In this document: positions 1 through 55,524 of the stretch, piece by piece
How positions within the stretch are numbered: the stretch's first letter is position 1
Layout: each line of letters starts with the position of its first letter
Translations under genes and position numbers: made by a program
The notes under the pieces: model-generated
Told to the model about the DNA's origin: nothing
The model's database searches: none
What the model saw: only the letters and a program-made list of their open reading frames with translations
NCBI GenBank assembly: GCA_030619925.1
Contig: JAUXAL010000017.1
Span: 1-55,524 of the forward strand
Length of the DNA stretch: 55,524 nucleotides
Source of the DNA: Phycisphaerae bacterium
GTDB taxonomy: Bacteria; Planctomycetota; Phycisphaerae; Sedimentisphaerales; Anaerobacaceae
Direction of reading: 5' to 3'

Positions 1-12
1 CGAGGAAAAGCG

Positions 13-57
13 ACCCAGCAACGCTGGGTTCCGATTGAAACCCGCCGTTGGCGGGTC
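13..57 (+). repeat. Twin-hairpin palindromic repeat, copy 1
   Basis: Two adjacent perfect hairpins. The first has 7-bp arms ACCCAGC/GCTGGGT around the loop AAC (13-29). The second has 7-bp arms ACCCGCC/GGCGGGT around GTT (40-56). The linker contains CCGATTGAA. The same architecture, with other stem words, occurs at 41955-41997 and inside two genes (26392-26434 and 41682-41724). No T-run follows, so it does not look like a terminator. The remaining bases to 143 hold a short repeat of AGGCACTT and the 3' end of the glycan operon. Confidence 0.7.
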
Positions 58-143
58 AAGCTTCTATGACAAGCATCGATACGAGCATCGACAACCTTAA
101 ACGATGGCCATGAACATTTTAGGCACTTAAGGCACTCCAAAAT

Positions 144-1142
144 TTAGGCACTTTCGGACTTCGATTTCTTTGCCGTTACAGCCCAGAACAGTTGATATAT
201 TGCGCCGATAACAGCCATAAATATCACAGCGGAGAACAATATCATTGACATTAGCAGCGCTTGCGATGTTTCTACACCGTAGAGTGCCAAAAATCCCACC
301 AACGTAAATTCTCTGACACCGAGATTAGCCACCGATATCGGCAGTTTTGCCAAAACATATATAATCGCATACAGCCACACAAATACCCCCAGAGGCACGG
401 TTATGTTTGCCGCTTTAGCAGAGAGGAAGTATATGAACACACCAACACCTAAACCGGCTATTACGGTGACAGATGCAATAGTCAGATGGAACTTAGCTCC
501 GGCAGCTTGAAAGGTCGCAATTTGGTCGAGTATCTCTTGGCTTTTTTGGCGTATTTTTGCGGGAAAAGGCCTTAGCAAAAGCCTGAGACCTTTAATAATT
601 TTGCCGCCTGTTCGGCTGTTCAACAACAATAAAGAAATAAGTATTATAGCTGCCAGCAATATTGAGCAGATAGTCGGCAGCAGCCAACGATTTCTTGTGT
701 TAGCTGTAGGATCGGTAACTATTAAAGCAACGAGTCCGAATACCGTCATAACAAACATCATTGACAATTGGTTGTATAACATACTACTGAGAACGTTGCT
801 TGGCTTTCCGGTACCCTTTTTGAGAATATACCACTTTACTCCCGTGCTCAGTACGCCGGGTAAAATCATGCTGTAAAGGCAGGTAACCGCACTTGCACCG
901 AATATTGTGGCAATATCAACCGTGCAGTCTTGTTTTTTCAAAATAAGCTGCATTTTTATTGAGTTAATCCAGAAAAATATTACGGCCAGTATCCAAACGG
1001 CAATCATGAACTGCGGCCTTGCCGTTCTTACAGTTTGCCAGAATTGCTGAAGGTCAATTCGGCTAAAGACCCATACCAGCAATACTGTTGTGATTAGAAT
1101 TCTGATAAGAAGTTTGGCTAATTGTTTAGTGCGAGTGGTCAT
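144..1142 (-). CDS. Flippase-like integral membrane protein (LPG synthase TM / UPF0104 family)
   Basis: Protein of 332 residues with about eight hydrophobic segments, beginning with a basic N-terminus and a first helix around residues 12-28 (LIRILITTVLLVWVF). The family (lysylphosphatidylglycerol synthase TM region, UPF0104) contains membrane proteins linked to lipid or polyprenyl-glycan transport; the soluble aminoacyl-transfer domain of true MprF is absent. It is the last gene of the minus-strand glycan operon, 13 bp after a methyltransferase gene. The likely role, inferred from the neighbouring glycosyltransferases, is handling of a lipid-linked glycan. The family is clear from the hydrophobic pattern and motifs such as SVANLGVREF near residue 275; the substrate is unknown. 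Confidence 0.75.
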   Translation of the reverse strand: MTTRTKQLAKLLIRILITTVLLVWVFSRIDLQQFWQTVRTARPQFMIAVWILAVIFFWINSIKMQLILKKQDCTVDIATIFGASAVTCLYSMILPGVLSTGVKWYILKKGTGKPSNVLSSMLYNQLSMMFVMTVFGLVALIVTDPTANTRNRWLLPTICSILLAAIILISLLLLNSRTGGKIIKGLRLLLRPFPAKIRQKSQEILDQIATFQAAGAKFHLTIASVTVIAGLGVGVFIYFLSAKAANITVPLGVFVWLYAIIYVLAKLPISVANLGVREFTLVGFLALYGVETSQALLMSMILFSAVIFMAVIGAIYQLFWAVTAKKSKSESA

Positions 1143-1155
1143 ATCCTGTTTTGGA

Positions 1156-1866
1156 TTAGGAGGGCTTTTCTGCGAGAATCAGCACCTTTCTTGAAAAGGC
1201 CAGTTGCATTTTGTAGAGCTTGTAAACAACTTTATTATCCGGGAACCACGCATTAAGCGTGCCGAAAGGTAATCGGCCAGCTAAAGCTGAAACGATAAAA
1301 CAAATGAATCCTGTCAGCGGGCCGCTCAAATAGCAGCTCTTTATATTATTGAAGCCGGTACTAACCAGAAGCTGCTTGAGCCTGCGCCGGGTGGTTACAT
1401 AGTTATGAGAGAAATCACAATTAAAAAAGTTGTGCCGCAGGTTCAAATAATCCGGCGAGCATATTACAAGCTTGCCTTTTGGCTTTAATACTTCTCTTAT
1501 TTGCCCGGCGAGCTGCAGCGCATCCTGCATACTGTTCATATGCTCCATTACATTTATCATCACCACAACATCAAATTCTTTTTCCAAGTCAGGCAGCGGA
1601 GGCACCATTGTACGAACAACATTGGCCCCTCTTTTCTCAAGGGAAGCCGCCATTTGTTCGTTTGGTTCGACAGCAGAGTATTCGATACCTTTCTTAAGGC
1701 AAATATCAGCAAAGACACCCCGACCCGGTCCTATTTCCAGGATGCGGTGGCCCGGCTCTATTTTGGCGTATTTAAAGATTTTTCCAGAGAATACCTCGGT
1801 AATCCAACTGCCTATACCGGTGGGACTGTCCTGGTGAAAGTGGTCATAAAAATATTCTTTTGCCAT
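1156..1866 (-). CDS. Class I SAM-dependent methyltransferase
   Basis: Protein of 236 residues with a class I Rossmann methyltransferase core. Motif I is ILEIGPGRGVFADIC near residues 42-56, followed by an acidic residue after strand 2 (AVEPNEQ) and a VVVMINVMEHM segment like the Methyltransf_11/23 families. It lies between the flippase-like gene and a second methyltransferase, with gaps of 13 and 23 bp, so it is co-transcribed with glycan genes. A role in methylating a sugar or lipid-linked glycan intermediate is inferred from context only. The C-terminal third has a hydrophobic stretch (TGFICFIVSALAGRL) that could bind the membrane. Confidence 0.8.
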   Translation of the reverse strand: MAKEYFYDHFHQDSPTGIGSWITEVFSGKIFKYAKIEPGHRILEIGPGRGVFADICLKKGIEYSAVEPNEQMAASLEKRGANVVRTMVPPLPDLEKEFDVVVMINVMEHMNSMQDALQLAGQIREVLKPKGKLVICSPDYLNLRHNFFNCDFSHNYVTTRRRLKQLLVSTGFNNIKSCYLSGPLTGFICFIVSALAGRLPFGTLNAWFPDNKVVYKLYKMQLAFSRKVLILAEKPS

Positions 1867-1889
1867 AAGAATATACCTCGAACAAGCTG

Positions 1890-2876
1890 TTATGCGCCAT
1901 TAGCTGATTCGCCGCTTACTTTTATTGCACAGACTACCATTATATCCGATTTCTTTAGTAACGATACCGATATTGTCCATGGTAAGAACAGTATCCATAA
2001 TAGAAAAGAATGCCTGAGCCGGTTGCGATATTTTGGATTGATGTTATCCCCGTATAATAAGTATTGTAACGAACCCAGCAGGCCCCATGGAGTTTTGTCG
2101 TATATTATTCTTGTAACCACAAGGCCGTGATTCTCTAACAGCCTTGTAATTGCGCGGGGTGTCCAAATACATAGATGACGTGGGCAATCAAGGTGATACC
2201 ATTTGTCCTTGAAGTGTTTGGCATTGAAACTATTAAAATTTGGGACGCCAATAATGCAATACCCATTATGTTTCAACAAACTGCTCATTCTTGAAACCGT
2301 TGCATGAGGGTCAGATATATGTTCTAAGTACCACCAGGCTGTGATTATGTCAAAATGAGCTGCTGGAAACGGAGCTTCCGTAATAGTGCCCTTGAATATA
2401 TCCAGGCCAAAAGAGCTTTTTGCCTGTCTTCCAGCAGTTTCGGATATATCTACTCCATAGACCTCACAGCCCTTGTCGGTCCTGACAGTGTTCAGGAATG
2501 ACCCTGTACCACAGCCGACATCCAAGATTCGGCTATTTTGGTCGAGCTTGCGATAAATGGTTTTGGCAATTTTTACGTTCATCAGGTATTTCAGGAAGTG
2601 CCCGATAACGGGTATTTTCATAATTTGATTTTGCAATGAACGGATTCTGGAACCTGTCTTTTTTCCTGTCGTGGTATGTGGGGCATAATCGGCAGGATAA
2701 AGTTTTTCTGTGTCTTCCGGCACTACCTGTGGGTTCATGTAGACAAGGCCGCATTCCTTGCACTGTACGTAGGTGAATATATCTCCGATTCCATGTAAAC
2801 GGTCCCTCGCGTCGAAGAGGAAAGTTGAATCCGTGCTGCTGCATAAATTGCATGGGATTTTTTGTGTTCTAATCAT
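1890..2876 (-). CDS. Methyltransferase with N-terminal zinc-ribbon-like Cys4 motif
   Basis: Protein of 328 residues. The N-terminus carries CNLC (residues 9-12) and CKEC (39-42), a putative zinc site seen in many methyltransferases of polysaccharide clusters. A class I SAM fold follows, with motif I ILDVGCGTGSFL near residue 117 and a WWYLEHISDP post-motif segment. The C-terminus has a hydrophobic run (FLLWILFLPWTISVSLL). It probably methylates a sugar or lipid carrier in the pathway of the surrounding glycosyltransferases; the acceptor cannot be predicted. It starts 41 bp after the stop of the upstream GT2 gene. Confidence 0.8.
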   Translation of the reverse strand: MIRTQKIPCNLCSSTDSTFLFDARDRLHGIGDIFTYVQCKECGLVYMNPQVVPEDTEKLYPADYAPHTTTGKKTGSRIRSLQNQIMKIPVIGHFLKYLMNVKIAKTIYRKLDQNSRILDVGCGTGSFLNTVRTDKGCEVYGVDISETAGRQAKSSFGLDIFKGTITEAPFPAAHFDIITAWWYLEHISDPHATVSRMSSLLKHNGYCIIGVPNFNSFNAKHFKDKWYHLDCPRHLCIWTPRAITRLLENHGLVVTRIIYDKTPWGLLGSLQYLLYGDNINPKYRNRLRHSFLLWILFLPWTISVSLLKKSDIMVVCAIKVSGESANGA

Positions 2877-2916
2877 ATCTGTTTTCGCGAAAGGCCAAGT
2901 TGGACATAAAAACCGT

Positions 2917-3858
2917 TTACCACGGCAGCTTTTTAGACCTTACATAACGATGCAACTTTACTACGAGGTTTTTTGCCGGGAGGCAAGTCAAAATCAATCC
3001 TCCCCAGTTCTCGAAAGAACGAGGATATACTTTAACTGCCTTGCAATAATATTTTCTGGCCCGCTTAATATTACCATCGGCAGCGAGCCAAAATCCTGTA
3101 AGAAAGTAAGATCTTGAAAATCGTTTCACTATTTTCTTTCCGATTTTGGCTTGTAATTGGGGATACTTCCGCAGAATCCTTTTTATCGCCATTCTTGTTT
3201 TGGCATAGTTCTTCACCTTATTTGCATTTTTGGAAGTACTGGTTTGATGTCTTCGCCAGCAGCCCTGTGGTTCAGGGTCGTAGTAAACTTTGCTTAAATG
3301 GGCAACTTCTATCCACTTCATATAATCGCTGATTGGGCCGGGCTTTTCAAAAGGCCCCGTTTTTTTGAGCACTTCTGCGCGCACCATTACCGTTATCATC
3401 GGGGTAAAACAGTAGTGCATCACAAGCATCTCCGCCACGTCGCCCGGCACAACAGGATACACATCGCTGAATTTTCCGATTCGGCTGCCTTTCGAGTCAA
3501 TAATCAAAGCGTCGGCAAACACCAATCCCAGCTCCGGGTCGCCGTCGAGTGCGGCAACCTGTTTGGTAAATCTATCAAGCAAAACTACATCATCACTATC
3601 TACGAAACAAATATATTCGCCCTTTGCCAAACCTAAACCTCGGTTTCGGGTGGCGACCACGCCCTGATTTTCCTGGGTAAAAATCTGAGCTCTGGACGGA
3701 AAATTTTTCACTACCTCAACAGTCTTATCAGTACTGCCATCGTCAACAACTATAATTTCAAAATCCTGAAAAGTTTGCTTTTCAAGACTTTTCAACGTCT
3801 CGGCGATATAGTCCTGATGATTATAAGATGCTATTATTACCGACAGTTTTGGTTTCAC
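2917..3858 (-). CDS. Family 2 glycosyltransferase (GT-A fold)
   Basis: Protein of 313 residues. The N-terminal GT2 domain begins LSVIIASYNHQDYIAETL, followed by the nucleotide-binding DDGSTD segment near residue 40 and the metal-binding YICFVDSDD near residue 83. It should transfer a sugar from an NDP-sugar to a glycan or lipid acceptor in the cytoplasm. There are no obvious membrane helices. The C-terminal region has TPR-like sequence (ADGNIKRARKYYCKAVKVYP). It is the middle gene of the operon, 13 bp downstream of the GT4 gene. Confidence 0.88.
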   Translation of the reverse strand: MKPKLSVIIASYNHQDYIAETLKSLEKQTFQDFEIIVVDDGSTDKTVEVVKNFPSRAQIFTQENQGVVATRNRGLGLAKGEYICFVDSDDVVLLDRFTKQVAALDGDPELGLVFADALIIDSKGSRIGKFSDVYPVVPGDVAEMLVMHYCFTPMITVMVRAEVLKKTGPFEKPGPISDYMKWIEVAHLSKVYYDPEPQGCWRRHQTSTSKNANKVKNYAKTRMAIKRILRKYPQLQAKIGKKIVKRFSRSYFLTGFWLAADGNIKRARKYYCKAVKVYPRSFENWGGLILTCLPAKNLVVKLHRYVRSKKLPW

Positions 3859-3871
3859 TGCCAGGTCTCCA

Positions 3872-5011
3872 TCAATTCAGTATTTTGTGGTATTGTTCTA
3901 CATAGCTTAAAGCCACTTTATTCCAACCAAATTTCTCCGCCTGCCTTCTTGCTGCGATGGACATTTGTTTGTGAGCCTGCCGGTCATCAGCTAATTCTCT
4001 TACCGCTTTGGCAATTTGTTCGGCGTTTGCCTGTTCGACTACAAGGCCGTTATCGGCTATCAATTCTTCGGTGCCCTCGCAGCGAGTGGTAATTATCGGC
4101 AGACCGGAGGCCATCGCCTCGAGCATCGCATTACTCATACCTTCGTGCGCGCTGCTCATAACAAAAATATGATTGTCGCGATAAAGCTGCGGCATCCGCT
4201 CAGCAGGAACTGCCCCCATAAAAGCAACGCTGTCAGCGATGTTTAATTGGTCCGCTAATCTTCGGAGCGGTTCCATAAGGTTTCCGTGACCTGCAATATT
4301 GAGCTGGACATCAAGACCGAGCTCCTTTGCCCGGGCAACGGCCCCGATAAGCAAATCTATTCTTTTTCTGCTGATAAGTCTGCAAACCGTAAGCGCCTGT
4401 ATCGGCTTTGTGAGAGTCTGTTTTTCCGAGGGGTGAAATTTTTCCGTGTCAACACCATTGGGTATTACTCTGATATCGAGAGCAGGCATGAACTCCAGCG
4501 CGAGCTTTCGCAAGCCGTTACTGTTGGCCACTACCAGCGCAGCGCCGGACCAAATCCTGCGGAAAAGACCTGCCATCAGCTTATAATCCAGGCCTAAACG
4601 AATATTATAGCCGGGAACATCCGAGCCCCGCAGCGAGATAATGTAGGGCAATTTATCTGCGCTTCGGCGGCACAACCACCCGGTTGGAAAGCCAAAAAAT
4701 GCGTGAACTAAATCATAATTATTCTCTCGCAAAAGTCTGCGGTAACGGAATCGGGCTTTGAAGAGCCATTCGAGCACCTCGGCCTTGCGCCAGAAATGCA
4801 GGTTCTTCTTATGGATACCGACTTTGTAAATAGTGATATTTTCGGAAAAGCTTTCCTTTGAAAAACCCGGCTTCGGTGCTGAAGTCAGTACATCGGCACT
4901 CAACTCGCTGTTGCCGGCGTATTGCCTCAGGAGAGATAGATGTGCGTTAGCCGCTCCACCGCCGATGGGTGGAAATTCGTAGTTGAGCATAAGCAGGTTT
5001 AGTTTCGACAC
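3872..5011 (-). CDS. Family 4 glycosyltransferase (GT-B fold)
   Basis: Protein of about 379 residues. The N-terminus has the acceptor-side glycine loop (NYEFPPIGGGAANAH), and the C-terminal donor domain has the retaining GT4 EX7E region, EGMSNAMLEAMASGLP. Retaining sugar transfer from an NDP-sugar is expected. I chose the GTG at 5009-5011 (product starting MSKLNLLMLNYEF). An in-frame GTG at 5030-5032 would add seven residues but lies inside a palindromic element. No strong ribosome binding site decides between them. The upstream gap is filled by nested palindromes (5023-5104). Confidence 0.85.
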   Translation of the reverse strand: MSKLNLLMLNYEFPPIGGGAANAHLSLLRQYAGNSELSADVLTSAPKPGFSKESFSENITIYKVGIHKKNLHFWRKAEVLEWLFKARFRYRRLLRENNYDLVHAFFGFPTGWLCRRSADKLPYIISLRGSDVPGYNIRLGLDYKLMAGLFRRIWSGAALVVANSNGLRKLALEFMPALDIRVIPNGVDTEKFHPSEKQTLTKPIQALTVCRLISRKRIDLLIGAVARAKELGLDVQLNIAGHGNLMEPLRRLADQLNIADSVAFMGAVPAERMPQLYRDNHIFVMSSAHEGMSNAMLEAMASGLPIITTRCEGTEELIADNGLVVEQANAEQIAKAVRELADDRQAHKQMSIAARRQAEKFGWNKVALSYVEQYHKILN

Positions 5012-5022
5012 AACTATTGCCC

Positions 5023-5104
5023 AAGACCCCACGCAAGGGTTCCCGCAAGGCGGGGTCCCAAATGTGGGGCTAAATATTTAGCCCCGCCTTTTAGGCGGGG
5101 TCTT
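5023..5104. repeat. Nested palindromic element between gt39-like and gt4 genes
   Basis: Outer arms AAGACCCC (5023-5030) and GGGGTCTT (5097-5104) enclose several hairpins. One is a 23-bp unit at 5037-5059 (GGGTTCCCGC...GCGGGGTCCC) that is repeated exactly at 8258-8280. Another is the perfect 20-bp palindrome at 5066-5085 (GGGGCTAAATATTTAGCCCC). A third is CCCGCC-TTTTA-GGCGGG, which competes with it. If the whole element folds, the shape is a closed multi-arm junction. It overlaps the last codons and stop of the GT39-like gene. Confidence 0.8.
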
Positions 5105-6971
5105 CCGATGTGGAACTCTTCAGTTCAAGCAAAACTTGCTGGCCGAACGCCCGAACGGGAACGACTCGATAGTTTTTCATAACAAATTCTCTAAACGGTC
5201 TCATTGCCCTAAAACGCCCAGCCTCATCAGGGTCAACGTTTTTGGTAAGCCATTCGGCGTAGGCCTTATCCGGTTCAGTGGTTTGAATACTCTGGTTTTT
5301 CAAAATCTGGTACTGCATAATGGGCCAGAGTTCCAGAGGCGGCCTGCCATCATATGGAAAATGTATGTTATGGGTATCGACAACAAATTTCGGCGGTTCG
5401 CGCTCGAATTCGGCCAGCAGTCCGGCAACCATCTCTGCCAGCTCATCCGGCGGTGTTATGTGCATCGTGCTGGTGAAAGCACGGGCCGCGGGTGATAGTC
5501 GCTGGGCTTTAACGTATATGCCGGGCACCCATCCCCAAACGTAAATCTTATCTGTTGGCTCAGAATGTGTGCGGATATATTCGCCTACTACTTCCCAGGC
5601 GCCCTTCTGGTTTTTCTTTCGACGCTGAGAAATTTCGTCGAGTTTTTGAGCGTAACCTCTTCGTTTTTCGCCGTAGCTTATGCCGCTATGCGGGCTTTTT
5701 TCTATGCCGAAAAATATATGCCATGACATAATTATCATACAAACAAAACTTGCCGTGCCAATCAGCGCCCATCTGCCCTTATAGGCGCTTTTGGAAAACT
5801 TATCGCAGTACACCGCTATCAAATATCCGCCCAGCATCGCAGCCGAGGCGTTTAACGGCAGATAATACTGCTCATAAGAATGTGGACTTATCCAGACAAG
5901 TGCCATATCCAGCAGCCACCAGGCCGCAAACAGCAGCACGAAACGGTCGTAGCGATTTGCGATTTTTAAGCGCAGGAGCATACGCCCCATTCTCGCGGCG
6001 AGTGCACCGGTCGCCAGAGCAATAGGCAGTATGAGTGAGCCGTAGTATCGTAATACGATGGGCCATTGCTGTGAAAAGGATACGAGTTTTCGGCTTCCGG
6101 AAATATAATCGGTTGCCGCTTTTGCCGGCTCACTATCTGCGCCGGCCGGCAGTAACTTGCCCAGCGTCTGCCACAGAAACGAATAAGGCAAACTCATTTG
6201 TACATTCCAGGCAATTATCCACACATACAAAGGCGCAATCGCCGCTGCTGCGCCAGCCAACAGTAACAGGATGTCCAGACCTGTTTGCTTCAGTGTTCTG
6301 TTTTTCAACAACGGCTGGAGCACAACAAATAAGCCGATTGCTCCAATCGCCGAGACCCCCGTTTGCTTAAACAGCGGCGCCCAACTGACAAAGGCCCCGG
6401 CCAGGAACGCATACCACCATCTGCCGCCGAGCTGATACAAAACAAAACAGCTTATCCCCATCACCATAAAGGCGATCATATATTGCTCTTTGACGTTGCC
6501 GAATTTGGCGATTAACGGGGCGGAGAGGTAAACCGAAGCGACAATGACACACACAGCGGCGGGCAGTGTGCCGAAGAGCTTTCGCGCCGCGACAAACATA
6601 AGCAGCAGTGCGGCCGCCTGGAGGATTGTCTGGGCCAGTTTCGGCCCGGTTTCATTGAAGCCGCACAACCATACGCCCAACATATTGACCAGAAGCGTCC
6701 CCAACTGGGCGCTGGGCTTTTCCTCCACGCCGATTTCGGCACCGTCGAGTATGTGTTTGGCTGAATAGACGTATGCCCCGCTGTCATAAGGGCCGGGAGA
6801 GTTGAACTCAAAGTATTTTCCAAGTCCGAACGGTATCGCCGCCGTAAGCGCTATTATTGCAAGGACAATTAACTTCTTGTTGGTTTGAAGTGTAGCAAGG
6901 ACAGCGGATTCTTTTTTTTGTGGTCTTGCATGTTTTTTTGGCAGCTTTCTCTTTCGGGCAGCCTTTTTCAT
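5091..6971 (-). CDS. GT39/ArnT-like polytopic membrane glycosyltransferase
   Basis: Protein of 626 residues. A strongly basic N-terminus (KKAARKRKLPKKH) precedes the first membrane helix (IVLAIIALTAAIPFGLGKYF). An acidic loop follows (SPGPYDSGAYVYSAKHIL), as in dolichyl-phosphate-mannose- or ArnT-type enzymes, then many helices to about residue 430 and a soluble C-terminal domain. It should transfer a sugar from a polyprenyl-phosphate donor on the outer face of the membrane. The ATG at 6971 overlaps the TGA of the upstream GT2 gene by 4 bp (ATGA), so the two are translationally coupled; the GT2 partner probably makes the lipid-linked donor. The last codons lie inside a palindromic repeat. Confidence 0.8.
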   Translation of the reverse strand: MKKAARKRKLPKKHARPQKKESAVLATLQTNKKLIVLAIIALTAAIPFGLGKYFEFNSPGPYDSGAYVYSAKHILDGAEIGVEEKPSAQLGTLLVNMLGVWLCGFNETGPKLAQTILQAAALLLMFVAARKLFGTLPAAVCVIVASVYLSAPLIAKFGNVKEQYMIAFMVMGISCFVLYQLGGRWWYAFLAGAFVSWAPLFKQTGVSAIGAIGLFVVLQPLLKNRTLKQTGLDILLLLAGAAAAIAPLYVWIIAWNVQMSLPYSFLWQTLGKLLPAGADSEPAKAATDYISGSRKLVSFSQQWPIVLRYYGSLILPIALATGALAARMGRMLLRLKIANRYDRFVLLFAAWWLLDMALVWISPHSYEQYYLPLNASAAMLGGYLIAVYCDKFSKSAYKGRWALIGTASFVCMIIMSWHIFFGIEKSPHSGISYGEKRRGYAQKLDEISQRRKKNQKGAWEVVGEYIRTHSEPTDKIYVWGWVPGIYVKAQRLSPAARAFTSTMHITPPDELAEMVAGLLAEFEREPPKFVVDTHNIHFPYDGRPPLELWPIMQYQILKNQSIQTTEPDKAYAEWLTKNVDPDEAGRFRAMRPFREFVMKNYRVVPVRAFGQQVLLELKSSTSEDPA

Positions 6972-7963
6972 TTCTTGTCTCCAACGTGGTCGGTGGGGCA
7001 CCCGGATGATTCGAGGATCTCTTTGATGACGTAAGTTGGGCGATCCTGTGATTCGTGGTATGTCCGGACTAAAAGCTCAGCAAGCAGACCCATGAGAATG
7101 AACTGAATGGTGGTAGTAATCAACAAGGCCGTTAGAATCAATAGCGGGTTTCTGTTCATCGAAAGATGCTGGGCAGAGATGAATTTTTGATAGAGTACTG
7201 CCAAGCCGGAGACAAGCGCCGCGAGCGCACTTGCCAGTCCCAGGCCGCCAAAGATATAGATCGGCTTGGTGGAAAATGAGCCGAGGAACTTAACCGTAAT
7301 AAGGTCTAATATCACTTTGAATGTTCGTCCCAGGCCGTACTTGGCGGCCCCGGCAGTTCTGGGTCTGTGGTTGACTACCATTTCGGCGATTCTGGCCCCG
7401 CTCCAGCTTGCCAAGGCGGGGATAAAGCGGTGCATTTCACCGTACAATTTTGTTTCGGCCAGGACCTCTCTGCGGTAGGCTTTAAGTGTACAGCCGAAAT
7501 CGTGGAGTTTGACGCCCGTGATTTTGGCAATCAGCCAATTAGCGATTTTAGAAGGCAATAGTCTGGTGATGGCATTATCGTGTCTTTTTTTTCTCCAGCC
7601 GCTTACGACATCGAAACCCTCGTCGAGTTTGGCAAGGAGCAAAGGTATATCTGCAGGGTCGTTTTGTAAGTCGGAGTCAATCGCGACAATAATTTTTCCT
7701 TGTGCGTGAGTGAAGCCGGCGCTAAGTGCCGCAGTTTGGCCAAAGTTTTTACGAAAGCAAATGACCCGAACTCTGCGGTCAGCCTTTTGCAAACGAGTTA
7801 ACACGGCCAAGCTATTATCAGTGCTGCCGTCATCGACAAATATTATTTCGTAGTTGAATTTGTCTGTTAAAGTCTGCGTGATTTGTTCATAAAGTGGGTC
7901 GATGTTATCGGCCTCATTGAAGCACGGCGCAACTATCGAAACTTCGGGGTTTTGTTCCTTCAT
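6968..7963 (-). CDS. Polyprenyl-phosphate glycosyltransferase (GT2, DPM1/ArnC-like)
   Basis: Protein of 331 residues and first gene of the operon. The GT2 domain opens VSIVAPCFNEADNI, with FVDDGSTDNSL near residue 42 and IVAIDSDLQNDP near residue 91. These match the bactoprenol/dolichyl-phosphate sugar synthase group. Two C-terminal membrane helices (about residues 230-255 and 270-295) anchor it. The expected product is a polyprenyl-phosphate sugar for the GT39-like enzyme encoded next, with which it overlaps by 4 bp. A sigma70-like promoter candidate lies 25-53 bp upstream of the ATG. Confidence 0.88.
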   Translation of the reverse strand: MKEQNPEVSIVAPCFNEADNIDPLYEQITQTLTDKFNYEIIFVDDGSTDNSLAVLTRLQKADRRVRVICFRKNFGQTAALSAGFTHAQGKIIVAIDSDLQNDPADIPLLLAKLDEGFDVVSGWRKKRHDNAITRLLPSKIANWLIAKITGVKLHDFGCTLKAYRREVLAETKLYGEMHRFIPALASWSGARIAEMVVNHRPRTAGAAKYGLGRTFKVILDLITVKFLGSFSTKPIYIFGGLGLASALAALVSGLAVLYQKFISAQHLSMNRNPLLILTALLITTTIQFILMGLLAELLVRTYHESQDRPTYVIKEILESSGCPTDHVGDKK

Positions 7964-7987
7964 AGTTTGCTTCCTATACTAATTGCT

Positions 7988-8016
7988 ACTATAATAGTTA
8001 AGATATCGGCTGTAAA
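7988..8016 (-). promoter_or_regulatory. Candidate sigma70-type promoter for the glycan operon
   Basis: On the minus strand TTTACA (8011-8016) is followed after exactly 17 bp by TATAGT (7988-7993). The start codon of the first operon gene is about 25 bp downstream. Placement and spacing fit; the -35 deviates by one base and the -10 by two from consensus. Confidence 0.45.
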
Positions 8017-8451
8017 GCCGTAGCTGAGTAGTTAAAAGGGCCCCCATTTTGCAACTTATGACAAAATAGCACCGTAAGGCGTCCCGAAGGGAGACCCAAA
8101 TCGGACTTCGGCGAGACTTCGGCGAGCTCAGTCGAGTCGCTCAGTCGAGCCGGCGCCGCCGGCCCGTTGTGCCCCGCACCTATTGAGCGGAAAAATCCTT
8201 GCTTACCCCGTTAGAAATTGCTATAATAGCGGAATGGCAGGCTTTTAGTGGTGATTTGGGTTCCCGCAAGGCGGGGTCCCTCTAACGGGGCTTAAGAATG
8301 CCCTTTTTGTTAGAATGCGTGTTAGCACGAGAATCGATCGAGAATTGATAGGGCTGTAAACCACGTGGGGTTCACAGCCATAAACCCGACGTGGTTTAGA
8401 GTTCCCAAACGCGAGAAAAAGCGTTTGAGGGCCCCGATTGGAGATGGAAAT
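8017..8451. other. Intergenic repeat-rich region between divergent operons
   Basis: No gene is seen. The region holds tandem duplications (GACTTCGGCGA twice and CTCAGTCGAG twice, about 8104-8150), the palindrome GCCGGCGCCGCCGGC (8149-8163), and a nested palindrome with arms CCCCGTTAGA (8206-8215) and TCTAACGGGG (8281-8290). Inside the last lies an exact copy (8258-8280) of the 23-bp unit from 5037-5059. An inverted repeat with arms TAAACCACGT/ACGTGGTTTA spans about 8357-8398. The promoter of the plus-strand genes was not recognised. Confidence 0.75.
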
Positions 8452-9546
8452 ATGAAACGAAATTACCCGGTTTTAGTTTTTCTTGTTATCAATTGTGTTT
8501 TGTTTTTGCAGATTGGCTGTCAAGAGCAAGTCGGTGTGGCAGAAGGGCCTGAGACTGTGCCGCCAACGCCCAAACCGGCGGTTGTTCAACCGGAGAAAGC
8601 TGAAACTGCGCCCCAGATTGATGAGGGAACTCCAAAAATTGTATTTGACAAAGTAATTCACGATTTTGGCAAAGTCGGTCCGGGCACAAAGAGCGTCGGT
8701 GAGTTTAAGATTACGAACACCGGAGACGGATTGTTGGAAATCACGAAAGTTGGGCAATGCTGCGGCGTCGTCGCTAAGTTAAGCAAGAATAAATATGCGC
8801 CAGGCGAAAGCGGGGTATTGACAGCAGAGTATCGTGCGACCCGACTGCCCACCGTGATAAGACGACAACTGGTCGTGCACAGCAACGATAAGACAAGGCC
8901 TGAGTTTACACTGACCCTAAAGGCCGAGATTATACCCAAAGTCGCCTGTCAGCCGAAGAGATTGAGGCTTTTTCTTAAGGAGGAAAACGCGAGTTGTCCG
9001 GACATCACGCTCAGCAGTCTTGATGAACAGCCATTTTCAATAACGGCCTTCAAATCGACCGGCGACTGCATAACTGCTGATATAGACCCTGCAGTGAAAG
9101 CGACGAAATTTGTTCTTGCAGCCAAGGTCGATATGGAAAAACTGGAGAAAAACTTGAAAGGGCGTATCCATATTAGCCTGACTCATCCACAATGTGATGC
9201 GCTTACCATCCTCTATGATGTGCTGCCAAAATTTACGATTAACCCGCCGTTGATTATCACCTTCAATGCTGAACCACAAAAGCCGATACTAAGGAAAGTC
9301 TGGGTGCTTAACAACTATAGCGGTGATTTTGAGATTGAATCGGTGTCCTCGAAAAATGATACTATTAAAGTTCGCAGTCAGGAGAAGATTCGCAACGGTT
9401 ATCAGTTTGAGATAGAAATAACGCCGCCGGCTGCCGAGGGTGCAGCGCAATTCACGGACGTGTTGTTTATAAATATTAAAGGCGATGAGAAGCTGGAAAT
9501 TGCCTGTCGCGGGTTTTATTCAACAAGGACCCCCAAAACACAATAA
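8452..9546 (+). CDS. DUF1573 lipoprotein
   Basis: Protein of 364 residues. The ATG at 8452 gives a lipoprotein signal peptide, MKRNYPVLVFLVINCVLF then LQIGC, preceded by GGAG about eight bases upstream. Residues about 65-165 match DUF1573 (VIHDFGKVGPGTKSVGEF..NTGDGLLEIT), an Ig-like fold common in Planctomycetes and Bacteroidetes, and a second Ig-like module follows. It should be anchored in a membrane facing the periplasm; its ligand is unknown. It lies just upstream of the cytochrome fusion gene, with a hairpin repeat in the 76-bp gap, and may be co-transcribed with it. Confidence 0.85.
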   Translation: MKRNYPVLVFLVINCVLFLQIGCQEQVGVAEGPETVPPTPKPAVVQPEKAETAPQIDEGTPKIVFDKVIHDFGKVGPGTKSVGEFKITNTGDGLLEITKVGQCCGVVAKLSKNKYAPGESGVLTAEYRATRLPTVIRRQLVVHSNDKTRPEFTLTLKAEIIPKVACQPKRLRLFLKEENASCPDITLSSLDEQPFSITAFKSTGDCITADIDPAVKATKFVLAAKVDMEKLEKNLKGRIHISLTHPQCDALTILYDVLPKFTINPPLIITFNAEPQKPILRKVWVLNNYSGDFEIESVSSKNDTIKVRSQEKIRNGYQFEIEITPPAAEGAAQFTDVLFINIKGDEKLEIACRGFYSTRTPKTQ

Positions 9547-9558
9547 AAGGCATTTGGC

Positions 9559-9617
9559 TCGATTCCCGATTCTCGAGGCTCGTCGAGTATCGAGTATCCA
9601 GCATCGAGCATCGAGCT
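9559..9617. repeat. ATCGAG-type degenerate tandem/inverted repeat
   Basis: Short units such as GAGTATCGAG and CATCGAGCATCGAGC alternate with their partial complements (GATTCTCG) directly upstream of the cytochrome start codon. The same word family makes up 19371-19448 inside gspH, and a weak copy lies near 71-95. Confidence 0.65.
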
Positions 9618-9622
9618 TGTAT

Positions 9623-11062
9623 ATGAAACAATTAGTAACTTGCATTTGCGTGCTGGCCCCGTTAGAAATCGTTGCCAAAGCCATTAAAAGGGTCATTGGT
9701 GTGTTATTTCTAACGGGGTTGATGGTCGTGGCCTCGTGTGAATCGACTACGTCAACCAAACCACCGGCAAAGCCGGTTGATACAACCGATGAGCTTACCA
9801 TTTTTCTGACGGGAAACGAGCTTGGCGCATTGAAGCCCTGCGGCTGCTCCGGCGGACAACTCGGGGGACTCGACAGACGCGCGGCGGTGCTCAACACAGT
9901 GCCCAAACACAAAAGATTGATTGTCGATACAGGCTCGCTTGTCAAAAGTGACAGCGAGCAGGACCTACTCAAGTTCAATATAATAATCGAGGCTTTCAAA
10001 TTACTCGATTACGATTTAGTCAACCTGAGCGAAAAAGACATTGAAATATGCAACAATCTCGGACTGTTGGGCAGTATCGGCTCGGTTTTAAATATTATAA
10101 GCTCTCACGGCGCAGCTGATGTGAATGTGCCGACGAAATTCACAAAAAGATTGTCACTAAAAGGTAAGACTGTGGTCGTAACAGTTGCGGCCTTTAACGC
10201 AAAATCGGCGCCGATAGAGCAAATCGAAGAGCTTTTCACCCCGCACCAAGAACGCCTTTCTGGTGCGGGGCACGCGATTAATATCCTTATCCTGAACCAT
10301 TGTGACCCCGCCATTATCGATTCTATCGCCAAGAGGGCCCCTATTGTAGATTGCCTGGTTTGTCCTGCCGATTCCGATGAGTCGAGGATAATCGGTGACC
10401 CGAATAAGAGGCCTTTAGTTTTTTCGGTAGGCCGATTCGGCAGGTATATAGGCAGATTACAAATATCAGAGGCTGCCAAAGGTAAGGGGAAATTGAAATT
10501 GAGTTTTCGCGCTATACCGGTTGAAGAAAATCTAGAGCAGCAAAGCTCCCTTGTTGAGTTGTACAAAGATTACCAGCAACTTGTTAAACAGAGCAATCTT
10601 CTGGAGAAATATCCGCGTTTTGCTTTGCCGAATGGTTTGGAATATACCGGCTCGGAATCCTGTAAGCTTTGTCACGATTACGAATACCAGAAGTGGAGGG
10701 CTGCCGCCTTCCGGGAACCCGGCAGCCAGGCCCACGCAGACGCTTATGCGACGCTTGAGCAAGCCAGCTCGCAGTTCGACCCGGAGTGCGTTGTCTGTCA
10801 TGTCGTCGGTATGGAATATGAAAGCGGGTTCGTTTCAGAAGAGAAAACCGGTCATTTGAAAAATGTCGGCTGCGAAAATTGTCATGGTCCGGGCTCGGAA
10901 CATATCAGAACTCTGGGAAAAGCCGAGACCACTGAGCCGAAGTCGGTTTGCCTTGATTGCCATACGCCTGAGCACAGCGGCGATTACGCGGCAAACGAGC
11001 GTTCCTTCCTGGAAAAAATCATTCATTGGGGTGAAAAAAATGCCCCCGATAATTTCAAATAA
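9623..11062 (+). CDS. Lipoprotein: metallophosphatase-like domain fused to tetrahaem cytochrome c
   Basis: Protein of 479 residues. The ATG at 9623 gives a signal ending GLMVVASC, a lipobox. Residues about 55-110 read LTGNELGALKPCGCSGGQLG, the start of a 5'-nucleotidase/metallophosphatase-like domain typical of planctomycete multihaem proteins. The C-terminal part has four CXXCH haem sites, CKLCH, CVVCH, CENCH and CLDCH, similar to the cytochrome c554 family. It probably takes part in periplasmic electron transfer; the partner is unknown. The gene carries two internal palindromes (9657-9718 and 10239-10270), and its last 116 bp are duplicated downstream. An earlier in-frame start would translate the upstream repeat and is unlikely. 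Confidence 0.82.
   Translation: MKQLVTCICVLAPLEIVAKAIKRVIGVLFLTGLMVVASCESTTSTKPPAKPVDTTDELTIFLTGNELGALKPCGCSGGQLGGLDRRAAVLNTVPKHKRLIVDTGSLVKSDSEQDLLKFNIIIEAFKLLDYDLVNLSEKDIEICNNLGLLGSIGSVLNIISSHGAADVNVPTKFTKRLSLKGKTVVVTVAAFNAKSAPIEQIEELFTPHQERLSGAGHAINILILNHCDPAIIDSIAKRAPIVDCLVCPADSDESRIIGDPNKRPLVFSVGRFGRYIGRLQISEAAKGKGKLKLSFRAIPVEENLEQQSSLVELYKDYQQLVKQSNLLEKYPRFALPNGLEYTGSESCKLCHDYEYQKWRAAAFREPGSQAHADAYATLEQASSQFDPECVVCHVVGMEYESGFVSEEKTGHLKNVGCENCHGPGSEHIRTLGKAETTEPKSVCLDCHTPEHSGDYAANERSFLEKIIHWGEKNAPDNFK
9657..9718. repeat. Palindromic element inside the cytochrome signal peptide
   Basis: Perfect 13-bp inverted arms CCCCGTTAGAAAT (9657-9669) and ATTTCTAACGGGG (9706-9718) enclose 36 bp. The left arm also occurs exactly at 8206-8218. 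Translation reads through as part of the hydrophobic signal; removing the segment would leave MKQLVTCICVLA joined to LMVVASC, an ordinary-length lipoprotein signal. Confidence 0.75.
10239..10270. repeat. CCCCGCACC hairpin inside the cytochrome gene
   Basis: Perfect 9-bp arms CCCCGCACC (10239-10247) and GGTGCGGGG (10262-10270) with a 14-bp loop, in frame in the metallophosphatase-like domain. The arm word recurs between genes as CCCCGCACCTATT near 8172 and in reverse near 12284. Confidence 0.7.
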
Positions 11063-11181
11063 AATACCTTGATTGCCATACGCCTGAGCACAGCGGCGAT
11101 TATGCGGCAAACGAGCGTTCTTTTCTGGAAAAAAACAATCATTGGGGGGAACAAAATGCCGCCGACAATGTCAAATAAAAT
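10951..11181 (+). repeat. 116-bp imperfect tandem duplication of the cytochrome 3' end
   Basis: The segment from CCTTGATTGCCATACGCC (10951) to the stop region is repeated at 11067-11181 with period 116. The second copy keeps CLDCH-like coding (CTT GAT TGC CAT ACG CCT) and its own TAA but has no start codon. Differences include five synonymous third-base changes (TAC/TAT, TCC/TCT, TTC/TTT, GGT/GGG, GAT/GAC) as well as five amino-acid changes, so the second copy looks like the end of a diverged homologue rather than a fresh duplication. Confidence 0.85.
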
Positions 11182-11301
11182 GGTGGATGGTGAATCGTGA
11201 ATTCGTAAATCCACTAATGACAGCCGCTTCGCGGCAGCCCAATAGTGGGGTGTATCGCGTAAAGTGAAATACGAAGGGCCCCCGCTTCGCGGGAACCAAA
11301 T

Positions 11302-12228
11302 ATGATAAAGACATTGCGAATAACAAGTGTTGTGGCGGCGATTTTGGCGGTCATTCTCTTTATTTTTCCTGTGGTTTTTGGCGGTCGCAGCGATGAACGC
11401 ATCGAGGGTTTTTTGAATTCGCCCAGTGTGATAGAGAAATTTAACATGTCTATAGGTAACCAAGCAAAGACAAGCGAGAGCCGGAGCTCACCGCTTGTAC
11501 AGCAGGCGACGGCCTTTGCATCGTATCTGAATCCTAAGCCGAAAGAGACTTCGGCATTTCGTGATACGGAGGGTATTACGTCCCTTTCGCTGCCCGTTAC
11601 GCCCAAATTCAGGCTTGTTGCCACCACTTACTATGAGGCACAGCCGGAGCTGTCGCTGGCACTAATTGACGAGCCGGGCAAAGGATTACACTGGGTCAGG
11701 CAATCCAGCAAGGTGGGCCATTTAGTTATTGAGCAGGTAAGAGACAGCCTTGTTGTTGTTAAAGGCAGCAAAGGGACTTTCGAGCTTGCGGTCGAGGAGA
11801 GGCCCCAAATGAGCCTTCTCGAAGGAGCATTCCCTGTTCCCAAAAAGGCAGGCGGCCAAACCGGTTCCAAATCCACTTTAACCGCTCCAGGTAGAACTGA
11901 TGCCGGTGTTACAAGAACAAGGAGCAGCCCTCCGCCGCGGCAGCCAAGGACTGAAAAAAACGGGCGATTGGAGGAGCTCGCCGACAGGCTAAAAGAGATA
12001 CAGACAAGTTTTAAGTCTGACAAGACCGATTCGGGACCCAGCGCCGAAGAAAGGGCTGCCCTGATGGAAAAACTTATTTCCAACTTTAAGTCCTTGCGCG
12101 TAGGTACCGAAGAGGCAAAAAAGCTGGGCGATCTGGGTAAACAGTTGAAAAACGTTCGGGAGGACCCGAATCGGTCGCAGCCGGCAACAAGTGGGGGTAA
12201 AAACAGAAGCAAGCCGGCGAGAAAATAG
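11302..12228 (+). CDS. gspC: Divergent GspC-like inner-membrane protein of the type II secretion system
   Basis: Protein of 308 residues. One N-terminal membrane helix (TSVVAAILAVILFIFPVVF) is followed by a periplasmic region. Residues about 110-165 (FRLVATTYYEAQPELSLALI then SKVGHLVIEQVRDSLVVVKG) have the pattern of the GspC/PilP homology region: a short beta-domain with a 'value, bound state, expression' rhythm. The C-terminal half is charged and helical (ELADRLKEIQTSF; LEKYPR-like motifs are absent) and contains Pro/Arg/Ser-rich linkers. The gene is immediately upstream of gspD, where gspC normally lies. Identity is inferred from topology, the HR-like segment and position; sequence similarity is weak. 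No PDZ domain is evident. Confidence 0.55.
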   Translation: MIKTLRITSVVAAILAVILFIFPVVFGGRSDERIEGFLNSPSVIEKFNMSIGNQAKTSESRSSPLVQQATAFASYLNPKPKETSAFRDTEGITSLSLPVTPKFRLVATTYYEAQPELSLALIDEPGKGLHWVRQSSKVGHLVIEQVRDSLVVVKGSKGTFELAVEERPQMSLLEGAFPVPKKAGGQTGSKSTLTAPGRTDAGVTRTRSSPPPRQPRTEKNGRLEELADRLKEIQTSFKSDKTDSGPSAEERAALMEKLISNFKSLRVGTEEAKKLGDLGKQLKNVREDPNRSQPATSGGKNRSKPARK

Positions 12229-12717
12229 CCCCTCACCTATTAGGCGACCCCATCCCGATATATCGGGATGGGGTCCCGCTTAATAGGTGCGGGATAACGA
12301 AAAACGAATTTACCAGCCCCCCTATTTATGAGAGTCGGGGATCCCCGGAAACAATGAAAGGCTTTTGTGGACCCCGACAAGTATCAAGGTAGAACTCAAC
12401 CATCCAAGTGAATTGCCGACCGCCAAATTCCAATCGCCCCTGATTAAATCAGGGGTTGAAAATCGAAGATAAAATACCCCCTGGTTTTTGGTGAGCAAAC
12501 CGGCGAAATTTTGCCTGAAAGTCGGGAACTTTTGGCCTTGTTCTATGTCTGATTAAGTAGCTGGTACTCGAAAGGTCGGTATTGCAAAATTGAGTAATAT
12601 TGGCGTAAGAGCTTCTAACAAAAGGACTTAGGTTGACGGCGTTTGGGCCGGTATGTCCGATAAATATGGAAGCTGTGCTATGGATTGTTAGTTTATCGGA
12701 TAGAGGGGTGATTTATA
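12229..12717. other. 489-bp intergenic region before gspD, with palindromes
   Basis: No gene is seen. A nested palindrome at 12237-12293 has outer arms CACCTATTA/TAATAGGTG and the perfect 28-bp core 12247-12274 (ACCCCATCCCGATA and its complement). Another palindrome, CCCCTGATT-A-AATCAGGGG, lies at 12437-12455. A 9-bp inverted repeat TCCGATAAA/TTTATCGGA (12656-12664 and 12692-12700) ends just before the gspD ribosome binding site GAGGGG and could regulate its translation. A 12-codon open frame starts at 12654 between the arms but has no ribosome binding site. Confidence 0.7.
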
Positions 12718-15700
12718 ATGGCAAAAGAGCGATTTTTTTGCGCGGGCTATGGCAGGTTTCTTCTCTTAGCGGTAACTTTTTTGTTGTTCAGCAACTATCC
12801 TTTTGCTGCGGCGCAAGGCACTTCTCGGCTGGGACGGTTCAGGGTCTTTGACCTGAAACACATATCTGCTGAGCAGGGCAAGAAGTATCTGGCTGAGATT
12901 GGGATCGGGACAGTTTCGCATCTTCCCGGTACGGCTGCGCTCTTAGTGACGGCCCAACCGGATGAACTAATCAAAGCAAAAGCTATTTTGGGTCTTGTTG
13001 ATTCGTGGGAACCGTTTGTGGTAGAAGCGATTCTTCCGGCCTCAATGGCCAAGAATATACCCTCCAACGAGCAGATTGCGGCACAAGTCGGCAATATATC
13101 AATCGGGAAGTTCTCTAATCCGCCAGACAATGATGGCGCTGCCAATGCAATTATCGACATCCACAACGATTCGCTGGTGATTATTGCGCCAGCGAGCCGG
13201 TTCGGAGAAATTGCTTTTGCCATCGAGCAGTTGGAAAAGAGGCAACCGGCAGGGAATTATATACAGGCTCGGCAGCCGGCGATACCGAACAATTTAAAGG
13301 CTGTTGCAGCTGCGCCGGAGCCGCCTGCTGCTGTCACGACATATGAGCCGGGACCTATCGCCAATGGGGAGCAAACTCTTAAACTGGATTTGCCCGAAAA
13401 GTTCGATATCACACTTTTGCTGGGTTTAGTGGGTCCGTATTTGAATCTGGACTTTATGTACGACCCGGCCAAAGTCAGGGGCGAGGTTACACTGATGCTT
13501 CAAGGCAAACTTCAAGGACCTATCAAGGTAAAGGATTTGTATCCTATGCTTGAATCTGTGCTGAGGTTCAAGGGCTTCGTGATGACTCGTCACAAGGGCA
13601 ATCTTGTAACTGTAGTTCCTAAGGCCGAAGCATTAGAAATTGACCCTGTGTTGGTTGATGCAGAGGAAGGCGAGATAAAGCACGGGGATCTAATCGTAAC
13701 GCGCATCTTTAAGCTGGAGCATATAGATACCACCAGTGCAAAGAATCTTCTGGAAGCGATGAAACTCATCGTCGACGTCACGCCGATTGCAGAAACAAAA
13801 ACGCTTATCGTTACTGCATTCGCTTACCGTATGCCGCGTATAGAAACGCTTTTAGGGGTGGTGGATAAGCCGGGTGAGCCCAAGAAGTTCAGGTTCAGGC
13901 AGTTGAGATACACGATGGCAAAGACGCTTGCTCCGAAAATCAAAACACTTGCTGAGCAATTAGGAACTATATCCGTTGCTATTGCTGCACAGCCGGCAGT
14001 GACGACAGCGGCGAGCCCGAAGAGAGCGGGAGAGTCGGATGCCGCCTACAGAACCCGACTGCTCCGGGAAGCAGAGGCCAGAAGAAGAGCCGCCCTGGCC
14101 AAACAGGCCGCCGCAAGAGCAGCCGTAACGCCCGAACCGGCCAAACCCACTGTGTTTCTCGATGCCGACGAGAGAACAAACCGCGTCCTGATGATAGGCC
14201 TTGAAGAGCAGCTAACCGCTATTGAGGAGCTGATAGATACTCTTGATGTGGAACAGCAGGACCTGCGGGCTATGAGATTATACAAAATCGAGCATGCCGA
14301 TGCCGAGGAGATGAAGAAAAAGCTGGAAGAGTTTGGCATAATCAGCCCCAGCCCGACGACAACTTTTCCTTCGAGACTTACTACGCGGGCCACACCTCAA
14401 AAGCCTGCGACTACCAGGCCTCAAACGGCCATAACCGGTACAACAGAAGAGACTCTTGTGGAAGAGCCACAGGTGGTTGTAATTGAGGCGACGAATTCGC
14501 TTTTGGTTAATGCCACGGCCGAGCAGCATGCCCAGATAGCTATGATTATCGGCTATGCGGACAGCGAGCCGGAAGAAGCCGCTATTAACTATAAAGTTTA
14601 CCCGCTTGAAAACCAGGACCCCAATCATCTCCAGAGCATCCTGGAAAGGCTTGTTATGGAAACCACCACCGAGGAGGAAAAAGACGCCAAAATCGTAACA
14701 ACCACAAGAAAGAGTAGAATGGAAGAACCACCCATAATTATCGCCGACCCGAAAACTTATTCGCTTATTGTTTACGCCAACAAGGAGAACCAGCTGTGGA
14801 TAAGCTCGCTTATCGAGCAACTCGATGAATATCGTCCCCAGGTCCTGCTCGATGTAACACTTGTCGAAGTTACCAAAAATGAGGAGTTCACATTGGACCT
14901 GGACATGGTCTCAAAGTTCCCGAAATTTGCAGCCAATGCAAGCATGGATTACCTCACTGCCAGGATTGACCCTTTCCCGCTGGGGCGAATCGCCGAAGCA
15001 GTCTCTATAAGTGGTTCAGGAAGTGGCTTCTATGCAGACGAACATATCCAGGTTCTGTTAACCGCCATGCATCAAAAGGGATACGGCCGGATACTGGCAA
15101 GACCAAAACTGCTTGTTAACGACAATGAAGAAGGAATCATTGAGGCGAAAGAGACACAAACTATTGTTTCACCGAAGACCGAAATAATACCCGGCACAGC
15201 CGCCACAGCTCCGACGGCAGCTACGTCGGTGGATCTTACACCTTACGACGCTGGTATTACTCTTAGAATTACGCCTCATATAAGTACGGGCGACCAGCTT
15301 CGACTCAAAATCACTTTGACGCGTTCTGATTTTCGCCGCAGAGATGATTATGTAATAGTCGGTCCCCAAGGAGACATAAAAGGTCCAACTCCCCCCGATA
15401 TTCTGACCAGTGATGTTGACACGACTGTAACGGTTCCTGACAAAAGCACGATAATACTTGGTGGGCTGGAGAGGCTCACTCAGCGCAAAGGCGGAACCAA
15501 GGTTCCCATCCTTGGTGATATTCCCCTTATCGGAGGATTATTTAGAGGTACCGCCAATACCGACGTCCAGAGCAGGCTTTATGTCTTTGTCAAAGCCCAT
15601 ATCTTGCGGCCGGGTAAAAGACCTACCGGAGAGTCCGACCTTGAAGTAGTATCAGCATATAACCGAGCTACGTTTGAAAAATACGAAGCCGAGATGCAAG

Positions 15701-15801
15701 CCTACGAGAACTGGCCGGGCAAGGAACCGCAACCTATGGACCCGGTGCGTATCCTGGAGACGGATAACTTAAAATGGCGGATACCCGATAGAAAAAACTA
15801 A
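12718..15801 (+). CDS. gspD: Type II secretion system secretin GspD
   Basis: Protein of 1027 residues, longer than the usual 650-750. The signal peptide ends in FAAAQG near residue 33. Several ring-forming N-domains follow (an N0/N1-type start, FRVFDLKHISAEQGKKYL; further repeats to about residue 690), interrupted by an Ala/Arg-rich insert around 425-470. The outer-membrane secretin domain fills about residues 705-965, with the canonical VPDKSTIILGGL near 905 and VPILGDIPLIGGLF shortly after. It forms the outer-membrane channel for secreted proteins. The ATG at 12718 follows GAGGGG at 8-bp spacing. It lies at the head of gspE-M and 15 bp before gspE. Confidence 0.93.
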   Translation: MAKERFFCAGYGRFLLLAVTFLLFSNYPFAAAQGTSRLGRFRVFDLKHISAEQGKKYLAEIGIGTVSHLPGTAALLVTAQPDELIKAKAILGLVDSWEPFVVEAILPASMAKNIPSNEQIAAQVGNISIGKFSNPPDNDGAANAIIDIHNDSLVIIAPASRFGEIAFAIEQLEKRQPAGNYIQARQPAIPNNLKAVAAAPEPPAAVTTYEPGPIANGEQTLKLDLPEKFDITLLLGLVGPYLNLDFMYDPAKVRGEVTLMLQGKLQGPIKVKDLYPMLESVLRFKGFVMTRHKGNLVTVVPKAEALEIDPVLVDAEEGEIKHGDLIVTRIFKLEHIDTTSAKNLLEAMKLIVDVTPIAETKTLIVTAFAYRMPRIETLLGVVDKPGEPKKFRFRQLRYTMAKTLAPKIKTLAEQLGTISVAIAAQPAVTTAASPKRAGESDAAYRTRLLREAEARRRAALAKQAAARAAVTPEPAKPTVFLDADERTNRVLMIGLEEQLTAIEELIDTLDVEQQDLRAMRLYKIEHADAEEMKKKLEEFGIISPSPTTTFPSRLTTRATPQKPATTRPQTAITGTTEETLVEEPQVVVIEATNSLLVNATAEQHAQIAMIIGYADSEPEEAAINYKVYPLENQDPNHLQSILERLVMETTTEEEKDAKIVTTTRKSRMEEPPIIIADPKTYSLIVYANKENQLWISSLIEQLDEYRPQVLLDVTLVEVTKNEEFTLDLDMVSKFPKFAANASMDYLTARIDPFPLGRIAEAVSISGSGSGFYADEHIQVLLTAMHQKGYGRILARPKLLVNDNEEGIIEAKETQTIVSPKTEIIPGTAATAPTAATSVDLTPYDAGITLRITPHISTGDQLRLKITLTRSDFRRRDDYVIVGPQGDIKGPTPPDILTSDVDTTVTVPDKSTIILGGLERLTQRKGGTKVPILGDIPLIGGLFRGTANTDVQSRLYVFVKAHILRPGKRPTGESDLEVVSAYNRATFEKYEAEMQAYENWPGKEPQPMDPVRILETDNLKWRIPDRKN

Positions 15802-15815
15802 ACGGTACACGATAT

Positions 15816-17534
15816 ATGAAGGATTTATTGATACGAACAGCTAAGCGCACAGGCCTGGTTGACGCCGAGCAATTGGCCAAATTTCTCGAAGAAAACAGCG
15901 GCCAGGGGCGACTTGATGAAGCTCTACTTAACTGCCCTTACTTTACGGAAGATGTGGTTTTGAAGCTGTTCGCCGAAGCGCTCGGCTGGGAATTTCTGCC
16001 TGAGATATCTGCAAAAGCGGTGCCTGTGGAATTCATAGAAGCTGTTCCTGCAACCTACGCTCAGCACCACTATCTTATCGGGATAAAATGTGAAACCGAT
16101 GACGGTGAGCTTACCGTAGTTTTGTCCAAGCCGTTAGATGCGAACGCCCTGGACAATGTCTCGAAAATGACGGGTCTGCCTGTCAAGGCGGCAATATCCA
16201 CCCGTGCTGCTATTACCGCCGTAATAGATGTTGCCTACGAGCAGAGGACGACGGTCATCGAAGAAGTGGCGGAAGCGCTTGACTCGCAAAATCTCGACCA
16301 GCTCGTCGATGAGGTCGCCACCTCAGATGACCTGCTTGATGTGGTGAATCGGCCGCCGGTTATTAGACTGGTCAATGACGTCCTTTTTCGTGCTTTGCAA
16401 TTGCGGGCCAGCGATATTCATGTTCACCCTTACGAGACAAAGATTCAGATTCGCTATCGTGTCGACGGTATTTTATATGATACTCTGAGTCTGAACAGAA
16501 ATGTCTTGCCATTGATTATCTCTCGTATCAAGGTTATGGCCGGTATGGACATTGCCGAGCGTCGTCTTCCACAGGACGGCAGATGCAGTGTTCGTCTGGG
16601 CCAGCGTGAAGTCGATTTGCGTATCAGCACTGTGCCGACCAGCTACGGCGAACGCAGTGTCCTGCGGCTGCTTGACAAAAGCACCGGCCTGTTCGCACTA
16701 CACGAACTGGGGCTGTGGGACGATGATTTGAAAAAATTTGACTCTTTGCTCAACCGCTCTCACGGGGTTATTTTCGTAACGGGCCCAACGGGCAGTGGAA
16801 AAAGCACCACGCTTTACGCCTGCCTTAACAGAATTAATTCAGCAGAGAAAAATGTTATAACCATAGAAGACCCGATTGAGTATCAACTCGGAGGGATTAG
16901 CCAGATTCAGGTTGCCAGTAAAAAAGGGATGACTTTTGCCACGTCGCTTCGGCACGTGCTGCGTCAGGACCCGGATGTTATAATGGTCGGTGAAGTTCGA
17001 GATATTGAGACGGCCCGCATGGCGATACAATCTTCGCTGACGGGGCACTTGGTTTTCAGCACTCTGCATACGAACGACTCGGCGGGGGCTGTGAGCCGGC
17101 TTTTGGATTTGGGTGTTGAGCCGTACTTGGCAAGTTCATCCTTGATCGCCATAATAGCTCAACGATTAGTGCGAAAGGTGTGCCCGCATTGCAAAAAGGT
17201 TGTCGAACCTACGCCTCATGAGCTAAGGGAGCTTGGCCTGGGGGATGTGAAAAGGTCCGGTTCGGCTGAAGACGGCGGGAGGTTTTTTGTCGGAGAAGGC
17301 TGTGAGAAATGTTTTCAGACCGGCTACCGCGGCCGAACGGGTATTTATGAAATGCTGATGATTAGCGAAGAAATTCAGGATATGATATACAAAAGGGAAA
17401 CTGCAGGGGCAATGAAGAAGATCGCCCTTGACGCAGGGATGCAGACTCTGCGGATGGATGGGGCCAGGAAAGTGCTTGCAGGGGTAACAACTATCTCTGA
17501 AGTATTGAGAGTAACACAGGCCGATGTAATGTAA
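15816..17534 (+). CDS. gspE: Type II secretion ATPase GspE
   Basis: Protein of 572 residues. An N-terminal MshEN-like domain (about 1-150) is followed by the secretion ATPase. Walker A GPTGSGKSTTLY lies near residue 323; the Asp box and Walker B region reads DPDVIMVGEVRDIETARMA near 384; the His box is FSTLHTND near 413. A tetracysteine zinc site has CPHC near 455 and CEKC near 496, followed by GYRGRTGIYEML. It powers pseudopilus assembly from the cytoplasmic face. All key motifs are intact. There is no good ribosome binding site before the ATG, so coupling with gspD 15 bp upstream is likely. Confidence 0.95.
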   Translation: MKDLLIRTAKRTGLVDAEQLAKFLEENSGQGRLDEALLNCPYFTEDVVLKLFAEALGWEFLPEISAKAVPVEFIEAVPATYAQHHYLIGIKCETDDGELTVVLSKPLDANALDNVSKMTGLPVKAAISTRAAITAVIDVAYEQRTTVIEEVAEALDSQNLDQLVDEVATSDDLLDVVNRPPVIRLVNDVLFRALQLRASDIHVHPYETKIQIRYRVDGILYDTLSLNRNVLPLIISRIKVMAGMDIAERRLPQDGRCSVRLGQREVDLRISTVPTSYGERSVLRLLDKSTGLFALHELGLWDDDLKKFDSLLNRSHGVIFVTGPTGSGKSTTLYACLNRINSAEKNVITIEDPIEYQLGGISQIQVASKKGMTFATSLRHVLRQDPDVIMVGEVRDIETARMAIQSSLTGHLVFSTLHTNDSAGAVSRLLDLGVEPYLASSSLIAIIAQRLVRKVCPHCKKVVEPTPHELRELGLGDVKRSGSAEDGGRFFVGEGCEKCFQTGYRGRTGIYEMLMISEEIQDMIYKRETAGAMKKIALDAGMQTLRMDGARKVLAGVTTISEVLRVTQADVM

Positions 17535-17681
17535 GAAATAAGAAATACTAAATTCTAAATACGAAACAAATTCAAATGACCAAAATACCAAATTCAAAAC
17601 AGTGCGTTTTGAACATTTGAAATTTGAATTTGAATATTGTTTAGAATTTAGGGTTTAGTGCTTAGGATTTTTAGTTTCATT
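17535..17681. repeat. AT-rich imperfect hairpin repeat between gspE and gspF
   Basis: About 145 bp built of units such as CTAAATTCTAAATAC and CAAATTCAAAT on the left and complementary TTTGAATTTGAATATT and TTTAGAATTTAG on the right, meeting near 17605 at AAAACAGTGCGTTTT. The base composition is far more AT-rich than the flanking genes. It has the same plan (short tandem units forming a long imperfect hairpin) as the repeats at 19371-19448 and 19978-20045. Confidence 0.75.
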
Positions 17682-18899
17682 ATGCCACGGTACCATTATA
17701 CAGCGATAGCAGGAAGCGGCAAAAAAGTTAAAGGCGCAGTCGCAGCTGAAAGCTCCTACGCCGCGCGAAAACAACTTCGAGTGCGGAATATCCATCCGAC
17801 ATCAATCACAGAGGTCGGCTCCAGAGCCGAACATAAAGCTGCATTATTTTCGTTTCTCTCCAAGCACAGCAAGGGCCAGCTAATCGACTTTACCAAACAA
17901 ATGGCCACGCTGCTTAATTCCGGGATTAAACTGACCGAAGCACTTTCGGTCCTTACATTACAGACGTCAGATATGCGATTTCGAAACGCCCTTGTCGATA
18001 TTCGCGACCGTGTTGTCACAGGTGAGTCGTTTACCGATGCCTTGAATGATTACAGCGGTTATTTTGATGTCGTATATGTGAGTATGGTCCGTGTAGGTGA
18101 GGTTACGGGCACATTAGGCCAGAGCCTCTCGACGATTGCCAACTTTATGGAAAAACGCCAGCGAGTCGAGTCGAAAGTAATGACAGCAATGGTATATCCG
18201 ATTGTGCTGATTTTCTTTTGCCTTGCAGCGATTCTGATTTTGACAACCAAGGTTATCCCGACTATAGGTGAACAGATTGTAAGGGCCGGCCAGGAATTGC
18301 CGTGGATTACCAGACAATTGATGAACGTCGGTTTCGTGCTGACAAGCTGGTGGTTGCTGGTGGTTATCGCAGGAGTCTTTGGGATTGTCTGGGGCGTAAA
18401 GCGGTTTCTGCAAACCAGCCGTGGTGCCTATTTGCGTGACAAATTGTTGCTGTCTTTGCCGATTTTTGGCCCTCTTATAAAACAGCGTGTTGTTGCGCGT
18501 TTCGCCTCTACTCTTTCGACGCTTCTTAGTTCGGGGCTCGCTATGGCTGAGTCTCTTCGGGTTGTTTCGGAGGTTACCGGCAACAGCCTTATGAAAAGAG
18601 CCATTCAGCAGTCGCGAGAAAGGATTCTTGCCGGCGCTGATATTGCAACACCGCTGAGAGACAGCGGTGTTATCGACCCTGCTATCGCCCACATGGTTGC
18701 CGTTGGGGAAAAAAGCGGCGAGCTGGAAACGATGCTCAAAAATATCAGCGAAAATCTCGAGGCCTCAACCGATATAGTTATTGAACGACTTAGTGCCACC
18801 GTCGAGCCGATTATTATAATTTTTATGGCTACAATAGTCGGTGTCATTGCTTACGCGACGATACTACCTATCTTGAAAATCTCAGCGGTAAAATTCTAA
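17682..18899 (+). CDS. gspF: Type II secretion inner-membrane protein GspF
   Basis: Protein of 405 residues, normal length. The ATG at 17682 gives the family's usual opening MPRYHYTAIAGSGKKVKG. Two T2SSF domains cover about 70-195 and 270-395, with the conserved start of the first reading FTKQMATLLNSGIKLTEAL and of the second FASTLSTLLSSGLAMAESL. Three membrane helices lie near residues 170-195, 220-243 and 370-398. It is the platform protein that works with GspE during pseudopilus assembly. An in-frame start eight codons earlier lies within the upstream repeat and is less likely. Confidence 0.93.
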   Translation: MPRYHYTAIAGSGKKVKGAVAAESSYAARKQLRVRNIHPTSITEVGSRAEHKAALFSFLSKHSKGQLIDFTKQMATLLNSGIKLTEALSVLTLQTSDMRFRNALVDIRDRVVTGESFTDALNDYSGYFDVVYVSMVRVGEVTGTLGQSLSTIANFMEKRQRVESKVMTAMVYPIVLIFFCLAAILILTTKVIPTIGEQIVRAGQELPWITRQLMNVGFVLTSWWLLVVIAGVFGIVWGVKRFLQTSRGAYLRDKLLLSLPIFGPLIKQRVVARFASTLSTLLSSGLAMAESLRVVSEVTGNSLMKRAIQQSRERILAGADIATPLRDSGVIDPAIAHMVAVGEKSGELETMLKNISENLEASTDIVIERLSATVEPIIIIFMATIVGVIAYATILPILKISAVKF

Positions 18900-18927
18900 G
18901 TGATTAGTTTAGGAGTCTGACAGGACA

Positions 18928-19368
18928 ATGAAAGAAAAAAAGAGAAACGTCAGAAAAGGTTTTACGATGGTCGAGCTAATGGCCGTGCTTATCATCCTTG
19001 GTTTGCTCGCTGCGGTGGTCGTCCGTAATTTTGTGGGCCAGACCGACAGGGCCCGGGTTACAACCACCAAAGCCAACCTGAAGCTTCTTCACATGTCCGT
19101 TAATCAATTCAAGATGGACACGGGCCGGTTCCCCGCCGAGGAGGAAGGGCTTGCAATCCTCATTGAGCCGCCGAGTGATGTTGAAAATTGGCAGCCGGGC
19201 GGCTATCTGGAAACTACGGAAATACCCAAGGACGGCTGGGGAAACGATTTCATCTTCGAGCTTTATCCCGAGAGCGGTAAGCCATTCGTGATAAGAAGCT
19301 TAGGTGCCGACGGTGAAGAAGGTGGTGAGGACTATGACGCCGATTTGCTCAGCACCGATGCATACTGA
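18928..19368 (+). CDS. gspG: Major pseudopilin GspG
   Basis: Protein of 146 residues, typical length. The prepilin leader ends RKG, followed by FTMVELMAVLIILGLLAAVV with the conserved Glu5. The C-terminal calcium-binding region is recognisable: EIPKDGWGNDFIF then SLGADGEEGGEDYDADL. It polymerises into the pseudopilus after cleavage by a prepilin peptidase, which is not encoded in this window. Start ATG 18928 follows AGGAG, although at long spacing. The gene overlaps the proposed gspH start by 11 bp. Confidence 0.95.
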   Translation: MKEKKRNVRKGFTMVELMAVLIILGLLAAVVVRNFVGQTDRARVTTTKANLKLLHMSVNQFKMDTGRFPAEEEGLAILIEPPSDVENWQPGGYLETTEIPKDGWGNDFIFELYPESGKPFVIRSLGADGEEGGEDYDADLLSTDAY

Positions 19369-19969
19369 ACTGGATGCTCGATACTGGATACTCGATACTC
19401 GCAGGACGAAGGACGAGAATCGAGCATCGAGCATCGAGAATCGAGTACGCGGTTTTACACTGACTGAATTGATAGTGGTGCTCTTGATAGTCTCGATGTT
19501 TGTGCTTTTGGCGCAGACGAATCTTTTCGGATTGTTGAGAAGGAACACATTCAGAGCACAGGCGCAAGAGCTTGTCTCGACGATGCAAATGGCTGCCAGC
19601 GCCGCAGCACAGAGCAATAGAAGATATGAAGTTATTATTGACCTGACAGAACAAAACTTTCTGCTTCGCCAGATTACCACCCCTGACCTGTCGGAGGTTC
19701 TGGAAGAGGAGATTATTGCCGAAAATAATTTTAGTGATAATTGCCGGCTGGTTTATGTCCAGTTCGATGACGGAGAATCCACCAATGAGGGCAAAGCAAA
19801 GTTCAGGGCGGGACATTCAGGCTGGCAGTACGGCGGAAAAATCGTCCTGCTCGACGAAAAAGAGCAGCCGTATTCGGTTGTGGTAAACCGGCTGAACAGA
19901 ATGATTACGCTGAAAGAAGGTGATGTTGGGCTTTTGGAGCCAAAAGAAAAAAATGAGGTGCCATTCTAA
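19358..19969 (+). CDS. gspH: Minor pseudopilin GspH-like with repeat-encoded leader
   Basis: Protein of 203 residues. Mature pilin start is FTLTELIVVLLIVSMFVLLA, preceded by Gly, so the prepilin peptidase site is intact. I chose the ATG at 19358, which overlaps the gspG stop; the resulting leader is 32 residues, well above normal, and nearly all of it is encoded by the ATCGAG/GATACTGG repeat at 19371-19448. A GTG at 19304 and an ATG at 19334 are also in frame. The globular part is typical of GspH/FimT (MQMAASAAAQSNRRYEVIID). It probably sits at the pseudopilus tip complex. Confidence 0.8.
   Translation: MHTELDARYWILDTRRTKDENRASSIENRVRGFTLTELIVVLLIVSMFVLLAQTNLFGLLRRNTFRAQAQELVSTMQMAASAAAQSNRRYEVIIDLTEQNFLLRQITTPDLSEVLEEEIIAENNFSDNCRLVYVQFDDGESTNEGKAKFRAGHSGWQYGGKIVLLDEKEQPYSVVVNRLNRMITLKEGDVGLLEPKEKNEVPF
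19371..19448. repeat. ATCGAG/GATACTGG repeat inside the gspH leader
   Basis: Units such as GATACTGGATACTCGATACT (left) and ATCGAGCATCGAGCATCGAG (right) form an imperfect hairpin around 19402-19413. It begins within two bases of the gspG stop and ends three codons before the prepilin cleavage site. Related words lie at 9559-9617. Confidence 0.78.
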
Positions 19970-20813
19970 AAAAATAGTGAATAGCGAACAGCGAATAGCG
20001 GACAGCGAAAGAAAACTAAACGCTATACGCTATACGCTATATACCAAACCAGCTTTTACTCTGGGAGAGATTGTAATAGCTTTGGCTATACTTGCGCTTA
20101 TCAGTTCGAGCGTATTGGTCGTTATAGGCCGTTGTGCGGCCTCGGCGGCGGATTCGGAGCTGCGTATGCGGGCCCTTGAAGTTGCGCGCGAAAATATGGA
20201 AGCTCTTCTGTCCGGCGATTCGGTGAAAGAGACCATCGAGTATGGCCAAAGCGATAAGTATCCCGAAATTGAATGGCAAACTGTCGTCGAGACGTTTTAC
20301 GAGCCGATAACGGTGCGAATGTGGATCAGGGGTGTTTGCTCAGCTGAATATAATGACACAGAAGGCGAATTGCAAACGGTCGAACTAACGCACTGGCTGA
20401 CCGATTTAACAAAAGAGCAATTGCTTCAAATTATGAAGAACGCCGAACAAGAGAGAGAGGACTTAACAGGCGAGCTCATCGAAACGGTTGAAGAAGCGGC
20501 CGAGTACGCCGGTGTCGAGCCCGGAACCATCGAGCAGTGGCTTGAGAATGGTATGCTCACGACCGAGGATGGCTCTTTCGTCAGGAAGAATCTTGATATC
20601 TACAGGCAAAATGACGGTAATCCGAGCCCGGAGGACAAACAGCTGCAGGTCAAATCTATAGCAGACTTGAGAAAACCGACAACCGGGCAAGAGGCGGGTG
20701 ACCAAGAGGGTTGGCAAGATGAGATAGACCCGAAGACGGGCTTGACATATGGAGAACTCGAAGAAATGGATTTCTCCGAAATTTGGGAATTATTAAAGAC
20801 TCGACAGCCGTAG
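19953..20813 (+). CDS. gspI: Minor pseudopilin GspI-like with repeat leader and helix-turn-helix-like tail
   Basis: Protein of 286 residues, about twice normal GspI. The leader (34 residues, ending KPA) precedes FTLGEIVIALAILALISSSV, with Ala instead of Gly at -1. The leader is encoded by the tandem unit AGCGAATAGCG and its complement. Residues about 178-218 (ETVEEAAEYAGVEPGTIEQW then a GMLTTEDGSFVRKNLDIY segment) closely resemble the excisionase/MerR-type helix-turn-helix with its following beta turn, unusual for a pseudopilin. The tail is acidic. I chose the ATG at 19953, overlapping gspH by 17 bp. The assignment to gspI rests on order between H and J. Confidence 0.72.
   Translation: MRCHSKKIVNSEQRIADSERKLNAIRYTLYTKPAFTLGEIVIALAILALISSSVLVVIGRCAASAADSELRMRALEVARENMEALLSGDSVKETIEYGQSDKYPEIEWQTVVETFYEPITVRMWIRGVCSAEYNDTEGELQTVELTHWLTDLTKEQLLQIMKNAEQEREDLTGELIETVEEAAEYAGVEPGTIEQWLENGMLTTEDGSFVRKNLDIYRQNDGNPSPEDKQLQVKSIADLRKPTTGQEAGDQEGWQDEIDPKTGLTYGELEEMDFSEIWELLKTRQP
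19978..20045. repeat. AGCGAATAGCG repeat inside the gspI leader
   Basis: Left units AATAGCGAACAGCGAATAGCG and right units CGCTATACGCTATACGCTAT are imperfect reverse complements, giving a hairpin read through as leader peptide. Confidence 0.75.
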
Positions 20814-20827
20814 GAGTTTTGATTCTG

Positions 20828-21673
20828 ATGAAGTCAATCGGGGCTAAATATAATATAAAAAGGGCTTTTGGCACATCCAGAGTGCGAGTGGGTTTTTCGC
20901 TGGCTGAGGTGCTTGCGGCCTTGACGATAGGGGCGATGGTTTTGGCCGCAGTGCTCGGTATTTACAGCCGGGCTGAACACTCAGCCGCTGCAATCACACG
21001 CAAGCTCGACAGCTCCCGACGGCCCTTTGAGATTCTGCAGCTCATTGCTGAAGACCTCGACGGAATAGTTGCAGCCAACTCAGATACGAAAATTACCATT
21101 GAGAATAAATTTGAAAACGGTTTCCCCACCGCCAGGCTGACAATTCTAAAAACTTTCCACGACAGAAGGAATACGGAGCAGACATTTGAGGAAATCGTCT
21201 GGCAAACCAGCTATGACTTTGAGAGCGATGCCGACGGCCTGGTTTTATACCGCAGTTACGGCGGCATCGCACTGGAAGACAAGCTGCTCGATGAAATGAG
21301 AGAGGATTGGGAAAAATCGTATTCTTTTGTGCCGATTTGTAGCGGCGTTACTTGTTTTAAGATACAGGTTCCGCAGGGCGAAAAGTTGCGAGATGAATGG
21401 GCGAGTGATTCATTGCCCAAAGGTATTATGACGACTATTTCTTTTGCCGAACCTTTTAAGACCGTAAGGGGCACATTGGACGTGCCGGACGAGGAAAAAA
21501 TCACGCGAACCATAGCTATCGATAGAACCAGAAAAATCAAATTTGAAATCGTAGCAAAAGAGTATGGCGAGGACGAAGAGGAAGGGCTCAAAAGTATGCC
21601 GGATGACGAGACATTGCCGTTAGACAGCCCGAAAAAACCGACCAAGTCGAATGGTAAACGAAAGTCTAAATAA
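20828..21673 (+). CDS. gspJ: Minor pseudopilin GspJ-like
   Basis: Protein of 281 residues from ATG 20828, which follows GGAG about 11 bp upstream. The leader has normal length (21 residues, ending RVG) and the mature start is FSLAEVLAALTIGAMVLAAV with Glu5. The rest is hydrophilic and acidic towards the C-terminus, ending in a Lys-rich tail (KPTKSNGKRKSK). Assignment as GspJ comes from the pilin start, the length and the position between gspI and gspK, with which its last 23 bp overlap. Confidence 0.8.
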   Translation: MKSIGAKYNIKRAFGTSRVRVGFSLAEVLAALTIGAMVLAAVLGIYSRAEHSAAAITRKLDSSRRPFEILQLIAEDLDGIVAANSDTKITIENKFENGFPTARLTILKTFHDRRNTEQTFEEIVWQTSYDFESDADGLVLYRSYGGIALEDKLLDEMREDWEKSYSFVPICSGVTCFKIQVPQGEKLRDEWASDSLPKGIMTTISFAEPFKTVRGTLDVPDEEKITRTIAIDRTRKIKFEIVAKEYGEDEEEGLKSMPDDETLPLDSPKKPTKSNGKRKSK

Positions 21674-23012
21674 CTGTAATAACCGCCGAAGGCGCCCAGG
21701 CATTGTGTTGCTGATAACATTAGTGATACTGGTTGTGCTTTCGACACTCGGCTACACTTTAAGTAGCCGTGTCGCCGCCCAGCGTCACCGTGACCAGTAT
21801 ATCGTGGATTACAGTAAAGCCCGCTATGGTTGCGACTCAGCGGTGAAGTATGCTCTTGCCACGCTGGAGGAGATTAGCGTGCAGCTGATTAGTCGCCCGA
21901 ATGAGCCGGATTTTTCCGACTTATTTATCCTTAGCGAGGCCGAATACCAGGAACTTTTGGAGTACTGGGCCCTCGAATCTCAGCTCGCCAGAACCAACGG
22001 CGACAGGAGTTTTAATGATATGATTGACATTAACGATGTTAAGGACCTTGGCGGTATTGGTGATGCTAATGATATTGATGATGTTAACAACGCCGGCCTC
22101 GATGAAATCGGGTTCGTTGACTTTAGTTCTCTGACGATCCGGGGCCCCTATGGTCCGCCCTGGCCGCTTGTAACCGAGCCTGTTGAGTTCGAAGTCGGTT
22201 CTGCCAAGGTTAGAATTGAAATTGAAGACGAAAATGCAAAATACCCACTCGGCTGGACGGTGCTGAGCGATAAACAGGTCAAGCGTGAAGCCGAAATAGG
22301 GTTCGAGATTTTCACTGAGCTGATGGGGCTTGATGCCGAACAGACTACTTCGCTAAAAAAACAGCTAAATAAAATAGATGAAATAAAACCGTTCCAACTT
22401 GACTTCAAGCCGATAACGAGAACCGTAAAAACACCGATACAACCACGGACGCCAATCAGCAGGAGCGGTAGCAGCCAGAGCAGGAGCAGTAGCAGCAGAA
22501 GCAGTAGCAGCATCAGAAGAGCTCCCCGAACACAAATATCCAGAAAAGCCATATCCGTCCCCCAACAGATTGCCGAACAGACCACACATTTTGCAAAGCT
22601 TTTTCACAGCTCGCTGGTCGATACCGAGGTCCTCGCCAGACCATATATGGAAGGCAGAAAAGAATCTGCTCTGAAATATATGGGAATGTGGGGTTCGAGG
22701 AAAGTTAACATAAATACGGCCCCCCGACATGTATTAGAAGCGGCTTTTATTTTCGGCGGCGACCAAGTCGAAATCGCTCAAGAAATTATTCAACGAAGAC
22801 AGATAGAACCTTTTGCGGATATAGGAGATTTGAGAAGAACGCTGTTTCGTTATGCCGGCTCGATTAGGAAGTGCGAAAAATATATCACAACAGTTAGTGG
22901 ATTCTTCACAATCAAAGTAACTGCGGTAAGCGGAGTAGCAAAGGCATCATCCGTTATAGCGATAACGAAAAATGGTAATAAAGTACAGCGAGTTGCTGTA
23001 ATCAACAACTGA
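21651..23012 (+). CDS. gspK: Minor pseudopilin GspK
   Basis: Protein of 453 residues, longer than the usual 300-340. The N-terminal helix (GIVLLITLVILVVLSTLGYT) lacks Glu5, as expected for GspK, and is followed by the family's RVAAQRHRDQYIVDYSKA-type segment. The helix-hairpin-helix-like C-terminal module includes KVNINTAPRHVLEAAF. Two low-complexity inserts stand out: an Asp/Asn-rich segment near residues 120-150 (DINDVKDLGGIGDANDIDDV) and a Ser/Arg run near 268-288. It caps the pseudopilus tip. Start ATG lies inside the end of gspJ. Confidence 0.87.
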   Translation: MVNESLNNCNNRRRRPGIVLLITLVILVVLSTLGYTLSSRVAAQRHRDQYIVDYSKARYGCDSAVKYALATLEEISVQLISRPNEPDFSDLFILSEAEYQELLEYWALESQLARTNGDRSFNDMIDINDVKDLGGIGDANDIDDVNNAGLDEIGFVDFSSLTIRGPYGPPWPLVTEPVEFEVGSAKVRIEIEDENAKYPLGWTVLSDKQVKREAEIGFEIFTELMGLDAEQTTSLKKQLNKIDEIKPFQLDFKPITRTVKTPIQPRTPISRSGSSQSRSSSSRSSSSIRRAPRTQISRKAISVPQQIAEQTTHFAKLFHSSLVDTEVLARPYMEGRKESALKYMGMWGSRKVNINTAPRHVLEAAFIFGGDQVEIAQEIIQRRQIEPFADIGDLRRTLFRYAGSIRKCEKYITTVSGFFTIKVTAVSGVAKASSVIAITKNGNKVQRVAVINN

Positions 23013-23043
23013 GTGCTAACGACTATTTAGGAGTTTGCCGGTA

Positions 23044-24546
23044 GTGGTATCTCAGAACTATTTGGGAATTTATATAAACAAGAACACAGCGGCCGTGGTC
23101 TGCCTCGATTCGCAAGGCAAGGGCGGGAGCGTTCTGGGCTGCTTTAGCGTATCTGTCGAAGGGCAAGAGCATCCAGACAGTCCCGGCGTGTCGGGGCTGG
23201 CAAGTCTTATTGCCCAGGGTTGTGCCGAGAGAGGATTGAAATTTTCCGAGGTTGCGGTGGCTTTGGATTGCGCAATGTTTATGCAGCACAGTGTGCACAG
23301 CGAGTTCGATGACCCAAAACAAATCGCTGCAACCGTTAGGTTTGACACAGAAGAAGCTCTTGCGACGGATATAACCGATGTTGCGTTAGCTTTCGAAATA
23401 AATTCGAGCGACAAGGCCGGCTCGGAACTAACCGTTTTTACTGCACAGCGGAAAATATTATCAGATATTCTTTTTTCTTTGCAGCAGCATAATCTTGACC
23501 CTGTTACCATAGAGCCAGATGTTAATTGTCTGTCAAGATTTATCTGCCAAAAAGTATCCTCGGCTGAGTCTCAAGAGGTCAGGACCTTGTTTGCGATGCT
23601 TTCTCGGCGCAGTGGTTACTTGATTGTACCGCCCGCAGGCGCCGGAGGCGGGCCCGCCGGTGCGGGGTCGCAAAAAGCTTCCACGGTTCGAACGTTCCTG
23701 GTCGGCTCGACACAGAACAGAGACCAACTGCTCGCAAGAGAAGTGCTTGTAAGCACTGCTTTGACTGCAAGCCTCGGGCCAATAAACCGCGTTAAAGTGT
23801 TCGATTCCGCCGGTTCTGTAGACTATGAGCAACTTGGCGAAAAGTTGGGTATCGAGGTCGACCGGATTGATTTGCTCGGCGCTGCCGGAATCAAAACACA
23901 AACTCCGGCCGATCGCGCCGGCCCGGCAAGGCCGGTTGATTTTGCAATTGCTTATGGGGTGGCGTTAGCTCATTTCGAAAAGGGCCGAGGCGTAAATTTC
24001 CGCGACGATTTTAGCCCCTTTCAAGGCAAAAAACTGCGGCTGCAAAAAACCCTGAATTACTTAAGTATTTCCGTTACCATTCTTTTGATCGCTATCGGAT
24101 TGTATTTCCAGACCAGGGTTTTCAGTGTAAACGGGTTCAGGAGCGACTTGCGCGATAGATTTGCGAAAGCCTACTCGGCTGCTATGCCAGGCCAAGAGCT
24201 GTCGGACAAGACCCGGATGAGGGATGCTGTTAGAAAACTCGGTGGTTTATTAAGGGGCCTCGAACGTGAGAAAAAGGGGCTTATTACAGATGAAGAATCC
24301 GTATCGTCAAAGCTGACGCTGGTGCTCAACGCGTTTAACAAATGCGCGACCCAGACGAATTTAAATATAAAATCTATCTCCATCACAGCCAAGGACATTA
24401 GCATAACAGGCGATACTTCCAATCGGAGAAATACGCTGGCGTTTTTCGATACGGTCCGTAAAAGCGGGCTGGAGATTTCAAAGGAGGCCTTTGGCGCAAA
24501 AGGTGCACGTGACACTTTCACCATAACGGTTGTGCCGAAAAAATAG
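23044..24546 (+). CDS. gspL: GspL/PilM-like type II secretion protein
   Basis: Protein of 500 residues. The N-terminal cytoplasmic part is actin-like (YLGIYINKNTAAVVCLDSQG), as in GspL and PilM. A single membrane helix near residues 340-358 (LSISVTILLIAIGLYF) leads to a periplasmic C-terminal domain. It should link GspE to the periplasmic parts of the machine. I chose GTG 23044, 10 bp after GGAG; a TTG at 23035 is in frame but sits directly against that site. A Gly/Ala/Pro insert (PPAGAGGGPAGAG) is encoded by two GC-rich hairpins at 23629-23667. Position after gspK supports the name. Confidence 0.75.
   Translation: MVSQNYLGIYINKNTAAVVCLDSQGKGGSVLGCFSVSVEGQEHPDSPGVSGLASLIAQGCAERGLKFSEVAVALDCAMFMQHSVHSEFDDPKQIAATVRFDTEEALATDITDVALAFEINSSDKAGSELTVFTAQRKILSDILFSLQQHNLDPVTIEPDVNCLSRFICQKVSSAESQEVRTLFAMLSRRSGYLIVPPAGAGGGPAGAGSQKASTVRTFLVGSTQNRDQLLAREVLVSTALTASLGPINRVKVFDSAGSVDYEQLGEKLGIEVDRIDLLGAAGIKTQTPADRAGPARPVDFAIAYGVALAHFEKGRGVNFRDDFSPFQGKKLRLQKTLNYLSISVTILLIAIGLYFQTRVFSVNGFRSDLRDRFAKAYSAAMPGQELSDKTRMRDAVRKLGGLLRGLEREKKGLITDEESVSSKLTLVLNAFNKCATQTNLNIKSISITAKDISITGDTSNRRNTLAFFDTVRKSGLEISKEAFGAKGARDTFTITVVPKK
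23629..23667. repeat. Two adjacent GC hairpins inside gspL
   Basis: CCGCC (23629-23633) pairs with GGCGG (23647-23651), and CCCGC (23653-23657) pairs with GCGGG (23662-23666). The stretch is much richer in GC than the surrounding gene and is translated as a Gly/Ala/Pro loop. It may be a further in-gene member of the twin-hairpin type, but it lacks the GGATCA-like linker. Confidence 0.5.
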
Positions 24547-24561
24547 TCGGGGAAACGTTTT

Positions 24562-25056
24562 ATGAAGGACATATATAAGAATCCAATTCTGTACTACATA
24601 CTCGTTCCTGTTGTAGTCGCTCTATGGCCATTGCTGGTGTGGGCAATCTACCTGCCACAGGCCGAAGAAAGCTATGATAGCGAGGAGGCACAATGTAAAA
24701 AAGGCGAACAGATAGTGCTGGACATTTTTAACCTCGACCCTGACCGGGCAATTGATGCGAATGACACCCCGACCGAATTTACTTATGCCGGCGCAGTTAA
24801 CAGGGTTGCCGGCTTGTGCAAAATACCGCCTACCAAGTACAAGCTTAGTTCAAGAATGATTACGAAGTCCGGCGGGCAGAAAAGCCAAAGTGCAAACGTA
24901 GTTCTAAAAGAGGTTGACATAGTCAGCGTTGGCAAATTTCTTTCGCTGATTCAAAAGCGCTGGGCGAACCTGCAATGTAACCGGGTCAGGCTGACCAGGA
25001 AGGAAGGTTTGCCCGATGTGTGGGATGTGGACATAGAGTTCAAGTATTACTATTAA
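24562..25056 (+). CDS. gspM: Short membrane-anchored GspM/PilO-like protein
   Basis: Protein of 164 residues. One N-terminal helix (YYILVPVVVALWPLLVWAIYL) is followed by a periplasmic alpha/beta segment ending VWDVDIEFKYYY. That topology and size fit GspM/PilO, and the gene directly follows the gspL-like gene (15-bp gap) as the last gene of the run. Sequence motifs alone would not identify it. It likely partners GspL. No gspN or prepilin peptidase gene follows. Confidence 0.55.
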   Translation: MKDIYKNPILYYILVPVVVALWPLLVWAIYLPQAEESYDSEEAQCKKGEQIVLDIFNLDPDRAIDANDTPTEFTYAGAVNRVAGLCKIPPTKYKLSSRMITKSGGQKSQSANVVLKEVDIVSVGKFLSLIQKRWANLQCNRVRLTRKEGLPDVWDVDIEFKYYY

Positions 25057-25194
25057 GGCGAACACTTTGTGCTCGGATCGCTTTTTACAGCCCCCCATTT
25101 ATTTTAGCTGCAATTTGTCGTAAACCTATTATTTTATCTATCCTGCATAATTATACTTTGTTAAAATACAACTCCGATAAGAGGAAGATTTGTT

Positions 25195-25488
25195 ATGGAT
25201 AAGCAGGTACTTCTAAAGCGATTGTCCGGTAAAGTTGAGGAAATCCGCAAGCGTTTTTCGGTCAAGACACTATCGATCTTTGGCTCAGCAGCCCGCGGTG
25301 AAATGGCCGATGGCAGCGACGTAGATATCCTGGTGGCATTTGACCAAAAAGCAAGTTTTGATCTCTTCATGGACTTAAAATTTTATCTCGAAGAGCTTCT
25401 TGGAACGTCAGTGGACCTCGTCACCGACAAAGCTCTTCGCCCCCGGGTTCGTCAGGCAATTGAAGGGGAACTTATTAATGTCGCGTGA
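25195..25488 (+). CDS. mntA: MNT-domain nucleotidyltransferase antitoxin (MntA-like)
   Basis: Protein of 97 residues with the minimal nucleotidyltransferase signature: IFGSAARGEMADGSDVDILV at about 27-46 and a third acidic position in SVDLVTD near 77. Members of this family modify and silence HEPN toxins by attaching nucleotides (type VII toxin-antitoxin). It overlaps the next gene by 11 bp, as such pairs usually do. ATG 25195 is preceded by GAGGAAG at good spacing and by an AT-rich region containing TATACT. Confidence 0.88.
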   Translation: MDKQVLLKRLSGKVEEIRKRFSVKTLSIFGSAARGEMADGSDVDILVAFDQKASFDLFMDLKFYLEELLGTSVDLVTDKALRPRVRQAIEGELINVA

Positions 25489-25828
25489 CCAGGTAATGTA
25501 TTTGCAGGACATCGCCGAAAGCTGCCAAAAGATATTACGCTTCACTGACGGCCTTACTCAGTCCGACTTGATACAGGATGAAAAAACCTACGACGCTGTT
25601 GTACGCAATCTGGAGATTATAGGTGAGGCTGCAAAACATATCTCCGACGAATTGAGAAAGCAACTAACGGGTATTGATTGGCGAAAAATTGCGGGGATGA
25701 GAGATATGCTTGCTCATGCATATTTCGGAATTGATAATGATATTCTCTGGGACGTCGTGCAAAATAAGATCCCCCAGTTAGCTAAGTCGGTGGCCAAGTA
25801 TCTGGATAGCCATTTCCGCTCGAATTGA
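25478..25828 (+). CDS. hepT: HEPN-domain RNase toxin (HepT-like, DUF86)
   Basis: Protein of 116 residues, typical length. It carries the HEPN catalytic R-x4-H motif in RDMLAHAYFGIDNDILW near residue 80 and the DUF86 stretch YDAVVRNLEIIGEAAKHIS. HepT proteins are RNases controlled by the MNT partner encoded just upstream. The ATG at 25478 lies within the antitoxin gene; longer in-frame starts would only read that gene out of frame. Both active sites appear intact, so the pair could be functional. A three-copy 32-bp repeat follows immediately. Confidence 0.88.
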   Translation: MSRDQVMYLQDIAESCQKILRFTDGLTQSDLIQDEKTYDAVVRNLEIIGEAAKHISDELRKQLTGIDWRKIAGMRDMLAHAYFGIDNDILWDVVQNKIPQLAKSVAKYLDSHFRSN

Positions 25829-25831
25829 GAG

Positions 25832-25927
25832 CCCGTTACGCCGAGCGCAGCCGAGAGGTCTTGCCCATCACACCGAATGCAGTAGAAGGGTCTTGCCGTC
25901 ACCCCGAGCGAAGTCGAGGGGTCTATT
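25832..25927. repeat. Three degenerate 32-bp tandem units after hepT
   Basis: Units start at 25832, 25864 and 25896, each of the form CCxxTxACxCCGAxxGxAGxx followed by GAxGGGTCTTG-like sequence; the last reads CACCCCGAGCGAAGTCGAGG. Such CCCCGAG...CGAGGGG words form short hairpins. A small palindrome, CTTCGCGAAG, follows near 25939. No gene is seen from 25829 to 26026. Confidence 0.75.
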
Positions 25928-26026
25928 TAAAATTACTTCGCGAAGCGATTTCCTTTCTATATCTCATACATAACCAAGAGAAAACATCCAAAACGGTTGT
26001 AGTCACTGGATAGATTTGGTATTTTA

Positions 26027-27862
26027 ATGCGCGAAGCAAAAAAGAAAATGCCGACATTATACGCAAAATCGAGGAAAAACCCGGTGAAAACGCCGAACAA
26101 AAAAGAAAATACCAAGCTCGATTTTATCCGACAGATTGTTGCCGAAGATTTAAGGACGAATAAATGGGGCGGGCGGGTAGTAACGCGATTTCCGCCTGAG
26201 CCGAACGGCTACCTGCACATCGGACACGCCAAGAGCATCTGTCTGAATTTCGGTATCGCAGCCGAGAACAAGGGGGGCGTCTGTCATCTGCGCTTTGACG
26301 ATACCAATCCAACCAAGGAGGAAGGTGAATACGTTGAGGCAATCAAGGAAGATGTTCGCTGGCTCGGATGGGATTGGGATGACCAGGCCGACCAGGGCAA
26401 AGCCCTGGACCGGATCCCACCTGCCTTCGGCAGGCTGGACCGGATCAAACCGGCCTTCGGAGGGCTGTATTACGCCTCGGACTACTTTGAGCAGATGTAT
26501 GAATACGCTGTGCAGCTTATAAAAAAGGGCAAGGCATACGTTTGCGACCTGACGGCGGACCAGATAAGAGAGTATCGCGGGACGCTGACTGAGCCGGGCA
26601 AAGACAGTCCATATCGCAGCCGCCCAGTTGAGGAGAATCTGGAACTGTTCGAGCGCATGCGGGCGGGCGAATTCCCGAACGGCTCGCGCACCCTGCGGGC
26701 GAAAATCGATATGACACATCCCAACCTTAACATGCGCGACCCGGTGATGTACCGAATCCTGCACGCGACGCATCACCGCACGGGTGATAAGTGGTGCATC
26801 TATCCGATGTATGACTGGGCCCACGGACTTGAAGATTCCATCGAAAGGATTACCCATTCGATTTGTACGCTGGAATTCGAGAATCACCGGCCGTTGTATG
26901 ACTGGTTCCTTGACCAGTTGGATATTTTCCATCCTCAGCAGATCGAGTTTGCCCGGCTGAATCTGACCTACACCGTGATGAGTAAGCGAAAGCTTCTGCA
27001 ACTAGTGCAAGGGGCCAGGGCCAGCGGCTGGGACGACCCGCGGATGCCGACCATATGTGGGTTGCGGCGGCGCGGCTACTCGCCGCAGGCTATTCGGGAA
27101 TTCTGCAGGCGTATTGGTGTCAACAAGTTCAACAGTACCGTCGATATCGCACTATTGGAATACTGCCTGCGGGAAGACTTGAACAAGACCTCTCCGCGTG
27201 CAATGGCTGTCCTTCGACCACTCAAGGTGGTTATCGACAATTATCCACAAGGCCGGGTCGAGGAGCTCGAAGCGGTCAATAATCCGGAAGAGCCCGTCGC
27301 CGGCACGCGAAATGTCCCCTTCTCGCGAGAGCTTTACATCGAGCGGGATGATTTTATGGAGGAGCCGCCGAAGAAGTTCTACCGGCTGTCGCCCGGTCGA
27401 GAGGTTCGCCTGCGATATGCGTATTTTGTTACCTGCAAGGATGTGATTAAGGATGAAAACGGCGAAGTTGTCGAGCTGCACTGCACGTATGACCCCGCCA
27501 CGCGAGGCGGTGACGCTCCAGACGGACGCAAGGTCAAGTCAACGCTGCACTGGGTCTCGGCCGCTCACTCGCTCAAAGCCGAAGTACGATTGTACGACCA
27601 TTTATTCAGCAAGGAGAACCCGGACGATGTGCAGGAGGACGGGGATTTCAAGACTAACCTGAATCCATACTCGCTGGAAATATTATCTTCGTGCCGTGTC
27701 GAACCGTCTTTAGGCCACGCAAAGCCGCTAAGTCGATACCAATTCGAGAGGCTTGGCTATTTCTGTGTCGACCCCGACAGTTCCGGCGGCAAGCTGGTAT
27801 TCAACCGCACCGTCTCGCTTCGTGACCCCTGGGCTAAAATACAAAAAGCGCAGAAGAAGTAG
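26027..27862 (+). CDS. glnS: Glutaminyl-tRNA synthetase with an in-frame repeat insertion
   Basis: Protein of 611 residues. The class I signature reads [20 protein letters not shown] (about 58-77), and the second ATP-binding motif is [10 protein letters not shown]. The family-specific C-terminal anticodon-binding barrels are present. It charges tRNA-Gln directly. Between the conserved WLGWDWDD and [10 protein letters not shown] (residues about 120-146) lie some 27 extra residues ([20 protein letters not shown]) encoded by a palindromic repeat. In typical GlnRS these flanks are nearly adjacent. The start is uncertain: ATG at 26027 or 26048, both in a Lys-rich, poorly conserved region. Confidence 0.92.
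26384..26464 (+). repeat. Twin-hairpin palindromic insertion in glnS
   Basis: First hairpin CCAGGGC-AAA-GCCCTGG (26392-26408), linker ACCGGATCCCA, second hairpin CCTGCC-TTC-GGCAGG (26420-26434). Then the linker and second hairpin recur in degraded form: CCGGATCAAA and CCGGCC-TTC-GGAGG (26440-26463). The span is 81 bp, exactly 27 codons, and corresponds to the extra residues in the protein. Confidence 0.85.
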
Positions 27863-27926
27863 CTAAGCTACTGTTACGAAGTTCTTAGACAATCGCACAT
27901 CCTGTCTTTCCCGCGAAGGCTGAGAA

Positions 27927-27950
27927 CACCCCCAAACAAGTTTGAGGGTG
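27927..27950. terminator. Hairpin between convergent glnS and trpC
   Basis: CACCCCCAAAC (27927-27937) and GTTTGAGGGTG (27940-27950) pair with one mismatch around a 2-nt loop in the 128-bp convergent gap. It could end transcription from both sides, but no T-run follows on either strand, so it may equally be one more palindromic repeat. Confidence 0.4.
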
Positions 27951-27990
27951 CCACCCCTGTTTCCATTAATAACGCAAAGCTCAACAATTG

Positions 27991-28794
27991 TCAGCCAAAC
28001 AGCTCAGTGAATTTTTCTTCAATTGTGTGGCTTTCGCACAGCGTCCGGCCAATCAGAACCGCTCTTACGCCGACGGACATCAGCTTTTCGACGTCGGCCC
28101 GTGTTTTTATTCCGCTTTCGGCAACCAATTCATCTTTATTATCAAGAAGTTCCGCCAATCGGCTGGTCGTATTTAAATCCACCTGCATTGTAGTCAGGTC
28201 GCGATTATTGATTCCGAGCACGCTGTATCCTTTTTTAGGAAAGCCGATCAGGCTGCGGACCGTCATTAAGGTATCGGCCCGGTGCACTTCGAGAAGAACT
28301 GTTAACGTCAGCTCGGCCGCGGCTATCATCAGGTCCATCAGCTCGCCCGGCTTTAGAGCTTCGGCTATTAACAATATCGCATCGGCACCGGCGGCGCGGG
28401 ATTCGTACACCTGCCAGAGGTCGATAATAAAATCCTTTCGCAGAACAGGCAAATCCACAGCTTCGTGTATCTGGTTTACGTATTCGAGCCGGCCTTGAAA
28501 ATATTTTTCATCAGTAAGAACGCTGATCGCATCGGCACCACATTTGGTGTAGATTTGCGCAATTGCCACAGGGTCGAAATCTTCTCGAATAATCCCAGCC
28601 GACGGCGAGGCCTTTTTGACCTCTGCGATAACGTTTACACCGCGACTGTTAGGCCTGGTGACGGCTTTATAGAAGTTGCGGCACTTGGGCTTGGCGCGGA
28701 TTTGTTCCTTAAGCTGCTCGATACTCCTCTGTGATTTCCGATAGCTTACCTCGGCCCTTTTGTCAGCGATTATTTTATCTAATATGTTCGCCAA
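27991..28794 (-). CDS. trpC: Indole-3-glycerol-phosphate synthase
   Basis: Protein of 267 residues with the complete TrpC barrel: NVIAEVKKASPSAGIIREDF (catalytic Glu and Lys, near 54-73), VLTDEKYFQG, LPVLRKDFIID, a GADAILLIAEAL strand, and LGINNRDLTTMQVD with VAESGI late in the protein. It closes the indole ring in tryptophan synthesis. No other trp gene is nearby; its partners upstream on the same strand are a DUF1844 gene (6-bp gap) and smpB. Confidence 0.95.
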   Translation of the reverse strand: MANILDKIIADKRAEVSYRKSQRSIEQLKEQIRAKPKCRNFYKAVTRPNSRGVNVIAEVKKASPSAGIIREDFDPVAIAQIYTKCGADAISVLTDEKYFQGRLEYVNQIHEAVDLPVLRKDFIIDLWQVYESRAAGADAILLIAEALKPGELMDLMIAAAELTLTVLLEVHRADTLMTVRSLIGFPKKGYSVLGINNRDLTTMQVDLNTTSRLAELLDNKDELVAESGIKTRADVEKLMSVGVRAVLIGRTLCESHTIEEKFTELFG

Positions 28795-28800
28795 TTCCGT

Positions 28801-29193
28801 TTATCCTGCGACCTTAACATAGCCCATACGAAGCTCGCTGAGCGTATTTGCCAGAACTGTTTCTTCCTCTTTGGTCAAATTGCCCTTGGTTTTCTCCTCG
28901 AGGGTCTCAAGCATATCGATATTGTATTTCGCCAGTGCCAGGTCCGGCTGCCTTTTTTCCTGTCCCTCTACCTGCAGCAGGCCCAAGGCAAATAATGCCT
29001 GCGTAGTGAGCATACTCACCAGCGCAGCAAAATTACCATTCGGTAAAGGCCCGCGGTGCTTGCCTTCTTCCTGAGCCTTTTTCTTCTCAGCCGCTTCCTG
29101 TGCCGCTAATATTTCCTTCTCTCTTTGCGCTTCCTGTTTCCAATCCTCGTCGATTATGATCTTCTTTTCCTCTTTCTTTTCTTCTTCAGCCAT
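28801..29193 (-). CDS. DUF1844 family protein
   Basis: Protein of about 130 residues. A charged Lys/Glu-rich N-terminus (EEEKKEEKKIIIDEDWKQEA) leads to the DUF1844 core, NFAALVSMLTTQALFALGL followed by a helix LALAKYNIDMLETLEEKTKG. The function of this small family is unknown; it is common in Planctomycetes and Acidobacteria. I chose ATG 29193 (MAEEEKK); an upstream in-frame start would add nine residues. It sits between smpB and trpC in a tight operon. Confidence 0.85.
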   Translation of the reverse strand: MAEEEKKEEKKIIIDEDWKQEAQREKEILAAQEAAEKKKAQEEGKHRGPLPNGNFAALVSMLTTQALFALGLLQVEGQEKRQPDLALAKYNIDMLETLEEKTKGNLTKEEETVLANTLSELRMGYVKVAG

Positions 29194-29225
29194 AATTAGA
29201 AGCCCCTGTAAATCCTGCACTTCGA

Positions 29226-29711
29226 TTATTTTCGATATTTTTTCATACTTCTATCGACATCCCGCCTCTGCTGGCGCTCGGCGATTGTCCGGCGTTTGTC
29301 GTATTGTCTTTTTCCTCTGGCCAGAGCCAGCTCTATTTTAGCCAGACCTCTGTCGCTAAAATAAATCCGCAGCGGCACAAGGGTAAAGCCTCGCTGTTCG
29401 AGCTTTATTTTTATCCTGCGGATCTCGGCCTTGTGCAGCAATAGTCTTCTGTTTCTAACCGGTTCATGCGGAAAACTTCCTGCTTGTTGGTATTGGGCGA
29501 TGGTTGCACCGACGAGCCAGCACTCGTCGTTCTGGACCCTTGCATATGAACCGTTAAGGTCGGCCTGAGCGTCCCGCAGCGATTTAACCTCGGTGCCCAG
29601 CAGTTCCAGGCCGGCCTCGAACTTCTCGATAAGCTCGAAGTTTCTGTAAGCCTTTTTATTGACCGCCGCCGAGCCCTGTTTATCCTTGTCCTTGCGCGAT
29701 TTTACTGCCAT
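29226..29711 (-). CDS. smpB: SsrA-binding protein SmpB
   Basis: Protein of 161 residues, normal length. Typical stretches are AYRNFELIEKFEAGLELLGT then EVKSLRDAQADLNGSYARV, RNRRLLLHKAEIRRI, and a basic tail KRQYDKRRTIAERQQRRD. It delivers tmRNA to stalled ribosomes. I chose ATG 29711 (MAVKSRKDKDKQG) since SmpB usually starts shortly before the AYRNF segment; a longer start at 29747 would add 12 atypical residues. The tmRNA gene itself is not visible nearby. Confidence 0.95.
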   Translation of the reverse strand: MAVKSRKDKDKQGSAAVNKKAYRNFELIEKFEAGLELLGTEVKSLRDAQADLNGSYARVQNDECWLVGATIAQYQQAGSFPHEPVRNRRLLLHKAEIRRIKIKLEQRGFTLVPLRIYFSDRGLAKIELALARGKRQYDKRRTIAERQQRRDVDRSMKKYRK

Positions 29712-29765
29712 TTGCGCTATAATACCGGCAGGAGAGGATTCCTGCAAGACCAGGGTTCCTCCGGT

Positions 29766-31202
29766 CTATATACGGCCGGGCGGTCTTCTGTTTCTGCCGG
29801 TCATTTTCTTGGCCGAATCACCCAGGTCCTGGCGCATTTCGTCAGCGAGGGCCAAAAGCCGTTCGACCACGTCCGGATGCCCAGCAGAGACATCGTGCCG
29901 CTCGCCTATATCTTTTTCCAGGTCAAATAGTGCCAGGCCTATCTTGCCCTGCTCATACTTTACGGGTCGGCCGCCGGTGCCGCCCTTTCGTCCGGCTAAG
30001 GTGCGGTAGCCGTGGGGCAGGTGCAGCTTCCACTTGCCGCTGCGGACCGCCTCGAGCGCAAAGCCGCGATAGTAGAAGAACGCTTCGTGCGGACTCTTTG
30101 CTCCGGGCTTACCCGACATCAACGGCCAGATGTCTTTGCCGTCGATGCGGCGAGCGGGCAATTTCGCCCCGGTTATCTTCGCGATGGTCGGCAGGACGTC
30201 CATCGTCGATGCTGGTTCACTGCAGACAGTACCGGCGGGGATTTTGCCCGGCCAGCGCATAATGGTTGACTCGCGCTGGCCACCGTCGAACGTCGTACCC
30301 TTGCCCTCACGCAGCGGTCCGGCCGAGCCGGCGTGGTCGCCATAGCTCAGCCACGGGCCATTATCAGAGCTGAATATCACCAGAGTTTTTTTATCGATGC
30401 CCAATCGCTTCAGTGTTGACAGTATCTGTCCCACCGACCAGTCGATTTCCATCATGACGTCGCCATACAGACCCTGTTCGGATTTGCCCTTGAATTTGTC
30501 GGAGACAAACAACGGTACGTGCGCCATCGAATGCGGCAGATACAGAAAGAACGGCTGGTCCTTGTTCCTCTCAATGAACCTTACTGCACGCTCGGTGTAC
30601 CACGTGGTAAGCTGCGTCTGGTCGGGATTGTATTCGATGATTCTTTCGCCCTCGATAAGCGGCAGGTCAGGATACCGTTCCGGGCGCTCTGGGTGCTGGG
30701 GCCACATATCGTTCGAGTAAGGCAGGCCGAAGTAGTCGTCGAAACCATGTCGCATCGGCAGGAATTTGGGATGATGCCCTAAGTGCCACTTACCGTAGCA
30801 GGCGGTGGCATAACCGAGCGGCTTGAGCACCTCAGCGATTGTCTGCTCGGCGCTGCTTATGCCGGTTTTCGCACTGGGGCCGATCACGTTCGGCAGGCTT
30901 ACACGCTGTGGATAGCAGCCGGTCATCAGCGCCGCCCGCGACGGAGTGCAAGACGGCGCAGCAGCGTAGAAATCCGTGAACTTCACGCCCTCGGCCGCCA
31001 TCCGGTCGAGATTTGGCGTTTGGTATCCTTTGGCGCCGAAAACACCGACGTCGGCGTAGCCGACATCATCGCAGAACACGATAACCAAATTCGGTTTGTC
31101 CGCCGACGCTTTGCCCGAGGTTCGCAGAGAATCGCTGCACCCCGGCACTGCCAGCGCCGCCGCTGTCAGGCCGGCTGTCTTTAAGAAATCACGTCTGTTC
31201 AT
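29766..31202 (-). CDS. Sulfatase (S1 type), Tat-exported lipoprotein-like
   Basis: Protein of 478 residues from ATG 31202, which follows AAGGAG. Twin-arginine signal [20 protein letters not shown] with a following Cys. Metal-binding [11 protein letters not shown] near 45; formylglycine motif C-T-P-S-R in [14 protein letters not shown]; then GKWHLGH. It would hydrolyse a sulfate ester outside the cytoplasm once the Cys is converted to formylglycine by a maturase not encoded here. It is the last of six sulfatase genes on this strand and lies 54 bp upstream of smpB. The substrate is unknown; a polysaccharide sulfate is likely from the cluster. Confidence 0.92.
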
Positions 31203-31233
31203 TTTTCTCCTTTTTGTCCTATAATATTTATCC

Positions 31234-32958
31234 TTACTTGTCATCTTTACTCACATTTTTTATAGGCCAAGGCTTGACAGCACATCTCTCGGCCCAACTT
31301 CCATACATAGCCTTTAACTGCTCCACTTTTTGCGGATACTTTTGGGCAAGATTATTTAACTCAGTACGGTCGGCTTCGAGGTCGTACAGCTCCCACCGGC
31401 CTGGATGCTTTGAGACCAGTTTCCACTTGCCTTTTCGCACGGCGCGGTTGCCCTCGTGCTCCCAGTAGAGGGCCTGGCGTTCAATCGTTCTGTTGTCGAA
31501 GGCCGGCAGCAGGCTTTTGCCCTCCATTGGCGTGATCTTGTGGCCTTTGTATCTGGAGGGATATTTTGCGCCCGCAACGTCGATGCATGTTGCCATAATG
31601 TCGATGAGATGCCCGGGCTGATGTCGCAGCTCGCCCGGCGCCTTTACGTGTGACGGCCAGTGAGCTATCAAGGGCGTGGCGATGCCGCCTTCGTGGACCC
31701 AGTGCTTGTACAGGCGGAAAGGGGTGTTGCTGGCGTTGGCCCACGGTCTGCCATAGGCGATGTAGGTATCGGCCGGGCCGGGCATCACACCCTTACCGGT
31801 ACGCACGGGGCGACCGTCACGCGTCACCTTGGGCTGCATATCCGGCTGCAGCGCGTTTTTGTCCATCGGTTTCAATGGTATTTCTTTCGACGGGTCCGGC
31901 TTGATTAGGCCGCGGCTACCATACTCTTCGGCGCAACCGCCGTTGTCGGCCAGGAAGAAAATCAGTGTGTTCTCGAAGCTGCCAGCGTTGCCGGCCTTTA
32001 ATTCCGAGACGATACGTCCGATGCCCTGGTCCAGGCAATCGACCATCGCCGCATATACTTCCATACGGCGCTGGTGCCACTGTTTGTTCTCGGCCTGCTC
32101 CCAAGGCGACACTGCTGAATCACGCTCTGTAATCTTCCATTTGCTCTGGACAATTCCCATCTCGATCATGCGCTTGTGTCGTTGAGCCCGCAGTGCATCC
32201 CAGCCCCGGGCGTATCGGCCTTTGTACTTGGCGATGTCTCGCGGCAGTGCATGCATCGGCCAATGTGGTGCCGTGTAGGCGACATACATAAAGAACGGTT
32301 TATCCGAGTTGTGCCCACGAATGAATTTGACGGCGTTGTCGCTGATGGCGTCGGTGTAATAAAAGTCATCACTATCCGGCGGTATCTGTGTATTGTCACG
32401 GGTCAGAGAGCACGGATCGTAGAAACTGCCGGCGCCGTGAATAGTTCCGAAGAAGCGGTCGAACCCGCGCTGGCGCGGCCAGTTGTGCTTCGGGCCATCC
32501 GGCCCGCGGTGTCTGGTCACGTGCCACTTGCCGGACATGTACGTACTGTAACCGGCCTGTTTGAGCACCTCGGCGATGGTTACACAGCGGTTGTTCAGGT
32601 CGCCGCGATAACCGTCATAACCTCTGTCATTCATCATGTGTCCGACGCCTGCCTGGTGCTGGTAGAGCCCGGTCATCAGTGAAGCCCTCGTCGGGCAGCA
32701 GCGGGCGGTGTTGTAGAACTGCGTAAAGCGCAAGCCGCCGGCGGCAAGTCTATCCAGGTTGGGCGTGTGAATTTCACCACCATAGCAGCCGATGTCCGAA
32801 TATCCCATATCGTCAGCCATAATCAGAATAATATTCGGTCGCTGCCTTTTGCCGCCGAGTGACTGAAACGCACTTGTGCATCCCGGCATCGTCAGCGCCG
32901 CCGCTGTCAGGCCGGCGGCCTTTAGAAAATCACGACGGGTGTAACTGTGCGTATTCAT
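31234..32958 (-). CDS. Arylsulfatase-type sulfatase, Tat signal
   Basis: Protein of 574 residues, the longest sulfatase of the cluster. ATG 32958 follows AAGGAG. Signal [20 protein letters not shown] plus Cys. [19 protein letters not shown] supplies metal ligands; the active-site motif is C-C-P-T-R in [14 protein letters not shown], so the modified Cys is the first of two. GKWHVTRH and the late [20 protein letters not shown] segment match the arylsulfatase A branch. Its 31-bp spacing to the next sulfatase gene shows co-transcription. Confidence 0.92.
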
Positions 32959-33031
32959 ACTTACTTTCTCCTTGCAAACACAGTACAAGAACTTGCTTCT
33001 TACTGCAATTTGGGTTAAACATTATGGCGTT

Positions 33032-34345
33032 TTATTTCATTGAATCCAGAGTCGCCTGAAGCCGCTTCCTAGCCGAGGCAGCTTCCTCACCCCCCTGGCC
33101 TGCCGGATTCGGATTCTCCTCGAGCGTATCAGCCGCCACATCATAAAGATTGCCGGCCTGATTATAATCGCCGGTGCCGTAAAGTTTCCACCGCTGGTCG
33201 CGTGCGAAACGATACAACGTCGAACCCGGGTCTCTCTGATACCAGCAAAATATCCAATCTCTGGGATTGCCAGTCTGGCCACGAAGCTGAGGAAGGAAAC
33301 TCCGCCCGTCAATGGTTATATTCTCAGGAAGCGAAGCGCCGCCGGCCTCTGCCAGAGTCGCAAGCATATCGCTGAAATCGACGAGGTCTCCGGAGACCTG
33401 GCCCGCCGGGGTCGTACCTTTCCAATTTGCAACAAGAGCAACATGTGTGCCAGCATTGGTGGTTGAGCCTTTGCCTCCGTCGATAGAGCTGCCATCAGCC
33501 ATTTCTGAGGTAATTCCCCTGGGCGTACCGTTATCACCGGTGAACAGAATAAGGGTGTTCTCGCGCAGGCCGAGGTCGTCCAGTTTGCGGACGATGCGCC
33601 CTATGACTTTGTCCATATAGGCAACCATATCGCCGAAGTATTTCTTGTCCGTTACGTTCTGTCCCCACTCGGGGCTGTCAGGCGTGGGGCAAAAGGGACC
33701 ATGGGTCAGAGCCATCGGAAAGTAAAGGAAAAACGGCCTGGAACTGCTGGATTTGTGGCGCTCTACGAAGTCGTCGATATAGTCGCAAAAGACATCAGGG
33801 CCATATTTGCCCACAAGATTGCCGAGCAGCCGGCCGTTCTGTATGATCTTCGGGTCCCGGTAGCGAGACCCCTTGGGAGCGTCAGCATCCTCCATATGCC
33901 AGAGGCAATACTCATCGAAGCCGGCATCGTAGGGGCCGGTAAAACCTCGGCCTTTTAATTGCCACTTGCCGGCGATGCACGTATCGTAGCCGGCGCCCTT
34001 CATTACATGGGCAAAGGTCCTCTCTGTGAAGTCGAACACACCAAACCTGACGTAGTTGCGAGCGTTAGACCTGCCGGTCATAATCTTCACACGCGACGGC
34101 GTGCAAAGCGGCTGGGAATAGCAGTGCTCGAACCGCATACCGGTTCCGGCCAGCTCGTCAAGCACAGGCGTCTTATAAGATGCGCTGCCGTAACATCCCA
34201 GACACTCAAACCCGAGGTCGTCAGCCATTATCAGGACAATGTTCGGACGCTTGGCACCGGTATGGACCTCTAAAGTCCGATTCGACAGCACAAACCCGCC
34301 GGCTCCAACTGCTCCGCATTTCTTCAAAAAATCACGTCGATTCAT
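33032..34345 (-). CDS. Sulfatase, paralogue of the 37354-38724 gene
   Basis: Protein of 437 residues from ATG 34345, preceded by an AGGAG-like site. Tat-type signal [20 protein letters not shown]. Metal site IVLIMADDLGFECLGCYGS and active-site motif C-T-P-S-R in SQPLCTPSRVKIMTG. It shares most of this N-terminal half with the sulfatase at 37354-38724, so the two are recent paralogues. Final lines of the protein (ENPNPAGQGGEEAASARKRL) are also shared. An open frame extends upstream of 34345 but that part has no protein-like character. Confidence 0.9.
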   Translation of the reverse strand: MNRRDFLKKCGAVGAGGFVLSNRTLEVHTGAKRPNIVLIMADDLGFECLGCYGSASYKTPVLDELAGTGMRFEHCYSQPLCTPSRVKIMTGRSNARNYVRFGVFDFTERTFAHVMKGAGYDTCIAGKWQLKGRGFTGPYDAGFDEYCLWHMEDADAPKGSRYRDPKIIQNGRLLGNLVGKYGPDVFCDYIDDFVERHKSSSSRPFFLYFPMALTHGPFCPTPDSPEWGQNVTDKKYFGDMVAYMDKVIGRIVRKLDDLGLRENTLILFTGDNGTPRGITSEMADGSSIDGGKGSTTNAGTHVALVANWKGTTPAGQVSGDLVDFSDMLATLAEAGGASLPENITIDGRSFLPQLRGQTGNPRDWIFCWYQRDPGSTLYRFARDQRWKLYGTGDYNQAGNLYDVAADTLEENPNPAGQGGEEAASARKRLQATLDSMK

Positions 34346-34478
34346 AACAGTCTCCCGTTCTCCTGCCTGGTTTTCTCTTTCGCTGGCTTTGCCGTTTCCC
34401 CTGCTTGTTGCTGGCAGGGGCCGGTCAAAAATACCACCCAAAAACAAGCCCGCCGTGGGTTGGGCGGGCAAGATTACC

Positions 34479-35864
34479 TCAATAATTAAACTTCGGCAGC
34501 CATTTTGCCAGTTCATCGGCGACGCTACGATGCTCGGGAGCAGGACGTGCCGGCCAAAGCAGATTGGTCCACTCCAGCGGGTCATTGTCGCGGTCGTAGA
34601 GTTCCTCGGTCCGGTCGCTATAACGGATGTATCGCCAGCGTGCTGTGCGGAGCGAGTGATTCAGTCGCCCGTGTGTTGTCAGTGCCGGCCGTTCCCAGGT
34701 GTCGCCTGCCTCCTTCAAAAATGGCATTAGACTCCTGCCTTCAAGACCCTCCCTGGGAGTGAGGCCGCAAACGTCTATAAGCGTCGGGTAGATGTCGACG
34801 AGATTTACCGGCTGATCGCATCTCGCGCCCGGGCGGGTCATACCGGGAACAACGAACATCAAAAGGTTGTGCGTTGCCTCTTCCCAGAGGGCAAACTTTT
34901 TCCAGTGGAGCTTCTCGCCGAGGTGCCAGCCGTGGTCACTCCAGAGCACTATGACGGTATTGTCGCGATAGCGGCTGTCATCGAGGGCGTCGAGGACGCG
35001 ACCAACCTGTCTATCAACAAAGGCCCCACATGCAAGGTAGGCGGCGACACCCTCACCCCAGGCATTCTCGCGGTAGTCGACTATCTTCTCGTGCAATTTG
35101 CCTGCCATTTTAACGCCGATCGGCGGGACATCATCGAGGTCATTTTCGTCGATGTTGGGCAGTGTTACGCTCTCAGGGTGAAACATGTCAAAGTATTCTT
35201 GGGGCACACACCATTTGAGGTGGGGTTTGAAGAAACCGCATGCCAGGAAGAAGGGTTTGTCGTGTTCTTGCTGGAGCTGCTCGCCGGTCCAGATGGCAAC
35301 CTTGTAGTCGTCCATATCCTGCTCCGTACCATCCACGGGGCCCCATTCAACATTGCCGGTAAGATTGGCGTAACGCCGATGAGCTTTAAGAGGCGGTGGG
35401 TCTCCACCCTTCGGGATAAACTCGTCCCACGCACCGGGACCGGTATCAGGCTGACTGCCATGATATATTTTTCCGCGGCTCATAGCCTTATAGCCGTTAG
35501 CTCTGAAATGCTGGTTCAAAGTTATCACGTCGGGCATGAGAGTACGCCAGGGGTCCGGGTTCTTATAGACGCCGGAGGTTGAAGGCAGAATGCCCGTCAT
35601 CAGAGCAGCCCTTGAAGGATTACACGCCGGTGCTGAGCAGTGTGCGCTGGTAAAAAGTACGCCTCTTTGAGCCAGCCTGTCAAGGTTTGGCGTCTTCGCG
35701 TCCGGATGACCGCCCAGACAGCCTATCCAGTCATTCAAATCATCGATAGCGATAAAAAGTACGTTGGGCCGCTCGCCGCCAAAACGGACTTGCAGAGCCC
35801 GATCCGACAGTACAAACCCTCCTGCCACGCCTGCACATTTCTTCAAAAAATCACGCCGATTCAT
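34479..35864 (-). CDS. Iduronate-2-sulfatase-like sulfatase
   Basis: Protein of 461 residues from ATG 35864. Signal [20 protein letters not shown] is almost identical to those of two neighbours. Its NVLFIAIDDLNDWIGCLGGH opening and C-N-P-S-R motif ([14 protein letters not shown]) are characteristic of the iduronate-2-sulfatase branch, as is SDHGWHLGEKLHWKKFALWE near residue 300. It would remove a sulfate from a uronic-acid-type or similar sugar. Branch assignment is from motif recall, and substrate is inference. Confidence 0.9.
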   Translation of the reverse strand: MNRRDFLKKCAGVAGGFVLSDRALQVRFGGERPNVLFIAIDDLNDWIGCLGGHPDAKTPNLDRLAQRGVLFTSAHCSAPACNPSRAALMTGILPSTSGVYKNPDPWRTLMPDVITLNQHFRANGYKAMSRGKIYHGSQPDTGPGAWDEFIPKGGDPPPLKAHRRYANLTGNVEWGPVDGTEQDMDDYKVAIWTGEQLQQEHDKPFFLACGFFKPHLKWCVPQEYFDMFHPESVTLPNIDENDLDDVPPIGVKMAGKLHEKIVDYRENAWGEGVAAYLACGAFVDRQVGRVLDALDDSRYRDNTVIVLWSDHGWHLGEKLHWKKFALWEEATHNLLMFVVPGMTRPGARCDQPVNLVDIYPTLIDVCGLTPREGLEGRSLMPFLKEAGDTWERPALTTHGRLNHSLRTARWRYIRYSDRTEELYDRDNDPLEWTNLLWPARPAPEHRSVADELAKWLPKFNY

Positions 35865-35926
35865 TCTTTCCCTTTCTAATTCCAACTTCCAATTCTAAAT
35901 TCCTCTCGAGGTGGCACATAACGATT

Positions 35927-37276
35927 TCACCGCTTTTTCTTTGGTCTCGTGCGTGTTTTCAGCTTCGAGATTTGCTCGCCCATCTGTGAGCGCCATTCGG
36001 CATACATCCCTTCCAGTTCCCCCACCACCCCCGGCCGTTCAGCCGCCAGGTCATGCTTTTCACTGATATCAGCCTCAAGATCAAACAGCTCTAAAGAGCC
36101 TTTTCGAGAAAGGAGCTTCCATTTGCCGGCCCGAACGGCCCACTGCTGGGACCCGTCGTACCAGAAAAGGGCCTTGTGCAGAGGCTCTTCAGCTTCTCCA
36201 CGAAGGGCCGCGAGCATGTCCTTTCCGTCATAGACACGGTCGCCGGGAAGCTCCACGCCGGCTGCCGAAAGGATAGTAGGCACAATATCGACGCTGATAA
36301 CCGGCTCCGAGCAGACCGCTGCCTTCGGCAGTTTTCCCGGCCATCGTACAATAAACGGCACCCGGATTCCACCCTCATAAACACTCTGCTTGTAGTCCCG
36401 CAAAACGCCGTTATTGGCAAAATTCTTTTTGGCGCCTCCGTTGTCCGAGAAAAAGATTACCAGAGTATTGCCGTCGGCGCCGGTCCGCTTCAGAGCGTCC
36501 AGCACTTTCCCAATCGCCTCATCCATACTCGTGAGCATTGCCAGGTAGATGTCCCGGTTCTCATCTCCGGTATTGAAGCGTTTTATATAGTCATCCGGCG
36601 CCTGCAGCGGCCAGTGCACAGCGTTAAAGGGCAGATAAAGGAAGAAAGGTCGCTTATGGTGGCGCTCTATAAACGACACGGCTTGGCGCGCCAGGTTATC
36701 TGTCAGGTAACCCGTATCGTTAATTGGTTTGTCATTGCGATAGATGGAGTTATGTTCGTCCGTTATCTGGAGCTTGAAATAATCATGCGCGCCGTGTCCG
36801 AGGAATCCATAGAATTCGTCAAAACCACGCTGCAAAGGACGATATTCCGGTTCAAGGCCCACGTGCCATTTGCCGACGACCCCGGTGGCATAACCTTCCT
36901 TCTTGAGCAGGTCAGCGACGGTAACTTCACTCAAAGGCAATCCGACCCTGGAATCGCCTCCTGTATAAAAGCCGAACCGCTGCTGATAGCGGCCGGTCAG
37001 CAGTCCGGCCCGAGTCGGCGCACAGACATAGGCGCTCGCGTAACCGTCTGTCAATCGCACCCCTTCGGCGGCCAACCAGTCAATATTGGGCGTGCGGACC
37101 TCCTTCGGATGGTCATAACAGCTTACATCCGCGTATCCCTGGTCGTCTGAAACGATAAGCACAATATTCGGCCGGCTACGAATACCAGCTTTCAAAACCC
37201 GATTCGACAGTATAAACCCGCCTGCCACGCCTGCACATTTCTTCAAAAAATCTCGACGCGTGTATTGTGCACTCAT
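35927..37276 (-). CDS. Sulfatase (GALNS/arylsulfatase-like)
   Basis: Protein of 449 residues. ATG 37276 is preceded by GAGGAG. Signal TRRDFLKKCAGVAGGFILSN; metal site IVLIVSDDQGYADVSCYDHP; active-site motif C-A-P-T-R in AYVCAPTRAGLLTGRYQQRF; then GKWHVGLEPEYRP. These fit the N-acetylgalactosamine-6-sulfatase-like branch. The tail is strongly basic (KTRTRPKKKR). It is the second gene of the sulfatase run, 77 bp after the first. Confidence 0.92.
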   Translation of the reverse strand: MSAQYTRRDFLKKCAGVAGGFILSNRVLKAGIRSRPNIVLIVSDDQGYADVSCYDHPKEVRTPNIDWLAAEGVRLTDGYASAYVCAPTRAGLLTGRYQQRFGFYTGGDSRVGLPLSEVTVADLLKKEGYATGVVGKWHVGLEPEYRPLQRGFDEFYGFLGHGAHDYFKLQITDEHNSIYRNDKPINDTGYLTDNLARQAVSFIERHHKRPFFLYLPFNAVHWPLQAPDDYIKRFNTGDENRDIYLAMLTSMDEAIGKVLDALKRTGADGNTLVIFFSDNGGAKKNFANNGVLRDYKQSVYEGGIRVPFIVRWPGKLPKAAVCSEPVISVDIVPTILSAAGVELPGDRVYDGKDMLAALRGEAEEPLHKALFWYDGSQQWAVRAGKWKLLSRKGSLELFDLEADISEKHDLAAERPGVVGELEGMYAEWRSQMGEQISKLKTRTRPKKKR

Positions 37277-37353
37277 GTCTATTTTCTCCTCATCAAATAA
37301 GGTACAGAGACCCGCCTCCTATTACAATCCGAGTCATGCCCTTATAGTCTTCT

Positions 37354-38724
37354 CTACCTCACCGAATCCAGAACGGTCTGAAGCCTCTTCCCGGCAGCGG
37401 CGGCTTCCGGCCCGGCCGGGTTCGGGTTCTGCTCGAGCACGTCGGCCCGGACATCATAAAGATTGCTGGTAACATAGAGTTTCCATCGTTTGTCGCGCAC
37501 AAAACGCTGCATTTTGCGCCCGCCCCATCTCGAGTCATAATGACAGAATATCCAATCTCTGGGATCGCCTTTTTGGCCGCGAAGCTGAGGCAGGAAGCTC
37601 CGCCCGTCGATTATCATGTCCTCCGGCGGTGAAGCGCCGGTCATCTCTGCAAAAGTCGGAACAAAATCACTGAAATCCACAAGGTCACCGCACACTTTGC
37701 CGGCGGGCACTACGCCCGGCCAGCTTGCGATAAGAGGAACGCGTGTGCCCGCATCAGCTGTATCACCCTTGGCCCCCTGGATGACCCCGTCCGGCATTTT
37801 CGATTTAATGCTCTTATGCGTGCCATTGTCGCCGGTGAACAGAACCAGTGTATTCTCGCGCAGGCCAAGCTCATCCAATTTCCGGACAATTCGTCCCGCG
37901 ATTTTGTCCATGTAACTAACCATATCGGCGAAGTATTTGGTGTTATTCTTGTGTGTCCGTTTTTTCCAGTCTTCGCTGTCCGGCGTGGGAACAAAGGGGC
38001 TGTGAACAAGCGCCATCGGGAAGTACAGGAAGAAGGGTCCGGTCTTGTGACGCTCGATAAAATCAAGCGCATAGTCGGTAAAGACATCGGGGCCGTATTT
38101 GCCTTCGAGGTCCTCACGAGACTTACCGTTTTCAACAATCAAAGGGTCTCTGAAGCGAGGGCCTCTATCGGTTATTTGCCAGAGGCAATACTCATCGAAG
38201 CCGGCCTGGCCCGGCAGGCTGCCGGTGCCGCGAACCTCGGGGGCCTGATTAACACTGCCGTACAACTGCCACTTACCCACAACGCAGGTGGCGTAACCGC
38301 ACCGCTGCAACAAATGTCCAAAGGTCTTCTGCGTCGGGTCGAGAACACCAAAGGCCGTATAGTTGCGGAAGTTGTATTGGCCGGTCATAATCTTCACACG
38401 TGACGGCGTACAAAGCGGCTGTGAATAGCAGTGCTCGAACCGCATACCGGCCCCGGCCAGGCCATCAAGAACAGTCGTCTTATAAGATTCGCTGCCGTAA
38501 CAGCCGAGGCACTCGTAACCGAGATCGTCAGCCATTATCAGGACAATGTTCGGCTTGTTCGCAGCCTTTCCAGCCGCAAACCGTCGAGAGGTGTTCGCAC
38601 ATCCCGGTACGGTCACCGATGCCGCTCCAAGGCCCACGGCCTTGATAAATTCGCGGCGGCTTACCGCGCACGAATTGAGCATAGGCTCACGCCTAATCGA
38701 TGCGGGGTTCATCTTCGGTTCCAT
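37354..38724 (-). CDS. Sulfatase, first gene of the cluster
   Basis: Protein of 456 residues. ATG 38724 has GAGGAGGA eight bases upstream, the strongest ribosome binding site in the run. A 20-residue extension precedes the Tat-type signal SRREFIKAVGLGAASVTVPG plus Cys. Metal site IVLIMADDLGYECLGCYGSE; active-site motif C-T-P-S-R in SQPLCTPSRVKIMTG. It is the closest relative of the 33032-34345 product, including the C-terminal ENPNPAGPEAAAAGKRLQ. The two may have arisen by duplication with others inserted between, or by duplication of a larger block. Confidence 0.92.
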   Translation of the reverse strand: MEPKMNPASIRREPMLNSCAVSRREFIKAVGLGAASVTVPGCANTSRRFAAGKAANKPNIVLIMADDLGYECLGCYGSESYKTTVLDGLAGAGMRFEHCYSQPLCTPSRVKIMTGQYNFRNYTAFGVLDPTQKTFGHLLQRCGYATCVVGKWQLYGSVNQAPEVRGTGSLPGQAGFDEYCLWQITDRGPRFRDPLIVENGKSREDLEGKYGPDVFTDYALDFIERHKTGPFFLYFPMALVHSPFVPTPDSEDWKKRTHKNNTKYFADMVSYMDKIAGRIVRKLDELGLRENTLVLFTGDNGTHKSIKSKMPDGVIQGAKGDTADAGTRVPLIASWPGVVPAGKVCGDLVDFSDFVPTFAEMTGASPPEDMIIDGRSFLPQLRGQKGDPRDWIFCHYDSRWGGRKMQRFVRDKRWKLYVTSNLYDVRADVLEQNPNPAGPEAAAAGKRLQTVLDSVR

Positions 38725-38778
38725 AAAAAGAGTCCTCCTCGTGTTTTTGTCAAGTACTCAAATTAACCGGCCAACTTG

Positions 38779-39114
38779 CTACTTCTTGAGCAGCCACTGA
38801 TGAATGAATGCTGCGACAAACCAGACCGCAAAGCCTGCACATAGCACAAGCCAGAGGGACAGGTGCTTGCGAAAACATATAAAGGCCACAAGAAAAAACA
38901 AAACGGTCGGCACAATGCCCCACAAGGCACCTTTGGTGTAATCGGTCATCAGGTCGAATCTGCCGGGATTATCCAGAGCCAACCAGATAAGCACGATAAG
39001 CCCGGTCAATGGCATTACAGCAATCAGGCCGGCCAGTGTCGGCAGCTTGCGCCCTATCTGAGTGCAAAACACGATAACACATACGCTGACCAATAGCTTG
39101 ATTACAAATCGCAT
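38779..39114 (-). CDS. DUF3147-like small membrane protein
   Basis: Protein of 111 residues with four hydrophobic helices (LLVSVCVIVFCTQIG, GLIAVMPLTGLIVLIWLAL, WGIVPTVLFFLVAFICF, WLVLCAGFAVWFVAAFIH). The pattern and length fit DUF3147, whose function is unknown. I chose ATG 39114 (MRFVIKLL); an ORF extension upstream to 39162 lacks membrane character. It precedes the sulfatase cluster on the same strand by 54 bp. Confidence 0.65.
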   Translation of the reverse strand: MRFVIKLLVSVCVIVFCTQIGRKLPTLAGLIAVMPLTGLIVLIWLALDNPGRFDLMTDYTKGALWGIVPTVLFFLVAFICFRKHLSLWLVLCAGFAVWFVAAFIHQWLLKK

Positions 39115-39235
39115 ATCGACTGTTCTCACGTCGTTACGAGCCAAGTGCTGAACGTCGCACACAGTGGTAGTGTATCCTGCCTTCGACGGGCCAAAATCTC
39201 AAAAATATTCAGCTTTGTGTCTTACGCAGGATTTC

Positions 39236-39694
39236 TTATTTGATAAACCGAATAGTCAACGGATAGCGATAGTGGTGACCATTGTTGGCCTTAACCGCCG
39301 CAATCAACAAAAAGATAAGGTCAACAATCACAACAGCCGCCAGCAGGAAAAAACCAACGCATATAAAAGTCAACACCGCAGAAATAAGCCCATAAATCGT
39401 CATCGAAATCTGGAAGTTCACTGCCTCTTTGCCCTGCTCGTCTACGAATGGGAAGTCATCTTTCTTTATCTGCCAGACAACTAACGGCGCGACAATGTTG
39501 CCAACGAAAGGGATTACTATTCCGGCAAGTCCCGCCAGATGGCAGATCATTGCCCACATACAGGCGTCCTTATTGATTTCTTTGCTCTCCGGAGTCTCTG
39601 GAACAGCTTCCGGCTGTTCCGTGCTTGCTGGCTGCTCTGTTTGCGCGCCGCCGGCATTTTCTTCCGCTTCCGGGTTTTCCTCTTTTTTTGCCAT
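39236..39694 (-). CDS. DUF4870-like membrane protein
   Basis: Protein of 152 residues. An acidic, Pro/Glu/Ala-rich N-terminus (about 1-40) precedes the DUF4870-type domain: MWAMICHLAGLAGIVIPFVG then NIVAPLVVWQIKKDDFPFVDEQGKEAVNFQ, which I recognise in two parts. Three to four helices follow. Function unknown in the literature I know; these are small Tic20-like membrane proteins. It has GGGAG in a good position before ATG 39694. Confidence 0.85.
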   Translation of the reverse strand: MAKKEENPEAEENAGGAQTEQPASTEQPEAVPETPESKEINKDACMWAMICHLAGLAGIVIPFVGNIVAPLVVWQIKKDDFPFVDEQGKEAVNFQISMTIYGLISAVLTFICVGFFLLAAVVIVDLIFLLIAAVKANNGHHYRYPLTIRFIK

Positions 39695-39830
39695 AGTTCA
39701 ACTCCCTTCAATTAAGTTACTTTTGACCTAACAAATCGACCCCTCTTTTAACAAAGGCCCATTACGCCGTCAAGGATAAAAATCTGACCGCCTGGAATCC
39801 ACTCTGGACATCCCATAATTTCTTTATTTC
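39695..39830. other. Gap between the DUF4870 gene and the plus-strand promoter
   Basis: No gene seen; divergent intergenic sequence. A minus-strand open frame at 39748-39984 has no ribosome binding site and no protein-like composition. Confidence 0.5.
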
Positions 39831-39859
39831 TTGACATTTTTCTCTCAATCAGATATATT
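39831..39859 (+). promoter_or_regulatory. Strong sigma70-like promoter of the PEP-CTERM gene
   Basis: Perfect -35 TTGACA (39831-39836), 17-bp spacer, -10 TATATT (39854-39859), one base from consensus. It would start an RNA near 39866 with a leader of about 210 bases before the ATG at 40079. Confidence 0.7.
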
Positions 39860-39865
39860 CTGTTA

Positions 39866-40078
39866 GTATGTAATATCACGGAGGAGTGGTGAGAAGGCCT
39901 TCCATAATTTCCTACCAAGCTTTCCACCGCAAGAAAAAAGTATGGTTGTTTCGGAGTCCAACGGCGACAAGGGTGCAGCCGCAAAACGGTTGGTCAGTGC
40001 GCCCGCGCAGCAAAGGTTTAAACAAAAAGTGGTATTTTGTTGTGAAATATTAACAATTTTTTGAAAGGAGAGATGAAA
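39866..40078 (+). promoter_or_regulatory. Long 5' leader of the PEP-CTERM gene
   Basis: About 210 bases without a gene between the promoter and the start codon. It contains GGAGGAGTGGTG early and a GC-rich segment near 39960-40010 (CAACGGCGACAAGGGTGCAG and GTGCGCCCGCGC) that may fold. I could not match it to a known riboswitch class. The ribosome binding site AAAGGAG (40064-40070) is 8 bp from the ATG. Confidence 0.4.
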
Positions 40079-40866
40079 ATGACTAATGCAAGAACGACAA
40101 TTTGGGTGATGGCAGTAGTACTATCTATGGCCAGTTCGCGCCTGATGGCATGGACGCAATTTAAAGACGGCCAAATACACAATATCGACTATGAAATCAA
40201 CGACGATGTTTGGGTGGATTGGCAAACGCCATTGATGTATACCACCGTAAACATGCCGGCTGGCGGAAGCATAAACTCTCCCTATAAATTGCAAGGGTTT
40301 GAACACAGTCGCATAAATATCTTCGGCGGGTCGATAGGAACTGAGCTACGGGCCTGGCAGCGTACGAAGACAGCCTAGTAAATATCCTCGGTGGCTCGAC
40401 AGGATATGACCTTCACGCCTACGACAGCAGCCAGGTAAACATGTCCGGTGGGTCGATAGGAAAGAACCTATGGGCCTCCGGCAGCAGCCAGGTAGATCTC
40501 TTCGGCGGGTCCATAGGAGGTTACCTGTACGCCTCGGGAAGCAGCCAGGTAGATCTCTTCGGCGGGTCCATAGGCGATGAGTTGATTTCAAGCAGTTCGG
40601 CCATTTTAACAATAGACGGTTCGGATTTTGCGGTCGATGGAGCCCCCTTTGGTTACGGTGAACTTACCAGTATACTTGGCGGTTCCTGGACTGATGAAAC
40701 TTCCAGACATCTGACCGGCACGCTGGCCAGCGGCGAACTGATTGGTAATGATTTTTATATCGGCCACGATGGCAAAATCGTCCTGATCCCCGCCCCCGGC
40801 GCTGTTGTGCTTGGCAGCATCGGCTTAGGTCTTGTCAACTGGCTGCGGAGACGAAGAACACTGTAA
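40079..40866 (+). pseudogene. PEP-CTERM repeat protein, interrupted by an 8-bp frameshift
   Basis: From ATG 40079 a signal peptide (WVMAVVLSMASSRLMAW) and mature part run in one frame to a stop at 40376. The next frame continues to 40866 with 19-residue repeats (SSQVDLFGGSIGGYLYASG) and the sorting tail IPAPGAVVLGSIGLGLVNWL followed by Arg4. Aligning the repeats shows that the unit 40316-40380 is 65 bp while the others are 57, so 8 extra bases (TGGCAGCG, 40355-40362) cause the shift. Without them the protein would be about 260 residues. It would be exported and processed by an exosortase. It may be a true pseudogene, a phase-variable gene or a sequencing error. Confidence 0.82.
40316..40608 (+). 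repeat. 57-bp tandem coding repeat of the PEP-CTERM protein
   Basis: Five consecutive units start at 40316, 40381, 40438, 40495 and 40552. The last three begin with near-identical words such as GATCTCTTCGGCGGGTCCAT; the first unit is 8 bp longer. Confidence 0.88.
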
Positions 40867-40928
40867 GAGCATCTACACAACGCAAAATTGGATAAGGCTG
40901 TAAGTCCCGAGGTAGGCGGGATAAGGCG

Positions 40929-41927
40929 CTAACCGGTGGATTTTCTGTTTTCCCGGCAGAATTTGCCCATCAACTCCATAGCTTTGTTCAGACTTTCAGC
41001 CGAGCCGTCCATTTTCGCATAGGCATCAACCAGCTCCAACAATTCCGCAGCCGGCTCGACCCGACCATAATGGTGCGCAACGTTGACAATGGCCGCATCA
41101 AGGCCGTATTCGGCCGCCTTTGCAACATAGGCCCTGCAGACACCGATCTTTCTACCCGGCCAATCGCGGACACAGTTGCTCACCCCAAGCGAGCAGTGCA
41201 CACCGCTCATTTTCAGGTCGCTTTTGATTTTCCTTATCGTCTCGAACGCCCGGTAGGTATAACCCGGCACATTCGGCTCCATCGGCATATCTATCGCCAG
41301 CGGAAATACGGTCGAGTCAAAGAATATCTCGCCGGGCTTAAAGCCGTACTCACCGACCGCCTTTTCAAAAATCTGCCTCGCCAAGGAATACAGCTCATCG
41401 ACTGAGTGCGAACCACCGGGCCCGACAGGCGCCTCTTTGCCAATCAACAGGCCTATGAAAGCATAGTCGAAATCCTTTTTTAGCGGCAGTATTTTATCCA
41501 TCGTATAAACTTTGACGGAGTTTATGAGCGGCTGTTTGACCTGTGCGTCGGTATTATACCACTCCTTCAACCCGGCTATTAGAACATCATCGCTGCTGCT
41601 GTCGATGCAAACCGGCACACCACCGCCCCACTCGCGAACGAGCCTGACGTATTCGACCATCATATCAACAGCGACCTGTGGCCCGCCGAAGGCGGGATTG
41701 ATCCGGTGCAGGGCTTCGCCCTGCTCGCCAAAGGCATCGAGGTTGACTGCTATGTAATCAGCGCCTTCGCCGGCCTGCGATTCGATTAAGGCCTTGATGT
41801 AATTCAGCGGCTCGCTCGGTGTAGAATAGGCATCAGCACCAAGCTCGCTCAACTGCTTCATTATTCTGCCGGTCTTCGGAATTGAAGCATGGATTGATTC
41901 GCCAATAGCAATAAACGGATTCTTCAT
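40929..41927 (-). CDS. Pterin-dependent corrinoid methyltransferase-like protein with repeat insertion
   Basis: Protein of 332 residues of the pterin-binding barrel group (methyltetrahydrofolate:corrinoid methyltransferases/MtrH and dihydropteroate synthase). Supporting stretches are FIAIGESIHASIPKTGRIMK, VPVCIDSSSDDVLIAGL, and MSGVHCSLGVSNCV with its conserved asparagine. It would move a methyl group between a folate and a corrinoid protein; the corrinoid partner is not in the window. Residues about 68-84 (EQGEALHRINPAFGGPQ) are encoded by a palindromic repeat also found in glnS, between AVNLDAFG and VDMMVEYVRLV. Confidence 0.8.
   Translation of the reverse strand: MKNPFIAIGESIHASIPKTGRIMKQLSELGADAYSTPSEPLNYIKALIESQAGEGADYIAVNLDAFGEQGEALHRINPAFGGPQVAVDMMVEYVRLVREWGGGVPVCIDSSSDDVLIAGLKEWYNTDAQVKQPLINSVKVYTMDKILPLKKDFDYAFIGLLIGKEAPVGPGGSHSVDELYSLARQIFEKAVGEYGFKPGEIFFDSTVFPLAIDMPMEPNVPGYTYRAFETIRKIKSDLKMSGVHCSLGVSNCVRDWPGRKIGVCRAYVAKAAEYGLDAAIVNVAHHYGRVEPAAELLELVDAYAKMDGSAESLNKAMELMGKFCRENRKSTG
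41682..41724 (-). repeat. Twin-hairpin palindromic insertion in the methyltransferase gene
   Basis: In gene orientation: GCAGGGC-GAA-GCCCTGC, linker ACCGGATCAAT, then CCCGCC-TTC-GGCGGG. It is 43 bp of core and shares the linker CCGGATC and the second hairpin loop with the copy in glnS. Confidence 0.85.
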
Positions 41928-41954
41928 CGTGTGGTCCTTAACACCAAATATCTC

Positions 41955-41997
41955 GGCTGGCAGCGCCAGCCAGGATCAGACCCGTCGTTGGCGGGTC
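41955..41997 (+). repeat. Twin-hairpin palindromic repeat, intergenic copy
   Basis: GGCTGGC-AGC-GCCAGCC (41955-41971), linker AGGATCAG, then ACCCGTC-GTT-GGCGGGT (41980-41996) with one G-T pair. The second hairpin matches the copy at 40-56 almost exactly. It lies just upstream of the methyltransferase gene that carries an in-gene copy. Confidence 0.8.
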
Positions 41998-42407
41998 GGC
42001 TGCTATTTTATTTATAACCTGTATTTACAAATACTTATATAACTCCATCATCTTTTTCACACATTATGTTGGCGTCGCGATGGTCGCAAAGTCTGGCTCT
42101 GTAAGCGGCTCAGCGTTGTGGGTAACCTGTTGATAACTCAAAATCCACCTCTTAAGCTGCCTTTCTGCGATGCCGAAAATGTCAGCAAAAAATAAATCGC
42201 ATTTTCTGCCGCCGCCTCTTGGGCCTGCCCAAAAAGCCGCTCTTTTTCTCGTAACTTGCCTCTAATAAACGAGTTGCATTTTCCGACAAAATCACTCCTA
42301 AAAGTCGTTTCCATTTGACCGCCTGTAAGCAAACAGTATGCCCAAATTTCCCAAATTTTGCAATCGCTTGGCGAAAAATTGTACTGTTCGTGGATAATTC
42401 AGTAATA
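41998..42407. other. Gene-free stretch before the GH99-like gene end
   Basis: About 410 bp. Two minus-strand open frames overlap here (to 42138 and to 42182) with a peptide-like run RGKLREKERLFGQAQEAAAE; they have no ribosome binding site and I cannot name a family. They could be decayed coding sequence. Confidence 0.4.
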
Positions 42408-43493
42408 TCAGCCGGGGCGCTTTTTAGTCTTGAAGCGTTTGGCATACTCAGCGGTGAGGTCAAGATACTGCTGCTGGTATTCTAACGACGGTTCGATCTC
42501 ACTGCCCTCGTGCCATTCGTTGAAGCTGGTAATCAGTATCCAGTCAGGGTCGGCTTTTATGGCCTCTTCCCATTGAACACGATAAAGCTCGGTCTCATAG
42601 CGGTCCACCGCAAGGCCGGGTTTACGGATTTTTGTGTCATCGTAGCCGGGAATCACCGTCAGGGCACTGATCTTGTCAGCCTGGTCGGCCAACTGCACCC
42701 AGGATTGGTATGTCCCAGAGGCCCACTTGCGCACGTCGGCGGGGGTCATGCCTTTGAGTGAACCGGCGGTGTTGTAAGTGTGAACACCGTCAAAAATACG
42801 GGCCGCACCGTGGCTAAACTGGTCACCGATTGCCGTAACGCCTTCTTCGTACTTCTTGTTGACGATTTCGATAGCTTTCTGCCAGCCCGTCAAGCCAAGT
42901 TGCCGCAGGGCACGGCCATACACAAATACCACCGGCTTTCCGTCGACTTTAAGATGAGCAGGATGTTTACCGTATTTATTCAGGACCTTGATAATATCAT
43001 CTGCCGCCGTCTGCGGCGTTTGCGGCTCTGGCACCTTTTCGTAATAGATGCACGCGCGCAGTCCGTGACGCAGGCAGCTGGTGAGAATCTTGTCCATAGC
43101 CCGGTCCGAGTAACTATCGTGACCCCACCAGCTTACGATAAACGTATCTATCCGGGCACGCTCGGCCCATCGGCAGTGCTGGTCGAGCAGCTTCGGGTCG
43201 TGCGAGTCGTAGGCACCGAGTACCGGATAGTTGGTACTGGCCTCGATGTCTTTGTTGGCCGCATCTATTCGGCCCCAGTGCACCGTCCTGCCGGCGCCGC
43301 CCGGTCCGTCAGGCGTGCCATACCAGGGATAATAAAACGTCATAACCCTCCGGGGCACTGTGCTGTGCTCCCGGCCGGCTCGCTCACCCAACGTGTCAGC
43401 TTCCAACTGTGCTCCGGCCCACAATGCCGTCGTCAGAGCGATAATCACAAGTAGCAGTATCCGTAAGCGCATGTCCTTGTATATTGCAGTCAT
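42408..43493 (-). CDS. GH99-like secreted glycoside hydrolase
   Basis: Protein of 361 residues with an N-terminal signal (LRILLLVIIALTTALWAGAQ). The segment MTFYYPWYGTPDGPGG, followed by HWGRIDAANKDIEASTNYP and AYDSHDPKLLDQHCRWAERA, fits the GH99/WbsX-type barrel (endo-mannosidase group and relatives). Later ILITSFNEWHEGSEIEPSLE carries a likely catalytic Glu. It probably cleaves an internal bond of a glycan in the periplasm or outside. It lies near the sulfatases on the same strand and could share their substrate. An alternative start at 43472 would shorten the N-terminus by seven residues. Confidence 0.75.
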   Translation of the reverse strand: MTAIYKDMRLRILLLVIIALTTALWAGAQLEADTLGERAGREHSTVPRRVMTFYYPWYGTPDGPGGAGRTVHWGRIDAANKDIEASTNYPVLGAYDSHDPKLLDQHCRWAERARIDTFIVSWWGHDSYSDRAMDKILTSCLRHGLRACIYYEKVPEPQTPQTAADDIIKVLNKYGKHPAHLKVDGKPVVFVYGRALRQLGLTGWQKAIEIVNKKYEEGVTAIGDQFSHGAARIFDGVHTYNTAGSLKGMTPADVRKWASGTYQSWVQLADQADKISALTVIPGYDDTKIRKPGLAVDRYETELYRVQWEEAIKADPDWILITSFNEWHEGSEIEPSLEYQQQYLDLTAEYAKRFKTKKRPG

Positions 43494-43521
43494 ACCTGAT
43501 CCCCTGATCTAACCGTACCGG

Positions 43522-45126
43522 CTAATATTCAACCGCTACCAAGGTTCGCGGCGTTACCTCAGTAAATTTTAGCTTCCTCCGGCTCCAGGAAAACTCAACA
43601 TTTCCCTCAGGCGGCAAAACCAACGTCTCTCGTGCCTTGACGGGTTTAGAGAATTCAAGAGAAACATCTATCGGCTCATCGTTGAAATTTTCGACGACCA
43701 GACAACTCCCGCCGATTAAGTACAAAGCAACTTTATTAGGAGCATCAAATCTTATTCCAAACGGTGCCAGCAATTTATTCCGGACAGGATTGAGCTGCCT
43801 TCGGTTTAACTTAAGCAAACTGCGAGGATTTCCGTTGACTTCTAAGACTGTCAAATTCTCATCACCGGTATTAATGTTGCTTAACCGTTTGGCCAGTCCA
43901 TCTGTTATCAGCACAGGCTTTTCGGCATCGAGCATTGTTTTGAGTTTGCCGGAGAAGCCCGGCTCTTTGAGCACATGCACCGAGAAAAATGCGGCCTCAG
44001 CATCAGTGCTAATCTCGGCGGCAGGCACAAGGGGCAGTCCTAACATTCCTACGAAATCGAATACGTACTGCTCATCGTAAGCGTCACTGTTCGGCGGCTT
44101 TGGTGCGAGAATACCTTTGATAGGTTTGTTTCGCACCAATCGGGCCAGCTCGAACAATCCGGGAATCTCGGCGCGTAATTTCCTGACGTTCGCCGGCCCG
44201 GTATTGCGCTGAAGCGCGCCATAACAAAACAGCAGCATCTCCTTCGCGTCTGCCAGAACCGTCTGGCGCGCCTGCTCTACGTAGGTATCCTCTGTGGTGC
44301 CGAGAGGGTCGAACCAGCCGCCGCCCGTCTTCAAGCCACCTATCCCGCCGAGCCAGCGCATAATATAGTAAGCTTCGTACTGAACTTTGCCTCCCCAGCG
44401 CTTATCCTCATAATCGCGTGTTTCAGTGCCGACCCAGATTCTATCGTAATCGGCTGTTTGGCGCAAAACCTCATACCCGCGGTTGTGGAAGTTATCGTAC
44501 CATTGTGGATACTTAATTATGATTTTTACCCTGGAATTTATCGCTTTTGCCGGTTTCAAAATGCGTTCCCTGCCGACCCTTATCATAAGAGGGCAACGAT
44601 AATCGGGCCAAGATTTTTCCCTGCGCGCCTTTTGACATTCATCACATTCGCAATTGGTAAAAAGAAAGTCATCAATCATAATCTCATCGAAGATGGAAGC
44701 TGCATATTCGAAAATCTTTTGCAAATTCTCACATGTCTTCCTATCTGTGTAACAGCCGACATTCCCCCAGCCTGTTGATATCTTGCCGACTCTCGTAGTC
44801 GTAATACAACCGGAAACCTCAAATCCCTCTTTCTTGAATCTGGACTTGGTATGTTCCAGGGTTTTCCTATCCACGGTATATCCGCCTCTAAAAGACTCTA
44901 AAAACACATGTGTAACGCCGGTCTTTTTACACCATTCGACAGCTTCGTTTATGCCCTCCTCTGTGGACAAATGGTCGCGCACGTTCTGCGCCGTAAACAG
45001 CGTGGAAATCTTCAAAAGCTCCTTGTTTTCATTTGCCAGATCCCATAATGACTGCGACTGACACTTCAAAGCCATTAACAAAACCAATCCGGCAACAGTA
45101 TATTTCAAACGTCTCGATTTGATCAT
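43522..45126 (-). CDS. Unassigned secreted barrel-type protein with Cys-rich site
   Basis: Protein of 534 residues from ATG 45126, which follows GAGGAGG. Signal peptide SRRLKYTVAGLVLLMALKC. The N-terminal half looks like a glycoside-hydrolase-type barrel (GINEAVEWCKKTGVTHVFLE, then FDEIMIDDFLFTNCECDECQ), with paired acidic residues and a CEC..C cluster. The C-terminal half has a ThuA/GATase-like alpha/beta segment (KPVLITDGLAKRLSN) and a beta-domain. I do not recognise a named family. Context (GH99-like neighbour 28 bp downstream) suggests carbohydrate work. Confidence 0.6.
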   Translation of the reverse strand: MIKSRRLKYTVAGLVLLMALKCQSQSLWDLANENKELLKISTLFTAQNVRDHLSTEEGINEAVEWCKKTGVTHVFLESFRGGYTVDRKTLEHTKSRFKKEGFEVSGCITTTRVGKISTGWGNVGCYTDRKTCENLQKIFEYAASIFDEIMIDDFLFTNCECDECQKARREKSWPDYRCPLMIRVGRERILKPAKAINSRVKIIIKYPQWYDNFHNRGYEVLRQTADYDRIWVGTETRDYEDKRWGGKVQYEAYYIMRWLGGIGGLKTGGGWFDPLGTTEDTYVEQARQTVLADAKEMLLFCYGALQRNTGPANVRKLRAEIPGLFELARLVRNKPIKGILAPKPPNSDAYDEQYVFDFVGMLGLPLVPAAEISTDAEAAFFSVHVLKEPGFSGKLKTMLDAEKPVLITDGLAKRLSNINTGDENLTVLEVNGNPRSLLKLNRRQLNPVRNKLLAPFGIRFDAPNKVALYLIGGSCLVVENFNDEPIDVSLEFSKPVKARETLVLPPEGNVEFSWSRRKLKFTEVTPRTLVAVEY

Positions 45127-45157
45127 TCTCTCTACCTCCTCGGACCGTCTCCGTAGG

Positions 45158-46210
45158 TTAGTCTTTTTCAAAGCGAGCGATCTTCTCTTTCAGCGAGCGA
45201 CAGGCCGCCGTCGGGTCGGCAGTTTCGGTCACCGCAGAACAAACCGCAATCGCCTTAGCACCAGCCTCCAAAACATCTTCGACATTGTCCAGTGTTATAC
45301 CGCCGATAGCCACATTACCGATGCCGGTACCGGCGAGCTTCTCTGTTGCCTGCCTGACATAGTCCAGGCCGACGGCCTCAGCGGTCGGCTTTGTCACGGT
45401 TGCAAAGACAGGCCCCAGGCTCACATACGTGGGGCGCTGGTCGCAGGCAGCACGCAACTGCTTGAGCGAATGTGTACTCTTGCCGATAATTAACGGAGCC
45501 AGCTGGAGCCTGCGGGCCTGGTTGATGGGCAAATCATTTTGGCCAAGATGCATACCATCGGCGCCGACGGCAACTGCGACATCAGCTCTGTCGTTTATTA
45601 TGCTCAGAACGTCGGCTGCTTTGCATATCTTTACAAATTCAACAGCAATAGCAAAAAGTTTGTCATCCTCGACGGCCTTTGCCCGAAGTTGAATGCAATC
45701 GGCGCCACCGGCTATGCATCGATGAGTTAAAGAAATAACATCTGCGGGCAAGCTGCTGGTAATAATTATGTAGAGTCTAACTCGTTTGAATTTCTCGGCT
45801 GGCTCGCTGAAAAGAACAATGTCCTTCTCAAGTGCATAAGCGTTGAATCGCAGCTTTTCGATTGTCTCAGCAACGGACCGGTCTTGCGTCTGGGTCATCT
45901 CGGCGAGCGTTCGTAACGCCTCGGTTAGACGTTTGCAGCCGGCAGTAAAACAATCAATCAGATTGCCGCGCGCAAGCTGTTTATCAGCCGTTTTGCCGAG
46001 ACCGACATCGGCGAGCGTATCTCTGCTCGAGATGAGTCGGCTGGCATCGAGCTTGCCGATAGCGGCTGAAAGCTCATGCCGAAGCTGCTTGGCTCGGCTG
46101 GTAAGTGAGTCCGAATCCAAAGCGAACCGGCAAAAGTCTTCGATTACGCGACTCGCCTCGCGGGCACGATTGAAATTAGCATCGATAATTCTGTAAACCG
46201 CACGTTCCAT
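45158..46210 (-). CDS. thiE: ThiD2-ThiE fusion, thiamine-phosphate synthase
   Basis: Protein of 350 residues. Residues about 1-140 (YRIIDANFNRAREASRVIED, then FAL..SLTSRAKQLRHEL) match the ThiD2 domain, an alternative HMP-phosphate kinase seen in several bacteria. Residues about 145-350 are ThiE: GGADCIQLRAKAVEDDKLFA, INDRADVAVAVGADGMHLGQ, the YVSLGPVFATVTKP loop and VAIGGIT. It would couple pyrimidine activation to joining with the thiazole. I found no THI-box (TPP) riboswitch upstream. Confidence 0.92.
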   Translation of the reverse strand: MERAVYRIIDANFNRAREASRVIEDFCRFALDSDSLTSRAKQLRHELSAAIGKLDASRLISSRDTLADVGLGKTADKQLARGNLIDCFTAGCKRLTEALRTLAEMTQTQDRSVAETIEKLRFNAYALEKDIVLFSEPAEKFKRVRLYIIITSSLPADVISLTHRCIAGGADCIQLRAKAVEDDKLFAIAVEFVKICKAADVLSIINDRADVAVAVGADGMHLGQNDLPINQARRLQLAPLIIGKSTHSLKQLRAACDQRPTYVSLGPVFATVTKPTAEAVGLDYVRQATEKLAGTGIGNVAIGGITLDNVEDVLEAGAKAIAVCSAVTETADPTAACRSLKEKIARFEKD

Positions 46211-46343
46211 AACGGCCTTGATTATACGAGCCAGAGCGGGGATTTAGTAGCTAAAACCAGGCAAAAATAATCGGGTTATCAGAGGATTTTCCGTCAGATT
46301 TGTGCTAATTATCTCGGCACCAACAACGGATGCTTTTTGCGCA

Positions 46344-46378
46344 GAAAAATGGAGCCGTCCCTCCTCCGGAACGGCTCC
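46344..46378 (-). terminator. Rho-independent terminator
   Basis: On the minus strand an 8-bp stem GGAGCCGT/ACGGCTCC with inner pairing is followed by ATTTTTCTG. It is not downstream of any annotated minus-strand gene, which supports a transcript starting in the 46380-46840 gap. Confidence 0.6.
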
Positions 46379-46502
46379 GCACTATGTTGTACAAAACCAA
46401 CTCTGCCGGGTTTTCAGCACCGGCAACGCCGATTCTGATGTTTCCTGAAATCGGGCGGCACCATCCTCCTCCTTTATTGTCAGTTATTAGGATGTTCCGC
46501 CC
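46344..46502 (-). ncRNA. Candidate structured RNA with terminator, unassigned
   Basis: On the minus strand the segment shows four stems in series: GGGCGG...CCGCCC with an inner CATCC/GGATG (46453-46502), CGATT/AATCG (46430-46453), TGCCGG/CCGGCA (46404-46425), and the terminator hairpin at 46351-46378. Between the arms of the first stem lies AAGGAGGAGG followed by ATG, opening a 16-codon frame. I could not match the fold to a known RNA class. It may be a small RNA or a peptide leader. Confidence 0.4.
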
Positions 46503-46840
46503 AATATCACCGCCGAAAGGGCGAAATAAGATTATCTGCAAAAAATATGCCAATAATAAAGAATTAAAACAGAGCGTATCCCGCAGTCGGAGCTAACTTC
46601 TTACACCGGAAATAGTTGCGTTTATATATAGCATTTAAGCTCCAAAAGTGACTATGTGCCGCATTTTAACAGCGCGTTGCTTTTTGTCAACGCCAATTAT
46701 GCCCAGCCAACCTATTTTTACATATTTGGTGCGGCAAAACGTCGGGGGTTACATAGATTCACCTAATGTTTACAAAAAGCAACGTGGCTGTGGAATAAAT
46801 GAACAATGAAAATAGATGTCATAAGTGCATAAAGTACAGA
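46503..46840. other. Gap between membrane transferase and RNA candidate
   Basis: No gene seen. The sequence near 46660-46790 is AT-rich, with runs such as TTTTTACATATTTGG, and could hold a promoter for the minus-strand RNA candidate. Confidence 0.4.
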
Positions 46841-48916
46841 CTACTTGGGCTTTTTCTTGTCATATTTAGCAGAGGAAACACGGTTGGTCCAGCGACAAAG
46901 CCAGCGGTCGAAGAGCCTTTTCCTGCCGGTCCGCTGCTGGTCAAGCCGAAAAATATTGTCTTTCCGCCACGCGATAATCTCATCAGCAATTCTCCGGGCC
47001 TGCTGCTCGGGCAGCTCTACCCTGTCTAATTCAAGCGGGTCGGTGCTTAGATCATAGACACAGACCGTCTTATCCGCCGGACTGTATATGAACTTGTGAT
47101 TACCTTTTACAAAACCTGCAGGTCCCTCCTGCATCCAGTCGGCAAAATAGACGTTGCGACCACTTGGAATAGGCCCGAGCGCATTAACCCCGTCAAACCC
47201 AACTGCTTCTGTTTCAAAGCCCAACAGGGCCAGCAACGTTGGCGTCAAATCGACAGAGCTGACGGGCTCTGCAACTTTGCCTGCCGGCTCGACCAAAAAC
47301 GGGGCCCGTATACAAAAGGGTATACGCAGGACCTCGTCAAAAGCTATCATTGCATGGCCGAGCTGGCCGTGCTCGCCAAACGCTTCGCCGTGGTCGCCAA
47401 TAACACAAAGAACGGTTTTATCTGCAAGATTCAGGTTGACAAGCTCCACATCCAGCGCTGCTAAGAATTTATCCGTGTAGAAAATCGCCTGTCGATAACG
47501 CCCCACCGGCTCCTTAGCTGGCTCGGCAAACCACCCGGGAACTTCATAGGGGTCGTGAGCGACCGAGCAAAGAATCGTTAGGAAAAAAGGGCGATCGTCC
47601 GCTTTTATCCATTGAGTAATTGGTTTTAACATCGAGAACTCATCACTGGCCAGATAGCCAAGAAAGCTGTTAGGGTCATTCAAATCCTCCCTGGCCCAGA
47701 ATTTATCAAAGCCAAGGCTATAGACCAGCCCGGGCCGACATTCAAAGTCACCTTTGGCGGATTGAAAAAATGCGGTTCGATAATTCAACTTATCATTAAG
47801 AATCGTGGCTATGCTGGCATAGGGCTTGACGGCGGGAACCGCCTCAGCAATATCCTGAGAGATAGAAGGGAATCGGCCGGTCAAGAACGCAAACAACGCT
47901 TTTGTTGTATGGGTTAATGACGAACGAGCATTTAGAAATTCAACTCCCTGCTTAGCTAAAGTTGCAAGATATGGTGTTAAATTACTTTGGCTGTCTGCAA
48001 GCGATGTATACTGGTATTGAATACCCTCAAGAATAACGACCACCATATTATGATTCATCTGCTGCGGCTTTAGCTTAATCTTTAGCTGGTCAAAGTAAGG
48101 TATCTGACACTCCGGATTGGGCGGGTGTCTGTAATCAGATAGAACCAAACTTACTACCGCCCTTAACTGGGAATTGTATCGCAGCCCGACAGCGGTAATC
48201 TGTGGTGAACTGCGCCCAGCCACCGCGGAGTGAACAGCGGCAGCGGCAAAAACGACAACAATACAAATAATTACTCTGGCGATAAACCGTTTACGGTTGT
48301 AAGCTGGTGGCTGTGGTTTTGCTAAAACGGAAAAGAAAAAGGCAAGAGCAATAGCGCTGGGAATAAGCAGAACCGCAGCTGCTTTCGGCATCTTCACAAG
48401 ATTAACACCAACGATGGTAAATGAGTTTACGGGCGCCCGGACCAAAGGCAAAAGAACTCTCGGCAGGATTTGCGTTCCTGTTCTTATCAACCAGCCGGCG
48501 TTCATTACCGACCAGGTGCACACGATGGCAGCAATAATGGTAGTTATTCGGACGACCCACGTCCGGGGCCAACGAAAACAAATAAGTGCTATGATAACCT
48601 CAATTCCCAACAGAAAGGAGATGTCGGCAAAAACCCAACTAAAATATTCATTAAGCAACCCGGCACGAGACGAATGGAAGAATTTAACCGCAAGGGTGCA
48701 GAATAGCGCACCGAACATGATGATAGTATAAGCACGCGGGGCTAAAAGACCATAAAAGCGGCGAACAGGTAAAGCCCACTTACTAACCGAGCCGGATTGT
48801 GAAAGCTTAGGACCCATAGCGCGCCAGAATACTAAAAGCGCAAGCAAACAGCAAGTTAGTTTCTTATAAATAAAGTTTCGCACATGAAAAAACAAACGCT
48901 GTTTGTAACATGACAA
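46841..48916 (-). CDS. Membrane alkaline-phosphatase-superfamily protein (sulfatase/phospho-transferase-like)
   Basis: Protein of 691 residues. About six membrane helices in the first 240 residues (YTIIMFGALFCTLAVKF and AAVLLIPSAIALAFFFSVLA among them) are followed by a periplasmic sulfatase-fold domain: MNHNMVVVILEGIQYQYTSL, then NARSSLTHTTKALFAFLTGR, and later CVIGDHGEAFGEHGQLGH. The nucleophile position holds Thr, as in lipoteichoic acid synthase and phosphoethanolamine transferases, rather than the Cys of sulfatases. It likely transfers a phospho-group to a cell-surface polymer, or hydrolyses one. The start is near-certain only to within a few residues. Confidence 0.82.
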   Translation of the reverse strand: MSCYKQRLFFHVRNFIYKKLTCCLLALLVFWRAMGPKLSQSGSVSKWALPVRRFYGLLAPRAYTIIMFGALFCTLAVKFFHSSRAGLLNEYFSWVFADISFLLGIEVIIALICFRWPRTWVVRITTIIAAIVCTWSVMNAGWLIRTGTQILPRVLLPLVRAPVNSFTIVGVNLVKMPKAAAVLLIPSAIALAFFFSVLAKPQPPAYNRKRFIARVIICIVVVFAAAAVHSAVAGRSSPQITAVGLRYNSQLRAVVSLVLSDYRHPPNPECQIPYFDQLKIKLKPQQMNHNMVVVILEGIQYQYTSLADSQSNLTPYLATLAKQGVEFLNARSSLTHTTKALFAFLTGRFPSISQDIAEAVPAVKPYASIATILNDKLNYRTAFFQSAKGDFECRPGLVYSLGFDKFWAREDLNDPNSFLGYLASDEFSMLKPITQWIKADDRPFFLTILCSVAHDPYEVPGWFAEPAKEPVGRYRQAIFYTDKFLAALDVELVNLNLADKTVLCVIGDHGEAFGEHGQLGHAMIAFDEVLRIPFCIRAPFLVEPAGKVAEPVSSVDLTPTLLALLGFETEAVGFDGVNALGPIPSGRNVYFADWMQEGPAGFVKGNHKFIYSPADKTVCVYDLSTDPLELDRVELPEQQARRIADEIIAWRKDNIFRLDQQRTGRKRLFDRWLCRWTNRVSSAKYDKKKPK

Positions 48917-49368
48917 AGGAAAGATATAATTACTAATAATTTATAAATAATATAGTATTAGTAATCATATAGTCGGTTAAATTGTTATATTTCGAACGGC
49001 TCTGAATTCCTTAAACTTTGTGCGGCAACGAGTTAAGGGCGAAAAAACAGTGGTGCGTTTTGTGGAAAACCTGTTAAATCATTTGTGCTGTTTCTTAGAA
49101 AAACTAACACCCGGCGATGCTTAATGCTATCAAGGTGTTACTTTTTATACTATTTAACACATTTGCTAACGGGCTGTTTATTATTACAATAACTCTTAAC
49201 TGCCACGACGGATCGGAGTTGGTTGGACACAGAACAGGTGTAGGATAAGTTTTTGGAAATTCTCTTAGGGATTACCTTGGCGCGTCAAGTAACGGAGCGA
49301 CAATATTTCTAAGCGAAGTATGATTGGAAAAAAGGGCTTTAATCTTATTAGAATGTGACTAAAAGACT
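48917..49368. other. AT-rich divergent intergenic region
   Basis: No gene seen in 452 bp. A 10-bp inverted repeat ATTACTAATA/TATTAGTAAT (48929-48938 and 48956-48965), 12 bp upstream of the minus-strand start, could be an operator. A weak hairpin TAACACC/GGTGTTA followed by CTTTTT lies near 49107-49150. No clear promoter for the plus-strand gene. Confidence 0.5.
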
Positions 49369-52300
49369 ATGGACAGAATAAGTAAGGGAAAAACAAGGAA
49401 TTCCGGGGCAAGGCTGTTTGCAGGTTTTGATGTCGGCAGCAGCTTTGTACATTATGTGGTTCTTAATGAGGCTAAAGAGATAATTTACTCCCCGAACTCG
49501 ATAATGCACTTTGCTAACCCTATCGACGTAATAAAAGAAGCATGGTGCGACATAACGGAAAAGTTCGGCGCCGACAAAATAAAAAACACAGCGTTTACAG
49601 GAAGCGGCGCAGGGTCTTTTCCGAAGGTTATGAAGGACATAACTTATGTGTTTGATAGCGTAGCGATTCCAAAGGGGGCGGAAATAGCAAGGCCAAAGGT
49701 ACATTATATCTTCCACATGGGGGCGAAGGACTCATACTTTTTCAGCTTAAAGAAGATAAAGGGCAAAACAATTATTCAGGAATGGAAAACAGGGACGAAA
49801 TGCGGCGGCGGTTCCGGTACGTTGATAGAAAAGCAATGTAGAAGACTGTTTAAAGGAGAGATTGGCTGTCCCGAACTGGAGGATGCCGCGCTGGCACAGG
49901 ATGAAAACGAACGGGTAGGCATGACGATAAGAAACAGGAGGAAGTTACAAGCAAGGCTGGAAGAGATGTTTGCCGGCGCCGAAAGAGAGGCGATAAAATC
50001 AGAAGAGCCGAGCGAGTTTTTGGCAAGATGTGGCGTTGTTATTCAATCCGATTTAATTCACAAGCAAAATGAAGGTGCCAAGAGAGAAGATAACTTAGCA
50101 GGACTTTTTAAGACGGTTGCAAGAAATTATAAGATTGATGTTCTTGGAGCCAGAGAGCTTAAAGCCTCCGGGGATTTTGATGGCGCTATAGCAACGGGAG
50201 GCGTTCTGACTAATGATCTCATAAGAAGGAACCTGGAGGATTTGCTCGGAATTTCGATAGAAAGGCCGGAGCACTATCATAACATAGCCGCCGTAGGCGC
50301 GGCGCTGAAAGGAATAGAAGACAACAACAGCTTCGTTTTTAATCTTGACCAGCTTGATAAAGTTGCAGCTTATAGCAGGGAAAAAAGGCAGTTTGCCCCT
50401 ACTCTTTCCGAATGTCTCGAAAAATTGAATGAGAAGAATGAAAAATTAGAAGGAAAAATACCAAAAAGAATAGAAGTAGTGTTGGGGATAGATGGGGGCA
50501 GTACAACGACAAAGGGAGTACTGGTTGAGTTAAGAACAGGCAAGCTTCTCGATAAACTTTATATTAAGACCCATGGCCAGCCGGAAGATTCATTGAAACG
50601 TGTTGTAAGGTACTTAAGCAGACACAAGGATAAAGTGGTCGTTAGAGGAGTTGGCGCTACTGGTTCTGCGAGAAAATTGTATGAGAAGATTTTGGTCAGC
50701 AAGAAAAAAACGGAGGAGCTGAGAAAAGGCCGAACAGCAATCACAGATAGAATAACAGACGAAATTACCTGTCATGCTCTTGGCGTTAAACATTACAACT
50801 CTGACATTGATACTATTTTTGAGATAGGGGGCCAGGACATGAAGTTTACCAGCTTTGCCAAGGACGGAACGGTCAAAGAAGCGAAAATGAATTATAGCTG
50901 CCAGGCGGGCTCCGGCCAGACTCTTGAGAATATGGCGGACGTTATAAATTTGAACGTGGAGAATTCCTTGCAGAAAGCTGCGCTGCGGGCGCCGAGGGTT
51001 CCAATAATTGACTCGACTTGCGGGGTCTTTATGGAGATGGATGAAAACAGGCTTATCGCGGAAGGTTTCAGCAAGAATGAAATAGCCGCTGCGGTAGTAA
51101 GAGGAACGGCGGCAAGTTATTATTATAAGTTTGTTGGCGGCTCTGGGCACGTTGGAGAAAAATGCTCTGCCCAGGGGGGACCTCCCCTGGGGAAAGCTTT
51201 TCTTGCCGCACTGGCGCAGGTAACAGACAAAAAAATAGAGGCCTATCCTCACAGGGAAATGTTCGGGGCTTGGGGTCAGGCCCTGGACATCATCGAAAAT
51301 ATAAGACAATTAGAAGAACAAGGCCAGAGCTACAAATCCGCATTTAGAGGCTGGGATTTAGTGGATATGCCCTTTGAAAAACGCAGGGTATCCTGCAAAG
51401 AGTTATTTAAGGAAAAATCCTGCGGCACAAGAGATTGTCAACTCGAAGTATTTTCTATTGAGGATGATGAAATAATTACGGGAGGCTTCTGTCCGAGAGG
51501 AAATTCTGAGACAGCCGGCAAGCCAAAAACAAACTATGTGGAAAAATACCACAGGATATATGAAAAACATTTCAAAAAACAAGGAGGGTTATTGCAAGAA
51601 ATCTCTTCTGCAAAATTAAACGGGAAAACATTACCGACAGTAGGAATTAAGAGGAGCACTGCAACGCTTGGAGAAAAGGGAATATGGAGTGCCGCCTTGT
51701 TTAGAAAACTCGGGTTTTATCCGGTAGTATCGCCGAGAACCGATAAAGAGATTGCAAAAATAGGAATTGACAACTCAAGAACGGAGTTCTGTATAGCCAG
51801 AAAGCTGGCAACGGGACATGCGGCGGTATTGAATAAAAATCCAAATATAGAATACTTGTTTAATCCGAGTTTTATTGAGCAAAGAAGAGAGAAACCGCCG
51901 GACCTGAAATACTGTATTTATACGGAGTCAGAAGGTTATATTTTGAACGACGTTCTTTCTCTTGATAAGAGCAAACAAATAAATCCTATTTTGCACTTTG
52001 GAGATACGGACATTCTCGTTCAGGCGCTTAGAAAGGAGTTTGACAGGTTGGGGTTCGGCTTCACAAATAAAAACATAAGAAGCGCGATTAAATATGCCGA
52101 TGTTGCCGAAAACAAGTTCAAAGCCGAACTTTACGAAGAAGGAGATAAGTTCTTAAAGAGAATTGAACAGAACGATGAAAAAGCTTATGTGGGTATCGGC
52201 AGAGATTATGTGCTGCTCGACCCGGAAGCAAGCTCAAGCTCGGGAGCTATGTTCTCTCAGATTAGAGGATTAAATTACATACCACAGCTTTTTTTGGAAC

Positions 52301-54075
52301 GTAAGTTCGCAGATGTCTCCCTTGACGATATAGTGGAGAACGAATTTTGGGTCCAGAGCGTAAAGATATTGAAGGCCAATCTTTTCGTAGCGAACCATCC
52401 GAATTTATTTGGCATAAGGATGATGAATTTTGCCTGTGGCCCGGACAGCTTAAAGATTTATCAGGAAGAAAAATTTCAGCAGGCTGTAAATAAGCCGCTT
52501 CTTGTTCTGCTGACGGATGCTCAAACTAACAATGCCCCCTTTGTAACAAGGACGGAAGCTCACGAAAGGGTTGTAAATCAAAGCAGGCCGAAAAAATTGA
52601 ATATTGAGCGACTAAAAAGGCGCACGTACGATGGTTCCGAAGAGAGAACCTGGCTTCTTCCTTACATGGGAGATGCCAGTTTCGTCGGGGCCGCCGGCCT
52701 GAGACATTTCGGAGTAAACAGCAGCGTATTACCGACAAACACGCCCAGAGGTTACCAAGTAGCCAGAAAGCACATCTATACGGAAGTCTGCCATCCACTT
52801 AAAGGCGTTGTCGGTGATGCAATCGGTTTCCTGCACGAAGAAATTGAAGGAAAAGGCAAAGAATATGTCGATAATCACTATCTTGTCATGCTTCCGACAA
52901 CAAGCGGCCCCTGCAGGTTTGGGAAATATACGGAGCTGGTAAGGGAATTTATGGACCGGGAAGGATTGGAAAAGGTCCCGGTGGCAGGTCCTTCTTCGGA
53001 AACCGATTATCAGGACATACCTTTTCCGAAGAAGCTTAGCTCGTCGGACAAAACCAAAATGCAGCAAATGTTGTTTAAGGGGATAAAGGCATCAGATTTG
53101 CTTGAGGATATATTTCTAAGATTCAATCCGTATGCCGAAGACAAAAAGCAGATAGAAAAACTAAAAAAAGAAAGGCTAAGAAAGTTGGAAGAGGTTGTCG
53201 AAAATGGCGCCGAAACTTCGGACCTCATAGAGTGGGGTAAAGAAACGGTTTCCCTGTTCAAAGCGGTTAATCTGCGAAACCACGAGCGATTTCCTCTTGT
53301 TCTCTACATAGGGGAAATCTATGTGAGGCAGCACGACCCATGTACTAACTTTGTAGTCCGCCAGCTGGAAGAAAAAGGCCTGGAAGTCGTGAGGGACCCC
53401 GTAACCGATTGGCTGGATTATGTAAATAAAATGAATATAAGAAACTCCAGAAGAGACCTGAGGTTGGCACTTAAGAGTTTCAATTTAAGCGGGACGTTAA
53501 AACTAACAGGAAAATTTGCCAGGTCTTTTATCAAAGGAAGGTATATGTCTTCTGTTGAAGAGAAAATAGCCGGGCCATTCCACGAAGTCCTTCACGGCAG
53601 ACATGTTCTTCCAAAGCCGATTGATATGATAGAGACGCTGGAAATCAATCACGAATGTCATGGTAATATTGAAGGAGAATCACCGTTAAGCACAAGTATC
53701 GCTTATCATTTTATGCACGATCTGATTAGTCCGGCCGGCGATGCCTATATCTCAGGGATATTTCACGTAGGTCCTTTTACCTGCATGCAGGAGGGGGTTG
53801 CAACAGCGAAAATAGAGGCAATGGCAAAAGAGTTAAGAAAGAGAAAACCCGATTTGGTCTTTCCGATTATTCACGCCTTTTTCGGTGATTCGCCGAGCGC
53901 AAATCTTGATTCGGAGATTGCGGTTTTCACAGAGCAGTGTTACCAGAAGAAGGAAATGCTCAAGGACAAATATGGACCCAAAACACAGCCGGGCGGGGCT
54001 GGTGACAGGACAAATATCCGGTCGGTTTCTCATTCTAAGCGCGGTGCTGAATCTCTCTCCGAGCTCAAGAGCTGA
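49369..54075 (+). CDS. Giant BcrA/BadF-type activase with dehydratase-like C-terminus
   Basis: Protein of 1568 residues. Two tandem actin-like ATPase domains of the BcrAD/BadFG family occupy about 15-325 (LFAGFDVGSSFVHYVVLNEA) and 368-655 (VVLGIDGGSTTTKGVLVEL; IFEIGGQDMKFTSF). A DUF2229-type region follows from about 760 (LPTVGIKRSTATLGEKGIW), and then a region like the 2-hydroxyacyl-CoA dehydratase subunit. Its scattered Cys residues (EVCHPLKGVVGD, GPCRFGKY, HECHGN, GPFTCMQEG) are probable iron-sulfur ligands. The family is known but its reaction is not; ATP-driven low-potential electron transfer is inferred. AGA/AGG and ATA codons are used more than in neighbours, suggesting separate origin. 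The ATG has no clear ribosome binding site. Confidence 0.85.
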   Translation: MDRISKGKTRNSGARLFAGFDVGSSFVHYVVLNEAKEIIYSPNSIMHFANPIDVIKEAWCDITEKFGADKIKNTAFTGSGAGSFPKVMKDITYVFDSVAIPKGAEIARPKVHYIFHMGAKDSYFFSLKKIKGKTIIQEWKTGTKCGGGSGTLIEKQCRRLFKGEIGCPELEDAALAQDENERVGMTIRNRRKLQARLEEMFAGAEREAIKSEEPSEFLARCGVVIQSDLIHKQNEGAKREDNLAGLFKTVARNYKIDVLGARELKASGDFDGAIATGGVLTNDLIRRNLEDLLGISIERPEHYHNIAAVGAALKGIEDNNSFVFNLDQLDKVAAYSREKRQFAPTLSECLEKLNEKNEKLEGKIPKRIEVVLGIDGGSTTTKGVLVELRTGKLLDKLYIKTHGQPEDSLKRVVRYLSRHKDKVVVRGVGATGSARKLYEKILVSKKKTEELRKGRTAITDRITDEITCHALGVKHYNSDIDTIFEIGGQDMKFTSFAKDGTVKEAKMNYSCQAGSGQTLENMADVINLNVENSLQKAALRAPRVPIIDSTCGVFMEMDENRLIAEGFSKNEIAAAVVRGTAASYYYKFVGGSGHVGEKCSAQGGPPLGKAFLAALAQVTDKKIEAYPHREMFGAWGQALDIIENIRQLEEQGQSYKSAFRGWDLVDMPFEKRRVSCKELFKEKSCGTRDCQLEVFSIEDDEIITGGFCPRGNSETAGKPKTNYVEKYHRIYEKHFKKQGGLLQEISSAKLNGKTLPTVGIKRSTATLGEKGIWSAALFRKLGFYPVVSPRTDKEIAKIGIDNSRTEFCIARKLATGHAAVLNKNPNIEYLFNPSFIEQRREKPPDLKYCIYTESEGYILNDVLSLDKSKQINPILHFGDTDILVQALRKEFDRLGFGFTNKNIRSAIKYADVAENKFKAELYEEGDKFLKRIEQNDEKAYVGIGRDYVLLDPEASSSSGAMFSQIRGLNYIPQLFLERKFADVSLDDIVENEFWVQSVKILKANLFVANHPNLFGIRMMNFACGPDSLKIYQEEKFQQAVNKPLLVLLTDAQTNNAPFVTRTEAHERVVNQSRPKKLNIERLKRRTYDGSEERTWLLPYMGDASFVGAAGLRHFGVNSSVLPTNTPRGYQVARKHIYTEVCHPLKGVVGDAIGFLHEEIEGKGKEYVDNHYLVMLPTTSGPCRFGKYTELVREFMDREGLEKVPVAGPSSETDYQDIPFPKKLSSSDKTKMQQMLFKGIKASDLLEDIFLRFNPYAEDKKQIEKLKKERLRKLEEVVENGAETSDLIEWGKETVSLFKAVNLRNHERFPLVLYIGEIYVRQHDPCTNFVVRQLEEKGLEVVRDPVTDWLDYVNKMNIRNSRRDLRLALKSFNLSGTLKLTGKFARSFIKGRYMSSVEEKIAGPFHEVLHGRHVLPKPIDMIETLEINHECHGNIEGESPLSTSIAYHFMHDLISPAGDAYISGIFHVGPFTCMQEGVATAKIEAMAKELRKRKPDLVFPIIHAFFGDSPSANLDSEIAVFTEQCYQKKEMLKDKYGPKTQPGGAGDRTNIRSVSHSKRGAESLSELKS

Positions 54076-54108
54076 TCCTTGGCGCAACCATAGTCTCACA
54101 ATACCAAG

Positions 54109-54618
54109 TCAGCTCATTTTCTCTAAAAGCTCTTTTCGAGCTTTGACTCGGAGTTTGGCGTTTTCGTAGCGTTTCTTTTCTTGTTTTGTTTCGGGCAATA
54201 CCGGCGGGACAGCGGTCGGCCTTTTGTTCTCATCCAGCGCGACAAACGTCAAATGTGCCGTCGTAGCTATAACCTTATCGCCACCGTACGGGTTCTCTCT
54301 GGTAACCTGGACACCCACTTCCATTGACGAGCGGCCGACGTAATTTATAGAGGCCTTTAGAAGAACATGGTCGCCGACACGAATCGGCTCTTTGAAGACC
54401 AGTGAGTCGATACCTGCGGTAACAACTTCTTTTCCACAGTGCTTTTGGGCCGCCATTGCTGCGGCCATATCGATCCAGGCCACAATCACACCGCCGAACG
54501 CTGTGCCCTGAGGATTGGCCTGGTGGGGCATAAGTAAGTATCTTGTTTCCACCACACTTTCTTTAGGACTTTTGCCTTTTTCGTTTGTCTTTTTTTCAGA
54601 ACGTGTGTGATTCGGCAT
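54109..54618 (-). CDS. Hotdog-fold acyl-CoA thioesterase (YciA-like)
   Basis: Protein of 169 residues from ATG 54618 (MPNHTRSEKKTNEKG). The hotdog core reads ETRYLLMPHQANPQGTAFGG then VIVAWIDMAAAMAAQKHCGK and VFKEPIRVGDHVLLKASINY, all typical of YciA/BFIT-type acyl-CoA hydrolases. It would cleave acyl-CoA in the cytoplasm. A Lys/Glu-rich tail follows. An open frame extends upstream to 54789 but is not protein-like. It converges on the giant activase gene with a 33-bp gap. Confidence 0.88.
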   Translation of the reverse strand: MPNHTRSEKKTNEKGKSPKESVVETRYLLMPHQANPQGTAFGGVIVAWIDMAAAMAAQKHCGKEVVTAGIDSLVFKEPIRVGDHVLLKASINYVGRSSMEVGVQVTRENPYGGDKVIATTAHLTFVALDENKRPTAVPPVLPETKQEKKRYENAKLRVKARKELLEKMS

Positions 54619-54810
54619 AATGCCATATAATACCCAAACTGTCGCGGCCGGGCAAGCCCCGTGCTGCTCTTTAATTTTGTTTTTAATTTTGTTGACGCAG
54701 TATCGGGCTAACCTATAATTGACGATATCGGCAGCGACTGTACGCCGCTTGTGTCTTGGAAAGGGACTCGTATGGAACGGATAAGTCAATGGGAAACAGG
54801 TGAATATAAG

Positions 54811-55524
54811 ATGATATTTGACATTTTCAAACAGTGGATCCCCCGGCTCAAATGGGCAGTCCCGTTTCTATTGATACTATGGATTTTGTCGGGGATATAT
54901 ATCGTAGGACCTGATGAGCAGGGGGTGGTACGACGATTTGGCAAGGTTGTGAGGATAACTGAACCTGGTCCGCATTACCGCCTGCCCCGGCCAATCGAAA
55001 AAGTAGATAAGCCCAAGATACAGCAGGTACGGCGAATAGAAATCGGCTTTGAAACCATTAGTCCGGGCCCGCCGGCAAGGTATCGGTTCCACACCGAAGA
55101 GTCATTGATGCTTACCGGTGATGAGCAGATTATCGATGCGCAAATCATAGTCCAGTATAAGATAAAGGAAGCTGCCGACTACCTGTTTAACGTGCGCAAC
55201 CTGGAAGGGCCGCAGGGTACAATTAAGGACGCCGCCGAGGTTGCCCTGCGACAGGTCGTCGGGCAAAGGCCGATTGACGATGTGCTCATCACGGAAAAGC
55301 TGCAGGTGGAAATCGACATCCGCACACTCCTTCAGGAGATAGTCGATGGATACGAAAGCGGCGTTCGAATAATCGAGGTCAAACTTCAGACTGTCCAGCC
55401 GCCAAAAGAGGTTGCAGCATCATTTAGTGACGTGGTAAGCGCCAAGGAGGACAAGGAAAAATTGATACAGGAAGCCCAGGGCTATAAAGAGGACATCATC
55501 CCCAAGGCACGCGGCCAGGCCAGG
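54811..55524 (+). CDS. hflK: HflK-like SPFH protein, cut by the window end
   Basis: The first 238 residues of a band-7 protein; no stop before the window edge. One N-terminal helix (WAVPFLLILWILSGIYIVGP) leads into the HflK signature DEQGVVRRFGKVV then EPGPHYRLPRPIEKV and a KPKIQQVRRIEIGF segment. The SPFH domain follows. HflK with HflC regulates the FtsH protease at the membrane; an hflC gene would be expected just outside the window. It is divergent from the thioesterase gene. Confidence 0.9.
   Translation, partial: MIFDIFKQWIPRLKWAVPFLLILWILSGIYIVGPDEQGVVRRFGKVVRITEPGPHYRLPRPIEKVDKPKIQQVRRIEIGFETISPGPPARYRFHTEESLMLTGDEQIIDAQIIVQYKIKEAADYLFNVRNLEGPQGTIKDAAEVALRQVVGQRPIDDVLITEKLQVEIDIRTLLQEIVDGYESGVRIIEVKLQTVQPPKEVAASFSDVVSAKEDKEKLIQEAQGYKEDIIPKARGQAR

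Follow-up and report, generated by a model that had tools for sequence, protein, structure and literature searches.

Repeats that enter protein-coding genes without destroying them have been known since Rickettsia, and they pose two questions: how they move, and why genes tolerate them. Both are raised by the window analysed here, a 55,524-nt stretch of a Phycisphaerae genome, in which an earlier note had described four copies of a palindromic element sharing one twin-hairpin plan. Do these copies belong to a mobile family that settles in genes as readily as between them, and what keeps their hairpins paired? We address this through the size of the family, its filled and empty insertion sites, its stems and the genes that might move it.

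The twin-hairpin unit and its copies in the window

All four copies are present, two of them intergenic and two in frame as first described, with coordinates refined by a covariance model built from ten copies. The features are:

1-153, no strand assigned: window part of a longer repeat (~240 nt in locus L042) that carries the 13-55 copy
13-55, plus strand: twin-hairpin copy, subtype C, ACCCAGC/GCTGGGT then CCCGCC/GGCGGG; intergenic
26027-27859, plus strand: glutaminyl-tRNA synthetase (GlnRS) host gene, 611 aa (reading-frame segment used)
26392-26434, plus strand: twin-hairpin copy, subtype A, in frame in the GlnRS gene, 14 residues encoded
26435-26464, plus strand: partial second unit of 30 nt (linker and second hairpin), directly behind the first, in frame, 10 residues
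40932-41927, minus strand: host gene of 332 aa, protein with a Pterin_bind match
41682-41724, minus strand: twin-hairpin copy, subtype A, in frame in the pterin-binding enzyme gene; QGEALHRINPAFGG
41955-41995, plus strand: twin-hairpin copy, subtype B-like, GGCTGGC/GCCAGCC; intergenic

In 41-43 nt the unit combines two short hairpins, both GC-rich, that are separated by a linker of about 9-11 nt. Read on the minus strand, the 41682-41724 copy matches the one at 26392, with CAGGGC-GAA-GCCCTG, a linker containing CCGGATCAA and CCCGCC-TTC-GGCGGG. The start of its host gene, whose product we take to be MtrH-like, lies 28 nt from the 41955-41995 copy, and the GlnRS of the window's genome is 26 aa longer at the element than the GlnRS of its relative G035. 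A GGATCA-like linker core had been proposed as a family trait. It is usual in the window's genome, where 109 of the 123 full-length linkers contain GATC, but not in G035, where 20 of 45 do. Taken by itself, the linker word shows no enrichment in the window: with at most one mismatch allowed, 14.8 matches are expected and 11 occur.

The 13-55 copy is nested in the ~240-nt repeat and hence is not clearly a lone twin-hairpin insertion. This longer repeat is MITE-like and shows 96.8% identity over 154 nt to L042, which belongs to another genus. With its twin hairpin it is also found on contigs C62 and C101, it sits at three contig ends of the genome, and the first 141 nt of the window are identical to the end of C101.

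Family size, host genes and insertion sites

The linker and second-hairpin pattern has 7 matches in the 4.02-Mb genome of the window (G000) and none when the pattern is reversed, so the family is not a product of chance. The covariance model gave at least 148 matches at E<=1 in this genome, a lower bound given that just 150 of 3649 first-look candidates were scored. In all, the model marked 136 places in this genome, 123 of them full-length and 13 partial or interrupted; these were reduced by hand from 189 model matches by removing opposite-strand and overlapping matches. Among the 136 are three at the ends of contigs C62, C63 and C101 that have 141 nt in common and could represent just one or two copies. 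Two related genomes hold at least 53 and at least 25 places, and 13 of the other 87 genomes in the host's family hold one or two each.

Copies are abundant in G000 and in G035 and G104, two relatives that share one genus. Four further genomes of that genus (G082, G102, G103 and G105) gave no match at E<=1e-6 with 71 candidates scored per genome, and when these four were searched by BLAST along with G000 and G035, the element alone was matched in no genome but the latter two. In a sweep of 392 genomes of the phylum, with 16 candidates scored per genome, the window's own genome was the sole positive; the 21 genomes named by the sweep include no other genome of the host's family. An exact 23-base pattern scan of genome contigs, which may not have covered the window's own genome, found three loci only. 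The distribution is one of patchy bursts among related genomes.

Within the window's genome, 92 of the 136 places lie in frame within genes; both orientations occur there, and no fewer than four frames are used. The proportion of copies in genes is near random expectation: 96 of the 123 full-length copies lie in genes, compared with 84% of random positions. The host genes, which include GlnRS, SecA, DnaA and DnaE, are unrelated, and the copies occur at many positions along the gene and are mostly lineage-specific. Retained copies add about 12-13 residues to conserved proteins.

Comparison of orthologues, as had been suggested, showed the in-gene segments to be absent from most of them. The GlnRS insert is missing in 28 of 29 and the MtrH-like insert in 29 of 29 relatives for which the locus was retrieved and aligned (56 and 52 other genomes, respectively, had a match). 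Among orthologues of at least 58% identity, the G035 site is empty for 16 of 20 comparable G000 insertions. In the reverse comparison, 6 of 10 comparable G035 copies face an empty site in G000. Related lineages therefore differ, in both directions, in which orthologous sites are filled, in genes and outside them and in either orientation. The L289 site of G104 is empty in six relatives, another genus included, and therefore represents a gain in G104. Distant genomes share a few filled sites (GlnRS of G000 and G013, L061/L045 and L053/L044), which simple random insertion would not predict and which counts against a mobile element; L109/L205 is a further cross-genus case.

Filled sites follow a measurable insertion rule: they exceed empty ones by about 38-39 nt and lack about 4-5 nt of the target. 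In 18 of the 20 pairs scored, the net gain falls 4-7 nt short of the element length, with gap sizes read off the alignments by hand and two complex insertions omitted (L099 gene 3685 at residue 278, and L099 gene 13272). The exceptions are the GlnRS of G000 and L056, which count against a mobile element. Three close DNA pairs lost 4, 5 and 4-5 nt of target; one of these three, with a net gain of 38, is probably non-coding and lies just before a likely start codon. Terminal inverted repeats with a target-site duplication, the classical mark of MITE/DDE elements, were not seen at the 18 of 20 sites or in the three DNA pairs, where the 4-7 bases are missing. Target loss without duplication is unusual for known transposases, and it too speaks against mobility.

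Proposed spread of the copies and probable constraint on their stems

We consider it probable that the copies are non-autonomous mobile palindromic elements, recognised by structure and served by a mobiliser supplied in trans. The twin-hairpin unit would enter genes or intergenic DNA in either orientation and replace about 4-5 nt of target, and copies that keep the frame without a stop would persist as the extra 12-13 residues. The enzyme acting in trans would read the fold of the two hairpins instead of a particular stem sequence, in the way that IS200/605-type enzymes recognise single-stranded DNA hairpins. Once inserted, the paired stems would remain under constraint at the DNA or RNA level. 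More tentatively, the family could be an undescribed class of Phycisphaerae elements, recognised by structure, that swaps a two-hairpin unit for a few target bases and whose stems, through a role of the hairpins in DNA or RNA, stay constrained at synonymous sites long after insertion; such a class would have little regard for genes, and in-frame peptide insertion would therefore be routine.

Y1_Tnp-type genes number four in G000, five in G035 and two in G104. Eight loci were viewed (all four in G000, two of the five in G035 and both in G104), and a gene was recognisable at seven. Six of these seven, as judged by eye, have different palindromes on their flanks, with GTAGGGTGGGGC/GCCCCACC in one case. 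The four G000 loci have no flanking twin hairpin and no model match above 9 bits. RAYT was set aside as mobiliser, given that the Y1_Tnp loci examined are not flanked by the twin hairpin; that the search found no mobiliser is a point against mobility. A cognate RAYT could be missing from the G000 data, as the assembly is 92.8% complete.

Membership of the REP/REPIN class, with mobilisation by a RAYT transposase and a tag that is unusual or lost, is unlikely, though the best placed of the alternatives. The element resembles REP dimers and REPINs in its size and its plan of two hairpins, in having copies inside genes and in the compensatory changes (PMC3733652, PMC3116915). All three genomes carry Y1_Tnp-type genes, and a weak model match of 17.6 bits lies adjacent to one of them in G035. 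At the 5' end, 9 of the 136 copies carry GACG, which is complementary to CGTC, versus about 3 expected from the window. Against this, most copies are without the tag: in the 10-nt stretches at both ends of the 136 copies, GTAG/CTAC occurs 4 times and CGTC/GACG 14 times, and the flank profiles have no tag column. The G000 loci and the foreign palindromes at six of seven recognisable genes point the same way.

The earlier proposal that stem pairing is under selection was supported across copies: both partners have changed in 7 of 13 pairs, and covariation reaches 0.451 versus 0.127 after shuffling, on rows fitted to the structure by hand. A consistent picture comes from ungapped length classes, whose copies were found by the structure model. 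At 16 orthologous sites, changes number 6/416 in stems, 10/96 in loops, 12/161 in linkers and 74/785 in flanks. Fourfold sites changed in 3/115 cases in stems and 62/335 in flanks, with 17 of 19 pairs taken as coding (L298/L210 among them doubtful) and three of the 19 pairing G000 with other genomes. Five of these six changes in stems disrupt a pair, and not one has a compensating partner, an observation that weighs against a mobile element. As no compensatory change is seen, the constraint at these 16 sites appears as conservation and not as covariation. Because stems change less than flanks, at fourfold sites too, these sequence comparisons make a constraint at the nucleic-acid level likely, with a possible search bias: strongly broken stems may be under-represented, since the 46 partner copies in G035 were found with a structure-scoring model. 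A look guided by flanks only found 16 filled and 3 empty sites among 19 usable ones and no decayed remnant, but model matches had partly determined which stretches of G035 it used.

Conserved stems at synonymous sites within genes would also be expected if the hairpins had a function in the host's RNA, such as stabilising mRNA or making translation pause, and the stems were kept by selection for it. The predicted folds are stable (median z -2.96 over 123 copies). We regard this as improbable, given the use of both orientations, the unrelated host genes, and the scattered and mostly lineage-specific positions; Rfam gave no match at curated score in the window and five loci. Less probable again are replication errors, by quasi-palindrome correction or template switching, that make and maintain hairpins with no transposition. 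They would suit the near-perfect pairing with variable stem words and the short target loss, but copies at unrelated sites share one family sequence in linker and loop words, and the L289 insertion speaks against them. Self-templated correction should produce reversions and compensated double changes in about equal numbers, and 0 such double changes were found at the 16 orthologous sites, so that quasi-palindrome correction is disfavoured as what conserves the stems. That most in-gene copies are ancient and were repeatedly lost elsewhere is highly improbable despite the cross-genus sites, given the empty sites in both directions between G000 and G035 and the single empty site that six relatives share at L289.

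Comparison with known systems

None of the outcomes that the earlier note had named as refuting it (no further copies, no covariation, in-gene segments in all orthologues) occurred. The family offers many filled and empty pairs in environmental bacteria known from assembled genomes, and host proteins such as GlnRS, DnaA and SecA are easy to test. Stem conservation at synonymous sites raises the question of what holds a dispersed hairpin constant in coding sequence.

Double-hairpin elements of mitochondrial DNA are mobile and sometimes lie inside genes; compared by description only, they share the two-hairpin plan by name and belong to organellar genomes. No description of the twin-hairpin family was found in the literature searched, in which intragenic palindromic repeats are known as a kind (PMC3733652). 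REPINs are described in PMC3116915 as two inverted hairpins forming one replicating unit, extragenic and associated with RAYT, with compensatory changes in the hairpins common. Unlike these, the twin hairpins are not restricted to extragenic DNA, show no RAYT association at the loci examined, and have hairpins that each fold alone, with a linker of about 10 nt.

Intragenic GTAG/CGTC REPs, according to PMC3733652, occur in Opitutus terrae, Thioalkalivibrio and others as in-frame monomers or dimers, sometimes several per gene, and lie at about the same site in recB of two Xanthomonas species, while most REPs are intergenic. The twin hairpins are likewise short palindromic repeats of high copy number read in frame in genes; unlike those REPs, most copies are without the tag and the gene share is near random. 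Rickettsia palindromic elements (RPEs) occupy intergenic DNA and also conserved genes, where they lie in frame (PMC10969869, PMC3733652), and the twin hairpins resemble them in entering conserved protein genes in frame and being absent from orthologues. They differ in having 41-43 nt and two hairpins and in belonging to another phylum; RPEs measure ~150 nt in PMC10969869. A difference in sequence is suggested, by description only, by the CGTC end reported in PMC3733652 for the R. conorii RPE sequences examined there, an end that most twin-hairpin copies lack, and by the earlier note's own remark. The likeness to Rickettsia drawn at the outset holds for behaviour, in which the family is comparable both to the coding palindromes of that genus and to intragenic REPs.

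The twin-hairpin family

All four copies of the twin hairpin (two short hairpins joined by a linker, 41-43 nt) that the earlier note had claimed were found in the window sequence, at 13-55, 26392-26434, 41682-41724 and 41955-41995. The pattern of linker and second hairpin has 7 matches in G000, the genome of the window (4.02 Mb), compared with 0 for the reversed pattern. We built a covariance model, R1, on ten copies, in an alignment that leans towards structure, with four rows N-padded for registration to it. In this structure-leaning alignment paired cells amount to 99.2%, and the suspected stem covariation is present (0.451 versus 0.127 when shuffled, with both-side changes at 7 of 13 pairs). 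Further copies are abundant: scanning the genome with R1 gave at least 148 matches at E<=1 (150 of 3,649 candidates scored). From the window and 308 kb of other G000 stretches, 136 places free of overlap were kept, and 123 of these are full-length. Three subtypes differ in the first hairpin, and their second stem is mostly CCCGCC/GGCGGG:

Subtype A, first hairpin CCAGGGC-GAA-GCCCTGG
Subtype B, first hairpin GGCCGGC-AGC-GCCGGCC
Subtype C, first hairpin ACCCAGC-AAC-GCTGGGT

Among ungapped copies, all found with the structure model, pairing is 0.969 versus 0.865 shuffled in the 41 nt class (71 distinct copies; double-change cells 78 versus 21.3) and 0.985 versus 0.791 in the 43 nt class (31 distinct copies; 58 versus 14.6).

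With the own genome included, 14 of 61 genomes have an R1 match at E<=1e-3, as do 16 of the 90 members of the family at E<=1e-6; in a phylum sample of 392 genomes, with 16 candidates scored per genome, only the own genome matched. Bursts are seen in G000 and in two relatives of one genus, G035 and G104, and four other genomes of that genus have no match in the family scan (E<=1e-6). Among the single copies of other genomes, several are in frame within genes, such as that of G011 in what we take, from a motif, to be a dGTPase-like protein; those of G003 and G013 are in frame in hosts also filled in G000, and those of G016, G009 and G023 have an intergenic or uncertain context.

Filled and empty sites

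The in-gene segments are not general features of their hosts. Among relatives, the element is missing in 28 of 29 aligned loci of the glutaminyl-tRNA synthetase GlnRS and in 29 of 29 of the MtrH-like pterin-binding enzyme; the loci compared are those retrieved for the top matches, and 56 and 52 other genomes, respectively, had a match. G013 is the exception: its GlnRS gene carries a diverged copy at the identical site, and G013 is not beside G000 in the GlnRS tree. Between G000 hosts and G035, 16 of 20 comparable insertions are missing in G035 (including both GlnRS units), three sites are filled in both (one identical over ~55 nt, one with another subtype, one in opposite orientation) and one is unclear. 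In reverse, 10 of 46 G035 copies have a comparable G000 locus, of which 6 are empty, 3 shared and 1 unclear.

In 18 of 20 scored filled/empty pairs, the filled site is longer by the length of the element less 4-7 nt, and in three close DNA pairs of G104 and G035, 43 nt replaces about 4, 5 and 4-5 nt. Because the first of these sites is empty in G035, G102, G103, G105, G082 and G000, the insertion was gained in G104. The second, which is 38 nt longer when filled, is probably non-coding and directly ahead of a likely start codon.

An orthologous cluster with DUF58 and BatA-type genes (L099, G000 C91:3648-20645; L213/L214, G035 C153) carries numerous twin hairpins in each of the two genomes at mostly differing sites, as if it were a hot spot. 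A longer, MITE-like repeat of ~240 nt with CTAAAGT...ACTTTAG-type ends (window 1-153; L042:1401-1642) is 97% identical between two genera, contains the twin hairpin at 13-55 and lies where the assembly breaks at contigs C62, C63 and C101.

Placement in genes and stem conservation

With a custom codon-usage gene caller, 92 of the 136 places lie in genes, of which 52 are on the gene's strand and 40 on the opposite one; 42 are intergenic and 2 are at gene edges. In all, 73 G000 genes are hosts. A Pfam match at E<=0.001, in some cases under Pfam's own cut-off, was obtained for 43 of 50 hosts scanned. Compared with solved structures, GlnRS, SecA, E2 acyltransferase and DnaE have extra residues at the element, as does a ROK kinase in one of two alignments shown; in DnaA the element sits between the ATPase and C-terminal domains.

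By a stop-to-stop measure, full-length copies within open frames of >=200 residues number 96 of 123 for G000, 35 of 46 for G035 and 17 of 26 for G104. The corresponding shares of random positions are 84% for the window, 90% for other G000 stretches and 81% for those of G035. The shares of the copies exceed the 50-55% expected for frame- and stop-filtered random insertion (p = 1.5e-7, 3.3e-4 and 0.12, respectively); against random placement with no filter they show no clear difference (p = 0.083, 0.45 and 0.074). The 85 in-gene full-length copies use frames same-1 (19), same-2 (26), anti-2 (26), anti-0 (9), same-0 (2) and anti-1 (3). Anti-0 is rare although open in 117 of 123 full-length copies, which suggests some selection on the encoded peptide.

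When 26 G104 copies were compared with G035 stretches by flanks alone, the matching G035 site was filled for 16 and empty for 3, and 7 lacked a usable orthologous flank. In the 16 filled pairs, changes affect 6 of 416 stem, 10 of 96 loop, 12 of 161 linker and 74 of 785 flank positions (p = 1.2e-5 for stems versus loops and linkers, p = 7.7e-9 for stems versus flanks). Of the six changes in stems, five disrupt a pair, one retains pairing via wobble and none is compensated. At fourfold sites of the 17 orthologous pairs, out of 19, that were treated as coding, 3 of 115 changed in stems versus 62 of 335 in flanks (p = 4.6e-6). In two pairings of G000 with more distant genomes, stems have 0 and 1 changes and the remaining 15 positions 5 and 1. 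Stem conservation could reflect search bias, given that copies were found by a structure-scoring model.

Candidate mobilisers and known repeats

None of the four Y1_Tnp loci of G000 is flanked by a twin hairpin. Eight Y1_Tnp loci were viewed across G000, G035 and G104: seven have a recognisable gene, and six of these have other flanking palindromes by eye, one a GTAG-tagged repeat; a weak R1 match (17.6 bits) adjoins one G035 gene.

Other repeats were also observed. Small hairpin repeats, GGGTTCCCGCAAGGCGGGGTCCC and one of CGCTTCGCGG type, lie at window 5037-5074 and 8258-8295, and 11213-11244 and 11271-11302; long direct repeats (D1, D2, D4-D6) at window 30000-38700 suggest that one type of gene is present there in several diverged copies. 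An Omnitrophica record (L049:728-776 and 1064-1098) has two stretches of AGGATCAAA followed by a GGCG-type hairpin that recall the element's second half. RAYT-like genes at L193, L194, L195, L274, L276 and L278 have their own flanking palindromes, of GTAGGGTGGGGC type and CCCC...GGGGGCTAA type.

An Rfam scan of the window and five loci gave zero matches, and literature searches listed no published description of the twin hairpin, one on the family's own words yielding 0 papers. PMC3733652 describes GTAG/CGTC REPs within genes of several phyla and of Rickettsia, RPEs are summarised in PMC10969869 and REPINs are defined in PMC3116915. GTAG/CGTC tags are missing from most twin hairpins, and the palindromes of the RAYT-like genes are a REP population separate from the twin hairpin in these genomes.
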